A DNA stretch of 64,000 bases from Seiridium cupressi (lineage: Eukaryota; Ascomycota; Sordariomycetes; Amphisphaeriales; Sporocadaceae), in contig JARVKI010000028.1 of the NCBI GenBank assembly GCA_036674765.1, forward strand, positions 310,001-374,000, written 5' to 3'. Below are positions 1 to 64,000 of the stretch, in pieces; positions within the stretch are counted from its first letter, which is position 1; each line of letters begins with the position of its first letter. Under the pieces are notes generated by a model. That model worked only from the letters and a program-made list of their open reading frames with translations. It ran no database searches and was not told the DNA's origin. A program made the translations under genes and the position numbers.

Positions 1-686
1 AAACAGCCATACTTAAAAACCCTGGCGATGCGCGCCTAGTTGTCAGTATCGCCCAGGATACCATTAGGATTTTGGTAAATCTGAACGACACCAGTCACAT
101 CTATTCGCGGCATCAGGTCGCGTACAACTTCTTCTTATTAAGCGCCGTCTCGATATTGCTATTGGCTGTCTGTCACGCCCCGGCAGAGTTCGCTCAGATT
201 TGTCGACAAGATTTCTTCGCAGCCATTAACCTCGTCCGTGGGTTCTCGCGTCTGAGTCTCCAAGGGCGTAGGCTCTGGAGTAGCATCCGTGGGCTAGTCA
301 CACGCCTGAAACAAATTGGTATCATGAACGATGATATCGCTATAGGGCGGAAGAACAGGACCGGAAAGTCTCGAAAGATTGATCGTGAAGGTGTGCAAAC
401 ATATGATCATGCTTCGGTACCAGCGGTATCAGCAGATCTCAATCTTCTCGAGAGTAATACAAATCACGAGTGGCGACCCACAGGCTCAACGAACTTCCAA
501 ACAACCACACCGGACATGAATCTGATGGGCGACGACCTCATGGGTGTTTTCGACACTTTCGGTGGTGCTTACATGGATAATATTGACCATTCAGCACAGA
601 CAGGTGGGACACAGTTTGACGGCAATCTCTCATTTCTTCGTGGAGATGCTGATGATATCTCCGATTACTTCATGGGACTGCTTTAG
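1..686 (+). CDS. C-terminal part of a fungal Zn2Cys6-type transcription factor (5' end outside window)
   Basis: An open frame runs from base 3 (first complete codon) to a TAG at 684-686, so about 227 C-terminal residues are present. The first third has the hydrophobic helix pattern usual after the 'fungal transcription factor' middle homology region (a Leu/Ala-rich stretch around bases 130-190). The remainder is polar and low in conservation, with Asn, Asp, Gly and Met-rich acidic patches ending in an Asp-Tyr-Phe motif, as in activation domains of such regulators. The DNA-binding cluster is not in the window, so the family assignment is inference from the C-terminal character. It lies about 150 bases from the 3' end of the convergent amine oxidase gene and could regulate the amine oxidase/permease pair, but nothing here proves that. 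Confidence 0.6.
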   Translation, partial: TAILKNPGDARLVVSIAQDTIRILVNLNDTSHIYSRHQVAYNFFLLSAVSILLLAVCHAPAEFAQICRQDFFAAINLVRGFSRLSLQGRRLWSSIRGLVTRLKQIGIMNDDIAIGRKNRTGKSRKIDREGVQTYDHASVPAVSADLNLLESNTNHEWRPTGSTNFQTTTPDMNLMGDDLMGVFDTFGGAYMDNIDHSAQTGGTQFDGNLSFLRGDADDISDYFMGLL

Positions 687-835
687 TTCAAGAGTCTTAG
701 AGTCAGACGAATTTCAGGTCAATATCTCGCCACTCAAACGACTCATCTCATCATAAATCCTGAGATATAGTACTAATAAGTGACATCTCGATGAGAAGTA
801 TGTTCCTTCAAACGATAATATTGATATCTACTATA

Positions 836-3087
836 TTACAGAGCTGACCTTAATAGTGGTTCCTTTTTTTCACAACACCCATTCGCCAACTTGGAAATGA
901 GGTCCTTATTCGACAGCACGTCAATGGCTGGGTTCTTGGTGAAGAAATCCGAAGGGGTGATGTGGAGTTCTAACATCTCCACGGGCCTTTTGTATCATTA
1001 GCAGAACGTCAAAGCAGATAATGCATGGGCGATACTCACATGACTGGCCAGTCTTCAACGCGATGGTTGTGAGTCAGACCGAAAGAGCTCCACACAACGA
1101 CATCCTCGTCCTCGACGTTTTCTTTCCTTGCCGCTGCATCTCCTACGCCTTCTACCTCTTTCGAGCTTTGGAGTGTATAGCGACCTCCAGCATAAAACTC
1201 ATTGTCTTTGTGTTTTGTCACCCAGAGGTGGTGCTTTGCAAACTCAGCACGCTTGGCCTGCACACAATTGGGGTCCGCAAGAAGCAGTTGAGTAGCTGGA
1301 GGCACGATCTTGTAGCCGACTGGCGTTCCACTGACAGGGTTCAGCTTGTTACGGTTTTGAATCTTGAAGAGACGGTGCCTTTGCGGATCGGCATCCACGC
1401 CGCTCGATGTTGTGATAGGTGTCTGCACGACCTCATAGTAATTGCCCTTGGGGTTGGTGACTGGATTCATTGGCACGGGCAAGCTCTCCTCCTGGACCAC
1501 CGTATTCTTGTGCCCGTCGATGGCAGGATCAATGCGCACGCAGAAAATGTGTTGATGGTTCTGTGCCAAGGCACCGGGGCTGACGATCTTTCCGTAATCA
1601 CTCTGTTTGCCCTCGTCGATGTTCACGACGGAGACGATGCCAGTCGCTCGAACCTGGACGGTAATAGCGCCCGCCTGATCGAGGATGTAGTAGAAGGCGT
1701 ACTCATAGTTGGCCAGGGTGAGGATAAACTGGAAGACGAGTTCGCGCCTCCACGTCACCACAGCGCGACCTGTCCTCCAGTTTGTGTGCTTCCAGCCGAT
1801 GCCGTTATCTTGCTCATGCAGACATACCACGTTCTTGGCAATTTCTCCGGTCCCATCGGCGGCAGTAGTTACACCGTCAAAGTACTACAGGGAGTATTAG
1901 TAACTTGATTTATCCTTCCCTCTGTGAGTGGATTTACCTTGATCACACCGAGACAATCGCATCCCAAGGTCAAGTTGTTGGCACAGTTACCAGCTCCGCC
2001 GTCACCAAAGTCGAAAGCTTGCTTTCTGTGGTATGGTTCTCTCGGATCCGCATAAGGTACAGTCTAGTCGAGTTAATGGCCGTTGTCATAAGAATCATTG
2101 AAGATCAGACTTACCATCTCACTCATACTTAAGCGATGTAATACACTGCGGCCTTGGTATGTGATATCGTGGAGGACTGCGCCCTCCCTAGTATTGAAGC
2201 TGAGGCGCATACGCCAGTTCTGCCACTCGACCAGATTGTCATCACTGACGGTAAAGCTAGGTCCCTCAGGCTGTACAACGTGTAGTGGTTTGAGGCCCTG
2301 CCTCGTACCCTCTGACAGTAGCTCTGGTACATACTCGCTACCTTTGCAGTGGTCAATGACATTGGCGTTTTGCGTCCTTGCTGTAAGACTATCTCCCTTT
2401 CCGCCGGTTGCCAACTCAAGGACCTTAATAATATCCTTATTGGCCCAGTCCATGATGGGGATTAGTGGTAGGGGGAAAGCGTAGAAATTCGAGTCCGGGT
2501 TGCCATTGCGCTTGTCCTGAGCAAAAAGGAGGCCCTGGAAATATCGACGCTTTTCCTCGCCAGCATCCATGCCACCGTAGGGCCATGGCTCAATTACTAC
2601 CTCAAAACCTTCTGGTAGCTTGAGCTCTGCAATCTTGGACTGGTAAAGCGGCGATTTCTGGCAAACATCCACAAAAGTCATGAATTCGTGGCTGATGGAA
2701 ACTATCAGTATTGACTCTCTCACCAAATGCCATGCCCACTCACATTGTTAAAGCTGCCTGATAATCTGAGCTCACCACCTCGTGAGATATTCTCTCTCTT
2801 TTCCTGATATCAATGACTGACTCATGGAAGACGGGCACTTTGCTACCACCGCCAATAACATCGTATTGCACGGTGGCAAGCCGTGCGGGCCTTGGGCTGC
2901 TGTCAGACAATTTTCCTGAATGTTCTAAGTCCAGGAACTTGATGAGCTCAGCCTTAGCAGGCTCATGAAGGAAAATCTCGCGGAACTCGAGGACAGCCCC
3001 TTGATGCAGACTCAACGCAACATCGCGAGCAATGTGTGTCTCTTCGATGCTGAGCTGCTTAAGAGGGTGGGGTTACGCAGGTGTCAT
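836..3087 (-). CDS. Copper amine oxidase (primary amine oxidase), start region interrupted by a stop codon
   Basis: Oxidative deamination of primary amines to aldehyde, ammonia and H2O2, by a copper/topaquinone enzyme, usually peroxisomal or cytosolic in fungi. Five exons fit: 3087-2744, 2691-2115, 2063-1938, 1884-1040 and 986-836, giving about 680 residues, the normal length. Seen directly: the topaquinone motif Asn-Tyr-Glu-Tyr (Tyr near residue 409), the copper ligands in Asn-His-Gln-His, the third His in the C-terminal THNH segment, and the catalytic Asp in the YFDG motif just after an intron. The first four codons from the ATG at 3087 are followed by TAA (3075-3073); the frame after it (PHPLKQLSIEET) is family-like and open, and no other in-frame ATG precedes the conserved domain. 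So either the gene is inactivated, the start lies in an unseen exon, or the base is wrong. Convergent with the upstream regulator; the neighbouring permease probably supplies substrate. Confidence 0.85.
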
Positions 3088-3777
3088 TGTGGACTATTGG
3101 ACTAGATTTCTTTCGAGCCTGTATATTGGAAGGAGTTCGTCGATTTCGGAGAGAAGAACATATATAGATTTGACTTTCAAATAAGTATATTCTCGATCTC
3201 GGCAGTGCGGAAATTTAGAGGATATGTTGCCAGAGCTCGGAAAAAGCACACGACCAAATTTGTCAACAAGAGCTTCATTGTCACACAGATCAACCGCTGC
3301 TGGCGTTGAGATCCGGCTCTGGGCAGTCAATAGCTCGGAAACTGCGGAACTGGCTTGGGTGTGAAGCTCGGTACCAACGTATAGCGACCTCGGAACGTTC
3401 CGAGATACTTTCCATCATTGCCGGTAAGCTAAGTGCGAATCCCCACTAGCATAATCATTAGAATGCTATCTATTCTCTCTTATCTTTGGTCGGGATAAGC
3501 ATTACCATGGATTTCCCAGGGTGCTCATTGGGCTCCGTATGCCATGACTTGAACCCCTGGCCAAGCAATGTCCCCGAGCCCCCACAATATCACCAACAAC
3601 AATGATGAAGAGCTCATTCTGTGTCTATCTTCTTATCAATATACCACGCTTATACATACCTAGTGGCGGGCTATTACGAAACAAGGAGTTTATTTTACGA
3701 GATCATAAATAAGGTCCGGGCCGCCGTTTATTCTGTCTTACGATGGTCGGGCGACTCAACCATAATACACCGGCACA
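3088..3777. other. Spacer between divergent amine oxidase and permease genes
   Basis: About 690 bases containing the presumptive shared promoter of two divergently transcribed genes. A short minus-strand open frame (3094-3330) has no recognisable content. AT-rich patches with ATAAATAA at about 3703 precede the permease start. No other gene seen. Confidence 0.5.
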
Positions 3778-5544
3778 ATGTCACAAGTCGAGGACGCCAA
3801 GACCAGCACTGACCTCAAGCGGGAGGCTTCTATGGGGCAGTATGATCGTGGAACAAAAAGCTCCGAGGAGGCCCGCCTTGAGCAGCTTGGCTATGCCCAG
3901 GAATTGCCGAGAGAGTTCTCCATATGGTCGATGATGGCACTCTGCATGTGTCTGATGGCGACATGGGAGGCTCTGTCGGCAGTACTAAGCTCGGCGATCG
4001 TGGCCGGAGGTGCTCCCTGCCTCTTCTACAACTAATGCGTAAAGTCCCCATTCTGCAATCTGGTGACATTGACAAGGGCCTGACAGTCTACCATTTTTAG
4101 TGTATTATCATTCCTTTGCACCATCGCCATCACATGCTCTCTTGGGGAGATCGCATCGATATACCCGACCGCCGGTGGACAGTATCACTGGGTAGCAGCT
4201 CTCGCCCCATCCTCGAACAGATCTGCCGCAGCATGGTTCACGGGCTGGATCTCGATCGGCGGCCAAGTCGTGCTTACGGCCTCCGCGGCTTTTGCAGCGG
4301 CTTTACAGATTCAGGGTCTCGCGGTCCTGAATAACGGCAACTATGCGCCGGAGCGCTATCAAGCTACGTTGATATTCTGGCTCATCTTGATCTACAGCGC
4401 TTTGATGAATATTTGGGGCCACAAACTCTTGCCAACAGTCAACCTGCTTTCTGGTATGGAGACGTCCTGACCACGAAAGGAGTATATGGCTGAAAGCTAA
4501 CCATGTGACCAGCGGTGCTTCATGTTCTGGGGTTCCTGGCAATTCTCATCACCCTGGCTGTCATGGCTCATAAAAACGACTCCAGCTTCGTCTTCGTCGA
4601 CTTCATGAACTCGAGCGGGTGGTCCAATGACGGAGTGTCATGGCTCGTAGGGCTTTTGAGTGCCGTATATCCGTTCTTGGAGTACGTAGTTCCATCCCAA
4701 TGAAAGCTGACCCTCTTCAGAGATCACCACTAACATCTGTACGATTAGATACGACGCCGCTTGCCACTTGGCCGAAGAGATTCCGAATGCCAGCCGAAAC
4801 GTCCCCGTCGCCATGGTCGGATCTTCTGTCCTCAACGGCCTGATCGGTTTGGCATATTGCATCATGCTCTTGTATTGTACCGGCCCGATAGACGATCTAT
4901 TCACCACCCCGACCGGATTTCCCTTCATGCAGATCTTCCTCTACGCGACCAATTCGAACGCCGGCGCCACAATTCTATCGCTAGCCATCACACTCACCGC
5001 CATCGCAGCGACCGTTGCTGGCGTTGCTTCTACTTCCAGAACCGTCTGGGCGTTTGCTCGGGACTCGGCGACACCGTTCCACAGAAGCTTAAGCAAGGTC
5101 GATGGCCATAACGAGGTGCCCACTGTTGCCATCGCCGTGATCACAGTGCTCCAGATGCTGCTGGGCTTCATCTATCTGGGAAATTCGACGGCATTCAACG
5201 CCATTCTGGCCATGGCCATCATTGGGATGTACCTGTCGTACATTCTGCTTCACGGTCGGTCGAAGCTCTCTAGCGCCGAATATGGGCCGTTCAAGCTTGG
5301 AAAGGTTCTGGGCATTACACTGAATCTGATTTCGATCGTGTGGCTTATCGTCTCGATTGTGTTCAGCACGTTCCCGTCGGCAATGCCAGTCACAGCCGCG
5401 ACGATGAACTACTCGTCGGTGGTCATGGCAGGCTGGATGGCTTTTGGCACTGTGTATTATTTCGTGTGGGGCAAAAAAAGCTTCAGGATCCCAGAGGTCA
5501 GAATGAGCGATGTAGTTGTCGGTGTTCAGATCTCTGAGAAGTGA
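3778..5544 (+). CDS. Amino acid/GABA-type permease (APC superfamily), first splice donor damaged
   Basis: Plasma-membrane transporter for amino acids, GABA or related amines, about 524 residues with some 12 membrane helices, the family's usual size. Exons deduced: 3778-4034, 4101-4453, 4513-4681, 4749-5544. Family landmarks: the segment ending YPTAGGQYHW in exon 2 and the C-terminal half with HLAEEIPNAS, typical of fungal GABA-permease-like proteins. Exon 1 must end after the second base of a Tyr codon to join exon 2, but the next bases are AT (4035-4036), not GT, and this change also makes a TAA stop. All other introns have GT...AG. Either an AT-AG intron is used, or a G-to-A substitution has destroyed the donor and truncated the protein after 85 residues. 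Its neighbour is a copper amine oxidase, so amine uptake plus oxidation is the likely shared role. Confidence 0.8.
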
Positions 5545-5734
5545 GATCGCGTAAGAACGGCCACATGCCTTGATTATATAGTTGAGAATCTGAATTGTTT
5601 GTTATATCATTCATAGCAAAACTTTGTTTCCAGGGCATCTACAATCTATTCGCACAGAATCGTAGCTGGGTAGTATCAACTATGTACAAAGAAGTTTTAA
5701 TATCTTAGTCATCCCCTTCATCTCGCCTCCCCCA

Positions 5735-7840
5735 TTATTTGCCCTTGGAACACCCATGGCCACCTTCGTTGGCATCTGGTCTTGCTAGACCTAGACAGTT
5801 GGCCATCTTGTAGAAGACGTCAATGTTACCGTATACGCCGCCAAAAGATTCCTGGCAGGGTCCGAGAGCAAATACAGCGACGTCAGTCAGCGAGTGAACC
5901 CCCTGCGCCTCATTTGTTGGTAGGGTACCGTTGACGATGAAACCATCTGGATTATCCTTGGGGTTGACGAAGTAGTCAGTCGATGCGAAGCCAGTTGTGT
6001 TTGTCGCAGGCGTCCTTGGTGTCGAGTTGCTCACGCGGTAGTTCTCGCGGTGGTCGGGGTTGGCACCCAGTCCGGCGGCAATGGCGTACCGCGGGTCCCA
6101 GTTGACCGGGAAGTTGGGGCCCGTGTTATAGCTGATGCCCGGCTGCTCGACCGTGTACTGAGACATCCCGGAGTTCTGGTACACGCCAACAGCGCGACGC
6201 TTGTCACGGTCGCTCTTCTGCTCGGAAAGATACTTCGTGTCAACGCCGCCGAAGACATCGAAGCCGTGGCCGTGGTCGGCCGTGACAATGATGAGCGTGC
6301 TCTCGAGCTCGCCAATCTCCTTCAAGTGCTCCACGGTGGCGCGGACGGTGTCGTCAAGCTCGAGGAGATCGCCAAGCGCTCGGTCATAGTCGAGAGTGTG
6401 CATCTGCTTGTCGATGGAAGCAGCCTCGGACATCAGGAAGAAGCCCTTGTCACCACCGCGGTTGTGCAGGATGTCAATAGCCTTTAGGGTCATCTCCTTC
6501 AGGCCGGGCAGGTCAAGGGCGGGTGCCTTGGCGCCGCTGGGGTCGTTGGAGAAGGACTCGAGATTGTCCACGAAAACATTACGGTCTAGCCAGACCGGCA
6601 GGTTGGACTTGCAGAAAATACCAAGAGCCTTCTCGGTGTTGGGGAGGCTGGCGAGGCTAGTCTTGTTCAGGCTGATGGTGTAGTTAGCCTCGGCAAATGC
6701 AGCATAGTAGTCCTTGCCTTGATACGAGCCAGAGCCGGGGAGAAATTGCTCAGCACCGCCTCCGAAGTAGACATCCGGGCCACCATGGTCGGTCCAGGTG
6801 TAATTGGTGAGCGAGTTCAGAGCTTGGTCAACAAGCGGGCCATATGCATAACGGGACCGCGTATGAGCAGTGAGAGCAATGGGAGTAGCATCGGCAATAA
6901 ACGCAGTGGAGACAGCACCCCAAGAAGAACCCCAGATTCGCTTCAGGAGCTCGATGATAGTCTCGACCTTTGGATCGTCATACAGATCAGGCGATGAATC
7001 GGCATAGACACTGGCGCAAGTCAGCGCAATCAATAAATTATAGACTCGGAGAACTTACCCCATAGCATTGACGGTGGACTTGTGGCCAGAGTAAAGAGCG
7101 GAGGCAGAGTTGGCACTGTCAGTGATGAAGCTATCGATCGAGTGTGTCTGCCCAAATTGTCAGATTTTATGTTCACATTGGCGAGCTTTGAAATGACAAA
7201 CCATTTGGTGGCCAACCACCGGAAATTGGTCTAGTTGCAACGTAGACTGATATTTGCCATTTATACTCTTGTGGCCTAAAAGACGAGCTGCAGTGATCAT
7301 GTTTGTCGTCATTCCGTCACCAATAAACAGAATGACGTTCTTGGCCTTCTTCTCCGTGGCCAAGGGACGGACAATCCATTCAGCCGTAGTTGTCTCGCCG
7401 CCATAGTAAGTGAGAGTGACGGTATAGGTACCCGGCTCGTAGATCGCAAGTCGCCTATAGATCTTCGAGGCAACATTGACGATCGATGGGGTTTTGGCGT
7501 CCTCGGCAAAGAGGTCCTCATACCATTTGAAGGTCCATTTCTCGATCTCTGGCTCCTCCGTGGTGAAGAAGTCGGCGATACTCTTGGTCTCGCCACCTTC
7601 CTTTGTAATGGTTACACTGAAGGCCTCGTCGGGAACACCATTGTTGTATGCCTCAGATCCGTTCACCGGCGCATGAACTTCGAGACGGAGGTCGAAATAC
7701 TGGCCGGGCAGGAAATCTTGCTGGTCGGGTGGTAGCACACAGCCAAGCGTGGGACAAGTACCGAGGCGCTGGTAATACTGGCCAGAGACGGCGGTAAAAG
7801 AAGTCGCTAGAACAGCAACTGCGCGTAGTCTGCCAAACAT
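5735..7840 (-). CDS. Alkaline phosphatase, secreted
   Basis: Hydrolyses phosphate monoesters. Three exons fit: 7840-7202, 7147-7059 and 7010-5735, about 667 residues. The ATG at 7840 is chosen because it begins a good signal peptide (Arg, then a hydrophobic AVAVLATSFTAVSG stretch); an upstream open extension has no further support. Seen: an N-terminal beta-sandwich-like domain, then the metal-binding FIGDGMT motif, the nucleophile motif DSANSA carried by the short second exon, and ADHGHG plus a C-terminal GGHG-like ending. These are the zinc/magnesium ligands and catalytic serine of the alkaline phosphatase superfamily. Cys-rich N-terminus and several Asn-X-Ser/Thr sites agree with secretion. 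Phosphate starvation is the usual inducer in fungi, but no regulatory motif was verified here. Confidence 0.9.
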
Positions 7841-9315
7841 CCTGACTATATGCCACCAATTGAAGTCCAATTAGTTTGGTCTCTGGGGCAAATCACGCTG
7901 AAAGAAAAGAGAGAACCTTGAGGGCAACTCCAGAGCTCATGCAGGTTCAAGAGCTGATTATATAGCAATGGCTAGATCTACATGCATTATGATGTGGGCA
8001 TCTCTTGGGTTCACGCACGTATGGCCAGATTGGGTTGTTTGATCAAGGCTGGAACCAATCGTATGCTTTACCGACGGAACCTGCAGGCATAAAGACGCGT
8101 TGATTCAGCTCAGCTCCTGCAACATTCTGTTATGAGCAGGATGGCTCACGAGCAAGCGAGGTCAACGCGCGGAGAGGAATCAATGGGCCCTTCGAAGGCA
8201 CGTGGTAGGGCGAAATTGCGCCGGCAAGACGGACAGGAGAGGCGTTCACAACGCCAAGTCGCCATGTATGCAGCCAAGACCAAGATCAAGAGGTCAACAA
8301 TCTTCCAGTCGAATGAGTGACGCCGGATCCCCCCATGCCTGCTGAAAAGCTTCCCATGAGAGCGCCATCGTTTAGTTCCGGCGGGCTGGCCAGTGATGGG
8401 CAGAATGCTTGGATCCGATGAATCTCAAGACCACCAAGAATAGCATATGATGTGATCCGATGTTGTGGTGAATTTACGATGAGGACTGGTCCACGATGTA
8501 CTGATAACGAGGCGATCTGGCGGGCGTTGGGACGTCTAAATAACGTTGGCGTTACGGGACTGGGGTAAGGTGGGCGACAACAACGTGCGCCGATCAACCC
8601 TCACGATTGGCCAATCGATCCAGTGTGCATCCTGATGAGTTCAAGGACCTGCCTGAGCGGGGCGAGCACTAGCAGCCCATTTGCTTGGCAGACATGCGTT
8701 ACCAAGCCAGGGGACATTGACCAAGTCATTGAACCATTGCGTTTACATAATGTAGAATGGAAAGATGTACACTTTATGAGACTGCAGATTGGGACATAGA
8801 TGAACTGCCTAGACCCCGACTGATTTCATTGCAACTGCTAAGGTTTATTAGCTAGATTCTTAAGGGTGCTATTGTGTGTCTGATCCACGTCACAAGACGT
8901 ATGTACTTGTGAAGGTAACAGAGTATTGCTGGCACTCCAACCGTTACTGCTCAATGGAACATAGGATGCTCGCCTATGCCATACCCACTGATCTAATGCG
9001 CCAGCTTGAAGTGGGTATGTCCCGGCAGCTTGGGTCCGCCGAACGCAGTCAGGCTTTCAGAGAACATGGGTGCGAACCCGCGACTCTTGCTCTTGAACGT
9101 ACCATTCGCAAATACGTACGTGCCCAATTTGACGTATTCTGCGTAGAACGACGAAGATTTCAAGCACATAGCCACTCCTGTGTGAGCTAGAAGAGATGCT
9201 GCTCCTCGCAGACGGATGACTGGCTGTTCAGTTTGAACCAAGGCTGCATATTAGTATTGCATATTCGGGGAATCAGTGCCCGGCTTCAACATTGACAATG
9301 ACTTGACGGGGCCGA
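7841..9315. other. Intergenic region without a supported gene
   Basis: About 1.5 kb holding only short, composition-driven open frames (for example 8132-8320 + and 8286-8597 -). None has family-like sequence, splice structure or a start context worth calling. A GGTTCG-like tRNA B-box resemblance near 9065 (minus strand) does not fold into a tRNA by eye. Confidence 0.5.
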
Positions 9316-10792
9316 TCAAAGTTTCTCATCTACTTGAGCAAAGCCTTTCTCATCCAGTCCAGCAGCGGCGTCCTCGGGAGCCAGCGGGGCATCGGCTTTC
9401 ACCTCGGCGGCGCCTGTCACGGCTAGGTCAGCGACCTCTCCAGCCAGTGCTTGGTCGTCGCTGGGGTTGCCATCGAATGATTTCCAAGGCGAGTCGTTGT
9501 ACTTTGGCTGAGCAGCTTCGGATTTGAAGTGATATCCACGCGCGCGCGGGCGTTCTCCTGTGCTGTAAGGAAGTTCGTTGTCATATACAAGGGCAAAATC
9601 AGTGACTTTCTGATCCAAGGTTCCATCAGCAATGGCGGAGCGGATGCCCTTGAAGAATTCCGAGATGACATGGTGGTTATGGATTTGCAACAAGGTCCAG
9701 GACAGCATCTCCCTGGCGTCGAGCAGATGACAAATGTATGCGCGATGATGTTTTGTACAAGTGTAACAGCTGCAGCCATCCATGAGAGGTTTGACAGACA
9801 CTTGGTATTCCTTGGACCACAAGTTGATACCGAGTGGGATAACGCCACCAGCCTCCCTTGGCGGTGGCGGGAAGGAGAAGGCAAGCGCAGTTCCCCCATC
9901 AGAAGCACTGTTTAGGAAAGGAATGGCAAACACGTCAACGCCCAACTGGACTTGACGGAGAATCTGATGAGGCGACGCTGGTGAATCCATGGACAGACGT
10001 GGCAGGGATGCCAGCGGAGCATGTGCCTCAAGATCAACCAGAATGTCAGCATCATAGACGGCAAGCCCCGACAGCTTATGTGCATGATCCTCAGAGAGGC
10101 GATTGAGATACTCCCACTGCAAAGAGTACTCAGCTGGGAGTGTCGGCGCGAACACGTGAATTCCCAATGGTTTCAGCTTGTCATTGGGGTCAAGTGCCTT
10201 GAAGAAACCCTCCACCCATTCATCAGTTCTCTCCAGCATTCTCCGCAAACGCTTAACGCTTCGCGTGCCTGTATCAAAGGTCAGATCAGCCATGGGGATG
10301 ACTAGGTCTGGCTTGAGGGTAAGGATTGCATTGCAGAAGCGCTCCAGTTCCAAGCTCTGGAAACCGGTTGATGTAAAGATGGACAGATGTTTTGCTCCAT
10401 TGCCCATGGGTGCAACTACGGCTGGATATCGTCGAGCACCCATAATAGTGACTACTTCCGAAGGCAGTGCTGTATACGAGTGAAGGCGGCTGTGGCCATT
10501 CTCTGGGGCACTATATATCGCCGGTCCTGCTCGCTTGATGGATTTTTCTATGACTGATTGGTCAGCTTCCGACTTGACAGCAGCAGAGAATCTACATACA
10601 ATCCTCGAGCGCCATGTATGCCCCGTGCATCTCAGTATGCTTTTGGAGAACATCAACTGTGAGATGAGGGATTGCACCTCTGGACGCGATAGCGATGAAA
10701 TTCGGCGTCTCAAAGGGCTTCTTTTGAGGCAGCGTGAGCTGGCCCAACCTTGCAGCGACTCCATTGGCAGCCTTGTGTATTCTGAAGACCAT
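9316..10792 (-). CDS. qtrt2: Queuine tRNA-ribosyltransferase accessory subunit 2 (QTRT2-like)
   Basis: Non-catalytic partner of the eukaryotic tRNA-guanine transglycosylase that swaps guanine-34 for queuine in GUN-anticodon tRNAs, often mitochondria-associated. Two exons: 10792-10600 and 10553-9316, about 476 residues. The N-terminus has the family's ARLG...ETPNFIAIASRGAIPHL pattern, and the C-terminal half carries the zinc site Cys-X-Cys-X2-Cys followed by a His about 25 residues later (CSCYTC ... IHNHH). The Asp-rich tail after residue 440 is low-complexity. The start is ambiguous: in-frame ATGs at 10792, 10819 and 10828; I chose the one directly before the conserved part. A fungus with QTRT2 is expected to have QTRT1 elsewhere and to salvage queuine from outside. 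Confidence 0.88.
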
Positions 10793-10828
10793 GTCGTCCC
10801 CCGTTCCCAGGTTACTCATGTTCACCAT

Positions 10829-11878
10829 TGGGAACCGGGATGGCAGACGAGTCTCAGGGCGTAAGAATCGGTAAATGGTTAAATTGGCTAAGATGCCAGG
10901 GCCCGCCTTAGTGCGGGCTACGATGTTCCTGGTATCACAGAAATGCTGGATGTATCTGACCAAGCTTGAGCCCCGTTGACTGTTTCCTTTCGAACGTGAT
11001 GTGATATGCTCACGACTGGAGGTCAGTTAGGCTCAGAAAGCGCCGTCTACAGAATTTCCGGTGGGGCTTCCTTCCTTCCTTGCTTCTGTGCCTTCTGTCA
11101 GTCATAGTGGGGGGGGCCGAGGGATTCAGCAGCTGCACCGCTACGACGCTTGACACTACAGGTACTGCGTAATGTAGCTTAATACTTTATCGCGCTGAGG
11201 CACCTCGACCAACATGCCCGGCACAGTTCTGACACATTGGAAGCAAGCGGTAGGATGAGGCAATGGCTGCAGGGACCGAGGTTACAAGAACCCTGGCGCA
11301 GAGAGACCGATACATGTCTCTCCCTGTCTTTCCCTAGTACAAACAATCAGGAACGCCCACCAGCCAGCAGCCCACCTGCTCTGATCGAGGATCCTGGGTG
11401 AAAGCTGAGAAAGGTGGTGGGGACCCTTCTTTGCGCCAGCCAATGGTTCATGGCGATCGACAACGCCGCCCACCTTTCTGACCCATTACAGCCGTTCCAA
11501 ACGCTCTGGATCTCAAGTTCGCTGTGGGCTGCGCAAGCAACCGAGACCACCAAATCCGCGCCATTCCCTCCATCCCAACTCGCGACTGATGAATCAACAA
11601 GCAGACTGAAGAGCTGGCTCTTGGTCTCGTCCATCTTGTAAATATGGTTTACTGAGCACCAGCTATTCATGTCGTTATAGATCTGTGCGTCTTGTATATC
11701 TGCGCTCGACTAATCCCCGCCTACGATCTTCCGAATCCACGCTGTGCCTGACAGCTGTGAAATCATAGCTCGGCTGTCTTCTTGGCCCGAATTATCGACT
11801 TAAAACCTGGCTTATCGACATCTACGAGCATTGCACTGTGCGGGCTGAGCAAAACAGCCCCATATACTTGGCTCAAAC
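10829..11878. other. Intergenic promoter region between divergent QTRT2 and LCCL genes
   Basis: About 1 kb. It includes a G run at 11108-11114, CTTCC repeats near 11070 and pyrimidine-rich DNA before the LCCL start. Short open frames on both strands around 11280-11670 mirror each other and look non-coding. Confidence 0.45.
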
Positions 11879-13888
11879 ATGAGCGATCAACGAGGAAGGA
11901 AGCCGACCCCATCCGTCGTCACCGAGACCCAGCAACCCGAAGCCAGCGGCTCCGAATCTCGAGCCGACTCGCCACACCCGGACGCCCCGATCGGACAAGT
12001 CGGACACTTGGAGGTCGAGGACGACGAGACGCCTACACCACGCTTCATGCAGGAAGAGGGCGCTTGGAAGAGGTGGAAATGGGTCCCCTATCCTGTACGA
12101 AGACTCGGCATTGCGGTCGCGAAGTGGTCGAAGGGTCCTAAAGAGCCAGAGGACTACAAGATCAAGCCACTTTTTCCCGCAGTGCAAGAGGCGCCTTTGG
12201 TTTTACTCGACAAATATCTGCCAAACCGGAAGCACCGGGCATGGCTGTTCATTGCCTACGCCGCTATCTGGTTATTGACCTTCTGTTTGGTCTTTCGACA
12301 AGGACTCCAAGCTTCTGAGATTGCAAGCTACGGAACACCTAGCGACATTGGATGCGGAACAACATACTGGCTATCAGGCAACCAGTGCGATACGGACGGG
12401 AATGGCTGCAGACCATTCACTGACGGAGGCTTCGCTTTCAAGTGCCCTGCTAATTGCGCAAGCTACCAAGTTCTTAACCCTAGAGCTGTCGGCGATCAGG
12501 AAGTCGTTTACACTCAGCTAATTATCGGTGGCCCATCAAGCTCGGGCAACACTACCAATGCCATCTACCGAGGTGACTCGTTTATTTGTGGCGCTGGGGT
12601 TCATGCTGGCGTTGTTAGCAACAGCAAGGGAGGTTGTGGAGTGGTTAAGCTTGTCGGCCAGCAGTCCAACTTCATCAGCTCAATCCGAAACGGCATCACG
12701 AGCGTGGGCTTCGATTCTTATTTCCCACTCTCGTACACCTTCGAGAATGGAATTGAGTGCGACTCTAAGGATGTGCGGTGGCCCTTGCTTGCTGTGTCGG
12801 TCACCTTCACAGCGGTCCTGTCGCTGGTAACTTCGTCGGCGCCCGTCTTCTTCTTCCCAACTTTCATCGGGATATTCTGGCAGGTGGGCATGGCCTCGGA
12901 TGCTCCTTCACACAGTACCATCGCAGACTTGTTCTCGGATATCCTAGGGAACTTTTTGCCGGCAATGTTCTGTGCTTGGGTATTTTACGATAAGATGGGT
13001 ATTAGGAGAACCCTCAAGAATCTCTCGGCTCCGATTGAAAAAACCGTGCTATGGCTTGGTGGTTGCTGGGTCGGAGCACTGTCAAATTATACTTTTGATT
13101 TTATTCCCATCCAGCGTCTAACAGGACACGACCTCGAGCAGCAGCCCGGCGCAAAGGCAGCTTTGGCAATGATAATAATCGTCCTAGCGGTTGTTGTCGC
13201 CTCGCAGGTTTGGTTCTTTCGACAAGAAGGACGGCTGACGAAGTATCTGAAGTTATACGCTCTGTTTATCCTTGGTATAATCGTTTGTCTTGTCCTGCCA
13301 GACCTCAGCCTTCGCATCCACCATTATATCCTTGCTCTTCTGCTTCTACCTGGCACTAGTATGCAGACCCGGCCAGCGCTGCTTTATCAGGGGATCCTTG
13401 TCGGTCTTTTCATCAATGGCATAGCTCGCTGGGGTTTTGACTCGGTCTTGCAGACCTCGTATGCTCTACAAGGTGATGCCCAACTTGGCTCGCCGCTTCC
13501 GACCATCCTCACGCCTGTCATCAGCTTGGCTGCCAACGCATCTTCGGCCATCAACGCTACGGTTGCGGCTGCAACATCCTCCATCACCTTCAACTGGCAA
13601 TCACCGCCAGCACCACAATTTGACGGTATTAGTATACTCGTCAACGATGTTGAACGCTTTAGAAGCTACTTCACTGATGTTGATGGTGAGGACAGCTTCA
13701 CTTGGGATCGGAATAGTACTCTCGGGTTGAATGAGTATTTTAGATTCGCCTGGATGCAGGGTAGTTCCACCATGGACTACACAAAAGCCGGCATTTGGAG
13801 CCCTGACGGTGAGTGGACTCAGATGGCCGACGGGCCCTCAAAGGTCAAAGCACGCAGCTTGGATGGGGAAATGCGACTCTTGCGATAG
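11879..13888 (+). CDS. LCCL-domain multi-pass membrane protein
   Basis: A single uninterrupted frame of 669 residues. Order: a disordered acidic N-terminus (1-75), a conserved basic segment with PLLLDKYLPNRKHRAW-like character, one membrane helix near residue 125, then an extracytosolic LCCL domain (about 150-285) with its paired cysteines and the YRGDSFICGAGVHAG signature. Around seven further membrane helices follow (about 300-540), and a soluble C-terminus ends the protein. LCCL domains are secreted or lumenal adhesive modules named from Limulus factor C, Coch-5b2 and Lgl1; the fungal membrane versions have no established biochemical role. The family is recognised with confidence, function is not. 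Confidence 0.85.
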   Translation: MSDQRGRKPTPSVVTETQQPEASGSESRADSPHPDAPIGQVGHLEVEDDETPTPRFMQEEGAWKRWKWVPYPVRRLGIAVAKWSKGPKEPEDYKIKPLFPAVQEAPLVLLDKYLPNRKHRAWLFIAYAAIWLLTFCLVFRQGLQASEIASYGTPSDIGCGTTYWLSGNQCDTDGNGCRPFTDGGFAFKCPANCASYQVLNPRAVGDQEVVYTQLIIGGPSSSGNTTNAIYRGDSFICGAGVHAGVVSNSKGGCGVVKLVGQQSNFISSIRNGITSVGFDSYFPLSYTFENGIECDSKDVRWPLLAVSVTFTAVLSLVTSSAPVFFFPTFIGIFWQVGMASDAPSHSTIADLFSDILGNFLPAMFCAWVFYDKMGIRRTLKNLSAPIEKTVLWLGGCWVGALSNYTFDFIPIQRLTGHDLEQQPGAKAALAMIIIVLAVVVASQVWFFRQEGRLTKYLKLYALFILGIIVCLVLPDLSLRIHHYILALLLLPGTSMQTRPALLYQGILVGLFINGIARWGFDSVLQTSYALQGDAQLGSPLPTILTPVISLAANASSAINATVAAATSSITFNWQSPPAPQFDGISILVNDVERFRSYFTDVDGEDSFTWDRNSTLGLNEYFRFAWMQGSSTMDYTKAGIWSPDGEWTQMADGPSKVKARSLDGEMRLLR

Positions 13889-14089
13889 AGTAGAATAGGA
13901 TATGTACAAGATGTAGAACAATGAAATGGTTTACCTGAGTCAATATTTTCACATGTCGTACACACGCATATATACTGTGACACTGTGTGAAGCCGTTTAA
14001 GCTCGTCTTTTGCATGTCTGTCACATCGTGTACAGCAATGTTCATGAGTACCAGTCTCGTCGTTATTTTCGCTCTCAAAGCCTGCTGCT

Positions 14090-14758
14090 TCAAGCAGCAC
14101 ATTGTACCATTCTGATCGTAGCAACACTCTGCCTCTTCCTCGATCGTAAACCTAGAGTCTTCACCCCAACAAATCCACCCATGACCGCCTTCAAACTATA
14201 GAAAGTTTCCATGACTCTACTCTCCCCGATCAGCGGCCTGTGCGCCACACTTTTGACCAGCAAAGGAGGCTCCGGATCCCACAGTTCCGTTTCGTAGCCC
14301 AGTACCGACAGGTCGGGATCATTCAGCCTAGTGTTCAGCGCATTCCACAATCCACCTAGCCTCTTGGCTCGGAAATCATCCACCACATCTTCAAGATCCT
14401 CGAGGCGGTCGCCGGCCAGATATTGAAACCCCCGATCTTCGGCGCCCACGCATTCGACCCGACAGGCGGCCAGATAAGCATCGCGCGATTCACGGATGCG
14501 GCCCAAGCCTTGGAAGCAGTCGCCCTTGTACAGGAAGAGAGTGGCTAGTCGTGTGGCGGATTCGGGGCCTAGTTCATGTATGTCGGCCGCAAAGGCAAAG
14601 GCGTCGCGTACCAAGCGCAGAGCTTCCGACCAGTCATACACCGACAGTGGTGAGGGCCCCGAGATGATGGTCTGGATGCTGGCGATCAGGTCGAGGAGGT
14701 CGGTCTGGAAGGACGTTTGTTCCTCGGGTGTAAGAGTGAAGGAGGGAAATGGGCTCAT
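14090..14758 (-). CDS. Conserved hypothetical protein, alpha-helical (TPR-like)
   Basis: About 222 residues from the ATG at 14758. The frame stays open upstream to about 15013, but that part is dominated by Phe/Tyr/Ile-rich low-quality sequence and looks like untranslated leader. The protein is helical, with a stretch (around residues 40-110: DAFAFAADIHELGP, LATLFLYKGDCFQGLGR, SRDAYLAACRVE) that has the Ala/Leu/Tyr spacing of TPR-type helical repeats. No catalytic motif was found. It converges on the LCCL gene, the two stop codons being about 200 bases apart. The last twenty residues are basic and may be a wrongly unspliced tail. Function unknown. Confidence 0.6.
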   Translation of the reverse strand: MSPFPSFTLTPEEQTSFQTDLLDLIASIQTIISGPSPLSVYDWSEALRLVRDAFAFAADIHELGPESATRLATLFLYKGDCFQGLGRIRESRDAYLAACRVECVGAEDRGFQYLAGDRLEDLEDVVDDFRAKRLGGLWNALNTRLNDPDLSVLGYETELWDPEPPLLVKSVAHRPLIGESRVMETFYSLKAVMGGFVGVKTLGLRSRKRQSVATIRMVQCAA

Positions 14759-15267
14759 TCCGGCAGCGTAGGACTGAAGTGCTTGATACGGTTTGTCGGA
14801 TGATTCGGTGATTGTAACTTTGGGCTGGAATAGAATTGAATGAATGAGAAACTGCTGGAAGAATGAAATAACACAATATAGATAAGTAAACGAATGATAC
14901 AACAGAAGAATTAATCGTGAGATCCGGCCCAGAGGTCCCTCAAGCACCTTTTGTAATTTGCTCTGTCTTTGTCCCGGACTCAGCAATTTGCCTCCTGCTT
15001 TTGTTTGAGTCAACTGAAAGCCAGCCTACGAACGGCAATGCGAGCAAGTAACGTAGTATAATGTTGAGACGCTCAACGGCACAATGAATTGACTGTCTAA
15101 ATATCTTCAAACTTGCTAACAATGATAATGGGATATCACCCGAAAGATGGCTGGACATGCGAGTTCTCTGCAACGGATTATATCATTCCATACAGTAAAT
15201 TAAACTGCCCTGGCAGTTACGAAAAAATGAGAGTGTACCTCATTGGTAGACGGCTTCCTCGTAGATA

Positions 15268-16439
15268 TTACCAGCTACCGTCTTCAAGGAACGCCTTCAA
15301 CTTATCGTCAAGCCATTTGACGTCCTCCTTGCTGTCGCCAGGACCCCCAGCCCTATACTTCAGTCAGAGCAAAGAAGTTACGTGTGATCAAGCGGTTCAA
15401 ACTCACCAGTGTCCCCATATGGATGGTACCACGACGCACTTGCCCACGCCGGGCGACATGTTTTTGACCTCAATCTCCGAATCTTCTGGCGGGAAGTAGA
15501 GATCCGTCTGACCAGGCAATACCAATGTCTTGGCCTTGATGCCCTTCATAGAGCGCTCAAAGTCTATGGTTCATCAGCTCCGTCGACACCTGGGCTTGCA
15601 TGTGGGTGCCGAATAGATTCACCTTTGTTATATGGCTCTTGATCCGAGCAGTCTCCGGCCTGCCACGTATGTAACATGGCCAGCATATTTTCGGGGTCTT
15701 TACTCAAAGCCCACGACTCCCAGAAACTCACCATGAAGTCCTCGAGGTCCTTGAACCCCAAATGTGTGGAGTAAAGCTTCTCTCTGTAGAATGCTTGACT
15801 GAACCCCCATCCCGCATACACGCGTCCGAGAGCCTTCAGCCCATTCTCCCGCTGCTCATCACTCCATCCATGGTATTGTGAAGCAGGCGTGCTCTCGCCT
15901 TTGACAATGCCGCCAGAGGCTGTTCCCTTGGCAGCCAGGAGAGCCGCTTTGACACCTTCAAGGAAGACCTGGTTATGCAGACTCGTCCGCGCCGCGCCCA
16001 GGAACGGCACGGCCAGATCCATGAAATCCGGGTACTGCGTGACCCACTGGTAAGTCTGGCCGGCACCCATACTCCAGCCAAGAACGCACTTGGCGTGCTT
16101 GACGCCCAGTCCCTCTGTCACGAGCCGGTATTGTGCCTTGACGTTGTCGTAGAAGGTGACATCCGGCCAAGGTCTGAGGTCGGGCGTGTTGGAAGGACTG
16201 CTCGATTCTCCGTTTCCGAGAAGCGCAGGAATGATGATGTAATACTTCTTGTTGCTCAAAGCCATCGAGTCCCCGATCAACCATTCATTTGCTGAAATGC
16301 CTCCGCTGTACCACGTTGGGTAGATTATGGCTGGGTTAGAACTGTCGCCAAAGGTTTTATATGCTATGAAGGCATTTGGAATCTCGCCTCCGGCTTGGAG
16401 CTTGAGATCGCCGAGGCTGAATATTTTGATATCGGCCAT
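15268..16439 (-). CDS. Alpha/beta hydrolase, homoserine-acetyltransferase-like family
   Basis: Three exons: 16439-15623, 15563-15407 and 15352-15268, about 352 residues. The fold is the MetX-like branch of alpha/beta hydrolases. Visible landmarks are the TWYSGG oxyanion region near residue 42, the nucleophile elbow GWSMGA around residue 118, the acid in LPGQTDLYFP, and the catalytic His in the GHWAGGPG motif that spans the last splice junction. Both introns have GTGAGT/GTGAAT donors and TATAG/CATAG acceptors. Many fungal members of this group are annotated as homoserine O-acetyltransferase but act on unknown esters or acyl groups; no methionine-pathway gene lies nearby, so I leave the substrate open. 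Confidence 0.87.
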
Positions 16440-17515
16440 GGTGATTCAGTAACTTACTTTAATGACTCTGTAACTGGGTTCTATCAGACGGGGTTATTCG
16501 CGGCTTTTAGTCTATTTAGCAAGTGGTCACGGGAGAAGGGCGAGCCGCGGCTAATATGTTTTCTGTTTCTGCACGCGAAATGCCGACGAAGCTACAACAG
16601 GAATGGTTATCCGCAACTGGTTGATTTGAAATATGCTCTTATCACAATCCTAGTTACGTAAATGCCACCTTCCCAGCGGTATCAGATAGTATGTACGCGA
16701 CAACGTCCCTAGGTATCAATGGTGTTTGTTACCCCGCAGCTTAGCAACGACGGTGTTGAACGGGCGATCATGTGCCCGGCTCATCTTCAGGTACATTTGA
16801 AGGTCCTATGGATACGCTAACTCCAGGTATTCATGGTACGTCTGTCAAGCATGTTCGAGATCGATGACAAGGATGTATATATGTACTCCTCAGACAAGGC
16901 GTTGCTGTTCGAGCCAGTCGTAGCTCCAATAGGCCGGGTGATTCTAGATATGTAAGGTTTCAAATTTCAAAGAGGGGGGACACCGGAAACGGCCTCTGGA
17001 ACGATCTTGCTTGCCAACTTCTCCGTGCGGTTCGCATACTTGGAGGCTCGAATGCTCCTCGGTTGCAACGTCAATGTAAGTAAACCATCGTCGTCAGTGG
17101 GACAAATTCCCAAGTATGGAGGCATTCTCCCTCTGCAATCAAGATACACCACCAGACACGGCTGCTCTAGTGCTGAATGCTAGCGCCCAGTCCCTGGCGC
17201 CGAGTTTCATCTGTTCGGACGACCCCGAAGACGGCCCTACCCTGGCACCCCGGTGGAGGCTAATGTATGGTGTAATGTAAATGCTGTTGTGGGGGAACAG
17301 GGGATGAGGCACGCTAGAGGGGGAAAAAATGTGAGCATAAAATCATCGATTACGAGTTTTGCCCTCTTCATTGAAAACATCCACTCTTTGCTTTCAGGAA
17401 GCTCTTCGCAAAGGAGCTAGCAACACTCAAGTCCGAGCACAATCCGCAGCATCGCCGAGTCTCAGTAAAATCTCAAAGAGAAAAGACTTCAAGTTGTTGG
17501 TTCAGGGCGTCTTTT
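16440..17515. other. Intergenic region, no supported gene
   Basis: About 1.1 kb between divergent genes. Short frames such as 16395-16661 (+) and 16967-17152 (-) lack recognisable protein sequence. The final 250 bases before the MFS start contain an A/T-rich stretch and pyrimidine tracts consistent with a promoter. Confidence 0.45.
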
Positions 17516-18963
17516 ATGAGCCCTGAACTACACCATGCAGATGACAGCTGCCAGGTAAATCAAACTGTCCAGCCCTTTGGGCTGTTGACTACAAATGAAA
17601 AGGCACATCGCGATGATCGTGATGTTGCCCCTGACGGGAATGCATCGTCGAATGTAATCCGTCGCAGCCCTGATGTTAAGCACGAGGACTCCTTTCCTGA
17701 GGGAGGAATAAGAGCTTGGCTGGTGGTTTTTGGCTCTTTCTGCACCATGTTGTCTGTCTACGGCTTGATCAACAGTTCTGCAGTCTTCGAATCCTACTTC
17801 GCAACCAATCAGCTCGCTGACTATGACTCTTCGACCATCGGCTGGATCTTCAGCATTTACTTGTTCGTTGTGTTCTTCGCTGGCATTCAAGTTGGCCCAA
17901 TCTTCGATCGCCATGGGCCAAGACTGCTTGTCGCTGTCGGCAGCGTTCTGGTTGTTGCAAGCCAAATGCTTCTCGGCCTGTGCACCGGTAAGAACATCCT
18001 CCTCGAGTCCATCAGGCATGATTGAGCTGCTGACCATCTGTCGTAGAGTATTATCAGATCCTGCTGACATACTCGGTGCTTGGTGGACTCGGCGGTGCCC
18101 TACTTAACGTACCCGCGTATGGAATCATTGCGCATTACTTTAAGCAGCGCCGGGGCCTGGCCACGGGCATTGCCTCGACCGCGGGATCTATAGGAGGCAT
18201 CGTGTTCCCCCTCCTGATGCAGGGTCTCCTACCCAGACTTGGCTTTGCTTGGACCACGCGGATCATCGGGTTCATCCTCCTGGGACTTGCCATCCCGGCC
18301 AATCTCCTTCTCCGTACTCGCTTGCCCCCAAGCGACAAAGTCATATCAGTCATGCCCGACTGGTCATTGTTCCACGATCTGAAGTTTTCACTCACGTGCG
18401 CTGGCGTCTGGTTCCTGGAGTGGGGTCTCTTTGTTCCGTTGACTTTTGTCGTCTCCTACGCTGCCGACCATGGTCAGGACGCGACTGCAGCCTACATCCT
18501 GCTAGTATATCTCAATGTCGGGTCCTTTTTCGGTCGTTGCCTGCCTGGCTTAGTCGCTGACAGAATCGGGCGTTTCAACGTCATCATCATGACTATTTCC
18601 CTCTGCGTTGTCACCATACTGGCGTTCTGGCTTCCGGCCGGATCGTCCCACGCGCTTCTTATCGTCTTCGTCTTCACCTTCGGCTTTGCCAGTGGAAGCA
18701 ACCTAGGGCTGTATCCAGTGTGCCTAGGGCAGCTCTGTGACAGTAGAGACTATGGCCGTTTCTACTCCACGTCGCTGATGGTCGGAAGTTTTGGAACTCT
18801 GACTAGTCTTCCCATTGGCGGCGCTCTGCGTGACGTTGGAGATTTCCAGCAGGGTTGGCTGGCGCTCATCCTTTTCTCCGCCCTATCCTACGCTATTGCC
18901 ATGAGTTGCTTCCTTGGTGTAAGAGTCCTGGCTGTAAGCTGGCATGTCAAGAAGGTCTTTTAG
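17516..18963 (+). CDS. MFS transporter, monocarboxylate-porter type
   Basis: Two exons, 17516-17987 and 18047-18963, about 462 residues. After a 65-residue polar N-terminus comes the sequence FPEGGIRAWLVVFGSF, the typical entry into helix 1 of fungal monocarboxylate-porter-like MFS proteins, then YGLINSSAVFESYF, and twelve predicted membrane helices. The helix 2-3 loop has the MFS-type GPIFDRHGPR motif, and a second copy (GLVADRIGRF) lies in the second half. The intron has a GTAAGA donor and a CGTAG acceptor. Members carry short carboxylates, riboflavin or unknown solutes; the substrate cannot be read from the sequence. Confidence 0.88.
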
Positions 18964-19677
18964 GACTTGGCGTTCTAAAGCGCGAACGGAGCTGGTCGAA
19001 ATTAGAGGTCCCATGAAGACAGCAGTGGAGAGCAGCTTGGTGAAGGTGCAGAACAGGAGGGGAGTGACATACTCCTCTACGAATAGTGCCTCTTGGCTTC
19101 AGTTATAAGTTTCAAGTAGTCGATCTCTGAATGTTGGCTTGGGAGTACGAGGTGGTTTGGTGCCGTAGAAGCTTCCATCTCATCCCATTCCGATTTGGAT
19201 ATGCAGTATTAATAAAATCTGTGTACTGAGACAGTTCTTATGATTTGTCAACCTTCTATAATCGCATCACTGGTTTTGATTATTTCTACTGGAAAGCAAG
19301 TAGACAGCCATGTCCGGTCAACAAAGAGCGTGGGTTTAAGCCCATCGATCTTATCCCATATTTGTTGTACACTCAAAATCACCCGACGGCAGCGGCAGCA
19401 CGGCGAAAACATGTCCTAATCACACAGACCTACCTCAGCTGACCACAATCCTAGTCATGAGATGGTAAAGCACAATATTTCAGTCAATCACTTCTCAGGC
19501 TTGTTCCCGGCAATACTCCTTGTATCTGATTCACCATCGTTTGAACACGAGATCCCCAGTAGCTCTCTGACCGAAATCTTCCCAAGGTATTTAAATTTCC
19601 CCCAAACTCCCATTTCATCAGCAGCACCATACAATATCCGAGCATATCAATGTCTTGTCTTTCTATTTTACTGCTCT
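18964..19677. other. Intergenic region with core promoter of the following gene
   Basis: About 700 bases without a supported gene. A TATA-like box at 19588-19596 (TATTTAAAT) lies about 80 bases before the next ATG. A frame starting at 19462 runs into that gene but its first 70 residues cross this TATA box and are unlikely to be translated. Confidence 0.5.
19588..19596 (+). promoter_or_regulatory. TATA-like box
   Basis: TATTTAAAT about 80 bases upstream of the ATG at 19678; it supports that start over the upstream in-frame ATG at 19462. Confidence 0.4.
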
Positions 19678-20428
19678 ATGCCTTCGATGGAACACTCCGA
19701 GAGCCCCGCGTGGATCATCGGGGACCCTGCGTTTCCAGAGCTTGCCCCCATTCGAGTCGCGAGTCCTGGGTGCGCCATTCCGCGTCTCATCGACACTGAT
19801 AATTGCGACTTCGTAGCGCAATGTGCTGAGATTGCGGATCTATCAGGAGCCGATGGCATTGTGACTTTCTTATACAAAAACGAGCCAAAAGTGTTGCGCA
19901 AGTTCCTCGATATCGCAGAAGTCAGCGCCTTCCGGTACACCTGGCACCATAAAAACTTCGAGAACACCGGGGGTGTGCTTCCCTTCATCATCAGCCGAAA
20001 GAAAAACATAGTCAAGGTACGATAGTTACAATTTATGCCGAACAAGACTGATGCCGTCAAAGGCAAGTTACAAATGGGGATACGACAACAATGCAATGAT
20101 AGATCTGTGGGATCTCGCAGTCTCCTATGAGATATTACCGAACGGAGAATGGAAACTTCAAGGACTTTCACTTGACGGTCTCAACCGCCCCCGGCCACAT
20201 GAGCAGGGAAGGAAGCCGAATGAAAACGGCGACTTTGGTTTTGAAATCATGAAAACTGCAATTTCTAGTCGGCTCTGGCAGTGCCTTGGTCAAGGTGACC
20301 GACACCGGATCGAGGTCCTTTATGAAGAAGAGCAAGGTAGGGATCAAGCTGGACGGTATTCCTGTGTGGCAATTATTCGTTCTACCTCAGAGTGGTCGGT
20401 ACGGTATAATTCCTTAGATGCCCAGTAG
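19678..20428 (+). CDS. Hypothetical protein
   Basis: Two exons, 19678-20016 and 20063-20428, joined in phase 0 with a GTACGA donor and CAAAG acceptor, giving 234 residues. I do not recognise the family. The protein is mixed alpha/beta in character, with Trp- and Cys-containing segments (DNCDFVAQCAEIADLS; KWGYDNNAMIDLWDLAVSYE) and no signal peptide or membrane helix. It may be a small lineage-specific gene; the consistent frame across the intron is the main support. Confidence 0.55.
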
Positions 20429-21089
20429 ACAGCTTCGGAACGACTTTATTCTTTTCCACTATCGATTGATTTATTGGTGAGTGATTTATTGCTTGTGGCC
20501 TTGGAGTGGCTAAAATCTAACCTATCGATGATGATTTGAGATAGAATTTCAGGGAATAGAGAGAGGGTGAGAGAGCGAGAGAGGAGGATGGCCCTCATGT
20601 CCACAGGTTTCTATGCCTTGAACCAGTCTTGCTGATCAGCCCTTCACTATTAAGTGAACATGCACCCATTAGTCTAGTCTACGGTATATTGACGACGTAG
20701 TCACACTAGCATGAATTGTTTCTGTTTCGGTCGAGCGGGAAAGCTTTCGCGCGTGCCTCACTGGTGCACACTATCTTTTGGTTCTGATTATCCCAGCTTC
20801 TTCAGCACTGGAAGTTCTAGCCTTGTGCAGTACTAAGTTGAAGCTCGACGAATCGTGTAAACGCTACTTCTCCAGGTAACGCTGCAGCGGCCGCACCTGC
20901 AATCCATACCCCGCAGTCATCATTTACGAGCGCTCAAGGTCCCTTGCGATGGCGGCAAGAGTACGAGAATGAATACGTCACCATCTGGCAATATAGCCAC
21001 GCCATCGAGAATAATTTAAATTTAGCAACAACTCCGATCAGGCGAACCTGTCCTCAGTGATCCCAAACAAGACCACGAGTGATACAAAT
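20429..21089. other. Intergenic region with a purine-rich tract
   Basis: About 660 bases. A GAGA-rich purine tract lies at about 20555-20588. ATAATTTAAATTTA at about 21010 is a plausible TATA region for the next gene. No gene seen. Confidence 0.45.
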
Positions 21090-21668
21090 ATGTCCTCCAT
21101 CAACCAGACTGAGCGCTCGAGCACAGATAAGCCGTGGCTCCCCTTAGGCAAGGATGGCTTCTCGAACAGTAGAACGGCATCAGCAACGTGTTATTGCGGT
21201 ACCGTTCAGCTTGAGTTTGTGAGTAATACGCCCAGTCTTTTCTGAAGCTTGATCGCTGATGCCAGTGAGAAGCCAGTGGAAGGCGACGGCATGGTAGACT
21301 CTTTCATCTGCAATTGTACCGACTGCCGCAAGATCACGGCATCGGTCTTCGCCTCCAATCTGATTATCAAGGACGACTCCATTAAGCATCTTCGAGGCCA
21401 GGAAAAGCTCACCAAGTTTAGTCAGGATAACACAATCGCTACGGGAAACACAATGAGCAACTACTTCTGCTCAGTCTGTGGGACTTTGATGTACCGTGTT
21501 AGTAGCGGATTCCCAGGCAAAAGCGTCTTGAGACTCGGGACTGTGGATGACTTCAATTTGCAGGAGACCAAATTGAAGCCAAGGGTTGAACAGTTCTGTA
21601 AGGACAGAGTTGCTTGGTTCAAGGGTGGTGAAGGCGTCAGGCAAGAGGACGGCAACTTTTACTGCTAA
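21090..21668 (+). CDS. GFA/CENP-V domain zinc protein
   Basis: Small enzyme-like protein of the glutathione-dependent formaldehyde-activating (GFA)/CENP-V fold, 174 residues. Exons 21090-21218 and 21273-21668; the acceptor at GAGAAG is the one that keeps the family's F-P-V-E-G-D-G junction. Zinc ligands are seen in order: CYCG (residues about 36-39), CNCTDC (about 61-66) and CSVCG (about 108-112). The C-terminal LRLGTVDD and KPRVEQF segments are family signatures. The true reaction of most fungal members is unknown; some relatives act on glutathione adducts. An upstream GTG is not used as start because ATG 21090 begins the polar leader cleanly. Confidence 0.85.
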
Positions 21669-21984
21669 TCTCAAGGGTGAGCACATAAGCACTGTAAAAG
21701 GGCCCTCCAACGACTTATGTTAGAACCATATCGAGATAATTCAGCCGAATGTCGCCTCTTCCCAATGAGCAACATGATTCTTCCAGAGATTATATGACGA
21801 GCGTACGGTATTGATTAATGGCACAATGCTAGATATATTTGTGTATGATATTAAAATATAGGCCTATATAGCATGGAATGCAGTAGAGTAGATGAAGGTG
21901 CGCTTCACGAAGAGCTTGAGGTTCAACGGATATGCGATAGTAGTGATGCTTTGTTTAGGCCGAGTCGTATGGGAAAGGCATAGC

Positions 21985-22049
21985 TGTCACGTGGTGTATT
22001 CGTGCTACAACTGTTCTTTATCCCTTATCCTACCATACACCACGTGACA
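21985..22049. repeat. Perfect 15-base inverted repeat around a 35-base loop
   Basis: The arms are TGTCACGTGGTGTAT (21985-21999) and its exact reverse complement (22035-22049). Imperfect similarity continues outside both arms (GGGAAAG / CTTTCCC words with insertions). Each arm contains a CACGTG palindrome. It could be a small hairpin element, a bHLH target pair, or part of an LTR end. Confidence 0.75.
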
Positions 22050-22246
22050 ATAGCTGATATTATTCGCTTTCCCTATACGCTAGTCAATTAGTCTTTATCT
22101 CTGTCCTTTGACTAGTTTCCACCGCATATTATGATATTAATAGCATAATACTTGGATTATAGCCGAAGTCGTCGAGTGGACTAAAAAACCGCTGCTAAGC
22201 ATTTTAGAGGTTCTTTGTGTCAGACACAAACTTGGCGCCGAAACCG
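21985..22246 (+). mobile_element. Possible LTR-retroelement remnant (LTR plus primer-binding site)
   Basis: The stretch starts TGTCAC and, about 240 bases later, ends ...CAGACACA followed within a few bases by TTGGCGCCGAAACCG (22232-22246), a word resembling LTR-retrotransposon primer-binding sites. No gag/pol-like frame follows, and a second LTR was not found, so at best this is a scar. Weak call. Confidence 0.25.
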
Positions 22247-22563
22247 CATACATCTTAAGCGTAATTGAATGGCTTATGCGTGTGTCAAAGAAAGTTCAAA
22301 TATACTGAACAAGGGAGTTCCGGGTCGTCGATTAGTCGAGATTGGCTACAACATGGCCATAAGAGGGATTCAAGTCGCCATACCGACGGAGGGGCGGTCT
22401 TGGTCGTCGGGAATTTGAAGACCAGTGTTCAAGGATTTGATACGTCAGGATCTAGACCGATTATTTGTTCCGAGGAAGCCGTGCACTTTTCCAAGTCGTT
22501 GATACGACTTGCGGCCAATCTGGGATCATATTGCAAGAAAATAGAGCTATACCAACGGCAAAT

Positions 22564-23899
22564 ATGGCGCATAACTGGAAAGGGGCAACTACAGCGGAGG
22601 ATGTTGTGGAACGGCTTGGCATGAATTGGAATGAGGAGCAGAGGCAGCAGTATATCAACAGTATAAAAGTTGTGGAATTGAAGAGACTCAGAGAGCCATA
22701 TCCGACCGACGACTATTTCATGGCAACCACTGAAGCCGGGTGGGTAGTGACAACCCACAGACGTAAAGATGGAACAAATTAGTAACCAATTATACAGCAA
22801 GGACCATTGGGACCGCTTTTGGTACCAAAGACGTACTAAGGACAAACGCTATAATGGTGGGAAGCGCCGCGAGGTGCGAGTCCTCGACGAGTCCAAGCTC
22901 CAATACACTATCCCACAGGACGAGAGTGTCATTTTTCGAGATGCCGACACGAAGGAAATATTCATGATCATTCTCCGCAATTTCTTCCCTGACGACCAGC
23001 TCAGGATGGATATGGTCGATACCTGCCGATGGATCCTCAAGTACCGGCGTGACGACCGTCGAGAAGACCCGGGTCAGCTGGTTCATTTTGGTTATACATG
23101 CGGCTCGCGACACGATCCGGGGATGGATCTAGCCAGAAACCGCCGTAAGATTACCGACAGGGAACACAGAGAGCTAAACAATGCCGCCCAGGGTATGGCA
23201 GGAATCGGGTGGAATATGCTGCGAGGTCGGATGCCTCAATTCATCATCGACGACTACAATAATACTATCAAGAGCATTCCAGGATGTCCTCGAATGGACA
23301 TGAGGAAGACCAAAGAGCTGAGAAGGACGAAGAAGGAAAGGGAAATGGCGGAGGGTGTTGATAACACTTTCTCTTATGAGGTTGACGGGTGCAATATTAC
23401 TTTCAACAGGTCTGGTGATCTAGAACTGCCCCCTCCGTCGGGCCTCGCAGGGTACAACTACGCCCGTTTTACTCACCAGGAGAACAACGGAAATGAGTGG
23501 TTTGTCGCCGTCACCTGTATTGCAGCGGACGATCCGAGTATTGGTGGCAACTTCTACAATGCTTCTTACGGCATCATGATGCTTGCTGCCAGCAATACTA
23601 TCTCCGCCTTCAAACCGACTGACTTTCACGGTACCACTCTGTTTGAGATGGTAGTTCCCGACGGTGTCTACGACACAAACGACCCTCGCTGGCAGTTAGA
23701 TGGACGCGAGAGCCGACCTGATGGAGGAGAGAACATTGGTTTCGCCTTCGAGGTGTCTAAGGGTCTCAAATATGCCAAGAGAAAAGGAGACGAGAAGGTT
23801 GCAAACAAGCTTGGAAGAGGTGGCAAGAGGATCCGTCGCACGGTCTACGGTGCTGATCCAGTCTCGGATCCCGACAGCGACGGCGATTATAGACCATGA
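22564..23899 (+). CDS. Orphan protein, possibly with a double-stranded beta-helix oxygenase-like C-terminal half
   Basis: Exons 22564-22739 and 22798-23899 join with a GTGGGT donor and a TACAG acceptor, giving 425 residues. Without this intron the two frames overlap by a few bases, which is why splicing is preferred. I do not recognise the family. The first half is charged, with many Arg/Lys/Asp and Trp residues (KDHWDRFWYQRRTKDK). The second half has a FTHQENNGNEWFVAV strand, a GGNFYNASYG turn and a FKPTDFHGTTLFEM strand, an arrangement reminiscent of 2-oxoglutarate/Fe(II) oxygenases (HxE ... H), but this is only a resemblance. The tail is basic, then acidic (DPDSDGD), as in nuclear proteins. 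Confidence 0.6.
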
Positions 23900-24080
23900 G
23901 AGCTCCGTGTAGTGCTAGAGACTGGAATGCTTTCGATGTTGAAATGTTATTTTCTCGTTAAATGCAATACTATCTCTTCTAATCTAATTTAATTTCTCTC
24001 GTTCTGTCTTAGTCTATATTCTCTGGAGGCGCCAAGGAAGTCGATACTAGTTTGATGGTTCATGAGAATCTCGTATAGGC

Positions 24081-25547
24081 TCAAGCTTCCTCCCTAGATT
24101 TGGCGCTTTCCACGCAGTCTTGCCATCTCATCAACTTCAAGTAGACGCAGTAGATCACGACAGCGACCAGTCCGCCAAGTCCGAGCCCCATCCAAGTACC
24201 GTTCAGTTCTAGATCAGGCGAGCCAAGTTCCAGCCATATCGCAAGCGGGACAGCGAAGAGATAATTGACGGGAAATACGACCAGTCCCGCAAATGATTGT
24301 TTGCCAAGACCCCGTAAGACCCCGCTTGCTCCAACGCTGATGGCGTCAATAATATGGAACACGGCTAGTGTCGTCATGACTGCAGCTGCAATGCTACGAA
24401 CGTACTCATCGCTCGAAATGATTTTCGGGAGCTCGTTACGCAGCAGGAAGAGCACTACCGCATCGAAGGTGCCAACAATGGTAAATACAGCGGCATATAG
24501 GATAGTCGCGCGTCGGGCGGCCGATACCAGGCCAGCGCCAATAAGGTGACCAATGCGTATGCTGACCGCTACACTGATAGAGAAAGGAATATGCCACATG
24601 AAAGCGCAGAGCTGCGTGAGGACTGCCATAGCAGCCAGATGTTGCACGCTGATATATGAAGTGCTGAGCGTCACAGCTTCGAAGGCAAACCACTCTCCTA
24701 GATTCACTACAGACCCTGCGGCAGAGAGTCGAAGCATGGGCCCCCAGTTCGTGAGCGCGCGCCGCGAGAACCCGCCCCAACATCGGTGGGACCATTTTGC
24801 AAAGAATGCGATGTGGACAACAAGCATGATGGCACGAATATTGTTGGTCAGAGCTGCGCCGAGCGCTGCGCCCTCGAGACCCATATCCAGCCTGAAAGCA
24901 AAGAGCCAGCTGAGGCCAACATTGATCGGTGTGCATATTACCAATATTACCAGGGCAGCATTGCACTCTCCTTGCGTCTGCAGGAAGCGCTTCAGAGCTT
25001 CAAATGATGCATAGCCAGGGAGGCCAATTAGGCTCACGTGGAGGAATGATGCGGCTTTGACAACCAGATATTCCTGCTTCACAAATAGAGGGAGGATCCA
25101 AGGCGAACAAATCCAAACAGCTCCGATGGGTATAATTGCGAGACCCATTAGGAGCAGCATCCTTTGCACGTGGAGACCAACGGCGTGATAATTCCCTGAG
25201 CCATATGACTGTGAACATAGAGTGTCGAGAGCCGTGGCCATTGCCTCGAACAAGGCAAGGCCGATGAGGTTGAGTGTCGTTAAGCCGATGCTAGTAGCAG
25301 CCAAGTCATCGGAACTCAAATGCCCAGCAACCAGGGTGGTCACGACGGTGAAAGAGTATTGGAGGAGATAGGTACCAATCAGCGGCAGCGAGTATTCGAG
25401 GAGCAGCCATAATTCAGACGTGCCGGCCAAAGGCTTAGAAAGCAGCGGATCGGGATCAGCATTGGGTAGAAGCGGCGACGTCTCATCTCTCTCGGCCCTC
25501 TCAGGGGCTTGTGATTGCGCCTCGTCTCCCCTGCCTTGACGTTCCAT
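24081..25547 (-). CDS. MATE family multidrug/toxin extrusion transporter
   Basis: A single-exon 488-residue protein: a 45-residue acidic, Pro/Gln-rich cytosolic N-terminus, then twelve predicted membrane helices in two MatE repeats. Typical motifs are the helix 1 region EYSLPLIGTYLLQYSF, then GLATALDTLCSQSYG-like sequence (here EAMATALDTLCSQSYGSG), and in the second half SISVAVSIRIGHLIGAG, which correspond to conserved MATE segments. It resembles yeast ERC1-type proteins and would export cationic compounds by proton or sodium antiport, at the vacuole or plasma membrane. No metabolite cluster surrounds it. Confidence 0.93.
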   Translation of the reverse strand: MERQGRGDEAQSQAPERAERDETSPLLPNADPDPLLSKPLAGTSELWLLLEYSLPLIGTYLLQYSFTVVTTLVAGHLSSDDLAATSIGLTTLNLIGLALFEAMATALDTLCSQSYGSGNYHAVGLHVQRMLLLMGLAIIPIGAVWICSPWILPLFVKQEYLVVKAASFLHVSLIGLPGYASFEALKRFLQTQGECNAALVILVICTPINVGLSWLFAFRLDMGLEGAALGAALTNNIRAIMLVVHIAFFAKWSHRCWGGFSRRALTNWGPMLRLSAAGSVVNLGEWFAFEAVTLSTSYISVQHLAAMAVLTQLCAFMWHIPFSISVAVSIRIGHLIGAGLVSAARRATILYAAVFTIVGTFDAVVLFLLRNELPKIISSDEYVRSIAAAVMTTLAVFHIIDAISVGASGVLRGLGKQSFAGLVVFPVNYLFAVPLAIWLELGSPDLELNGTWMGLGLGGLVAVVIYCVYLKLMRWQDCVESAKSREEA

Positions 25548-26318
25548 CTTCTTGCTGTTAAAATCAGATGCTGTAACTGGGTTGTGTTGGGCCCTATCTC
25601 TAGCTTTTCTATATTGTTAATAAGAAATTTTAATGCTCTGGTGCGTGCATTAGTGCCGCGCTAGATCGCCTTCTAATTACGTTTAGCCTGGTCTAGAAGT
25701 AGAGTGGGTAGCACTAAATAGCAGAGAAGTGTCTGGTGTTTCCTAAGTAATCGCTGTTACAAATGCATCATTAAGACTGCATCTCGTCTGGGTCACGATC
25801 CAAGTTTTTCCGCGAATACTAGAATGAAGAAGGTCAGAAACCGTGGAATTCAATTTAAGATTAGCTGAACGCCATCTTCCCTTTGACTTCTGCCTTAATC
25901 AAGCTGAATATTCTCTATCGGACCAGGCAATATACTGTAATCCAGGAATAGACGATCATCTGATAGAGTAACGAAGCTATATAACTCTGGTACGTCCACC
26001 ATATTGTTCATCGAGGTACGGTCCAACTCAATTCACGACGCTATGACCGTCGGCTATAGCATGTCTCGGCCCTCACTAGAAGCTCAACGAGTCGCGTGCT
26101 TGGTAGAGTTACGGGTGACTTGAACCAATGGAGAGACGACTTTGACCTTCAGTCTTTGTTAATGAAACGAAAGAGTTTTCCTTTAGTCGCAAACGTGGCG
26201 AAGCCCCCTCAGTTGGGATATATGAAGTATCAATTTTTGGAGCACATCAACATTAGGGAAATACTGTGGTTTGGCAAATCTTGAAGCGAATTTACACCAA
26301 TTTAGCATCCCATCGAAA
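25548..26318. other. Intergenic region, no supported gene
   Basis: About 770 bases, AT-rich near the MATE promoter (around 25600-25650). A short frame at 26096-26284 (+) has no family-like content. Confidence 0.45.
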
Positions 26319-26452
26319 TGCAACAGTTGCAGGATACTGGAATGGCCGAAACATCGAATGAGTTTGCATAAAGTCAGTATATCGATGCAACAGTTGCAGG
26401 ATACTGGAATGGCCGAAACATCGAATGAGTTTGCATAAAGTCAGTATATCGA
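26319..26452. repeat. Tandem duplication of a 67-base unit
   Basis: Two exact head-to-tail copies, 26319-26385 and 26386-26452, each beginning TGCAACAGTTGCAGGATACT and ending CAGTATATCGA. It sits about 180 to 315 bases before the epoxide hydrolase ATG, i.e. in its promoter. The first ten bases of each unit contain the palindrome GCAACAGTTGC-like core (GCAAC...GTTGC). Confidence 0.95.
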
Positions 26453-26633
26453 CAGTATAGCGCGGAAAGGCTCGGACTCCGACTGCTTAAGTGGGCCTCG
26501 GGCTCAGTGTAAGCCGACATTAGCGCATGCCGTGCAACCTGGCAGATGTCACCCACTCGCACCACTCTTCGGTATATAGGAAGAGCTCCCCGAACGACAC
26601 CAATCCATTCTGGATATCTCTGTAAACTTCAAC

Positions 26634-27854
26634 ATGTCGCAAGTCAAACCGTTCAAAATTGACATTCCGCAGTCCCGGGTCGACCGGCTCAAGCAAAAAC
26701 TTGCTGCGACCGACTTCCCCACCGAGATTGAGGGGTCCGGTTGGGAATATGGCGCCCCTCTCGCTGACATCAAGCGACTGGCAGCGTACTGGCAGACCTC
26801 GTTCGACTGGCGCAAAGCCGAGGCGGAACTGAACGAAATGCCACAGTTCACCACAACCATTGAGGTCGAGGGCTTCGATCCCATCGACCTGCACTTTGTA
26901 CACGCCAAGAGCCCAAACCCGGGCGCCATCCCATTGCTCTTCTGCCATGGATGGCCCGGCAGCTTCGACGAGGTCCAGAAAATGCTACCGCTCCTGCTAG
27001 ACGGCGGTGAGGGCCACCCGTCTTTTAACGTCGTGGCCCCTTCACTGCCAAATTACGGCTTCTCGTCGGGGGTGAAACAGCCCGGCTTTGGTACACGAAA
27101 GTCTGCCGAGGTGTTCCAGAAGCTTATGGTAGACGTACTAGGCTATGATGAATACGTGACACAAGGAGGCGACGTGGGATATGGTGTTACGCGGTTTCTT
27201 GGCTACCTGTACCCACAGAGCTGCAAGGCCAGCCACTATAATTTCCCTCTGCCCAAGGAGCCCACTGATGACTACTACCCCGAGCTGGCCAAGATTTATC
27301 GAGAGTCTTCGAGAACGCAAGCAGAACTCGAAGGATTCAAGCGCAGTCAGTGGTTCAAGAACGAAGGCCGGGGCTATTACGAAGAACATGCAACGAAGCC
27401 GCAGACGCTGGGCTACAGTCTCACGGACTCGCCCGTGGGCTTGCTGGCTTGGATATATGAGAAGCTGCACGATTGGACGGACAGCTACCCCTGGACAGAC
27501 TATGAAGTCTGCAAGTGGATCAGCATTTATTGGTTCAGCACTCCAGGCCCATTGGCCTCGCTCTGGGTATATTATGATGGCAAGCACAACCAGGACAAGA
27601 CGAGGGAGCAGGTTACATCTGAGTACCTGAAAGATGTCAAGATCGGGTGCACCAAGTTTCCAAAAGAGCTCGTTGTTCTGCCGGCGCTATGGAACAAGAC
27701 ACTTGGTGACCTAGTCTTGAACAAGGAGTACGATAGCGGTGGCCACTTCGCCGCTTTTGAGCGCCCCAACGAGTTGGCGAGTGATCTGCGAGAGATGTTC
27801 GGCAAGGATGGCGGTGCTTATGGAGTTGTCAAGGGGAAAACTGGATTCGCCTAG
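26634..27854 (+). CDS. Epoxide hydrolase (EHN-domain, microsomal type)
   Basis: Single-exon, 406 residues. It hydrolyses epoxides to diols through an aspartyl ester. An N-terminal EHN domain (residues 1-110; FKIDIPQSRVDRLKQKL) precedes the alpha/beta hydrolase core. Seen: oxyanion motif HGWPGS near residue 104, nucleophile Asp180 in the GGDVGYG elbow, the cap-domain Tyr residues (YYEEH region), and the catalytic His371 in SGGHFAAFE. The acid is probably in the LASLWVYYDGK region or just before it. No membrane anchor is present, unlike mammalian microsomal enzymes, as is usual in fungi. Its promoter carries a 67-base tandem duplication. Confidence 0.92.
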   Translation: MSQVKPFKIDIPQSRVDRLKQKLAATDFPTEIEGSGWEYGAPLADIKRLAAYWQTSFDWRKAEAELNEMPQFTTTIEVEGFDPIDLHFVHAKSPNPGAIPLLFCHGWPGSFDEVQKMLPLLLDGGEGHPSFNVVAPSLPNYGFSSGVKQPGFGTRKSAEVFQKLMVDVLGYDEYVTQGGDVGYGVTRFLGYLYPQSCKASHYNFPLPKEPTDDYYPELAKIYRESSRTQAELEGFKRSQWFKNEGRGYYEEHATKPQTLGYSLTDSPVGLLAWIYEKLHDWTDSYPWTDYEVCKWISIYWFSTPGPLASLWVYYDGKHNQDKTREQVTSEYLKDVKIGCTKFPKELVVLPALWNKTLGDLVLNKEYDSGGHFAAFERPNELASDLREMFGKDGGAYGVVKGKTGFA

Positions 27855-28116
27855 ATACCAATGAACCCATGCTACGGCGACTATCGGGCAGCATTGAGTC
27901 AACGAGTATGTAGGCATAAATGTTGCTTAAAATGAAATGGATTTCTATAACCGTTGCGTCATGGTCACATCAAAACCTCCACTCCATCTCCGCAAGCTAC
28001 CCTGCAGTACCAGAAAGAGCCTGCTACTTGTATCATGATGAAGTATAAGACCATACTTTTGTTGGCTAAATACAAATCCACCGGGCCCTTCCCGGCGGAC
28101 AAGAAAAGGTGTATTG

Positions 28117-29721
28117 TCAAGGCTCACTCCACATATTCTTGTGATCTAACGGCTTCAAAGGATATTCGTCACTTGTTGTGGTATTTGACTCCTTGTCCTC
28201 AGAAACCCCATGGGGCTGGCGCTTATCCGTGGATTCGTCATATCTCGAGTTTAAAGGGTTAGACTTGCTCCTAGACCTAGCCCCGGGCCAGCTGACCGAC
28301 TTGATTGTTTTGATGGAAGGTATCAGCTTCCCGAACCATGGCCGTAAAGGCGGTAATGAGCCGCAGACGATAATGCAGGTTAACTCGATCATTGACCAGA
28401 CTATGGCATCGACATTGTCGACTTGTGACATATTAGTAGAACTCAACACGGCGAGCTATCGTCGGGTAACTTACATGTGCTATCAAGCGTTTTGCTAAAC
28501 TGCACTAGGTATTTAAGTCGAATCATACTAGTAACCATGGCGCTTATTGGTTAGTGATTATGAGCGGCAGGATTGAGGGTGATGACTTACAAAGAAGCGA
28601 GTGCGAACATAAGCCCAACACCAACCCGCTTCCTACCGCTGATCTGAAGTTTTCGCAGCTCCGGGATCGGTAGTAGTATTAGGACAAGGTCCTCCACGAC
28701 TGACAGGACAGCTCCGCTGTAGCCGATAGCATTGACATCAAGGCACTTCCCGGCAACGAAGCGATTCCAGATAGCCTCGACTGGCGTGCACTGGAATGCG
28801 ACAACGAAGGTAAATATCATTAACGAAATGCAGCAGTAGCTCAAGCATGCGTAGCACTACAACATCCGGAATCAGTCTTTGCTTCTTCTAAACTTCTTGA
28901 TGAGGTGTCGGGGTTTCAAAATCATGTTTCAGGAGCAGAACTACCGAATCAAGAACCGGTAAACTCCCAAAACAGGCGATACGGGGCTTGAAATAACTCC
29001 GGAAGTTGCTTACTGCCAGCCGGAACCATCTAGCCGGAAATACTCGCATGTAGAGGAAGATGACGGACGCCTTGGCAATCAGTTTGACCCAGGTATAAAA
29101 GATTTCGACCGTGTAGAACATCTGCAGAAGTCGCGCCGCCTTCGTCACGTAGACGTCCCAAAAATGAAGCCCGAAGCCCAGGTCCGCGCTTGCCAATTCC
29201 AGACCGGCACCACCGAGCAATACGATCGTCGCAAAGATGGCCGTCCAGTCGTCACTCCAGAGTCGACCCGTCAACTGCAACCGCGCTGTGCACCGCGCTG
29301 CGACGACTGTGGATGACAGAATCAGCGCCACCAGCGCTACCGTTCGCACTTCATTGACTCGAGACTCTTTAGGATAGGCAGCGCACATGGACATCAGCAG
29401 ATTGCCGGAGGTGACCTGGTCGCTGAATTGGCACGACGTCTGCACGCAATTCGATAGGCTGGCGAGAATAGTGTTGTTAGTGCACACACAATCCTCGAGC
29501 AGCGTTATGTTCGTCATCGGACAATTGCCACCCAGGATGCCCTTCACAACGCATGGTAGCTACGTGGCCGAAGTTAGCCATGCTTCTTGCCTCAATCCAG
29601 TCAAGGGCCCACTTACAGCACATTGAGGAACAGCTGTAATCATGTCGTTCACAGACTGGGCAAAGGCGCCGCTCGCCCTCAAGGCGGCGTAGAGAAGGGT
29701 AAGGCCTGTCGTCCGTCGCAT
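28117..29721 (-). CDS. CFEM-domain, Pth11-like seven-transmembrane receptor; carries an introner-like intron
   Basis: Five exons: 29721-29617, 29559-29014, 28856-28591, 28542-28475, 28421-28117; about 429 residues. A signal peptide (first 22 residues) is followed by a CFEM domain with the eight-cysteine spacing (PQCALPC ... NCP ... CVC ... NC ... SCQ), then seven predicted membrane helices and a basic/polar cytosolic tail. This is the Pth11/Rhodopsin-like fungal GPCR family, linked to surface sensing. Frames across all four introns agree. Intron 2 (29013-28857) is unusual: it is nearly the same sequence as introns in two unrelated genes of this window (see the separate entries). Nothing suggests that the gene is broken. 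Confidence 0.88.
28857..29013 (-). mobile_element. Introner-like intron copy A (157 bases) in the CFEM receptor gene
   Basis: Begins GTAAGCAACTTCCGGAGTTA and ends CCGGATGTTGTAG on the minus strand, splitting the gene in phase 0 before a TGC codon. It aligns without gaps, about three quarters identical by eye, to the 157-base intron at 48481. The 5' CAACTTCCGGA and 3' TCCGGATGTTG are near-perfect inverted repeats, and TGTTTTGGGAG pairs internally with CTCCTGAAACA. Confidence 0.88.
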
Positions 29722-31049
29722 CGTGTTTCTGTCTGTATACTGTGAGATCCCAGGACGCAAATCTCGATATCGACGGCGAGCGTCCAGCTGACCATTAATA
29801 TCTCTGATCAACCAGACTTTCAATGTCTGATCATCTCAGCTCTGGCCCCCCTTGCGTCCCGAAAAACCCCACAACGCATCTTGACTTCACCTTGCGAGGG
29901 CCATGCTACCGGACATTGAGTTCTCGAGCATATCCACGAACGCCCGGTCCGGGTGGGTTACATCGCATCACCAGCAATGCTAGATTCCAAGACTTTTCCG
30001 GTTGCGGGCTATGCGCCGACTGCGCTTTGCCCCGTATTCTTATTGGGATGAGTGCCTGAACTTAAAACAGTTCCCACGTGGCTGCATCTGTACCCACCGG
30101 CACTCTGAAACCGTTGTTCTAGACCAGAGGAGGGGCGGGAGGTCGCGTGCACTTGCGAGTAGTTCTCGTACTTTTTGTCTTAAAGGCGGGCCGATCTTGG
30201 TCTTCCAAACTGTCAAGATCTTAGACTGAGCCTGGGAGATGACGCAAAGCCCGCTGTCAGTATCACGAGAAGACCGGACAGAATGATCTAACAACGCCAG
30301 CCGAGGACGAGCACGAGGACGCCCGACGCTAGTCCTTGGGATGATCTTTGGAGCGAGGAATGATTTTCGCATAATCGAGCGCGCTATGCCGGTAAGGGGA
30401 ACGTGTCGCGGTTCACGGCCGATTCGTCTCACCATCCCGGAATACGCTCAGACCACAGAAACGCTACAGACGGGTGACAAGAGGTCAAAGCGTATCGACC
30501 TGCTTCAACGATGCCACCTGCAACGACTTTGTCGAGTGTGTCACATCCGATAGTCTGCCATTCATGTTCGCTTTATTGACAATTATGTCGCCGGCAGTTT
30601 ACTGCAAACTCGTCGAGGGCATCATGCACGTGGCAAACTTCGCTTGCAAGCGTTCCAAGCACGGTATAACATGAAAATAACCGAGGCAATATATTGGGCC
30701 GCACCTTAAAACTATATCAAGTGGGCCATGACTTTTCTACTGGTGGGGTGGAGCTTGTCTAGTGGCAAGATAGTACAGTATTATGCTACCATTACAACCT
30801 ACTCCAATCAGTCATGGACTTACACCACATTCACAGCTGCTTCTTCATAAAATATCAATTTCCATGAGTTACCAGATTTGTGGCGTTGAACACAGAATGA
30901 ACGCCATCCGTATATGTTTGAACCCCCAAACATGCAACCCGACGGGCTTGCACTATACCACAGCATAATGTATGCAAGACAACGAGGGGAGAATAAGAAG
31001 AGAAAAGAGAAAAACGAATGACAGTGCCTCTAATCCTAAAGCACTAAAT
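29722..31049. other. Intergenic region, no supported gene
   Basis: About 1.3 kb upstream of the receptor. A minus-strand frame at 30040-30435 is Arg-rich and has no recognisable motif. I see no gene. Confidence 0.45.
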
Positions 31050-31310
31050 ATGTCAAGGACTGACTAGCCCTCGGCTAGGATGAAAGCTGCGAAATATAGG
31101 AGCTGTATCATACTCAGGAAAATCCCGAGAATTCCGCCGGGTCCAAGCCACCTCTTGATGTACAGCTTCGCTGCCAACAAGGCCGCCATATGAGTGCATG
31201 AGGACCACAACTAATTTCCCTTCCACTTTCATAGGACTCTCGAATTTGACTGACACCGCGGTCGCATCATTAGTTAACGACCTTGGTAAGAAATAGAGTT
31301 TCTCCCGACC
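31050..31310 (-). pseudogene. Fragment of an alpha/beta hydrolase
   Basis: An open stretch encodes KLVVVLMHSYGGLVGSEAV, the strand-nucleophile-elbow region (HSYGG) of small fungal alpha/beta hydrolases, preceded by a charged helix-like segment. Neither the N-terminal strands nor the acid/His half could be found on either side, and there is no start codon context. It is probably a decayed remnant next to another broken gene. Confidence 0.5.
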
Positions 31311-31567
31311 AGTGAGACTCGGCAGCAGAATAAAGGAAAAATGTGCCAGGTGCTCTCGTGGCGCTCACCATTTGTGGCTGCTTTTAACGCTACTGAAATC
31401 GATGTGTTTGGGCCCTCAGGCATTCTTCCATCATTTCTTCCTCCCCCGGTCGCTCCGCCAATACTCCGCCAACTATCGACAAATATATTGCGGTCTATTC
31501 TCGTGTGCTATGTAAACGAACTTACCGTGCAATGCCGTCGGAACGTAGAAAGCAGCCATGCTTTGAC

Positions 31568-32502
31568 ATGTCTTCTCTGCCCGATAAATCAAAGGCAGAA
31601 ATTGATTTTCTCGACACCTCTTTTTTCGTTCTGATAAGCCTGATCCGCCCCAACTACCAGCACCGGGCGCAATCCTCGAACAGTATCCAGACCGTGAGGG
31701 AGGCGTCGTCAAGTATGAGAACCTGAATCTTGTAGTCAAATTCGGGAAATCTACCTACGTTAGGCTGGAAGAAGCTCAAACAATGAGAGCAGTCAGACAC
31801 GCGTTTCTAAACGATGAGGTCCCTGTGCCCGAAGTTTTCGGGTGGAGGAAGTATGGGGAGAAAAACTTTATATATATGAGTCTTATTCATGGGGAAACAC
31901 TGCGGGAGGCATGGCCAAAGCTCACTGAAGCGGATAAAGAGTCGATCTGTGATGGTCTTGCACATATTGTATGAGCGCTAAGGCAGGTTTCGCAGGGCTC
32001 ATCCGACACTTTTATCGGTACATCATTTTTATCTCCCTCTTAAACCCCAGGTATGCTAACCGTACTAATAGGATCTGTTAGTCGTGGGACTGTGCAAGAC
32101 AGGTTTTTCCAGGCTGATTATGAGGACGGCCCATTTACCTCCATTAAGTCATTTAATGATTGGCTGTTCGCAGCTGCTACTCGTACTAGGCCCGGACCAG
32201 AAGGAGTCACTGGCCCTTATCAAGACCTATTATCTGATACGGGCCCTATCTATTTCACCCATGGAGACCTCACCCTCGGGAATATCATCGTCTCAAGTAT
32301 GGCCAACCCTCGAAGAATTCTGGGAGTTGTGGATTGGGAGCAGGCTGGTTGGTATCCAGCGTACTGGGAGTATTGTAAGCTACTTTACGGGGTGGAGTAT
32401 AGTCATGAATGGCGTAGTGAAGGATGGGCTGAGAAGGTTATGGAACCGTATACGGACGAATGGTTCGCGTTCGCAGAGTACTCTTTATGGCGGTGTCCGT
32501 AA
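31568..32502 (+). pseudogene. Aminoglycoside-phosphotransferase (APH)-family gene with frameshift and nonsense codon
   Basis: Protein-kinase-fold phosphotransferase of the large fungal APH family (substrate unknown). The N-terminus reads MSSLPDKSKAEIDFLDTSFF and then shifts by one base in a run of six T (31621-31626); the other frame continues PDPPQLPAP ... LEQYPDREGGVVKYENLNLVVKFGK, the expected glycine-poor loop. The frame then runs to TGA at 31972-31974, while the same frame after it (ALRQVSQGSSDTFIG) is family-like and leads to an intron (32018-32071). The rest holds the catalytic YFTHGDLTLGNI loop and the GVVDWEQAGWYP metal-binding Asp. So both lesions interrupt an otherwise complete gene of about 290 residues. 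Confidence 0.75.
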
Positions 32503-34202
32503 TCTTTACCATTTTAGGATAACGCTTACCCCCGTACGGCGGACTAGAGTAATTTTGTTCCCGGAGCTTTCGCACGATCTCGTCATCATCGTGGCCAGGT
32601 TCTGTATCGTTCGAGACGGTTTGCCTAGAGTCATGGGACATGGAACAGCTCGACGTCGTATCTTCGAGAAGCTTCGGAATGTCATTGCCACGAGCTACCA
32701 CCATTCAGCCGTAGTTACTCAAAGATATGTGTCTAGATGCAGCCATGCGCAGATGACTTTCCCCTACACCTCCATCGGATTGAGGAAGAGTATGAACACG
32801 TTGGGTTTGTATGCTTTGTGTAGCAGGATGTTGAGGAATTGGTACGAGGATATGTCTGTACTCCTGGCATTGTCCATCGGAAGCTTGTTTCTTCAGAGAA
32901 AAAAACGGCACTTGAATACAAAACAAGATTATGGTTGGGTTAAGATGAACTCATATTTGTTAGGGAAGAAAAATGATCTAGATGATGTCCTGGAGAAGCG
33001 AGTACGTCCTTTGTGACTGTGGCCGAACGCGACAGTCATCTTGACCTAGTAGAGTACTCCATCCAATTCACTATCTTTTTCTTCCCCTTTTCTGCTTTCT
33101 GCTTTTACTCAATCTTTGAAATCGTCCATCAACTGGTACGGGATTCAAGTTTCTGAAACGAGCTATTGTAGCGCCTATCCACTATGAGACAATTTCAGGA
33201 CCCGTTAGCAAATAGAAGCGTCTGTCATACCCGTACCACATCCAACTTACTTTGGACTCGATTCGGTTTCTTGCACAATGGTTCGTAACAAAGAACGAGT
33301 TTAAGTTCAGCTTAGCACAGCCCCCCTGAGCTGCTGCAGGTGCCGATTAAACCTGTCACTTTCGGCTGCCAACTGCCTTGCTGAAAGCTTCAAAGCCAAG
33401 ACCTCTAACTCCGCTCAAATTGATTCGTGTATGCAAGAGGCTTGCTCTACGACCAACCCCTTGTCAAATTGAGGGGAACCCAGTAGGATGCGTGTGAATC
33501 GTATAATCTGAAGGATAGCAAGCGAGATGCGGCTGCCTTAGTCGAGGATTGGCGAGCTGTAGGATGCAAGGGAAGAAAATTATTGTTCCTATCTTTGTCA
33601 TTACAAACCGGGTAGTTCAAGGACATACATGTAATAAATGGTCAATACGTTTACACTGATTGCTGACTAACAACAAATCGTCGTGCTTGAATACCCAATT
33701 TCATGATACGAGGATATGGGATAACAACTTGTGATGGAAGGCGAAGGTAGTGGTGAGCATTCTCCATCTCGTAAAATACGCGTAGCGGGACTGGTTATGG
33801 TTCTATCATACTGAAGCCGACATTAGCTGACTCATTGGCTATTGGCCTTCACGATGTGCGTTCCAAATAAGAGGGACAAGTCTATCTTGGTAGTTCAGAA
33901 TCAAAGCTGAAGAGGGCAAACTAACTAAGGTCTGATTCAGTAATATTTCGCCGCGGGAAAGGCTTCGAAGCTTGCACTGATAAGCTGCCCGGAATTTTGA
34001 TCAGTATATCAGATCAAAGCTGAGTGATATCATAACGACCGAAAACTGCTTAAAATCAGAACCCGAAGTTGCTCCCACAATGATTATCTCTAGTACTCAA
34101 AAGATCCCCGTACAGGCTCAGCGAACATAATAGGCATTGAATCCTACGCGACGAAACATACCCTGACGACAAAATCTCCGCATGTGGAAGTAATAGAACA
34201 AG
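32503..34202. other. Intergenic region, no supported gene
   Basis: About 1.7 kb. A 310-codon frame that begins inside the APH-like gene (32084) and ends at 33016 is a shadow frame: its first 140 residues are out of frame with the conserved protein and the rest has no recognisable content. Confidence 0.45.
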
Positions 34203-34661
34203 ATGTCCGACCTTAGTCTTCCCGCCCAACTAGCCAACTTCAGAACTCTTCTCAGCGAGACCACCGAGCGCGACCGCCGCGCTGAGAGGACCATTTCCGA
34301 ACAAGTCTCGAAACTCATGTTGCTGTCACCATTTTCCTCTTTTCCAACATCTGCCTCTCGCCTTGCCGCCACTTCACCCTCAAGTGCGGCTGATGCCCAG
34401 CGCCAAGAATGCCTTCAGAAGATGATCGACCCCCGCAGACGACAGGTTCAGCGTTGGTCTGCCATCATTGAAGAAGCCCTGGTCTTGGCGCCACGGTTGG
34501 ATCTGGCCGGCGACCGGCTCAAGGCACGCGATGTGAGACAGACGATGTAAGTGTATATGGACAAGTTGGAAGATGCGCAGGAAGATTTGGAGACGAGAAC
34601 CAGGTTGTTAAAACGGTCGCAAGGTCTACAGATAGGAGTACAGAGCCGGTCCAAGGAATAG
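34203..34661 (+). CDS. Small helical hypothetical protein with an internal stop codon
   Basis: The frame from ATG 34203 gives 115 residues of helical, Arg/Gln/Ser-rich sequence and stops at TAA (34548-34550). The same frame then continues immediately as a further 36 residues of coiled-coil type (MDKLEDAQEDLETRTRLLKR) to TAG at 34659-34661. This suggests one protein of about 152 residues interrupted by a CAA-to-TAA-type change. A GTAAGT word overlapping the stop (34546-34551) could instead be an intron donor, but no sensible acceptor was found. Family not recognised. Confidence 0.5.
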
Positions 34662-35138
34662 CACCAAAGCCGCACACTCGCGCCGTCCGGGGAAGATGGT
34701 ACAATCGCCTATTGGACCGACTCCGGTATTCCATACCTCAAGTTGACCTTGTATATAGAAAAATAATTGCTGTAAATTGGATGTAATTGTCTTCGGCCGG
34801 AACGTTTTGACCGTTATAGCAAGTAAAATCGTGCACGTTGCAAATCGGTAGTACGGTAGGTATTGTATTATACAAGGGTACTGATTCCTGTCTAGAGACT
34901 GAAATGGACGAATGGATTACAACTCGCCTCCCGTGTGCAGTCACACATTTGACCGATTATGGGCCAGGCCGAGACAGAGATCGAAGCCACCTGATGCACG
35001 CTTGCCTTCCGTTTTGTAAATGCACTTTTATAATCTCCTAGGACATTTTACACTCAATGGCCCACCATCGGATTGTTGTGACCAGTCCACCAGGTCGAGG
35101 ATGTATATTCGTGTCGAACTTGGGGGAGATGATGGTGT
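34662..35138. other. Intergenic region, no supported gene
   Basis: About 480 bases between convergent genes; serves as 3' region for both. Nothing recognised. Confidence 0.45.
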
Positions 35139-36700
35139 TTAACCCATGATCATTCCCTTCATGCCGGCGAGGTCGCCCTCTTTCGCTGCGATTTCAAAGT
35201 AGCCATAGATAATGCTAGGGAGGTGTTAGCGGTCGAGAAAAGTCAAGGTGTGCAGTATAAGGTGTACTTACGTCACAGCGAGCAGGGTACCAGTACCCGA
35301 GCCCAAGGCTCCCATGAGGTCGCTGGCCACGGAGAGCGCACCAATGCAAGCGCCACCGAAAGCAGCGGCAGTGGGAATAATGCGCTTAAGCTCACGGTAC
35401 ATTGATGCATCTCTGTGGCCCGCCATAATAAGACCCTGGTCCTTGAGCTGCTTGGCAACATCACGCGGGCTGGAGCCTGACACCTCAATCCAAGTCTTGG
35501 AGAAGACAGCGCAAGCAGTGAGCATGTAGCCGATATAGACAGCGGTGTGAATGGGGTCGAGAAGAGCGTCCTTGAAGTTCAACGGAGGGGACATGTAGTA
35601 GACCAGGCCAGAAATTGCTGAGAGCTGGGCGGATCCCTCCTTTGCCTCCCAGACGCCGAAGAGACGGACAAGGAGGTTCTCAGAGAAGCGGGAGTAAAGC
35701 ATCTGGCTGATCAAGAAGATGTTGGAGGATAGAGCAGATTGCAACATGATGGGCATGTTGGAGGTGTAGAACAGACGGACGGGGTAGGAGCCACGAGCAC
35801 CACGTTGACGGTTGGACTTGACGGGGATCTCGACGCGGAAACCCTGGAGGTAGATGACGGCAGCGAAAACAGCCAAAGTAGCAAGCAAGTTCATGATGTT
35901 AGGGAGGTTCTGGCGGTAGAAAGCCTCCTGAAGAGCTCGCTGCTTGTTGGGCCAGGTCATCAGCAAGTGAAAGAGGTTGATAACGGCACCCTCAAATTCA
36001 GGGCCACGACCGGTGTTGATCGATGTAGGGGAGAAAGCCTTCCACATGATGGACTCGCAGATGTTGGTGGCGATGAACAGAGAGATACCGCTGCCCAAGC
36101 CGTAGCCCTTCTGGAGGAGCTCATCAAGAAGAATGACAATCATTCCAGCAATAACGAGCTGCAGGATCAGAAGGAAGACGATACCAGCGCCGAGGTCACC
36201 GGGGGGTCCGTAGAGACCGCTGAAGACGTAGACAATCGCAGTACCGGCGGAGAGGATGATGGCCAGCAGCTTCTGGGAAGTCTGGTACAGTTCGCGGTCC
36301 GACTTCAAGTCCAGGTTGACGTCCAGAATGTGGGTACCAGCGAGGAGCTGGAAAACCATACCAGAGGTGATAATAGGCGTGATACCAAGCTCCATCAGTG
36401 TACCGCGGTTACTCGCCATCATCATGCGCAGCCAGTATAGAGGGTCGGAGGTGTCGGACGAGACAATGCCGTACAGAGGCATTTGGCTCATGACCAAGAA
36501 GACCAGCAGCGTCAAAGCAGTCCACATCAACTTTTGGTTGAAGGGAACCTTTGTCTCAGGCTGCTGCACCTCTGGCAGGAAGGCCACGAAGGGCTTCGTC
36601 AAATCGAGGAACCGTACTGCATGGCGCGAAAGGAGACAATTAGCTGGTGACCGGCAAAGGATGCAGCTCGTTGGTGATGATTGCACTTACAGCTCGACAT
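35139..36700 (-). CDS. sec61: Sec61 alpha, ER protein translocation channel subunit
   Basis: Pore-forming subunit of the Sec61 complex in the ER membrane, 476 residues as expected. Exons: 36700-36691 (only 10 coding bases), 36616-35272, 35214-35139. Ten membrane helices are visible. Signature segments: [16 protein letters not shown] at the N-terminus, the plug/helix 2 region with [17 protein letters not shown], the lateral-gate loop with [19 protein letters not shown], the cytosolic loop [19 protein letters not shown] that contacts ribosomes, and a C-terminal [10 protein letters not shown]. The first intron follows the tenth base, common for fungal highly expressed genes. This is a single-copy housekeeping gene and serves as an anchor for synteny with the adjacent tRNA gene-modifying enzyme. 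Confidence 0.97.
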
Positions 36701-37351
36701 TGTCGCAGTGTCAGAATATTATGACAGGATGAAGAGAAAGAAGGAGGAACAGCGAACGGCGACACTGTTGTACCCCAATGAGGACTTGGGAGGCCGCGAT
36801 TCGATTGCTTTAAAGAAAGGGATGGGGAGGTTAGAAAGGAGAGAGGCTACGTCGCGACGGAGACAGATCTGGCTTCAGTCCAAAAAAAGTGAGCCCCAGT
36901 CGCTCCCCAATTGACGATGTGTCCCCTTTCCCTGGAATTAGTGGGCGCCACGTGACCAGCCTCCGAGCTAGACCCTGGACGCGAACCAATTGGTGATTTT
37001 TTGGGAGCTTCGGCAAGCTTCCAATTGAGATTTATGCGGAGATTAGCTCAGGGTGTTATTCCGTGCCGGAAGGGCCAGCCCCAGCCCAAGCCATGGCCCA
37101 AGCCCAATTTTCAGCCTCAAATTGAGTGTGGTCAGTGCAGAGTAGCTCATTTCTAATTGGTTCGTTCCACTCTTTAGGGGTCCAGCTTTTGGCAGCATTG
37201 GGCAACGGCTACAACTCCAGGGCCCCGTTGGCTGGTCTTGCCTTGTCCAGGTGCAACGTGTACGCAGAATATTGAAGAAGCACAAAGACGCAGCCCATGA
37301 CTTTTGCGCCTGCGCATTACAGTACCTTCTTTGCGTGCGGTGTCGAAGTTC
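36701..37351. other. Divergent promoter region between sec61 and the isopentenyltransferase gene
   Basis: About 650 bases. It contains a GCCCAAGCC-type short repeat tract at about 37072-37110 and CCAAT-like words (36989, 37021). No gene seen. Confidence 0.45.
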
Positions 37352-38853
37352 ATGTTTCGACCTCGTTGGATATCGTGTCAACTTAGACTACAGGGTTTAA
37401 TGCGCCATGTTGTCAACATGTCAACCCATCACGGCCCAAGAGAAGCCCTTGTGGCTATTATGGGAACCACAGGCACCGGCAAGTCAGATGTGAGTCAAGT
37501 GGATGCATCCTTTGGCACGAGACTTAGACACATTCTTATAGAAATTTCTAGCTCGCGGTAGACCTGGCCGTCAGATTTAATGGAGAGATCATAAATGCAG
37601 ATGCAATGCAGATGTACAAGGGTCTGCCAATCATCACCAACCAGATCTCGGCCGAGGAGCAACGCGGCGTCCCGCATCACCTCCTGGCGACCGTGGACAT
37701 CGACCTGCAGCCCTGGACTGTTGGCGTCTTCGCCAGAGAAGCCACACGGCTCATTCGCGAAATCCGCAGTAGGGGTAAATTACCTATAGTGGTCGGTGGC
37801 ACGCACTACTACATCAGTTCGCTCCTATTTGCCAACACTTTGGTGGACCCTCCCGAAGAAGATGGCGAATCAACCTACATGTCGCAATTCGACATTGAGC
37901 AGCAACATCCTATCTTGAACGGTCCGACAGACTTGATACTCAAGCGGCTAACAGAAGTCGATCCTGTCATGGCTGCTAGATGGCATCCCGACGACAGACG
38001 CAAGATCAGAAGGTCTCTGGAAATCTTCCTCACCACCGGAAGAAAGGCTTCAGACATCTATGAAGACCAGCAGAAGGCGAAAGCGGCATCAACACCCACA
38101 GACAGGCCTTGGCATGCTCTTATGTTCTGGGTATACTCGAATCCAGATGTCTTGAAAGCACGGCTTGACAAACGGGTGGATAAGATGGAGCTGAATGGAC
38201 TGATGAATGAAGTGCGGCAACTGCATGAGAATCTTTCATTTAGAAAAGCCGCAGGCGAGGAAGTCGACCGCACTCGCGGGATATGGCAGTCAATTGGGTT
38301 CAAGCAATTCGAACCGTTTCTTATCGCTGAGGGCAATGGCGCTGCTACGGAGGACTTGTCTAAGCTCAAAGCTGAAAGCATGGAGCTGACTAAGATTGCA
38401 ACACGCCAATACGCGAGATATCAGCTCAGATGGCTTCGTACAAAGACAATTCCTGAGCTCAGGGAGAACAATGCCACGAAGTTGTTGTTTGCTTTGGACA
38501 GCTCCGAGACCCCGAAATTCGTTGACAACGTTCTGTCTCCAGCTGCAAACATCACGCAAGCATACCTCGACGGGCTCGACCTACCTGACCCAGCAAGTGT
38601 CTCTACTACGGCAAGGGATATCTTCTCGACATTTGTTGGCGCAGACCAGCCAAAAAAGACGAATTACGAGCCAAAATTATGTGACGTGTGTAATATGACC
38701 CTCCAAACACCAGATCAGTGGACTAAGCATGTCAATGGTCAACGTCATCGACGAGGGTTGAAGCACAGAAGTCGCACGACACTTGTTGCTATACATTGGC
38801 CCGAAGAAGAATCCGGTAAGGAGGCGAGCATTGTTTCCGATGGGGTCCCATAA
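37352..38853 (+). CDS. mod5: tRNA dimethylallyltransferase (isopentenyltransferase, MOD5/TRIT1 type)
   Basis: Adds dimethylallyl to A37 of tRNAs reading UNN codons. Exons 37352-37489 and 37552-38853; 479 residues from the first ATG or 457 from the internal ATG at 37418. The P-loop GTTGTGKSD crosses the intron. NADAMQMYKGL, the GGTHYYISSLLF region, the RRSLEIF helix and the GIWQSIGFKQFEPFL segment are all family landmarks, and a C2H2 zinc finger (CDVC ... HVNGQRHRRGLKHR) ends the protein as in the eukaryotic enzymes. The 22 residues before the second ATG are Arg-rich, lack acidic residues and look like a mitochondrial presequence, so two start sites could give mitochondrial and cytosolic/nuclear forms as known for yeast MOD5. 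Confidence 0.93.
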
Positions 38854-40782
38854 ACTGTTAATTTGTAACAATTATCGCCATCATGATATCAGGTCAGCGT
38901 CGCAATCTGCATGCTCCGTCGGGACCCGGCTCTGGTATTTTGAGAGGACTCTTCACAAACCACCTGCGAATCTGTTGGCATTCTATTGCCTTACCCACTT
39001 CAATGCTTTCAGCTCTGAAGACGCTATTCTCGGGAAAGACCAATATGTTCCCTATGGCTTCAGCATCGCCTATCCAGAGCATCGCACCTAGCTCCGCCGG
39101 AAATACGGCGATATAGATACAGTGCTGGACTGAGGCTACCTAGCCCCAACGCATGTCGAAATGTACATCCAGCTCTTCTCTGTAAATCTTTCGATTGCTC
39201 TATATAGTCTAGGAGATCTTCCGTATAACACTGCTCACGAACCCTGCTAAACCCAACCTCGGGCGCGTCAAATGGCCAAGGAAACCATTGCCACTGGCAA
39301 AGAGACCTAGCATGGCGCCGTCAAACCCAGATGGTAAATTGGTGGAAGGAAAGGTCTTCATCCACGCGACTACTCCATTCAAAGTCCTAAATCCTAGACT
39401 GTAAGTTGAGAAGTCGGGTCGGATAATCAATTCTGTACCACAAGGAAGAGATGAAGCATTCGGGGACATCTCGCTTATCTGAACAATGAACCCTTTAGCG
39501 TATACCGGTCGAAATACTTACAGGAATTACTTACCGTAGGTCTAGTATTTAGACCACTGGAGCTCACCGTTGAGTCTAGGAAGATACACAACCAGTAGTA
39601 CTCGCACACCCTTGCACCCCGATATCACGGTGATTTTGGTCACTACATAAGCCGTGACTCCGGTTGACTAGAACGTCCTAGGCTTTTGTCAATTGCAAGC
39701 AATGTCGCCGTGAATGCCATGTATGACTTGGCGCCCACTCGCAAGACTGGAGGATCTGGGTTCCATCTAACTCACGTGGATAAACACAATGGCGAGATTG
39801 TTGTTTCATGAAGCTCAGCCACTTGCTTACTCTAATATGATGGGGTTTTCAACACCATACTCTGGAGTGTAGTATGAACATAGCCAGTGAGCACCGCCAG
39901 AAATTTCTGTAATTGCATTATGATCAGCGGTGGTTGTGGTCTGTGGAAAATCAATCGGTATCCACAGCACAGATAGTAAAAGCTACTGGGTCATTCATTA
40001 CATTGACCTGCAAGGCTCTCATACCTCAGTATAAGAGCTATGGTTGTTAACAACGAGCTTTATGCTGGCATCATCGCACAGTGTACTGACCAATCGGGTT
40101 TCTTTTAGGGAATCCCCACGCCCAAGCTATTACTAGACGAGGGGTAGTGCATGTGTGGTGCATTTTTCGTGCTTGCCAGCACCACCCAAACTACCTTTTC
40201 GTGCCTCAGCGCCTGACTGTTGGGCTGCCCTGGAGTCGGTGTCAAATGTGATGTGGTCTGTCCGGGTTGGCGTGCCCCTCGTATCTTTGTACGGTAAGAC
40301 CGCTGACATCCTGAAGAGGCAGTGCGTACCGCTCCATTGCAGCTAGATGCGTTAGACAGCGGGACATTAGTACAGCAAGACCCAATGGAGACTTGACTGA
40401 CTCCTGCAGCAGGATAAGTTAAAACAGAGGTGCGGAGCCGTAATCCACAAGAATACAAACCCAAAGTCCGGCATGCAATCAAGCCAGACCGGCCGTATGC
40501 GACCTTATCTTCTTGTCCGGCTTCGGCAATTCTCGGCGGACCAACACACCGATGACCGAATATGGCCCAATTGAATTCATATTCGGTCTGAAGCTGCCAA
40601 CGGCGTGTGAAAATTTCAAGTTGGTCCGCACCGGAGTCGGCTTCCCGTGGTCTCTGCCTGCGCATACTTTGGGTTCCCGCACGAAATCATTTTTTTGTGC
40701 CTCTCAAACTATCTATCAGGATTAATTCATACATACGGCCGAAAAAAAAAACCGAATCCAATTCTGCGTAAGACTGAACGAG
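38854..40782. other. Long intergenic region, no supported gene
   Basis: About 1.9 kb. Minus-strand frames at 38894-39082 and 39209-39469 have somewhat protein-like composition and might be scraps of a lost gene, but I could not assign a family or join them. An A run at 40743-40751 precedes the sugar carrier. Confidence 0.4.
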
Positions 40783-42725
40783 ATGACTGTGTCCGAGCCG
40801 ACCAGCCGCATGAGCGGCGGCTGGCTCATTGCTCTCGTCACTCTGGTCGATGCAAGTAGGTACTCCCGATGCAAGACTCCGTAGGGGAAGTTGACTGGTT
40901 CCAGTGTCTGCAATGTGGTTTGGATACTGCCAGGTAACAGTTATCAGCCGAGGAAGGTGCTATGAGAGTACTTACAATGATACTAGGGCGTCTTTGCTGG
41001 TGTCCTTGTGTCCAAAGACTTCGAGGCCATGTTCCCGCAAATGAGTGACGCCAATATATCCGGCATCGTAACGAGTTGCTTTCTTGTAAGACAAACCATG
41101 GTCATCGGATTGGTCAAGTGAATCATCACGTAGGAAGAGTCCTAACAGCACCTGCAGCTTGGAGCCTTCTTCGGAGCAATTCTCGCATTTGTACTAGGTG
41201 ATAAGCTCGGTCGCAAGAAAACCATTATCATCGGCCACGCCTTGAACTTCACTGGTGCGACACTTCAATGCCTCTCCTGGGCGTTGCCGCAAATGGTCGT
41301 TGGCCGCATTGTCAATGGGTTCGGCATGGGCATGACCAGCACAATGTCACCAGTATACCTGGCCGAGTGCGCACGGCCTCATATGCGTGGTCGGCTCTTG
41401 GTCATTGGGGCAAGCTCGAATGTCACGAGCTTCTGCATTGCAAATTGGATTAGTTATGGTCTCTATTACCAATCTGGTCCATTGCAATGGCGCTTCCCCC
41501 TCGGCTTCCAACTGATCTTTGCCTTCATCTTGACACCGATTCTATTCTTTACTCCCGAAAGCCCACGGTGGTTGCTGCTGGTGAGCAAGGAGGAAGAGGC
41601 GCTAAGAGTAATCGCTAGGCTAGCGGGCACAACCAGGCAGGATGATGTTGCGGTTGCGGAGTTCAGGAGCATCAAAGAAGCTATTAGAATGGAGCGCGAA
41701 AGCAGAGTTCCCGTCATGGATGTGCTTTGCCATCGAGACAAGACTCGAAATTTCCGGAGGCTTATATTAAGTTGTGGCACTCAATTCATGCAACAGTTTA
41801 GCGGTATCAACGCTCTTGGTAAGTTAAGATTGGCGAAGTATATGTCTATACAGCAAGAACCGATCTGACTAGAAACTGGCAGGCTTTTACCTTCCGACGC
41901 TACTCCAGGAAAATGTTGGCTTCGACAATAAAATGAGTCGTCTGCTCACTGCCGTAACCGGTACCGTTTATTTTCTCTCTGCCTTTGGGAGCATCGCAGT
42001 CATCGACCATGTAGGTCGTCGCAGGTGAGCTGGTCGTAGCAGTTTAGTACCCAATTCAACTCTGACTCGAGAGCCAGACTCATGTTAATTGGCTCTTCTT
42101 TGACGGCCATTTGTCATGTCATCGCATCCGTCTGCCTTAAAGTAGGAGAAGACGACCGCGCAAGAATGACAACCGTAAGTTTTTTCCTACCGTATTGTTT
42201 TGCAAAGTCAGCTCTAACATAAACGGATAGATGGGCAATGTCGCAGTTGCCATGTTTGTCCTGTATCACGTCTTCTTCGGGTGTACCCTGGGCGGTGTCC
42301 CTTGGGTCTACTCTGCTGAAATCAATTCACTAGGCTGGCGCACAAGAGGAGCTGCTGCAGCGACAGCGACAAATTGGATCATGGCATTTGTCGTAGTGCA
42401 ATTTACCAAGGTCGGACTGGATAATTTAGGATGGGCATTTTATCTAAGTAGGTCCCTTACGCCTGTCTGAAACCGAAATGTCTGCTGACCAATCTTAGTA
42501 TTTGCTGGTATAACGTTCTGCTTTATTCCTGTTATATTCTGCTTCTACCCCGAGACTTCTGGCAAGACCCTGGAAGACATGGATCATATGTTTTTCAGAA
42601 ACCCGAATGTTTTCGTGTGCGGCGTGCATGAGATGACGGAATGTGGTAGGCCACAAGCACTTATTGACGCCGAGCTGGAGCGCATTGCTAGAGCCGAAGG
42701 AGCACCTATGCAATATTCAAGTTAA
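40783..42725 (+). CDS. MFS sugar transporter
   Basis: Eight exons: 40783-40855, 40905-40933, 40987-41085, 41158-41818, 41883-42024, 42078-42174, 42231-42447, 42499-42725; 514 residues. Family motifs: DKLGRKKTIIIG (helix 2-3 loop), PVYLAECARPHMRGR after helix 4-5, PESPRWLL at the end of helix 6, the QQFSGINALGFY helix 7 motif, DHVGRRR, and PETSGKTLEDMD after helix 12. These define the hexose/quinate/inositol sugar-porter family. The second exon is only 29 bases. The gene precedes the sdrA-padA-fdcA-like locus by 1.2 kb but there is no direct evidence that it belongs to it; sugar porters of this type can also carry quinate or aromatic acids. Confidence 0.93.
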
Positions 42726-43887
<1,162 letters not shown>

Positions 43888-46132
43888 CTACAGGAAAGGA
43901 AGCTGTAGACTCTCGCCCAGGCCATATTCGTCGGACATGATGTAATCATATGTCTGCAATGGCGATATTCCGAAGTCAATTGGAACGTTCCAACCGCTCG
44001 ATGCCCACACACTACGTAAAGTCAGCGTCGTAAAACAGGTGGAGTCGGGCAAAGAAGCATACTCTGTGTTTTGTGCAGCGCCCCCAACATCATTGACCAT
44101 TGTTTCTTCTGTGTTTATCTCGTTTCCAGTTCGTTCCAATGGTTGTCTCAAGTCACTCAGCGGTACTGCGGTTTGACCTTGCGCTGAAGCACTGGTCTCC
44201 TGGTCTGCCAACCGCCGGAGGTTCTCCAAAGCTTTCAAAGCTTTTCTGAGCGTGACTGACAGGTAATTGATCGGCATCCAGCTACCATCCGCATCAGAAG
44301 AAATATCGCTCTGCGACATTCCTCGCATAATTTCGTCTTGTAGCCTTCTTGTCTCAGGCGTACATCTTGTTTCTGGTAAAAGACTAAGCAAAAGCACAGA
44401 TGCTAGACCGTTGTGTATAAATGCCCAAGAGCGTCTCGCATAAGTGGAGATAGATCGTAAATCTATATATGCCTGCGCGCTCTGCCTCAAAGCTTGGTGA
44501 ACTTTCAATGCTGTGAAGGAATGAGTCTCAGGGCTTAGTCCCGTTGCGTGAGTTTGCGAGACCAAATGACGGCAAACCCTTACAGCAAAGAAGTTCCGAT
44601 GCAGTTTGAAAGAGTGGTACTCCTGAATCTCCTGGATCGTATTGCATGCTTGCACGTCCTTCAAATGTGGTAAAGCATTGGCCTCGATCAGCTTGAGATC
44701 TTGCCACACCAGCGTAGGACCTTCTGACGTACTGAAAGTTGTTGAACTATGACAGGGCAAATATCGTAGACCAAGGTGGCTGATCCAATTTATCCCTTGG
44801 CAATAAGTCATAGTTCCGGATACCGCGTTATGGTGCAGCGCTGGCAGGTCCTCACGAAAGTTGAAATCATGAGAAGCCGGGGGTCGATCAAACATGAGAG
44901 ACACTAGTGTGTCTTGCCACACTATAGCCAGGCTAGGAAGACCGTTAATAACAGAATGGAACAGAGTTGGACGTGAGAAATAAATACCGTAATTGCTTCG
45001 CCTCATTGGGTGGTATCGACAAATTCCTGGACTGGCTTGTCTGCTTGTGGATTCCGAGGCACAAGGCGAGACGAACAGTGCTGCCCTGGAGAACCCACGC
45101 CGCCTGAGGTTTCATGTCATTCTGTAGGACGTAGCTTAACAGAAGTAAAGTTTGTAATGCTTCCTTGAATGGGTTTGCTAGGAATTTGTATGTCCTTAAC
45201 AAGTCAAATGCTTGCTGTGCTGAGAGAGATAGTCAGTCATGTGCAAGCGGATGCGCGTAGGTGACTTACTTACTATGCCTTTGAGATAATGATAGTCGGC
45301 GTTCCAGAGGTAAGTCGGACGATTGCGCACCAGCAGCGAATATGGCGTGTAATAGACACACCCACCGTAGATCGACTTGTCCCGACAAGGCTCTTGATGC
45401 AACAGACTGTCTTCGAGTGTTGATCAACGTGCAAAGTTTACGTTGGATCCCATCAATGTCATAAGTGACGGTATGAAATGGATGGTATCGTAACTGATAA
45501 ATCTCGAAGAGGCTCACCATATCCTGGTTGCTGGGCAGGGAGTTGTAAATGACTTCAGAATCGACGTGGGGAACGAGATTCAAGGCATCTTTGTCACCTC
45601 CGAGTCCCAACAAAAGTAGGATCCCATCCTCGTAAGCATTCCGTCGTGCGTGTTCGTCTCCAGACGGCGTCGGGACGGCGGAGCTATTTCCTAGCAGCGT
45701 CGGCGTAGTCCCATCGGCGACGGTCGGATTCACGGCTGGCTGGCTCTGTCCGACCGAAGCAGGCGCTATCGTCCCGAAGGACATATCTTCTTGATATTCT
45801 TCATCCAAGAATGAGGTAGGTTCGTCATCAGATCGTATGATGCTTCGACTTGATTGATCTGATATTGCAACCCGAGACCTGTCACAAGCGTCCTCAGCTC
45901 GTCGCAACCCACGGGAGCGCGAGTTTGGGTAAAAACACAGGTCAGAGTGGCCACGCCTGACACAAGTACTACAGGGCAATTGATGGTTACATTTGACCTT
46001 CCTCTCGCGACACGGAAGGCAGGATCTTGAGTTACGCCCTTGCTGCCGTTCCCGGAGGATTTCCTTCAAGTTTCTCGTTCGATTCAGCACGGAATCGCCG
46101 GGCTGTGCCGTGTCTGGTTGCGGCGAACTCAT
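43888..46132 (-). CDS. sdrA: Zn2Cys6 transcription factor, SdrA-like position beside padA/fdcA
   Basis: Three exons, 46132-45274, 45219-44988 and 44932-43888; 711 residues. The binuclear zinc cluster is near residue 37: SCLPCRERKVKCNHQLPCSTC with the final Cys in SDLCFYP. A fungal-specific transcription-factor middle homology domain follows, with ALCLGIHKQT and the VWQDTLVSLMFDRPP segment that crosses the second intron. In Aspergillus niger the Zn2Cys6 regulator SdrA is adjacent to padA and the UbiD-type decarboxylase gene and activates them on sorbic or cinnamic acid. Here the neighbouring minus-strand gene is a flavin prenyltransferase and the next is a UbiD-type enzyme, so I infer the same role. 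The symbol rests on this context, not on an alignment. Confidence 0.85.
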
Positions 46133-46541
46133 AGAGCCTTTCGTCGATCCCGCTTGGATGGGCAGGAACAAATCATGGATTGGGTGTTTAAGTCAGGTTT
46201 ACAGGGTGGGCAAGCAATGACATCCTTGAGCGTGGAAGAGGCGCAACGATTCCCGCGCATCAGTTCATTCTGTAGCGAAGTTCCCTCTCCGTGACACCCC
46301 TAAGAAGTTCTGCTAGCATAAACTTAGTGGTGTTGGTGATACGCTAACAACCCGCTAACGTTAGTTAAATTCATGTGAGCCCTCCCTCTACTGGCTCTGC
46401 TGGGTGTGCTGGGTACATCTACATTGTATGCCTCGCTTTTCCACCCAATTCAAACACAGTGAAGCACCCCATACATATCAATTTATATATTTGCTTGAAT
46501 CGGGGTCTAATATATACATATATATAATTTACAGCTGCAAG
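46133..46541. other. Short spacer before minisatellite, no gene
   Basis: About 400 bases upstream of the regulator. It contains the alternating TA tract at about 46510-46530 and no coding signal. Confidence 0.45.
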
Positions 46542-46604
46542 CAGGAATACAGGAATACAGGAATACAGGAATACAGGAATACAGGAATACAGGAATACAG
46601 GAAT
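46542..46604. repeat. 8-base minisatellite (CAGGAATA)n
   Basis: Seven complete perfect copies of CAGGAATA plus a partial eighth, directly after an alternating TA tract and a short AATTTACAGC. Located just past the 3' end of the flavin prenyltransferase gene; likely length-variable. Confidence 0.95.
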
Positions 46605-46670
46605 TCGCCTGCCAACACGATCTGAACCGTTTCCGTGCAGCAGTTATTTCTATGTCATCATGAGCAATTA

Positions 46671-47262
46671 TTATTCCTTCCGCATACCCTCCCACCTTTC
46701 AAAATTCCGTGCATCTAGATGAGACAAATCCAAAATTCGCCCGACTATCTGGTTTATAACATCCTCTATCGTCGATGGTCGCGTGTATAATGCCATGACT
46801 GGGGGCGCGATAATGGCTCCCGCTCTCGTAACATCCAGCATATTTCTGAGGTGGATCTCACTGAGCGGCGTTTCCCTTAGTGAAAGAACAAGCCGCCTGC
46901 GCTCCTTTAGGCACACGTCGGCAGCGCGCGTGATCAAGTCGTCGCAGATGCCGGCGTTGATTGCGGCCAATGTCTTGACCGAGCAAGGAGCCACGATCAT
47001 GCCATCTACGTGGTATGAGCCGCTCGATATTGGCGCAGCGAGATCGTGTGAATTGTAGGAGTAGTCAGCTAAGCTCCGCATGGTGGCAGGTGTGTAATCC
47101 GTCTCGTATTTGATTGTCTCTCCTGCCCATTTGCTGATGATAAGATGTGTCTCGACGTTGAGATGCCGAAGGGTATTTAAGATCTGAATTCCGATCTGGG
47201 CCCCCGTCGCGCCTGTGATGGCGACAATGATTCGCTTCCTTTCATGATGTTGCCCCCGCCAT
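46671..47262 (-). CDS. padA: Flavin prenyltransferase (UbiX/Pad1 family)
   Basis: Makes prenylated FMN, the cofactor of UbiD/Fdc decarboxylases, from FMN and dimethylallyl phosphate; often mitochondrial. The conserved protein runs RIIVAITGATGAQIGI (FMN-binding start), then SKWAGETIKYETDY, SSGSYHVDGMIVAPCS (phosphate/flavin contacts), ERRRLVLSLRETPLSEIHLRNM and the C-terminal VGRILDL. About 197 residues. The start is awkward: the best ATG (47262, with CCATGG context) lies one base out of frame with the domain, across a run of five G (47251-47256 region on the minus strand). No in-frame ATG exists upstream as far as about 47430. So there is either a one-base insertion, an unseen first exon, or a sequence error. 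Its divergent neighbour is the enzyme it serves. Confidence 0.82.
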
Positions 47263-47858
47263 GGCTTATTGGAGTTTCCAGTATACAAATGGAGTTTCTC
47301 AGGTTCTTTCCGCTTTGAACTGAGTTGTGTTTTGTAGGACTGACTATGCGCCGGTGATCGTATTCTTGCTAATGAGAATAGCCCGAGAAATCCATGTCGA
47401 AGTAGTTTGTATTTGTACTTTGGGTATCATTTTAGCTCGACTCTCGTCAATATTGCAGCATCTCGGAGAGATTCGGAGGCCATTGCAGCGGTCAAGCAAC
47501 AAGGAAGAGTCTAGCGGACCGACCCTCTAAGAATGTTTTGGGCTCGGGTCTCTGAACCAATTTGCCTCCGTATCGTAGCATAGAGAGCCCTCGCACTTGA
47601 TATAGATCGTCGGGTCGCCCTTTGGCAATAAGAGCGACCTCCCCCTGATGGCTCGGAGGATTCGGAGACCTCGGAGCCATGGTGGCTCCATCCTATCGAA
47701 CATGGCATCGAAAACGCATGTGTGCAACCACTTTCTCAACATGTATATGAGGCAAGATTTCTTTTCGTTTTCTACTGGTTTGAGTTAAGTGTAATTCGAG
47801 TATTACCAGCATTGAACATTGAACATTGACACTCATCTGATCAACCCAACAACCAACG
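47263..47858. promoter_or_regulatory. Bidirectional promoter between padA and fdcA with CGGAG repeats
   Basis: Between two divergent genes of one pathway. CGGAG occurs at 47464-47468 and 47474-47478 (10 bases apart) and at 47654-47658, 47663-47667 and 47672-47676 (9 bases apart), all on the plus strand. The last group lies inside a 12-base imperfect inverted repeat (47648-47659 with 47669-47680, ATGGCTCGGAGG / CCTCGGAGCCAT). CGG triplets are the usual half-site of Zn2Cys6 proteins, so these are candidate SdrA-like targets. The ATTGAAC triplication at about 47815-47836 precedes the fdcA start. Confidence 0.5.
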
Positions 47859-49630
47859 ATGTCGCCTTCGTCGAATACATCCATGGACTTCCGTTCATTC
47901 GTCCAAAGCCTTAAGGATGATGGAGATTTGGTGGAAATTAACGAAGAGTGCGACCCCAATCTGGAGGTTGGCGCTATCATAAGGAAAGTGGTCGAGAATA
48001 ATGAAAAGGCTCCCCTGTTCAACAAACTGAAGGGCCAGAATGAGAATGGATTCTGGCGCATTCTTGGCGCACCAAACTCATTGAGGCCGAATCCCAAGCA
48101 GAAGTATGGACGAATGGCTCGTCACCTAGGTCTGGAGCCCGTGGCTTCGATGGAGGAAATCTTGGACAAGATGATTGCAGCCAAGACAGCTGCTCCTATC
48201 CCTCCCCAGATCGTGGACAGTGGTCCTTGTAAGGAGTTCAGACTGACTACAGATCAATTCGATCTAAACGAGTTGCCTGCACCCTTTCTTCACAAAGATG
48301 ACGGAGGGAGATACGTCCAGACCTACGGCATGATGATTGTCCAGTCTCCAGACGGGAAATGGACCAACTGGTCAATCTCCCGGGCTATGGTGCATGGGAA
48401 GAATGAGCTCGCCGGGGTGGTCATCAAAAACCAGCATATCTGGGAGATACATCAGATGTGGAAGAAGGAGGGAAGGGACAGTAAGCAACTTCCAGAGTTA
48501 TTTCATGCCCCGTATAGCCTGTTTCGGGAGTTCGCCGGTTCTTCATCAGGTGTTTCTGCTCGTGAAACATAGCTTCTAACTCCCGATGACTCTCCAAGCA
48601 TTTTTGAAGAAGCATTTACTGACTCCATGTGTTGTAGTGCCTTAGGCTCTGGCTTGTGGTGTACCACCAGCTGCTATCATGGCTGCGAGCATGCCCTTAC
48701 CTTCGGGCGTTTCCGAAGGCGAGTACGCTGGCGCGCTAGTCGACTCGCCGTTGCAGGTTGTGAAGTGTGACACAAACAACCTCTTTGTACCTGCAAATTC
48801 CGAGATCGTCTTCGAAGGAACCTGCTCCGTCACAGAAAGAGTGCCAGAGGGACCATTTGGTGAAATGCATGGGTACGTGCCCCAATGAACCACTCCAGAA
48901 TTGCAGCATAGCTAACATTCCCTCTAAGATACGTCTTTCCTGGAGAAGCCCGCCTCGAGCCCAAATATGATGTCAAGTTGATCACACACCGTAAAGATGC
49001 GATTATGCCGGTCTCCAACTGCGGAAGATTGACAGACGAGACTGCAAGTGTAGTGACAAGGGTTCGGACCACATCGCTAACGTAACATAGCACACTATGA
49101 TTGGGACCCTCGTAGCAGCCGAAATAGGATTCCTGCTGCGATCGCATGGATTGCCTATCAAGGAATCGTTCTCTCCCTTCGAGTCACAAGTAACTTGGGC
49201 CGCGTTACAAGTCGACACTGAGAAGCTTCGCGCAATGAAGACTTCCTCTGAGGAATTCTGTCGACGGATCGGCGAAATCGTCTTCGGGAATAGGGTCGGA
49301 TCCCCGATGCATCGTCTCGTCATCGTTGGTGATGACATTGATGTATACGAATTCAAGGATGTCATCTGGACTTTCTGCACCCGCTGTCGACCCGGTATGG
49401 ATGAGTACCTTTTCGAGGACGTCGCAGGGTTTCCGATGACTCCTTACATGTCCCACGGTAACGGACCAAGAGCTAAAGGTGGAAAGATCGTTTCGGATGC
49501 ATTGCTACCAGTGGAATACACCACTGGCAAGAACTGGGAAGCGGCAGACTTCAAAAGTTCGTTTCCTGCAGATGTGCAGGAAAAGGTGCTTGCCAGGTGG
49601 GAGAGTCTCGGGTATGCTTCTGAGAACTGA
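47859..49630 (+). CDS. fdcA: UbiD-family phenylacrylic/sorbic acid decarboxylase (Fdc1-like), interrupted by a nonsense codon
   Basis: prFMN-dependent reversible decarboxylase of cinnamic, ferulic or sorbic acids. Exons 47859-48480, 48638-48872, 48929-49043, 49091-49630; 503 residues if read through. Catalytic residues known from A. niger Fdc1 are present: the Arg in NWSISRAM and the Glu pair in [11 protein letters not shown]. Intron 1 (48481-48637) is introner-like copy B. Directly after it, the frame reads Met-Pro-stop-Ala-Leu-Ala, where the family has Pro-Trp-Ala-Leu-Ala, so TGG has become TAG (48643-48645). An alternative acceptor at 48669-48670 would keep frame but delete the conserved PWALALGVPP segment. 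Intron 3 has a GC donor (GCAAGT at 49044). Shares its promoter region with padA. Confidence 0.87.
48481..48637 (+). mobile_element. Introner-like intron copy B (157 bases) in the fdcA-like gene
   Basis: Begins GTAAGCAACTTCCAGAGTTA, ends CATGTGTTGTAG, is exactly as long as copy A and aligns to it without gaps. The internal stem TGTTTCGGGAG / CTCGTGAAACA is kept. It splits a codon in phase 1 (after GAC A), whereas copies A and C are in phase 0. It is followed by TG-CCT, again a TGC word at the exon start. Confidence 0.9.
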
Positions 49631-49998
49631 TCACTCCTAGGGTGGTAAAGTAGCAATAATCAATTCAAAAGATTGCAAGTAAGGACTCGTGTCATGGGTT
49701 AATAAATAATGAAGAAACTACTCGTACTTCAAGACGAATGCATATGCGCAATTGATGCTAGCTACCAAACTTACAGCACACCTACTGGTATGGAAAGCTA
49801 CCACCTTTTCATTATGGAGTTTATAGTGAGGCTGTGATGAAATGACATATCCGATGCAAATCATCCATCCCATCATCGCACACCTACAACAACGGTCGCC
49901 ACACACTAAAGGCCACCAAACCTCCATCCATCTTCCATAATTATAAGAAATATTACGAGATGTGCATTTGCTAGCCACAGCTCGTGACGGGGCAATCA
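49631..49998. other. Short spacer between convergent genes
   Basis: About 370 bases of AT-rich 3' flank of two convergent genes; no gene seen. Confidence 0.45.
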
Positions 49999-51454
49999 CT
50001 ATTTGTATCGCTCGAAAGCATCGACGGCGCACTTAACTTGGGCTTCCATATCCACGGCATTCATGTACATACCCCCCTCGCGCATCTCAGCCCTCATGGA
50101 ACTCAGGTCTATCTCTTCTGGATCCTGGCTATAGAGCCTGCTAAAGCGCCTGGTGATGTCGATGACTTTTTGACTTCGAGGTCTACGGATCTCATCAAAG
50201 GCCTTCAAAGCAGCCTCGATCTCTGTGCGCGACGCCACTCGAGAGAAAATGCTACTGAGTATAGTGCAGTCCTCAATAGCCTGTGCCGCACCATTCCCCG
50301 CGTGGGGTAGTGTGGCATGAGCGGCGTCACCAATTATGGCAATATGTCCCTTGTAATAAATCGGGGCATGGTCATGGTCTTGGAGAAGCCAGTCTTCCTT
50401 GGCATCTTTCTCTAGCAGCTGTTTCGAGAACTGTTAGAAGGTAATCACTCAATAATGACACTTGCACTCACTGAGATGAGAGCATCCAGCCCGGGCATAT
50501 ATCCTGTCCACAGACTTGGGTTGAACGGTGCACCCTTTTCGTGGCACTTGCTGTCTCGCTGGTAGCAACCTATGCTGTATGTCCTCCCGAGGTCTACTGG
50601 TATTCCATTGATAAACCCGACTGCTGTACAGTAAGATACAACACCCTCGATTGATTCCCTTGGTACAATCTTTTTGGCTTCTTCCATCGGCACATATGTA
50701 TCTGCATCGAAGCCGGGGTCAGTCATTGATATTACTAGTTAAGTAGAGTGAGCTCTAAGCCGCCTTTCAGAAATGCTTGGTTATAAAATTTGCCGTTTCA
50801 CTCGAAAACAAGCCGGTTAGGCAAAGAATATGAACGGAAGAGGTACTCACGAAACTGGCGCCATTCGTCATGGTTTACAGGGTTCGTTGCTGGGTGGTTG
50901 GGACCGAGGATGAATTTCCTGGTCGGGCTGTTGACTCCCTCGGCTCCAAATACTACGTCGAAGATCTCTCGAGTTCCATCGTCAAATGTGGCGGTGACAT
51001 TGCTGTTCGATATGTTCTCTTCGATGTCCTGAATGCGCTTACCAAAGTGTACGCGTTCGTTGGGGATTGCTTCTTCCAAAAGGCCCTCAATCAAGTGGGC
51101 ACGGTGTACTGTTCTGCGTCCTTTCGCCCTCCCTAGCTCAGCGACGAGCGTACCGGCATGCTCGCCACTGGATATAATGAATTGAGTTGCCATTTCGATA
51201 TCATCCTCGTTTGCCATGTAGTGGGATTTCTTGAAGTAGGCTTTTTTTATCTTGGGCGAGATCAGGTCCATGGCTCTGATCGCGTTTCCATGCAGAGCAA
51301 GACCTGACCCGCGAACTCTGACGTTTGGGTACGCCTCGAATAGTTGCACATCAAGCAAAGGGTTCTGGAGGAGGCCGATGGCCAAGCAGCAACCGGCAAT
51401 GCCGGCGCCCATGATCCCAACACGAACACGCTGGTCCTCGAAATTCTCTCCCAT
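49999..51454 (-). CDS. FAD-dependent monooxygenase, salicylate-hydroxylase-like
   Basis: Three exons, 51454-50851, 50734-50472, 50430-49999; about 432 residues. The N-terminal dinucleotide fold GIMGAGIAG (GxGxxG), the middle DG-type motif region (DVVFGAEGVNSPTRK) and the C-terminal GDAAHATLPHAGNGAAQAIEDC motif are those of class A flavoprotein aromatic hydroxylases. The family oxidises aromatic acids, often with decarboxylation, as salicylate 1-monooxygenase does. It sits 370 bases beyond the fdcA-like gene, convergent to it, so it may act on the same class of aromatic acids. Intron 1 (116 bases) is longer than average but is not an introner-like copy by eye. No damage seen. Confidence 0.88.
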
Positions 51455-52828
51455 GATGGACGATAATCAGATGCGTTTCGAACGCTTGATTCTCGCGCTG
51501 TGTGCGGGGGGCGACACCTATGTGCCCATCGAAGTGGAGGTGCAGAGCTTTGGCATGGATCAAGGATCCCTGCCGTGGGCCAGTGTCAAGATCCAACCTG
51601 TGGATTCCCGCGAAGACGTTCGTCGGAACGGCCAAACCGATAGCGTTTCGACATCACGGAGGTAACTTACATTAGTTGTTTAGGGTTGTACCAACCGTTT
51701 GAGTGGTTGGGGGTAGAAAAGGCACGGTCCTCAACTGGGTACATATTACTAAATGCAGTAACTCCAACGGCGTGGTGCAGTTTTAATTGGGCCGCTTGTC
51801 GCAGCAGATCGTGGAATGCCAAATTCTCGGATATCTCGAAATAGCGTCGGCTTGATGTGTGGCCTGCTCAATGACATGCACCTGCAAGGATCATAACCCA
51901 GCAATCGGTAAACATCAAGCCACCTTGCTCCACGTGTCCGCACGTGTCCGCATCGTACTGTAGCACTGGACTTTGATATTTCGACAGAAAACTGAACGAG
52001 GCATGGCTGAAACATATGCAGTGAGTGTAGCGATTATATCATTCTTTTTAATAGTTTTGATATGAAAACTTCAGTGAGCGCTATAGGATAGGATGTTTCA
52101 CAACTACGTTAGTCAGTCGTATTGCCTTGGTTCAACAGTGACTACAATGTACCCAGGCGTCTCGGATATCAATACGAGAGGTAGTTGCCTGGCTCCTCGG
52201 ACAGTGTTTCTAGTGACTCTATTTGATGGCAACCGTTCCGTCTCAATTACCCATCCGCTAGTGACCACCGTGATCTGTCGCCTCCTGGAGGGCTTCTGTT
52301 TCGTAGAGCCAAGTCATCATCATTAAATTAGACTCTATGTAAATGGATAGAAATCAGCATTGGTGTCGAATAAATGGTACCAGAGGCATCTGCTCTATAA
52401 CAAGTGCTAAGCGAAGAGAAAGCAACAAGAACGCCAACTATCGTCATTGTCAGCAGTGAGACACGCTTAATTTGTTTGTATTGGTGCAGTGCATTTCTCA
52501 TAACCTTTCCGGAGACTAATTCACAAAGCTCAGCTCTTACTAGCTGAGCACTCCTACTGCATTTATTTTAAACCATTGATTATATCTATGAAGAAGGGAG
52601 ATAAATGCCTAAGAAAAATACATGTACATGTCAGATAACATGCAGCGGGACCGGCACAGACGCTAGACTAGTGCTAGCAGCCGCTAACAGTGCGGCGTCG
52701 GCGTATAGCTTGGACCTTTCAGTTTGACAGCCGAATTCCATAAAACAGACGTTGTACATCACTCTTACGCTGCCAACGTCAATTATGCTCGAAAACCCTG
52801 TCAGAAGTTCTAATAATCAATTTTTACC
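51455..52828. other. Intergenic region with tandem CACGTG words
   Basis: About 1.4 kb between divergent genes. It contains CACGTGTCCG twice in tandem (51931-51950). Short frames such as 51749-52015 (-) and 52093-52326 (+) look random. Confidence 0.45.
51931..51950. repeat. Tandem CACGTGTCCG duplication with two E-box palindromes
   Basis: Two adjacent copies of a 10-base unit, each carrying CACGTG, the palindromic target of bHLH factors. The 10-base period places both sites on the same DNA face, upstream of the monooxygenase gene by about 480 bases. Confidence 0.7.
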
Positions 52829-53305
52829 ATGGCGACACAAAACGAAATCGTGATTGCGAAAGCGAAAGCCGAAGACGTTCACGACATTGAGGCCATTGTC
52901 AAGGCCGCTTATTCAAAGTATGTCGAGCGCATCGGACATCCCCCAGCCCCAATGCTCGAGGACTACATTTATCTGCTCGAGTCGCAGGATGTGTATGTTC
53001 TCCGTGTAGCTAGTGACAGAAAAGTACTTGGATCTGTTGTCTTGGCGATGGACGACGATGAGAGAGCAATCAAGATCAGCAATCTCGTCGTGGGTCCATC
53101 AGCCCAAGGCCGAGGATATGGGCGCATATTGATGAATCATGCCGAACACGAAGGACGACTGAGAGGAGCAAAAGCCGTGGTACTCTTCACTAACGTTAAG
53201 ATGTACGAAAATATTGGACTGTATATGAAGCTGGGGTTTGTTGAGACAGGACGCCGAGTCGAAGGGCCATATGAGCGCGTGTACTTTCGAAAAGAACTAG
53301 TATGA
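52829..53305 (+). CDS. GNAT-family N-acetyltransferase
   Basis: Single-exon, 158 residues, one GNAT domain. The acetyl-CoA binding motif A is clear: ISNLVVGPSAQGRGYGRILM (Q/R-x-x-G-x-G/A at GRGYGR). The C-terminal strand-helix YENIGLYMKLGFVETG is also typical. The start is the first ATG with a CCATGG context. Substrate unknown; the small single-domain form matches fungal GNATs acting on amines or small molecules. Confidence 0.9.
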   Translation: MATQNEIVIAKAKAEDVHDIEAIVKAAYSKYVERIGHPPAPMLEDYIYLLESQDVYVLRVASDRKVLGSVVLAMDDDERAIKISNLVVGPSAQGRGYGRILMNHAEHEGRLRGAKAVVLFTNVKMYENIGLYMKLGFVETGRRVEGPYERVYFRKELV

Positions 53306-54226
53306 CGATCTCCATCTGATGCTCAAGACAACATAACACCCCCGCTTCACTTTCGATCCTATCTTGGGGTAATTGTCGGGTGAGGGAAGAATCACGTCCA
53401 GTGGCATGATGATATAACGTGTAAAAATGGAGATATGAGTGTCGTGGGACAGCTGCTGGCCAGACGCGGGAATTAGGGTTTCATCTTGATCGTCTTCGTC
53501 TTCAGCATTTTCTTGGGCAGGAGAAAAGAGGGGAGGCAACCCCAGTGCGAGTTGTTCACGCATTGAGAAAGAGTTCACAATTGAATCGACATGTCTACCA
53601 CTGCCAATGGCCACGCAGGATACCTAGTGCATTGAGCGTGATATCTTGTGGAAGAAATAATGGGCAGTGTGATTCCATTTCGTTCACATAGGATGTTCCA
53701 TTGAAAAATCTGCTTTGTCCCATGATAAGCAACCCGCAGTATGCTATAATGACCGACGCCTCCTATGTGGGCCAACCAGCTTGATATGATACTGCGGGTA
53801 CGTGGCTTTGGGCACTGAGTTAGAGTGCACCGGGCGACCTATCCAAAGAGCCCAAGCCGCAACAACAGGCTGGCCACTTGCTTGTGTTCTGCCCATTGTG
53901 TACCTTGCGTCCCTCACACGTAAAACTCCGAACTGACTTTCTGTAGATCAGCCTTTCGTCAAACAACAACCTGGTCCAGTCCACCATAACTGTCCCAAGA
54001 GCCTCACCTGTTGCCCCTTAGTGGCCAGCTGCTCTGCCTGTGAGTTCAGACTGCTTCCTATCCGTCTTTCGATTTCCTTATCACCGGAAAATTCGTTTCC
54101 TTGTCCCCTCGTTCACCCTCCAATTTCCTCTCTCGATCCTGGAGGTGTCCCCACTGCACACTGCATGGACTGATTTCTTTGGTGCTCACAGCTACTTGGA
54201 CACTTGAACAACTTTCGAAGCCAAAA
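53306..54226. other. Intergenic region, pyrimidine-rich leader of the RBR gene
   Basis: About 900 bases; the last 300 are pyrimidine-rich, as in long 5' leaders or promoters of fungal genes. No gene supported. Confidence 0.45.
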
Positions 54227-55695
54227 ATGGATCTCCATGATCAGGATCCCGTTGACTTGGATTTGGCCCTCCATCTTCAGCAGCTGGGCTTGGAGACTTT
54301 CCAGCCTGCTTCACCGGCGCCTGTTGGAAGAGATGATCTAGCCGACTCTCAACAGGCCGCAGGAGTCTGCCAAGATGGTATGTTGCTAATTTTGACCCCC
54401 CAAGTTAGAAGGGAGAAGAAAAAGACTGATCTAACAAACCCAAACAGACGCCGAGAGAGCCAGAGACGACGAGAACGCTTTTCATCTCCCCCACAGAATC
54501 AGTCAAGAGGAAGTCGAAGCCCCGGAACACATGTACGAGTGTGTTGCTTGTAGAGAGGAGTATATTGCTGGCTGTACTCTCCGTGCCCCTTGTGGTCACC
54601 ACTTGGTAAGCAACTTTCGGAGTTATTTCACGGGCCTTAATAGCCTGCTTCAGGAGTGACCACCTGACTAAGCATTTCAGCTCTTGGGCCATGGTCTCCA
54701 ACTTGCGATAGCTTCTCAAGCATTGAAAGATCGGATCACTGATTTGAGGTGTTGTAGTGCACAGATTGCATCCGACGCCAGATGGAAGCATCACTCGTTA
54801 ACAGCACGTTCCGCCCCCTGACCTGCTGCTCGCGAACCATCCCCATCGAAGAAATGCCCAACTTGGCAGTCGGCTTCCTCTCAGACGATCTTTTCAGCAG
54901 ATATCTAGAGAAGAAAGTTGAGAGGGATACTCTGCATAAAACCTACTGCAGTAACAGTGAATGCTCGGCCTTTATTCCGCCTGCTCATATTACCCACCAT
55001 CATGCCACCTGCCCGAAGTGCGACACAATCACTTGCTTTTTCTGCAAGAAAAGTAAGCATGAGGGCGCGTGCCCAAAAGACGAGGCATTAGAGAAACTTC
55101 ATGCTCTAGCGAAGAGAGAAGGGATGCAACTCTGCCAGGGATGCCATGAACTTGTTGAGCGCACAGAGGGCTGCTATCATATGACGTAAGTCTTTACCTT
55201 CTACTGCCCCTCCTTTTTATTCCTTCTCCATCGTTATTTTGCTGTCTGGTTTGCTTTTTTTCCTTCGCTTTATTAAGATCAAAGTTCTCAATGCCATTCT
55301 GGCGGCTCTTCGGCCTTGCGATACCTGATTCTCATAAGTCGCAGTTGAGTCATTTTTACTAACCTCTTCTATCCACTAGGTGCCTCTGTGGATTTCAGTT
55401 CTGCTATCTCTGTGGCGACAAATGGAAGACATGCCAATGTACCCAATTCGAGGAGCCAAGACTCGACGGCCAGGCCGAACCCGAGAACCACAGATGCAAC
55501 CATCCTCGATGGGAACGGCTAAACGGCCGTTTCATATGCGAAGTCTGCTATGATACGATGGCTGGTTTCATCTTTGAGTGTGCTTATTGCCAGTTGCGAT
55601 CTTGCCGAAGATGTCGCGTCATGCATGAGACTAGGGCTTATCAACGTTATGAGTATCTCTTATTAAGGACTCATGCAAGGAGACGAATCGCTTGA
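54227..55695 (+). CDS. RBR-type E3 ubiquitin ligase (RING-IBR-RING2); carries an introner-like intron
   Basis: Exons 54227-54377, 54448-54605, 54758-55185, 55380-55695; about 350 residues. After a Gln/Asp-rich N-terminus comes RING1 (CVACREEY ... CGHHLCTDCI), interrupted by intron 2 between Leu and Cys of the HHL-C site, then an IBR domain (CSNSECSAFIPP ... CPKCDTITCFFC ... HEGAC) and RING2 (CQGCHELVERTEGCYHMTC), whose Cys after HMT is the expected catalytic residue that carries ubiquitin, then CGFQFCYLCG. This order defines RBR ligases such as Ariadne- or ITT1-like proteins. Intron 2 is introner-like copy C; intron 3 is 194 bases and unrelated by eye. All joints keep frame. Confidence 0.9.
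54606..54757 (+). mobile_element. Introner-like intron copy C (152 bases) in the RBR ligase gene
   Basis: Begins GTAAGCAACTTTCGGAGTTA and ends TTGAGGTGTTGTAG; the first 25 bases match copy A at all but one position. It keeps CCTGCTTCAGGAGT, CTAAGCATTTC and the GATAGCTTCTCAAGCATT block shared with copy B. It is phase 0 and followed by TGC, as is copy A. Confidence 0.87.
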
Positions 55696-56573
55696 GCTAT
55701 TTGCAGTATTGGCGAGCACTTGCGGATGCATAAGCGGCATCACTATACCTAGGTTCCATGGTGTAAACTCTAGCCCTTCTCTCTCTCGGCTAGATCAGAA
55801 AAGCACGGTTTATCGTATAAATCCTTGCTTAACATGACGTGATATGTTCCTATAACTCCTTGCCAGATGAACAATTCTCAACGACCACTATCCGCACATT
55901 CGCTCCATCTATCTCTTTGCTCAAAATCTTGCCTGGTTTCCATATTGTTTCAATCCTCAATTCCATCCAGCATCACCGGACTACACTAGACGCTATAATT
56001 TTTGCTGCCCGTCGAAGGTTTCGCTTCCACTCTGTTGATGCTCCCGAGTCACCCAACCTCTCTTCGCATTGTAATCTTCTGGTCCGGTTGGAATCTTCGT
56101 TCTATCAACTTTCGGCTGTTACGGGTGTAATGCTGATATCGGCGCTCTCCCCTTCAATCTTTGCTCAATCATAAACGTAATCGTTTTCGCTACTAGATCT
56201 AGCTGTTGACACTTCAAGATCGTGGCGAGCCATATCATAACAAACGCTTTGTTGATCAAGGAGCTTCTGTAGTTGTTACCATTCGTTCACGTGGGTCTTT
56301 GCTCATAATTGGGAATTGTCACGTATAGTGACGATTAGGTGTCAAGGATCTCGGTCCCTTCTAGATATATTACTCCGGTCGAACCGGATCAAATTGGACT
56401 GGAATTTTAGTTAGCTTTGTACCGCTCCTTGTTGACAACACGAATGGTCAACATAAACCGTAACCACTTTCCGAAAGCCCCGTCCCTTTACCAAGGAATA
56501 AGCTGTGATTATCCATTGCCCCTTAATTTCCACTTGCTTGGAAAACCGAGGATAAAGTCTAATATTGCAGACA
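55696..56573. other. Intergenic region, no supported gene
   Basis: About 880 bases. A 111-codon frame at 55839-56174 (+) has a Ser/Phe/Leu-rich composition without motif. Probably 3' flank and promoter sequence. Confidence 0.45.
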
Positions 56574-57712
56574 ATGTCTACCAACCAGAACACCGTTTTC
56601 ACGCCAGGGTATAGGCACAAAGAGCCGTACGGTGCTCCTCTACTGCAGATAGATGCAATTCACAGTATACACTATGAGCAATACGGAACAGAGTCTAGCC
56701 TTCCTAGTAGGAAGCTTCAAAGCCCATTCAATTGACTATGCATATCTTTGACCACTGCTAGTGATGCAAAATGAAAGATGTGTTTACCCAGTCGTATTTC
56801 TCCATGGTGGGCCCGATGCGCATACAAGCTATGGCAACACAGTATTCTTCAATCCCGAACTACATCGTGTGGTCCTATTTGACCAGCGCGGGGCGGGTAA
56901 ATCTCTTCCTAGACTAGAGGAGAGATTCGTGAGAACACGACAAATCGTCTTTCTGGAGACATTGAGAAGATCCACGAGCATCTCTAGATCAAGGAGTGGC
57001 ACATGATATTTGGCGGATCTTGGGCACGACGCTGGGTCTACTGTATACTCAGACCTACCCCGAGCGAGTCAAGTCACTCGTCCTACGCGGCGTCTCGACA
57101 ATGCGCGTGGCTGAGTTGGTTCACTCACGGAGAGGACCAAACGGTGCTGCCAAGTTCTACCCGGAGATGTACGAGCAGTTCATCGGGCTCCTTCCGGCAG
57201 ATGAGAGAAAAGACCCGATTGCAGCATACTACAAGAGGCTGACTTCGGAAGATGAAGAGGTGTTGTTCTCGGCGGCGCGGGAATGGAATCGATGGGATCT
57301 CACAATGGGATATTTGAGATATGCTCCGGATGCCTATACCAGGCTCGATGATGCTCCGTGGTCCGTGACTCACGCCAAGCTGGAGGCGCACTACTTTGCA
57401 CATGCAGCTTTCCTCGAAGAGGGACAGCTATTAAGTGGACCGAATATTGACAAGATGAAGCATATACCAGGTGATTTCGCGTCCTCCAATGTGTTCCGTA
57501 TTTCATCATCTGTATTTGAGAATCACCTGACAGCTCCGAGTGTAGGTGCTATAGTGCAAGGTCGATATGATCTCACGACACCGCCTCAAATAGCATGGGA
57601 ACTCCACATAACCTGGCTTAATTCAACGGTTTATCCTATAGGTGCTGCTGGACATAGCGCAACAGTAAGCGATGATATTACACGCGTTTTTGCGCAACAT
57701 GATGGTCGCTAA
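56574..57712 (+). pseudogene. Proline iminopeptidase (prolyl aminopeptidase) gene with frameshifts and a stop
   Basis: Alpha/beta hydrolase that removes N-terminal proline. Exon 1 (56574-56706) starts MSTNQN and contains IHSIHYEQYG; after a 55-base intron, FLHGGP (oxyanion) and VVLFDQRGAGKS follow in frame. Then the frame changes near 56930-56945: the ENTT ... GDIEKIHEHL segment lies in another frame, ends at TAG (56978-56980), and continues KEWHMIFGGSW. A missing G after the GGSW nucleophile motif (near 57029) shifts frame again into TLGLLYTQTYPERVKSLVLRG. The remaining 230 residues, with GRYDLTTPP (acid) and GAAGHSA (His), are open. So at least three lesions lie within 100 bases in a gene with all catalytic motifs still legible. 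Confidence 0.78.
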
Positions 57713-58012
57713 CAGCGTGCTGTAGGAGCCGCCAACACTAACAAAGCTGGTCGAAGTCTGTGACGCATTTGCCAGTCTTAAACAATTAGCCCCCGTACCT
57801 GCTCCATGGTATTCAACACTTGTACCGCTCCCTAAGGTTGGACGAGACATCTCTGTTGACTCGCGTCTACATAGATTATACTGGGTATAGCGGTGTAGTC
57901 GCGGCCAGTATGTTAGACTGGCTCATTCTCTATTTCTTCCCTCAAATTCAGAGGGTCACAACCATCCTCCCTTGACCACATAACCATGTATTACTCATGG
58001 TCTTGGATGCAT
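57713..58012. other. Spacer between convergent genes
   Basis: About 300 bases of 3' flank; no gene seen. Confidence 0.45.
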
Positions 58013-60129
58013 CTATTTCGCCTTGACAGCTTCAATGTCAGTGCGAATCTGCTGTTCCACCTTGCCGACATCGATCGTCTCCACACCCTGACGCACATGC
58101 TCCACGTCAGGGACAGACGAGTGCTTCTCTCCTTCAAATATAGCATCGATCTCCTCGAGGGTCTTGTTTTTTGTCTCTATCCAGAAGACGGCCTGTTTAA
58201 ATATGGGTCATTAGTCCGATACCAAGCACATTCGTCAAGTTCCAACTCACTATGAGGACAATGACAATGATATCCCACGACCCGTTGATCATATATATTT
58301 TCCATCCAATGTTATCGAGGCCAATAGGCATGACGAATACCAGTACCATTCTGAATAGTGACTTTAGCGGAGATCTTACATCAAGGAACACAGGACAGGC
58401 TTACGCAAGTGCATTGAGCATTAGTTGGGAGAAGGCAACTCCATTCGCTCGAATTGAGTAGTTCATGACCTCTGGAGGATACAGGTAAAGTAGCGGCGTC
58501 CATGCGATAGAGTAGAACCCCTGGAAGAGGAACATCACTGCCACATCACCATAAATGAGGCTCGATGACGCTCCATCGGGGTCATCGGCGTACATCTTCG
58601 AAAGACCGCCGATAATGAACAAGCAAATGACCAGGAGACACTGGGTCATCAGCGCTGTGGGCTTCCGGCCCCATTTGGCGGCCAGGTGCGTACCACCGAG
58701 ACAACAGGCCAAACACCAAACGTTCAATACAACGTTCTAATGCGGAAGTACTTGTTAGACTAGCCATACTCGTGGGTAGGAAGAAGACTCACAGCCTTGA
58801 GCTGACTGAGGGTATCTGTTATTCCTGCCGTTTCCAGCTCTGATCCTAGATAGTAAGAAGCGATGATATTCCCAGCTATGCATGAGAATGGTCCGGCGGA
58901 CATGCCAATGAGTAATCTCTTTCTCGCAGTGGGCGTTCTGATGATTTCCTTCGGACTCATGGTTCGGCCATCTTTCTTTTCCCATTCCAGAGTGTCCAGG
59001 ATCTCCTTGTCTGTTGCTAATATTCAGTAGTCTGCGCTTGGAGTAGATTCGACGTCGGAATACGTACAGATGGTGACAGCCACCGGATCCGACATGTCTC
59101 CATTTGAGTTGGTTTGGGCAACAACGAGTCGCGCTTCTTCGTAGTGCCCCTCGTGGACTAGCCAACGTGGTGATTCTGGACTAGGTTCGCGTTTGGATTA
59201 GAAGGTCCCCGGGATAATTCATGAGCCTTTTCGACCTTAAAAACTCACATGAACGGTAATATAATGATACAGAGCAGCGAGAAAATGCCCTATAAAACTC
59301 TCGGTTAGCCATTTCCTCTTCGGGTATACTAAAGATGTTATCGGGAGATGAGGATGATGTTTTAAGAGATGAAACACCTGATCCGGAGATTTCAACTCTC
59401 GAGACAGACCATAAATGGGAAAAACAACTCCGAGTTCTTACCTGGAATAATGATGGTGCCCTCCAAGCCCAGGTCGATTGCCATTCCCCCGTACCCAATG
59501 TGATTCCCGCAGCAATCAATGCACCCACGCTGAAGCAGTTTAGTAGTTTCCTTGGCGACCCTGATTTCGAGGTACTTACTAATAGAAATCATTGAGTAAT
59601 CCAACACCCCAAGCTCGCCAACGGCTCGGGAATGTTTCCGAAAGATAAACTCCACCTGCGATTCCCGAAATCGCACTTCCAAACCCAAGGATGATGCGGG
59701 CTACGACAAACATGGCAATATTCTGTGCCGCAGTTTGCAGGATCACACCTATGAGAGTGATGGCGCTGCCATGGAAAATGGCCGGCCGGCGACCAAACTT
59801 GTCGGTCAGGACACCAGAGAAAATTGGCCCAAGAAAGCCACCGATGAATACCGAGGCCGTATTTAAGCCAGTCGTCGCCGGAGTGAGCTGGAAGTAGTCG
59901 GTATACGACGGTAGGATGTTAAGACCGTTCAGCATAGAACCGTCATAACCTCCGGTCTAATAAAGCAGTACCATCAACATCAGTAGGTTCACTCACTCTC
60001 GAGAGAACAATGCGCACAGCTTACCGTAGAGTTCACAACGGAACAGATCATAAGCAGGCAAGAGAGGATGACAGTAGACTCTGGAACCCAGGCGGGTAGC
60101 CAAGTCCCGGTAGGAGACTTTTTCAACAT
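58013..60129 (-). CDS. MFS sugar transporter (lactose-permease/hexose type); carries a diverged introner-like intron
   Basis: Nine exons fit in frame: 60129-60025, 59956-59580, 59529-59442, 59289-59249, 59180-59068, 59016-58793, 58736-58405, 58350-58251, 58192-58013; 519 residues. Motifs: TGGYDGSMLNGL in helix 1, DKFGRRPAI in the 2-3 loop, PESPRWLV at the end of helix 6, KWGRKP in the second half, GFYSIAWTPLLYLYPPEVM in helices 9-10 and WIETKNKTLEEID after helix 12. This is the fungal lactose-permease/hexose-transporter-like branch of sugar porters. Intron 3 (59441-59290, 152 bases) is a diverged member of the introner-like family. No lesion was seen. Spacer of 670 bases separates it from the M81-type gene. 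Confidence 0.9.
59290..59441 (-). mobile_element. Introner-like intron copy D (152 bases, diverged) in the MFS gene
   Basis: Begins GTAAG-AACT-CGGAGTTGTTT, which matches copies A-C after two small gaps; then TATGGTCTGTCTCGAGAGTT parallels TATCGCCTGTTTTGGGAGTT of copy A. It also shares ATCAGGTGTTTC and CTCCCGAT with copy B and AAAACAT in place of GAAACAT. Same length as copy C. Ends TTTTATAG rather than TTGTAG, and is followed by GGC rather than TGC. Likely an older insertion. Confidence 0.6.
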
Positions 60130-60795
60130 ATTGCCTGATGGTCAGTCTGTCACTCGAAAGCTAAAGGGCCGACCAAAAACCATTTAAGGACCAAGAAAGC
60201 AAAGAGATATTGGAACCAGGTCGTCCAGACGGTTTGATCATCTGACTAGACCCGAGAACCCCGCCATGCAGGCTTGAGGTTAGAGCTTGTAGGCCTGACT
60301 GATAATGCAGTGGATAGTCAACCTCTTCGGCCGGGGTTTGGGTCTAGGTCTAGGACTAGGTGAGGGGTATAAGCGAGCAATCTCAATTAACCCTGGTTTT
60401 ACTCGTGTAAAGCTGGTGTATTTCAGAGGCGCGAAGATAGGTGCAGAGGCACTTAGGTACATGTCGGCTGAGTTCCCCAACGCCCATTTCCCCGCTTGGC
60501 AGGTCGTTGTAACCGTGTGCTGATCTGCATATGATAAGCCGAAACCAGCTTTTGCCGCCTACTAGAATCTTAGATAGACAAGGTTTAGGGCGAATAGCCG
60601 ACAGACTAGCGAGCATGGATTGACTGAAGCAAATTTGGGAGAGATAAACAGAGACGGTGATGTTGGGTCATTGGTTAGTTGCAACGAACATTTCAATATC
60701 TGACACTTATGATTATATCTAGTATACTTGAGCATGGCGTCTTTCTACCTTTTGCCTTGCCTTTACCTGGGTGGTCACAATGTCAATTCTCTGGA
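60130..60795. other. Intergenic region, no supported gene
   Basis: About 670 bases. A GGTCTAGGTCTAGGACTAGG short repeat lies at about 60339-60362. No gene seen. Confidence 0.45.
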
Positions 60796-62325
60796 TCATT
60801 GAATTTCATTTGAAGGTGGAATTATACGAGCAGATAGGTCCGGCTGCGTGGAAAACTCCTTGTCATAAGGCCACATCGGACGTTGGATTCGATGGTGTCC
60901 TAGTCTCTCCAGGTTTTGATCTACGCCGCCAGGTGTGATTGCGAGCTTCCAGTCCTTTGCCATATCATAAAGTTCGGGCTCGAGGTATCCGATCTTGACA
61001 ATGACAATATCAGCCGAGCGCGGTGCAATGTTGAGATTGGTGAAATCCTTTTCCGTGTGATAAGGCTTGCGGAGTTTCGTCAAGATGGCAAATACGCTGC
61101 CAACCTGAAGGACTACTTCCACCTCAGCATGCTGATCTCCGTGATGGATAGAATGAACCCGGCCTGTGATAGTGATGGGACCTGCATGTATATTGTCGAC
61201 TTCTGCCCCGGTAGTGACCGTGACTATGGCGTCGATTCCCGCATCTAGAGCAACGCGAATCGCCTCTGCTCCGGGAACACTGGCATATATAACCACGGGA
61301 CCATCGTTAGCCTTGAACTCGGGACGCGCAAGGAGTTGGGTGAGACCCCAGGTAACATCACCAGACCCGCCCGCGGTAGGATTGTCACCCGAGTCTGAAA
61401 TGAAGTAAGGGCGCTTGCTCTGAGGTGATTTGACAGCAGCATCGAGACATTCGGCGAAGGAACCCGTAGGGGCTACGAATGCGAAGTCGCGGCGAGCATT
61501 CCAGAACAGTTCAGCTAGATGCTCGGCTGCCTTGGAAACTGCTGAAAGATCCCAACCCGTCGCCATTATCACAGCATGGTTGCGTGGCTCATCAGCCCAA
61601 GCATATCCAACCCAGATGGCAACATCGAGAACCCCTTCCCACTTCTCGACCTCGGGCACAGCTGCGTATATGTGACGGGATGGCTCTAGACGGGTCGAGG
61701 TCTGCTCGCCTGGCAATAGGATCGGAATGGGTATCCAAGCTTTAATTGGTCTTCTCCGTGTAACCCCGTCCCACAGGAGCGGCTCGGCCAATATCTCGAC
61801 GAGATTCCGACATGCTCGCTCTTTGGTCTCAAGAACATCAACGTGAGGTGCTGTTCGATAGCATGTTATCAAATCGATTTGATGGGCCAGTTGTCTCGAC
61901 ACGTTGCCGTGAAGGTCCATGGAAGCCGACACGATGGCGTCGGGCCCGATGACCACGCGGATGCGAGTAAGTAGCTCGAACTCTGCATCGTCCAGGCCCT
62001 CGACTGTCATCGCACCGTGGATATCGAACCAGAAGCCATCGACAGTGGTCAATGCCACGATATCTTTCAGCCGTGCGATGATCTCGTCCGCCAGCTTCTC
62101 AAACGCATCTCGTGTGACCATACCTCCGGGCAGAGCATGGCCAGTCAGCGCACCTCGCCACTCGGCTGCATCTCCCAGTGGCGTGCCCGGTCGAATGAAA
62201 GGATACTTGGTTTTAATTTCATCCCCACGTAGCGGGTGGAAAGCAGGAGCAAGTGTCCGGGCGGGACTAAATGTCGAGTTTTCGCAGGCAAGTCCAGCAA
62301 CGGCAATGACCGAGCGTTTTGACAT
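60796..62325 (-). CDS. M81-family metallopeptidase, MlrC-like
   Basis: Single-exon, 509 residues. The family is named after MlrC of microcystin-degrading sphingomonads; its members in other organisms have unknown amide or peptide substrates. Landmarks: N-terminal AGLACENSTFSP, the metal-site motifs FDIHGAM and DLHGN, AGGSGDVTW in the C-terminal domain with SDSGDNPTAGG just before it, and the basic-hydrophobic HHRIQRP ending. No signal peptide or membrane helix. The absence of introns in a region where most genes have several, and the family's mainly bacterial distribution, make acquisition by transfer possible but unproven. Divergent to the partial gene at 63249. Confidence 0.87.
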   Translation of the reverse strand: MSKRSVIAVAGLACENSTFSPARTLAPAFHPLRGDEIKTKYPFIRPGTPLGDAAEWRGALTGHALPGGMVTRDAFEKLADEIIARLKDIVALTTVDGFWFDIHGAMTVEGLDDAEFELLTRIRVVIGPDAIVSASMDLHGNVSRQLAHQIDLITCYRTAPHVDVLETKERACRNLVEILAEPLLWDGVTRRRPIKAWIPIPILLPGEQTSTRLEPSRHIYAAVPEVEKWEGVLDVAIWVGYAWADEPRNHAVIMATGWDLSAVSKAAEHLAELFWNARRDFAFVAPTGSFAECLDAAVKSPQSKRPYFISDSGDNPTAGGSGDVTWGLTQLLARPEFKANDGPVVIYASVPGAEAIRVALDAGIDAIVTVTTGAEVDNIHAGPITITGRVHSIHHGDQHAEVEVVLQVGSVFAILTKLRKPYHTEKDFTNLNIAPRSADIVIVKIGYLEPELYDMAKDWKLAITPGGVDQNLERLGHHRIQRPMWPYDKEFSTQPDLSARIIPPSNEIQ

Positions 62326-63248
62326 AGTTCACGTTCTTTTCCTTGGCGGTTCGGGTTGGATGAAGCTAATCTACATGCCAATAGTCTTGCACGCTCAGAT
62401 GATGTGGATGGGTCAGTAAGAATGAGAGGAGATGGGCAACTTCGCAGTTGTGCTCCTCCGCAATATCAGGCTTCTCCACCCACTTCCGTCGGTTGAGCTT
62501 CCGTATGCCCCCCACTCGCTCTCGCCCTCTATCATCGTTTGCATTACCCTTGGACGCGATCATGCCGAGGGAAAACTCATGAATGAGGTCAATCGAAAGG
62601 CTCACCGTAGACCGGATATCGCCAGTACCACTGGCCCAGACGATGCTAAAATCGAAGTCATGTAAACAAGAGGTGGGGCATCGGAGGTTTTGGCCTCAAA
62701 GCTCCGGGTGTCATTTGAACCCCTGTTGGAGCGGTAAGGGTGAGCAGATTGGGTTCCAGAAGGAAGATTGAGATGGCTAAAATGCGTCTCATGGGCGTGT
62801 GACACGAACAACAATAACAAAAGCACGGAGGCATGTGCTCACGCCATGTCTGAGGTTCACACAGGTAGGACACAGCTGGTGCTGTTTTCTGGAACAATTC
62901 CGAAGCAGCGTGAATGCAACTAGAAGGACGCCGCGTCAGAGTGCTAATGAGCACACCAAACAAAAGCTCCGAGTGCAGCGGAGAGCCGACAGTGGCCAAG
63001 TCGCTGTCGCACCTCGCAGGTTTAGCCCCAACTCAATTGGGCATCGCGGGCGCTCACCTACTGCCTTGGTCGTAGCGTACGGTTATCTCCGATGCTTATA
63101 TGAAACAAAGGGGCCAGCTCAATGCTTCAGAGCCACGTGACCATCCCTATCCTTGAACATCCACCTGGCTTGATCAACATTGTCAGCTATCCTCCAGCTA
63201 TCATGCGAATTCGCGAATTCACACCAACCAACACTATGCACGACCGAG
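62326..63248. other. Divergent promoter region, no supported gene
   Basis: About 920 bases between the M81-type gene and the partial gene at the edge. Frames on both strands around 62600-63140 overlap each other and look non-coding. Confidence 0.45.
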
Positions 63249-64000
63249 ATGGCCGGCAAGCATGAGACCACAGAGCCCTCGTGGCGGCCTCTGGCGCAGA
63301 AGCTGTCGGGCTTGATTGTGAGGCAGGGCTCTGCAAAGAGCAAGAAGCTGCCGGAGACGACGGATGACAAGAGCTCTGTTTTCAAGTTCAAGAAGCAGAA
63401 GAAGGCGCCCTCGCCAGAGGGCCCTCTGGAATTCAAGCCACTTGAGGTCGACTTGGACAAGTTGGAGGCTATCCATCTGGCCGAGGGCTGGCTTGACGAA
63501 ACCACACAAAATGCCAGCCACGACCAGGAGCAGCAGCCGCCGCCCCCAACTTCAGACAACTCAACTACGCCAATAGCAGACCTGTTCGCGAGCAAGTCAG
63601 TACTTGACATCACAAGCTCGGGACAACTGAACAGACCCAGCTCGCCAAATTACAGCGTCAATGGCAGACGACCATTGTCTATGGTGGAGAACCAGAGCAT
63701 CACGTATGTTCGTACGTCCGCAGATCTCACTTCACTGCGCCAACCCCAGGCTGCGGGCAGCGTTCTCGATCGTGGGCGGCCTGTGGAACCCAAACGCTTC
63801 GTGACAGATCCGTTGCCCAAGACTAAGGGCTTACGGCAAGAGCTGCCGCCGCAAAGTAGCACCACTACCATTGAAAAGGTTGCGCCTCCGAAGGAGCCCC
63901 TTTCAAAACCACTTCAACGCGGTAGTGGCATCTCTATCACGAAGCACAACGCTTCCGCACCGCTTCGGCCGTCGGAGATTTCGGGCTCCATCAATCGTCA
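63249..64000 (+). CDS. N-terminal part of a disordered, Pro/Ser/Lys-rich protein (continues past window)
   Basis: From ATG 63249 the frame is open for 250 codons to the end of the window. The sequence is Lys/Pro/Ser/Gln-rich, with basic patches (VFKFKKQKKAPS), acidic helix-like PLEVDLDKLEAIHLAEGWLDE, a QQPPPPP run, and SRPSSPN/RRPLSMV-type phosphorylation contexts. Such sequence is typical of the disordered N-terminus of a large fungal cytoskeletal, trafficking or signalling protein. No folded domain is in view, so the function cannot be named. Confidence 0.7.
   Translation, partial: MAGKHETTEPSWRPLAQKLSGLIVRQGSAKSKKLPETTDDKSSVFKFKKQKKAPSPEGPLEFKPLEVDLDKLEAIHLAEGWLDETTQNASHDQEQQPPPPTSDNSTTPIADLFASKSVLDITSSGQLNRPSSPNYSVNGRRPLSMVENQSITYVRTSADLTSLRQPQAAGSVLDRGRPVEPKRFVTDPLPKTKGLRQELPPQSSTTTIEKVAPPKEPLSKPLQRGSGISITKHNASAPLRPSEISGSINR

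Follow-up and report, generated by a model that had tools for sequence, protein, structure and literature searches.

Four introns in the window, a 64,000 nt stretch of contig JARVKI010000028.1 from Seiridium cupressi, belong to a family of homologous introns dispersed through the genome, and the members of this family are almost certainly introner-like elements. The lineage that carries them is Seiridium in the Sporocadaceae (Sordariomycetes), and introner-like elements are thereby extended to the Sporocadaceae. The explanation that we favour as a whole, at a probability of about three in four, is that introner-like elements are copied from RNA and inserted at a cut made just before a TG, with site rules specific to each subfamily. 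How new introns originate is a long-standing question.

Four homologous introns in the window

The four introns interrupt different genes (flanking exon bases are given with a slash at the insertion point). I1, a 157 nt intron of the main type (28857..29013, minus strand), lies in phase 0 in a gene for a CFEM-domain membrane protein with the flanks GGCA/TGCT, and I2, also of the main type and 157 nt (48481..48637, plus strand), lies in phase 1 in a UbiD/ferulic acid decarboxylase gene with the flanks GACA/TGCC. I3 is a diverged main-type copy of 152 nt (54606..54757, plus strand) in phase 0 in a gene for an RBR (IBR) zinc protein, flanked by CTTG/TGCA. I4 is a 152 nt member of a sister type (59290..59441, minus strand) in phase 0 in a sugar-transporter-type MFS gene, flanked by CCAG/GGCA. 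In our own gene models the host of I2 spans 47859..49630 (plus strand), with an in-frame TAG shortly 3′ of the intron, and the host of I3 spans 54227..55695 (plus strand), contains three introns counting I3 and encodes 350 aa.

The coordinates, strands, lengths and ends given for the four introns in the original prediction were all correct, as was the exon start TGC directly 3′ of I1, I2 and I3. The host identities that it proposed (CFEM, UbiD-type decarboxylase, RBR and MFS) are supported by homologues, the CFEM assignment through PF05730. End-to-end homology had also been claimed, and in all six pairwise global alignments of I1 to I4 the score (19.5 to 89) exceeded that of every shuffled control, the best of which reached −3.5 (200 shuffles per pair), which rules out chance similarity. 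Pairwise identities were 0.68 to 0.78. A scan of the window against Rfam returned no matches.

A genome-wide family with a sister subfamily

The 45.4 Mb genome was searched three times for the main type and once for the sister type. After merging of the listed places, the main type occupies at least 125 distinct sites, 64 on the plus and 61 on the minus strand, spread over 66 contigs, while the single search for the sister type listed 12 places, I4 included. The whole-genome search that had been proposed thus found copies far outside the four genes. The total listed for both types is 137, or about 3 listed per Mb, and the thousands of copies that had been expected were not seen. I2 alone gave 40 scored matches spanning essentially its whole length (104 candidates), and its relatives elsewhere in the genome include copies at 99, 97 and 92% identity; a family with 99% identical copies probably includes young ones. 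Patterns for the 5′ and 3′ ends matched 125 and 121 times genome-wide, with 100 of each listed, and these counts are lower bounds for diverged copies; the reversed patterns matched 0 and 4 times. When an ordinary intron served as the control query, it matched itself alone in the genome, and so did a divergent copy used as a query for a third subfamily. I2 had no matches among plasmids, and the 25-base 5′ pattern had none in viral or prokaryotic contigs. A search for 5.8S rRNA gave no match among the 39 scored out of 1314 candidates.

For the site analysis, 115 profile matches were reduced to 98 by collapsing those with identical inner sequence, a step that also dropped one genuine separate copy (L002) that is 99% identical to I2. 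The 98 comprise 77 complete main-type copies, 12 sister-type copies and nine partial or diverged copies that were excluded from the site counts. The sequence itself was inspected at some 80 to 85 of the 125 listed main-type sites.

Splice signals and coding context

Among the 77 complete main-type copies, 76 start with GT and 76 end with AG, and the columns of the branch site CT(G/A)A(C/T) (CTRAY) have a conservation of 0.82–1.00. Splicing was judged by joining the exons in silico in the 80 copies that had flanks. Read in sense and spliced, a copy scored above its antisense reading in 67 cases, above its unspliced reading in 73 and above the best frame-shifted join in 55. In an open-frame test the true join was favoured over both frame-shifted alternatives (p = 8e-8 and 2e-5), and it was ahead of both in only 43 copies. 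By codon score a shifted join equalled or exceeded the true join in 25 of the 80, and 15 had no positive score. Because of these last three results, some copies may sit in untranslated regions, between genes or in decayed genes. Most copies are in sense orientation to coding sequence, and on this evidence we infer that the copies are spliced GT-AG introns.

The joins in the host genes are seamless. In each of the nine hosts compared, the spliced protein was contiguous with its relatives across the junction. This was seen in 12 of 13 aligned homologues for I1, in 119 of 120 for I2 (120 listed of 695) and in 14 of 14 for I3; the junction was gap-free in the two alignments listed for I4 and in the two or three listed for each of four further hosts (L017, L055, L090 and L084). 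The ninth host (L019) encodes a HET-domain protein with paralogues in the same genome. Of 20 paralogous stretches, three without the motif were dropped, and all of the remaining 17 are contiguous and lack the intron. The TG is in place in 15 of these 17 empty paralogues, which rules out the possibility that it is a part of the element that replaced host bases. That reading is also countered by the Cys codon right after I3, whose residue is invariant in the homologue alignment, and by the residue at the I2 junction, which is Met in 40 and Val in 68 of the 120 homologues listed of 695.

Insertion sites of the two subfamilies

The main type very probably has a genuine preference for the site (C)(A)/TG. 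In the 77 complete copies T is found at +1 in 76, G at +2 in 68, C at −2 in 52 and A at −1 in 46, and the dinucleotide TG follows the copy immediately in 68. Information content is 1.90 bits at +1, 1.42 at +2, 0.60 at −2 and 0.48 at −1, and at most 0.33 bits at all other positions within 15 bases. AG is found upstream of just one copy. When five registers were examined for a target-site duplication, no repeated word exceeded expectation. A heuristic set of ordinary introns, small at the outset (14, with TG in two) and then widened to 27, had TG in four and T at +1 in ten; the latter figure means that the preference for T may be partly general. The TG share at four thresholds was 4/27, 4/22, 3/13 and 1/6.

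Among copies with close relatives 23 of 26 have C at −2, compared with 13 of 25 among the most isolated ones, with TG remaining steady, and sharing of the −2 base climbs with identity over all pairs, from 0.27 to 0.80. The TG may therefore be kept partly by selection, or older copies may follow another rule on the 5′ side than younger ones. Sharing of flank bases between nearest-neighbour copies was no higher than under permutation, which rules out inheritance of parental flanks through microhomology. Very similar pairs nonetheless share the −2 base more often.

In the sister type, CAG precedes the insertion in 10 of 12 copies, and I4, a member of this subfamily, has an exon flank unlike those of I1 to I3. 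An AG duplication would here be indistinguishable from an AG site. Homology between the subfamilies extends from end to end, and different site rules appear to govern where each is placed.

Inverted repeat and RNA structure

At least five end-to-end pairs can form in 60 of the 77 main-type copies, compared with 30% of shuffles, and, taken one by one, 31 copies have a significant near-terminal inverted repeat. The inverted repeat of the consensus is not significant (p = 0.14) and no covariation was found in the near-terminal repeat; RNAalifold on alignment A2 gave a change on both sides in one of 22 pairs. Folding of the 77 copies gave a mean z of −1.33. Given the missing covariation and the consensus p value, the structure is no proof of an RNA route.

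Origin of the copies

The reading of these introns as introner-like elements, put forward in the original prediction, is borne out by the many homologous GT-AG introns in unrelated genes with unrelated flanks and seamless joins. Under this explanation whole spliceosomal introns would be the units of multiplication, and each insertion into a coding exon would found a new intron with the mRNA unchanged. Intron RNA, either excised or unspliced, would enter transcribed DNA where it is cut just before TG and then be converted to DNA. Copying through RNA is the route that we favour slightly. The sequence-selective site, for its part, can be read just as well as the mark of an endonuclease or transposase as of this route.

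Two alternatives place the multiplication in DNA. Duplication of segments or genes that carried their introns along would account for the similarity of the introns and nothing more; the host genes are unrelated and the flanks differ even between near-identical copies, which refutes it and leaves it with next to no probability. The copies might instead be short, non-autonomous MITE-like DNA transposons that carry splice sites, mobilised by a transposase whose blunt cuts at CATG-like sites leave no duplication. The palindromic appearance of CA/TG and the near-terminal complementarity described above would suit such elements, and introner families of other eukaryotes are, in the survey text available, mostly DNA-element-like (PMC9860276). 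We consider this unlikely, as duplication is absent in all registers tested, the inverted repeat of the consensus lacks significance and most copies are in sense orientation in coding sequence, where a DNA element would be expected to be common between genes too. Moreover, outside the site itself the flanks of the 77 copies have nothing in common, so there is no sign that the copies are embedded in a longer element.

The tether model of Fekete and co-workers supposes that random double-strand breaks capture intron RNA or cDNA as they are repaired, so that no enzyme selects the site. The seamless, duplication-free joins, like those of the Hypoxylaceae/Xylariaceae stwintrons (PMC12403724, in part), speak for it, but breaks at random would leave unexplained the T at +1 in 76 and the TG in 68 of 77 copies, and the stwintron papers report, in the portions at hand, no exon bias (PMC8469720, PMC12403724); we regard it as rather improbable. 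Reverse splicing of the classical kind, in which the spliceosome puts introns into mRNA or DNA at proto-splice sites, is doubtful too, since the main type sits at CA/TG with AG upstream just once in 77 despite the end-to-end homology of the subfamilies. A more specific form of the RNA route, joined to a split of the family by targeting factor, is speculative when taken as one package. A nuclease would nick the non-coding strand and so free a 3′ end that reads ...CA opposite the TG, the intron RNA would be reverse transcribed from this end, and the second strand would be closed with a looser preference for CA; the insertion would thus be blunt, seamless and in sense only. The split of the family into a CA/TG lineage and a CAG/ lineage would then have followed from a change of targeting factor. 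If so, a targeting rule and not the spliceosome would place new introns here.

In the partial texts consulted, fungal introners are inserted seamlessly, either at random or at AG/GY, a description that does not single out the inserting machinery (PMC8469720, PMC12403724, PMC4457414, PMC9860276). Two homologous sister families with different site rules in one genome offer a natural comparison, since the site is set by whatever distinguishes one from the other.

Comparison with known systems

Our literature searches found nothing on introners in the Amphisphaeriales, nothing on introners among Seiridium genome and intron papers (judged by title) and no fungal-intron paper among the matches to the word GTAAGCAACTT (judged by title). 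No counterpart of the CA/TG rule was found in the portions of the fungal introner literature available, or in the available text of the eukaryote-wide survey (PMC9860276).

According to the sections available, the introner-like elements of the Dothideomycetes (Fulvia fulva, Dothistroma septosporum and Zymoseptoria tritici) are, like those here, canonical introns in unrelated genes that form families of differing age, with near-identical copies at 98–99% identity there and 99% here (PMC4457414). Their site preference is AG/GY (as cited in PMC8469720). The main type differs from them, as far as descriptions alone can be compared, in its CA/TG site and in belonging to another lineage, whereas the sister type resembles them in its preference. 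AG/GY does not define all fungal families, since the introns of the Hypoxylaceae are unbiased (PMC8469720, in part).

The sister stwintrons and cropped sister introns of the Hypoxylaceae and Xylariaceae, as described in the extracts available (PMC8469720, PMC12403724), likewise have hosts in the Xylariomycetidae, number dozens to hundreds of similar introns and lack a duplication; they also carry near-terminal inverted repeats, which the copies here may share. They are nested [D1,2] introns (207 nt in one example) or canonical derivatives (93 nt in one example) with no exon bias; the introns described here are 157 nt long with a plain donor and biased sites. Introners across eukaryotes are similar end to end and biased to genes, as are those in S. 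cupressi, and the ascomycete families among them are outliers without TIRs or TSDs, a condition that the main type shares in having no target-site duplication (PMC9860276, in the text available).

Genome-wide distribution of the intron family

The original prediction of four homologous introns in unrelated genes was upheld, both in their positions and in their relatedness from end to end. They are found at 28857–29013 (minus strand, I1) in a gene for a CFEM protein, at 48481–48637 (plus strand, I2) in a UbiD decarboxylase gene, at 54606–54757 (plus strand, I3) in a gene for an RBR (IBR) protein and at 59290–59441 (minus strand, I4) in an MFS sugar transporter gene, and in each of the six pairwise comparisons the score exceeded those of all 200 shuffles. 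The ends of I1, I2 and I3 are shared as had been described, with each starting GTAAGCAACTT, finishing TTGTAG and followed by TGC in the exon. Four copies within 31 kb is a local excess.

A search of the genome (45,361,241 bases in 228 contigs, window included) with the 157-base I2 revealed that copies are abundant beyond these four genes. Among 104 candidates, the 40 that were scored all matched approximately the whole 157 bases, with 80 to 100% identity. A pattern for the 5′ end (up to two mismatches) had 125 matches and its reversed version none, while one for the 3′ end (up to three mismatches) had 121, against four when reversed. Merging 100 of the 125 and 100 of the 121 pattern matches with the 40 scored I2 matches gave at least 125 distinct sites on 66 contigs for the main type, the family of I1, I2 and I3, and a rough capture-recapture estimate from the best-matching ends was 117. 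I4, which represents a homologous sister type, matched 12 places, made up of its own locus, ten of nearly full length and a 97-base one. The more diverged I3 used as query found only six, itself included, and an intron of the ordinary kind from the RBR gene, used as a control query, had no match besides its own locus. Together, the listed places of both types number at least 137, or about 3 per Mb. The true number is higher, because diverged copies escape the searches and the two patterns have 25 and 21 matches beyond those listed, but nothing indicates the thousands of copies that had been suggested.

Splice signals and divergence of the copies

Among 77 complete main-type copies, 76 start with GT and 76 end with AG. 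The branch site reads CT(G/A)A(C/T), the A being 15 bases from the intron end, and is strongly conserved, as is most of the remaining intron sequence. Mean pairwise identity is 0.78, with nearest neighbours reaching 0.975, and a copy outside this set (locus L002) is 99% identical to I2. There are two large clusters, of 38 and 27 members, with the same flank in both.

Unusual donors, GCAAGC and GTCAGC, were seen in the copies at L072:1501 and L078:1501. The copies at L087, L047, L076 and L064 are partial or altered, with the 3′ AG of L064 displaced from its usual place, and possibly represent decay into ordinary introns. At L056:1326–1658, two copies are separated by 20 bases, which would be a very short exon. 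Two full or partial copies approximately 0.2 to 2.4 kb apart were also found at each of L065, L071, L073, L041 and L023, the last having one of each type.

Host genes

In all nine hosts compared, the protein is contiguous with its relatives at the junction. This was the case for a serine dehydratase (L017), a beta-galactosidase (L055), a biotin carboxylase-type protein (L090) and a sugar transporter (L084). In the RBR protein, the residue after the I3 junction is a Cys that is invariant in 14 homologues, and the UbiD protein is gap-free near the I2 junction in 119 of 120. The MFS protein is also contiguous, with a gap of 2 residues a few positions before the I4 junction in the better of two alignments listed. 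The L019 host, a HET-domain protein, has many family members in the same genome that match uninterrupted across the intron position; 20 paralogue stretches were fetched and all 17 with the motif were contiguous. The CFEM protein was contiguous in 12 of 13 homologues, the exception being a deposited S. cupressi gene model (P0148) from which precisely the 22 residues that come after I1 (28791–28856) are missing; the other 12 retain them. A gene prediction that paired the I1 donor with a second acceptor, 66 bases downstream, would account for this, and that acceptor is either a misprediction or an alternative in-frame acceptor.

Just past I2, the UbiD gene contains an in-frame TAG at 48643–48645 (A before the intron and TG after it, then CCT, TAG), where 116 of 120 homologues, including that of S. 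unicorne, have Trp. A-to-I mRNA editing occurs in the sexual stages of Sordariomycetes, and the gene is either a recent pseudogene or carries a putative editing site of this kind.

Coding context was examined in 80 copies flanked by 600 bases or more on either side. Open frames were longer at the true join than at the two frame-shifted joins (p 8e-8 and 2e-5), with the true join exceeding both in only 43 of the 80. A codon score, for which 15 long ORFs of the window served as the training set, was higher for the sense spliced reading than for the antisense (67/80), the unspliced (73/80) and the best frame-shifted join (55/80), and the sense score was not positive in 15. All three phases are represented in the 52 copies supported by this score (20 in phase 0, 15 in phase 1 and 17 in phase 2).

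Insertion site preference

In the exon downstream of the main-type copies, T is found at +1 in 76 and G at +2 in 68 of the 77. Upstream, C is at −2 in 52, A at −1 in 46 and CA in 34, and 40 have the full site (C, then A or T, the intron, then TG). Information is at most 0.33 bits past two bases on either side (largest at +7, −11 and +3), and no duplicated word beyond expectation was detected across the intron in five registers and five lengths. In a heuristic set of 27 ordinary introns, TG follows in four and T is at +1 in ten. Sister-type copies are preceded by AG in 11 and CAG in ten of the 12 members, I4 included; where their own AG end is intact (11 members), the next base is G in eight and TG is never found. 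The genome thus has two site rules, one for each of these homologous subfamilies.

TG is present at the site in 15 of the 17 HET paralogue stretches, and C(A/T)TG in five. As these intron-free relatives keep it, TG is mostly a property of the site. However, C at −2 falls from 23/26 in copies with close relatives through 16/26 to 13/25 in the most isolated, while T at +1 and G at +2 are unchanged, and the −2 base is shared by 0.80 of 59 pairs with identity above 0.9 but only 0.27 of 556 pairs below 0.7. This weakens a reading in which the flank reflects insertion alone, and TG may also be maintained by selection.

RNA structure

At least five of the first 25 bases pair with the last 25 in 60 of the 77 copies, compared with 30% of dinucleotide shuffles, and the mean folding energy z is −1.33. 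A 15-pair end stem was formed in 85% of cells across 33 copies, versus 26 to 43% when slid, with no covariation in the stem among these copies. Taken singly, 31 of the 77 copies have a significant inverted repeat, and that of the consensus is not significant (p 0.14). Structural evidence therefore does not decide for or against an RNA route.

Lineage and relationship to known introners

The best named match of the RBR host is from Seiridium cardinale (90% over 70% of the protein; 77% in the full alignment) and that of the UbiD host from Seiridium unicorne (97%). Those of the CFEM host are from S. cardinale (97%) and S. cupressi (92%, or 100% rounded over aligned columns). These matches place the genome within Seiridium or very close to it, with S. 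cupressi as a tentative assignment based on one protein. S. cardinale is classed in the Sporocadaceae, Amphisphaeriales, Sordariomycetes. One S. cardinale protein (P0001), deposited as a proline iminopeptidase, includes both an IBR and an alpha/beta-hydrolase domain and is perhaps two genes fused in annotation.

Judged from the sequences, the identity of the family as introner-like elements is confirmed. Its novelty lies in the site preference and the lineage. Among possible mechanisms of multiplication, an RNA-based one is slightly favoured. In the accessible portions of the literature, ascomycete introner families are described without TIRs and TSDs (PMC9860276), the stwintrons of Hypoxylaceae and Xylariaceae are reported to have no exon bias (PMC8469720, PMC12403724), and an AG/GY preference is given for Dothideomycete elements (as cited by PMC8469720). 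To the extent covered by those portions, the published descriptions set the main type apart, and a family with a CA-TG rule may already have been described. On the same basis, the main type resembles the ascomycete introners and stwintrons in its seamless insertion but differs from them in its CA-TG site.
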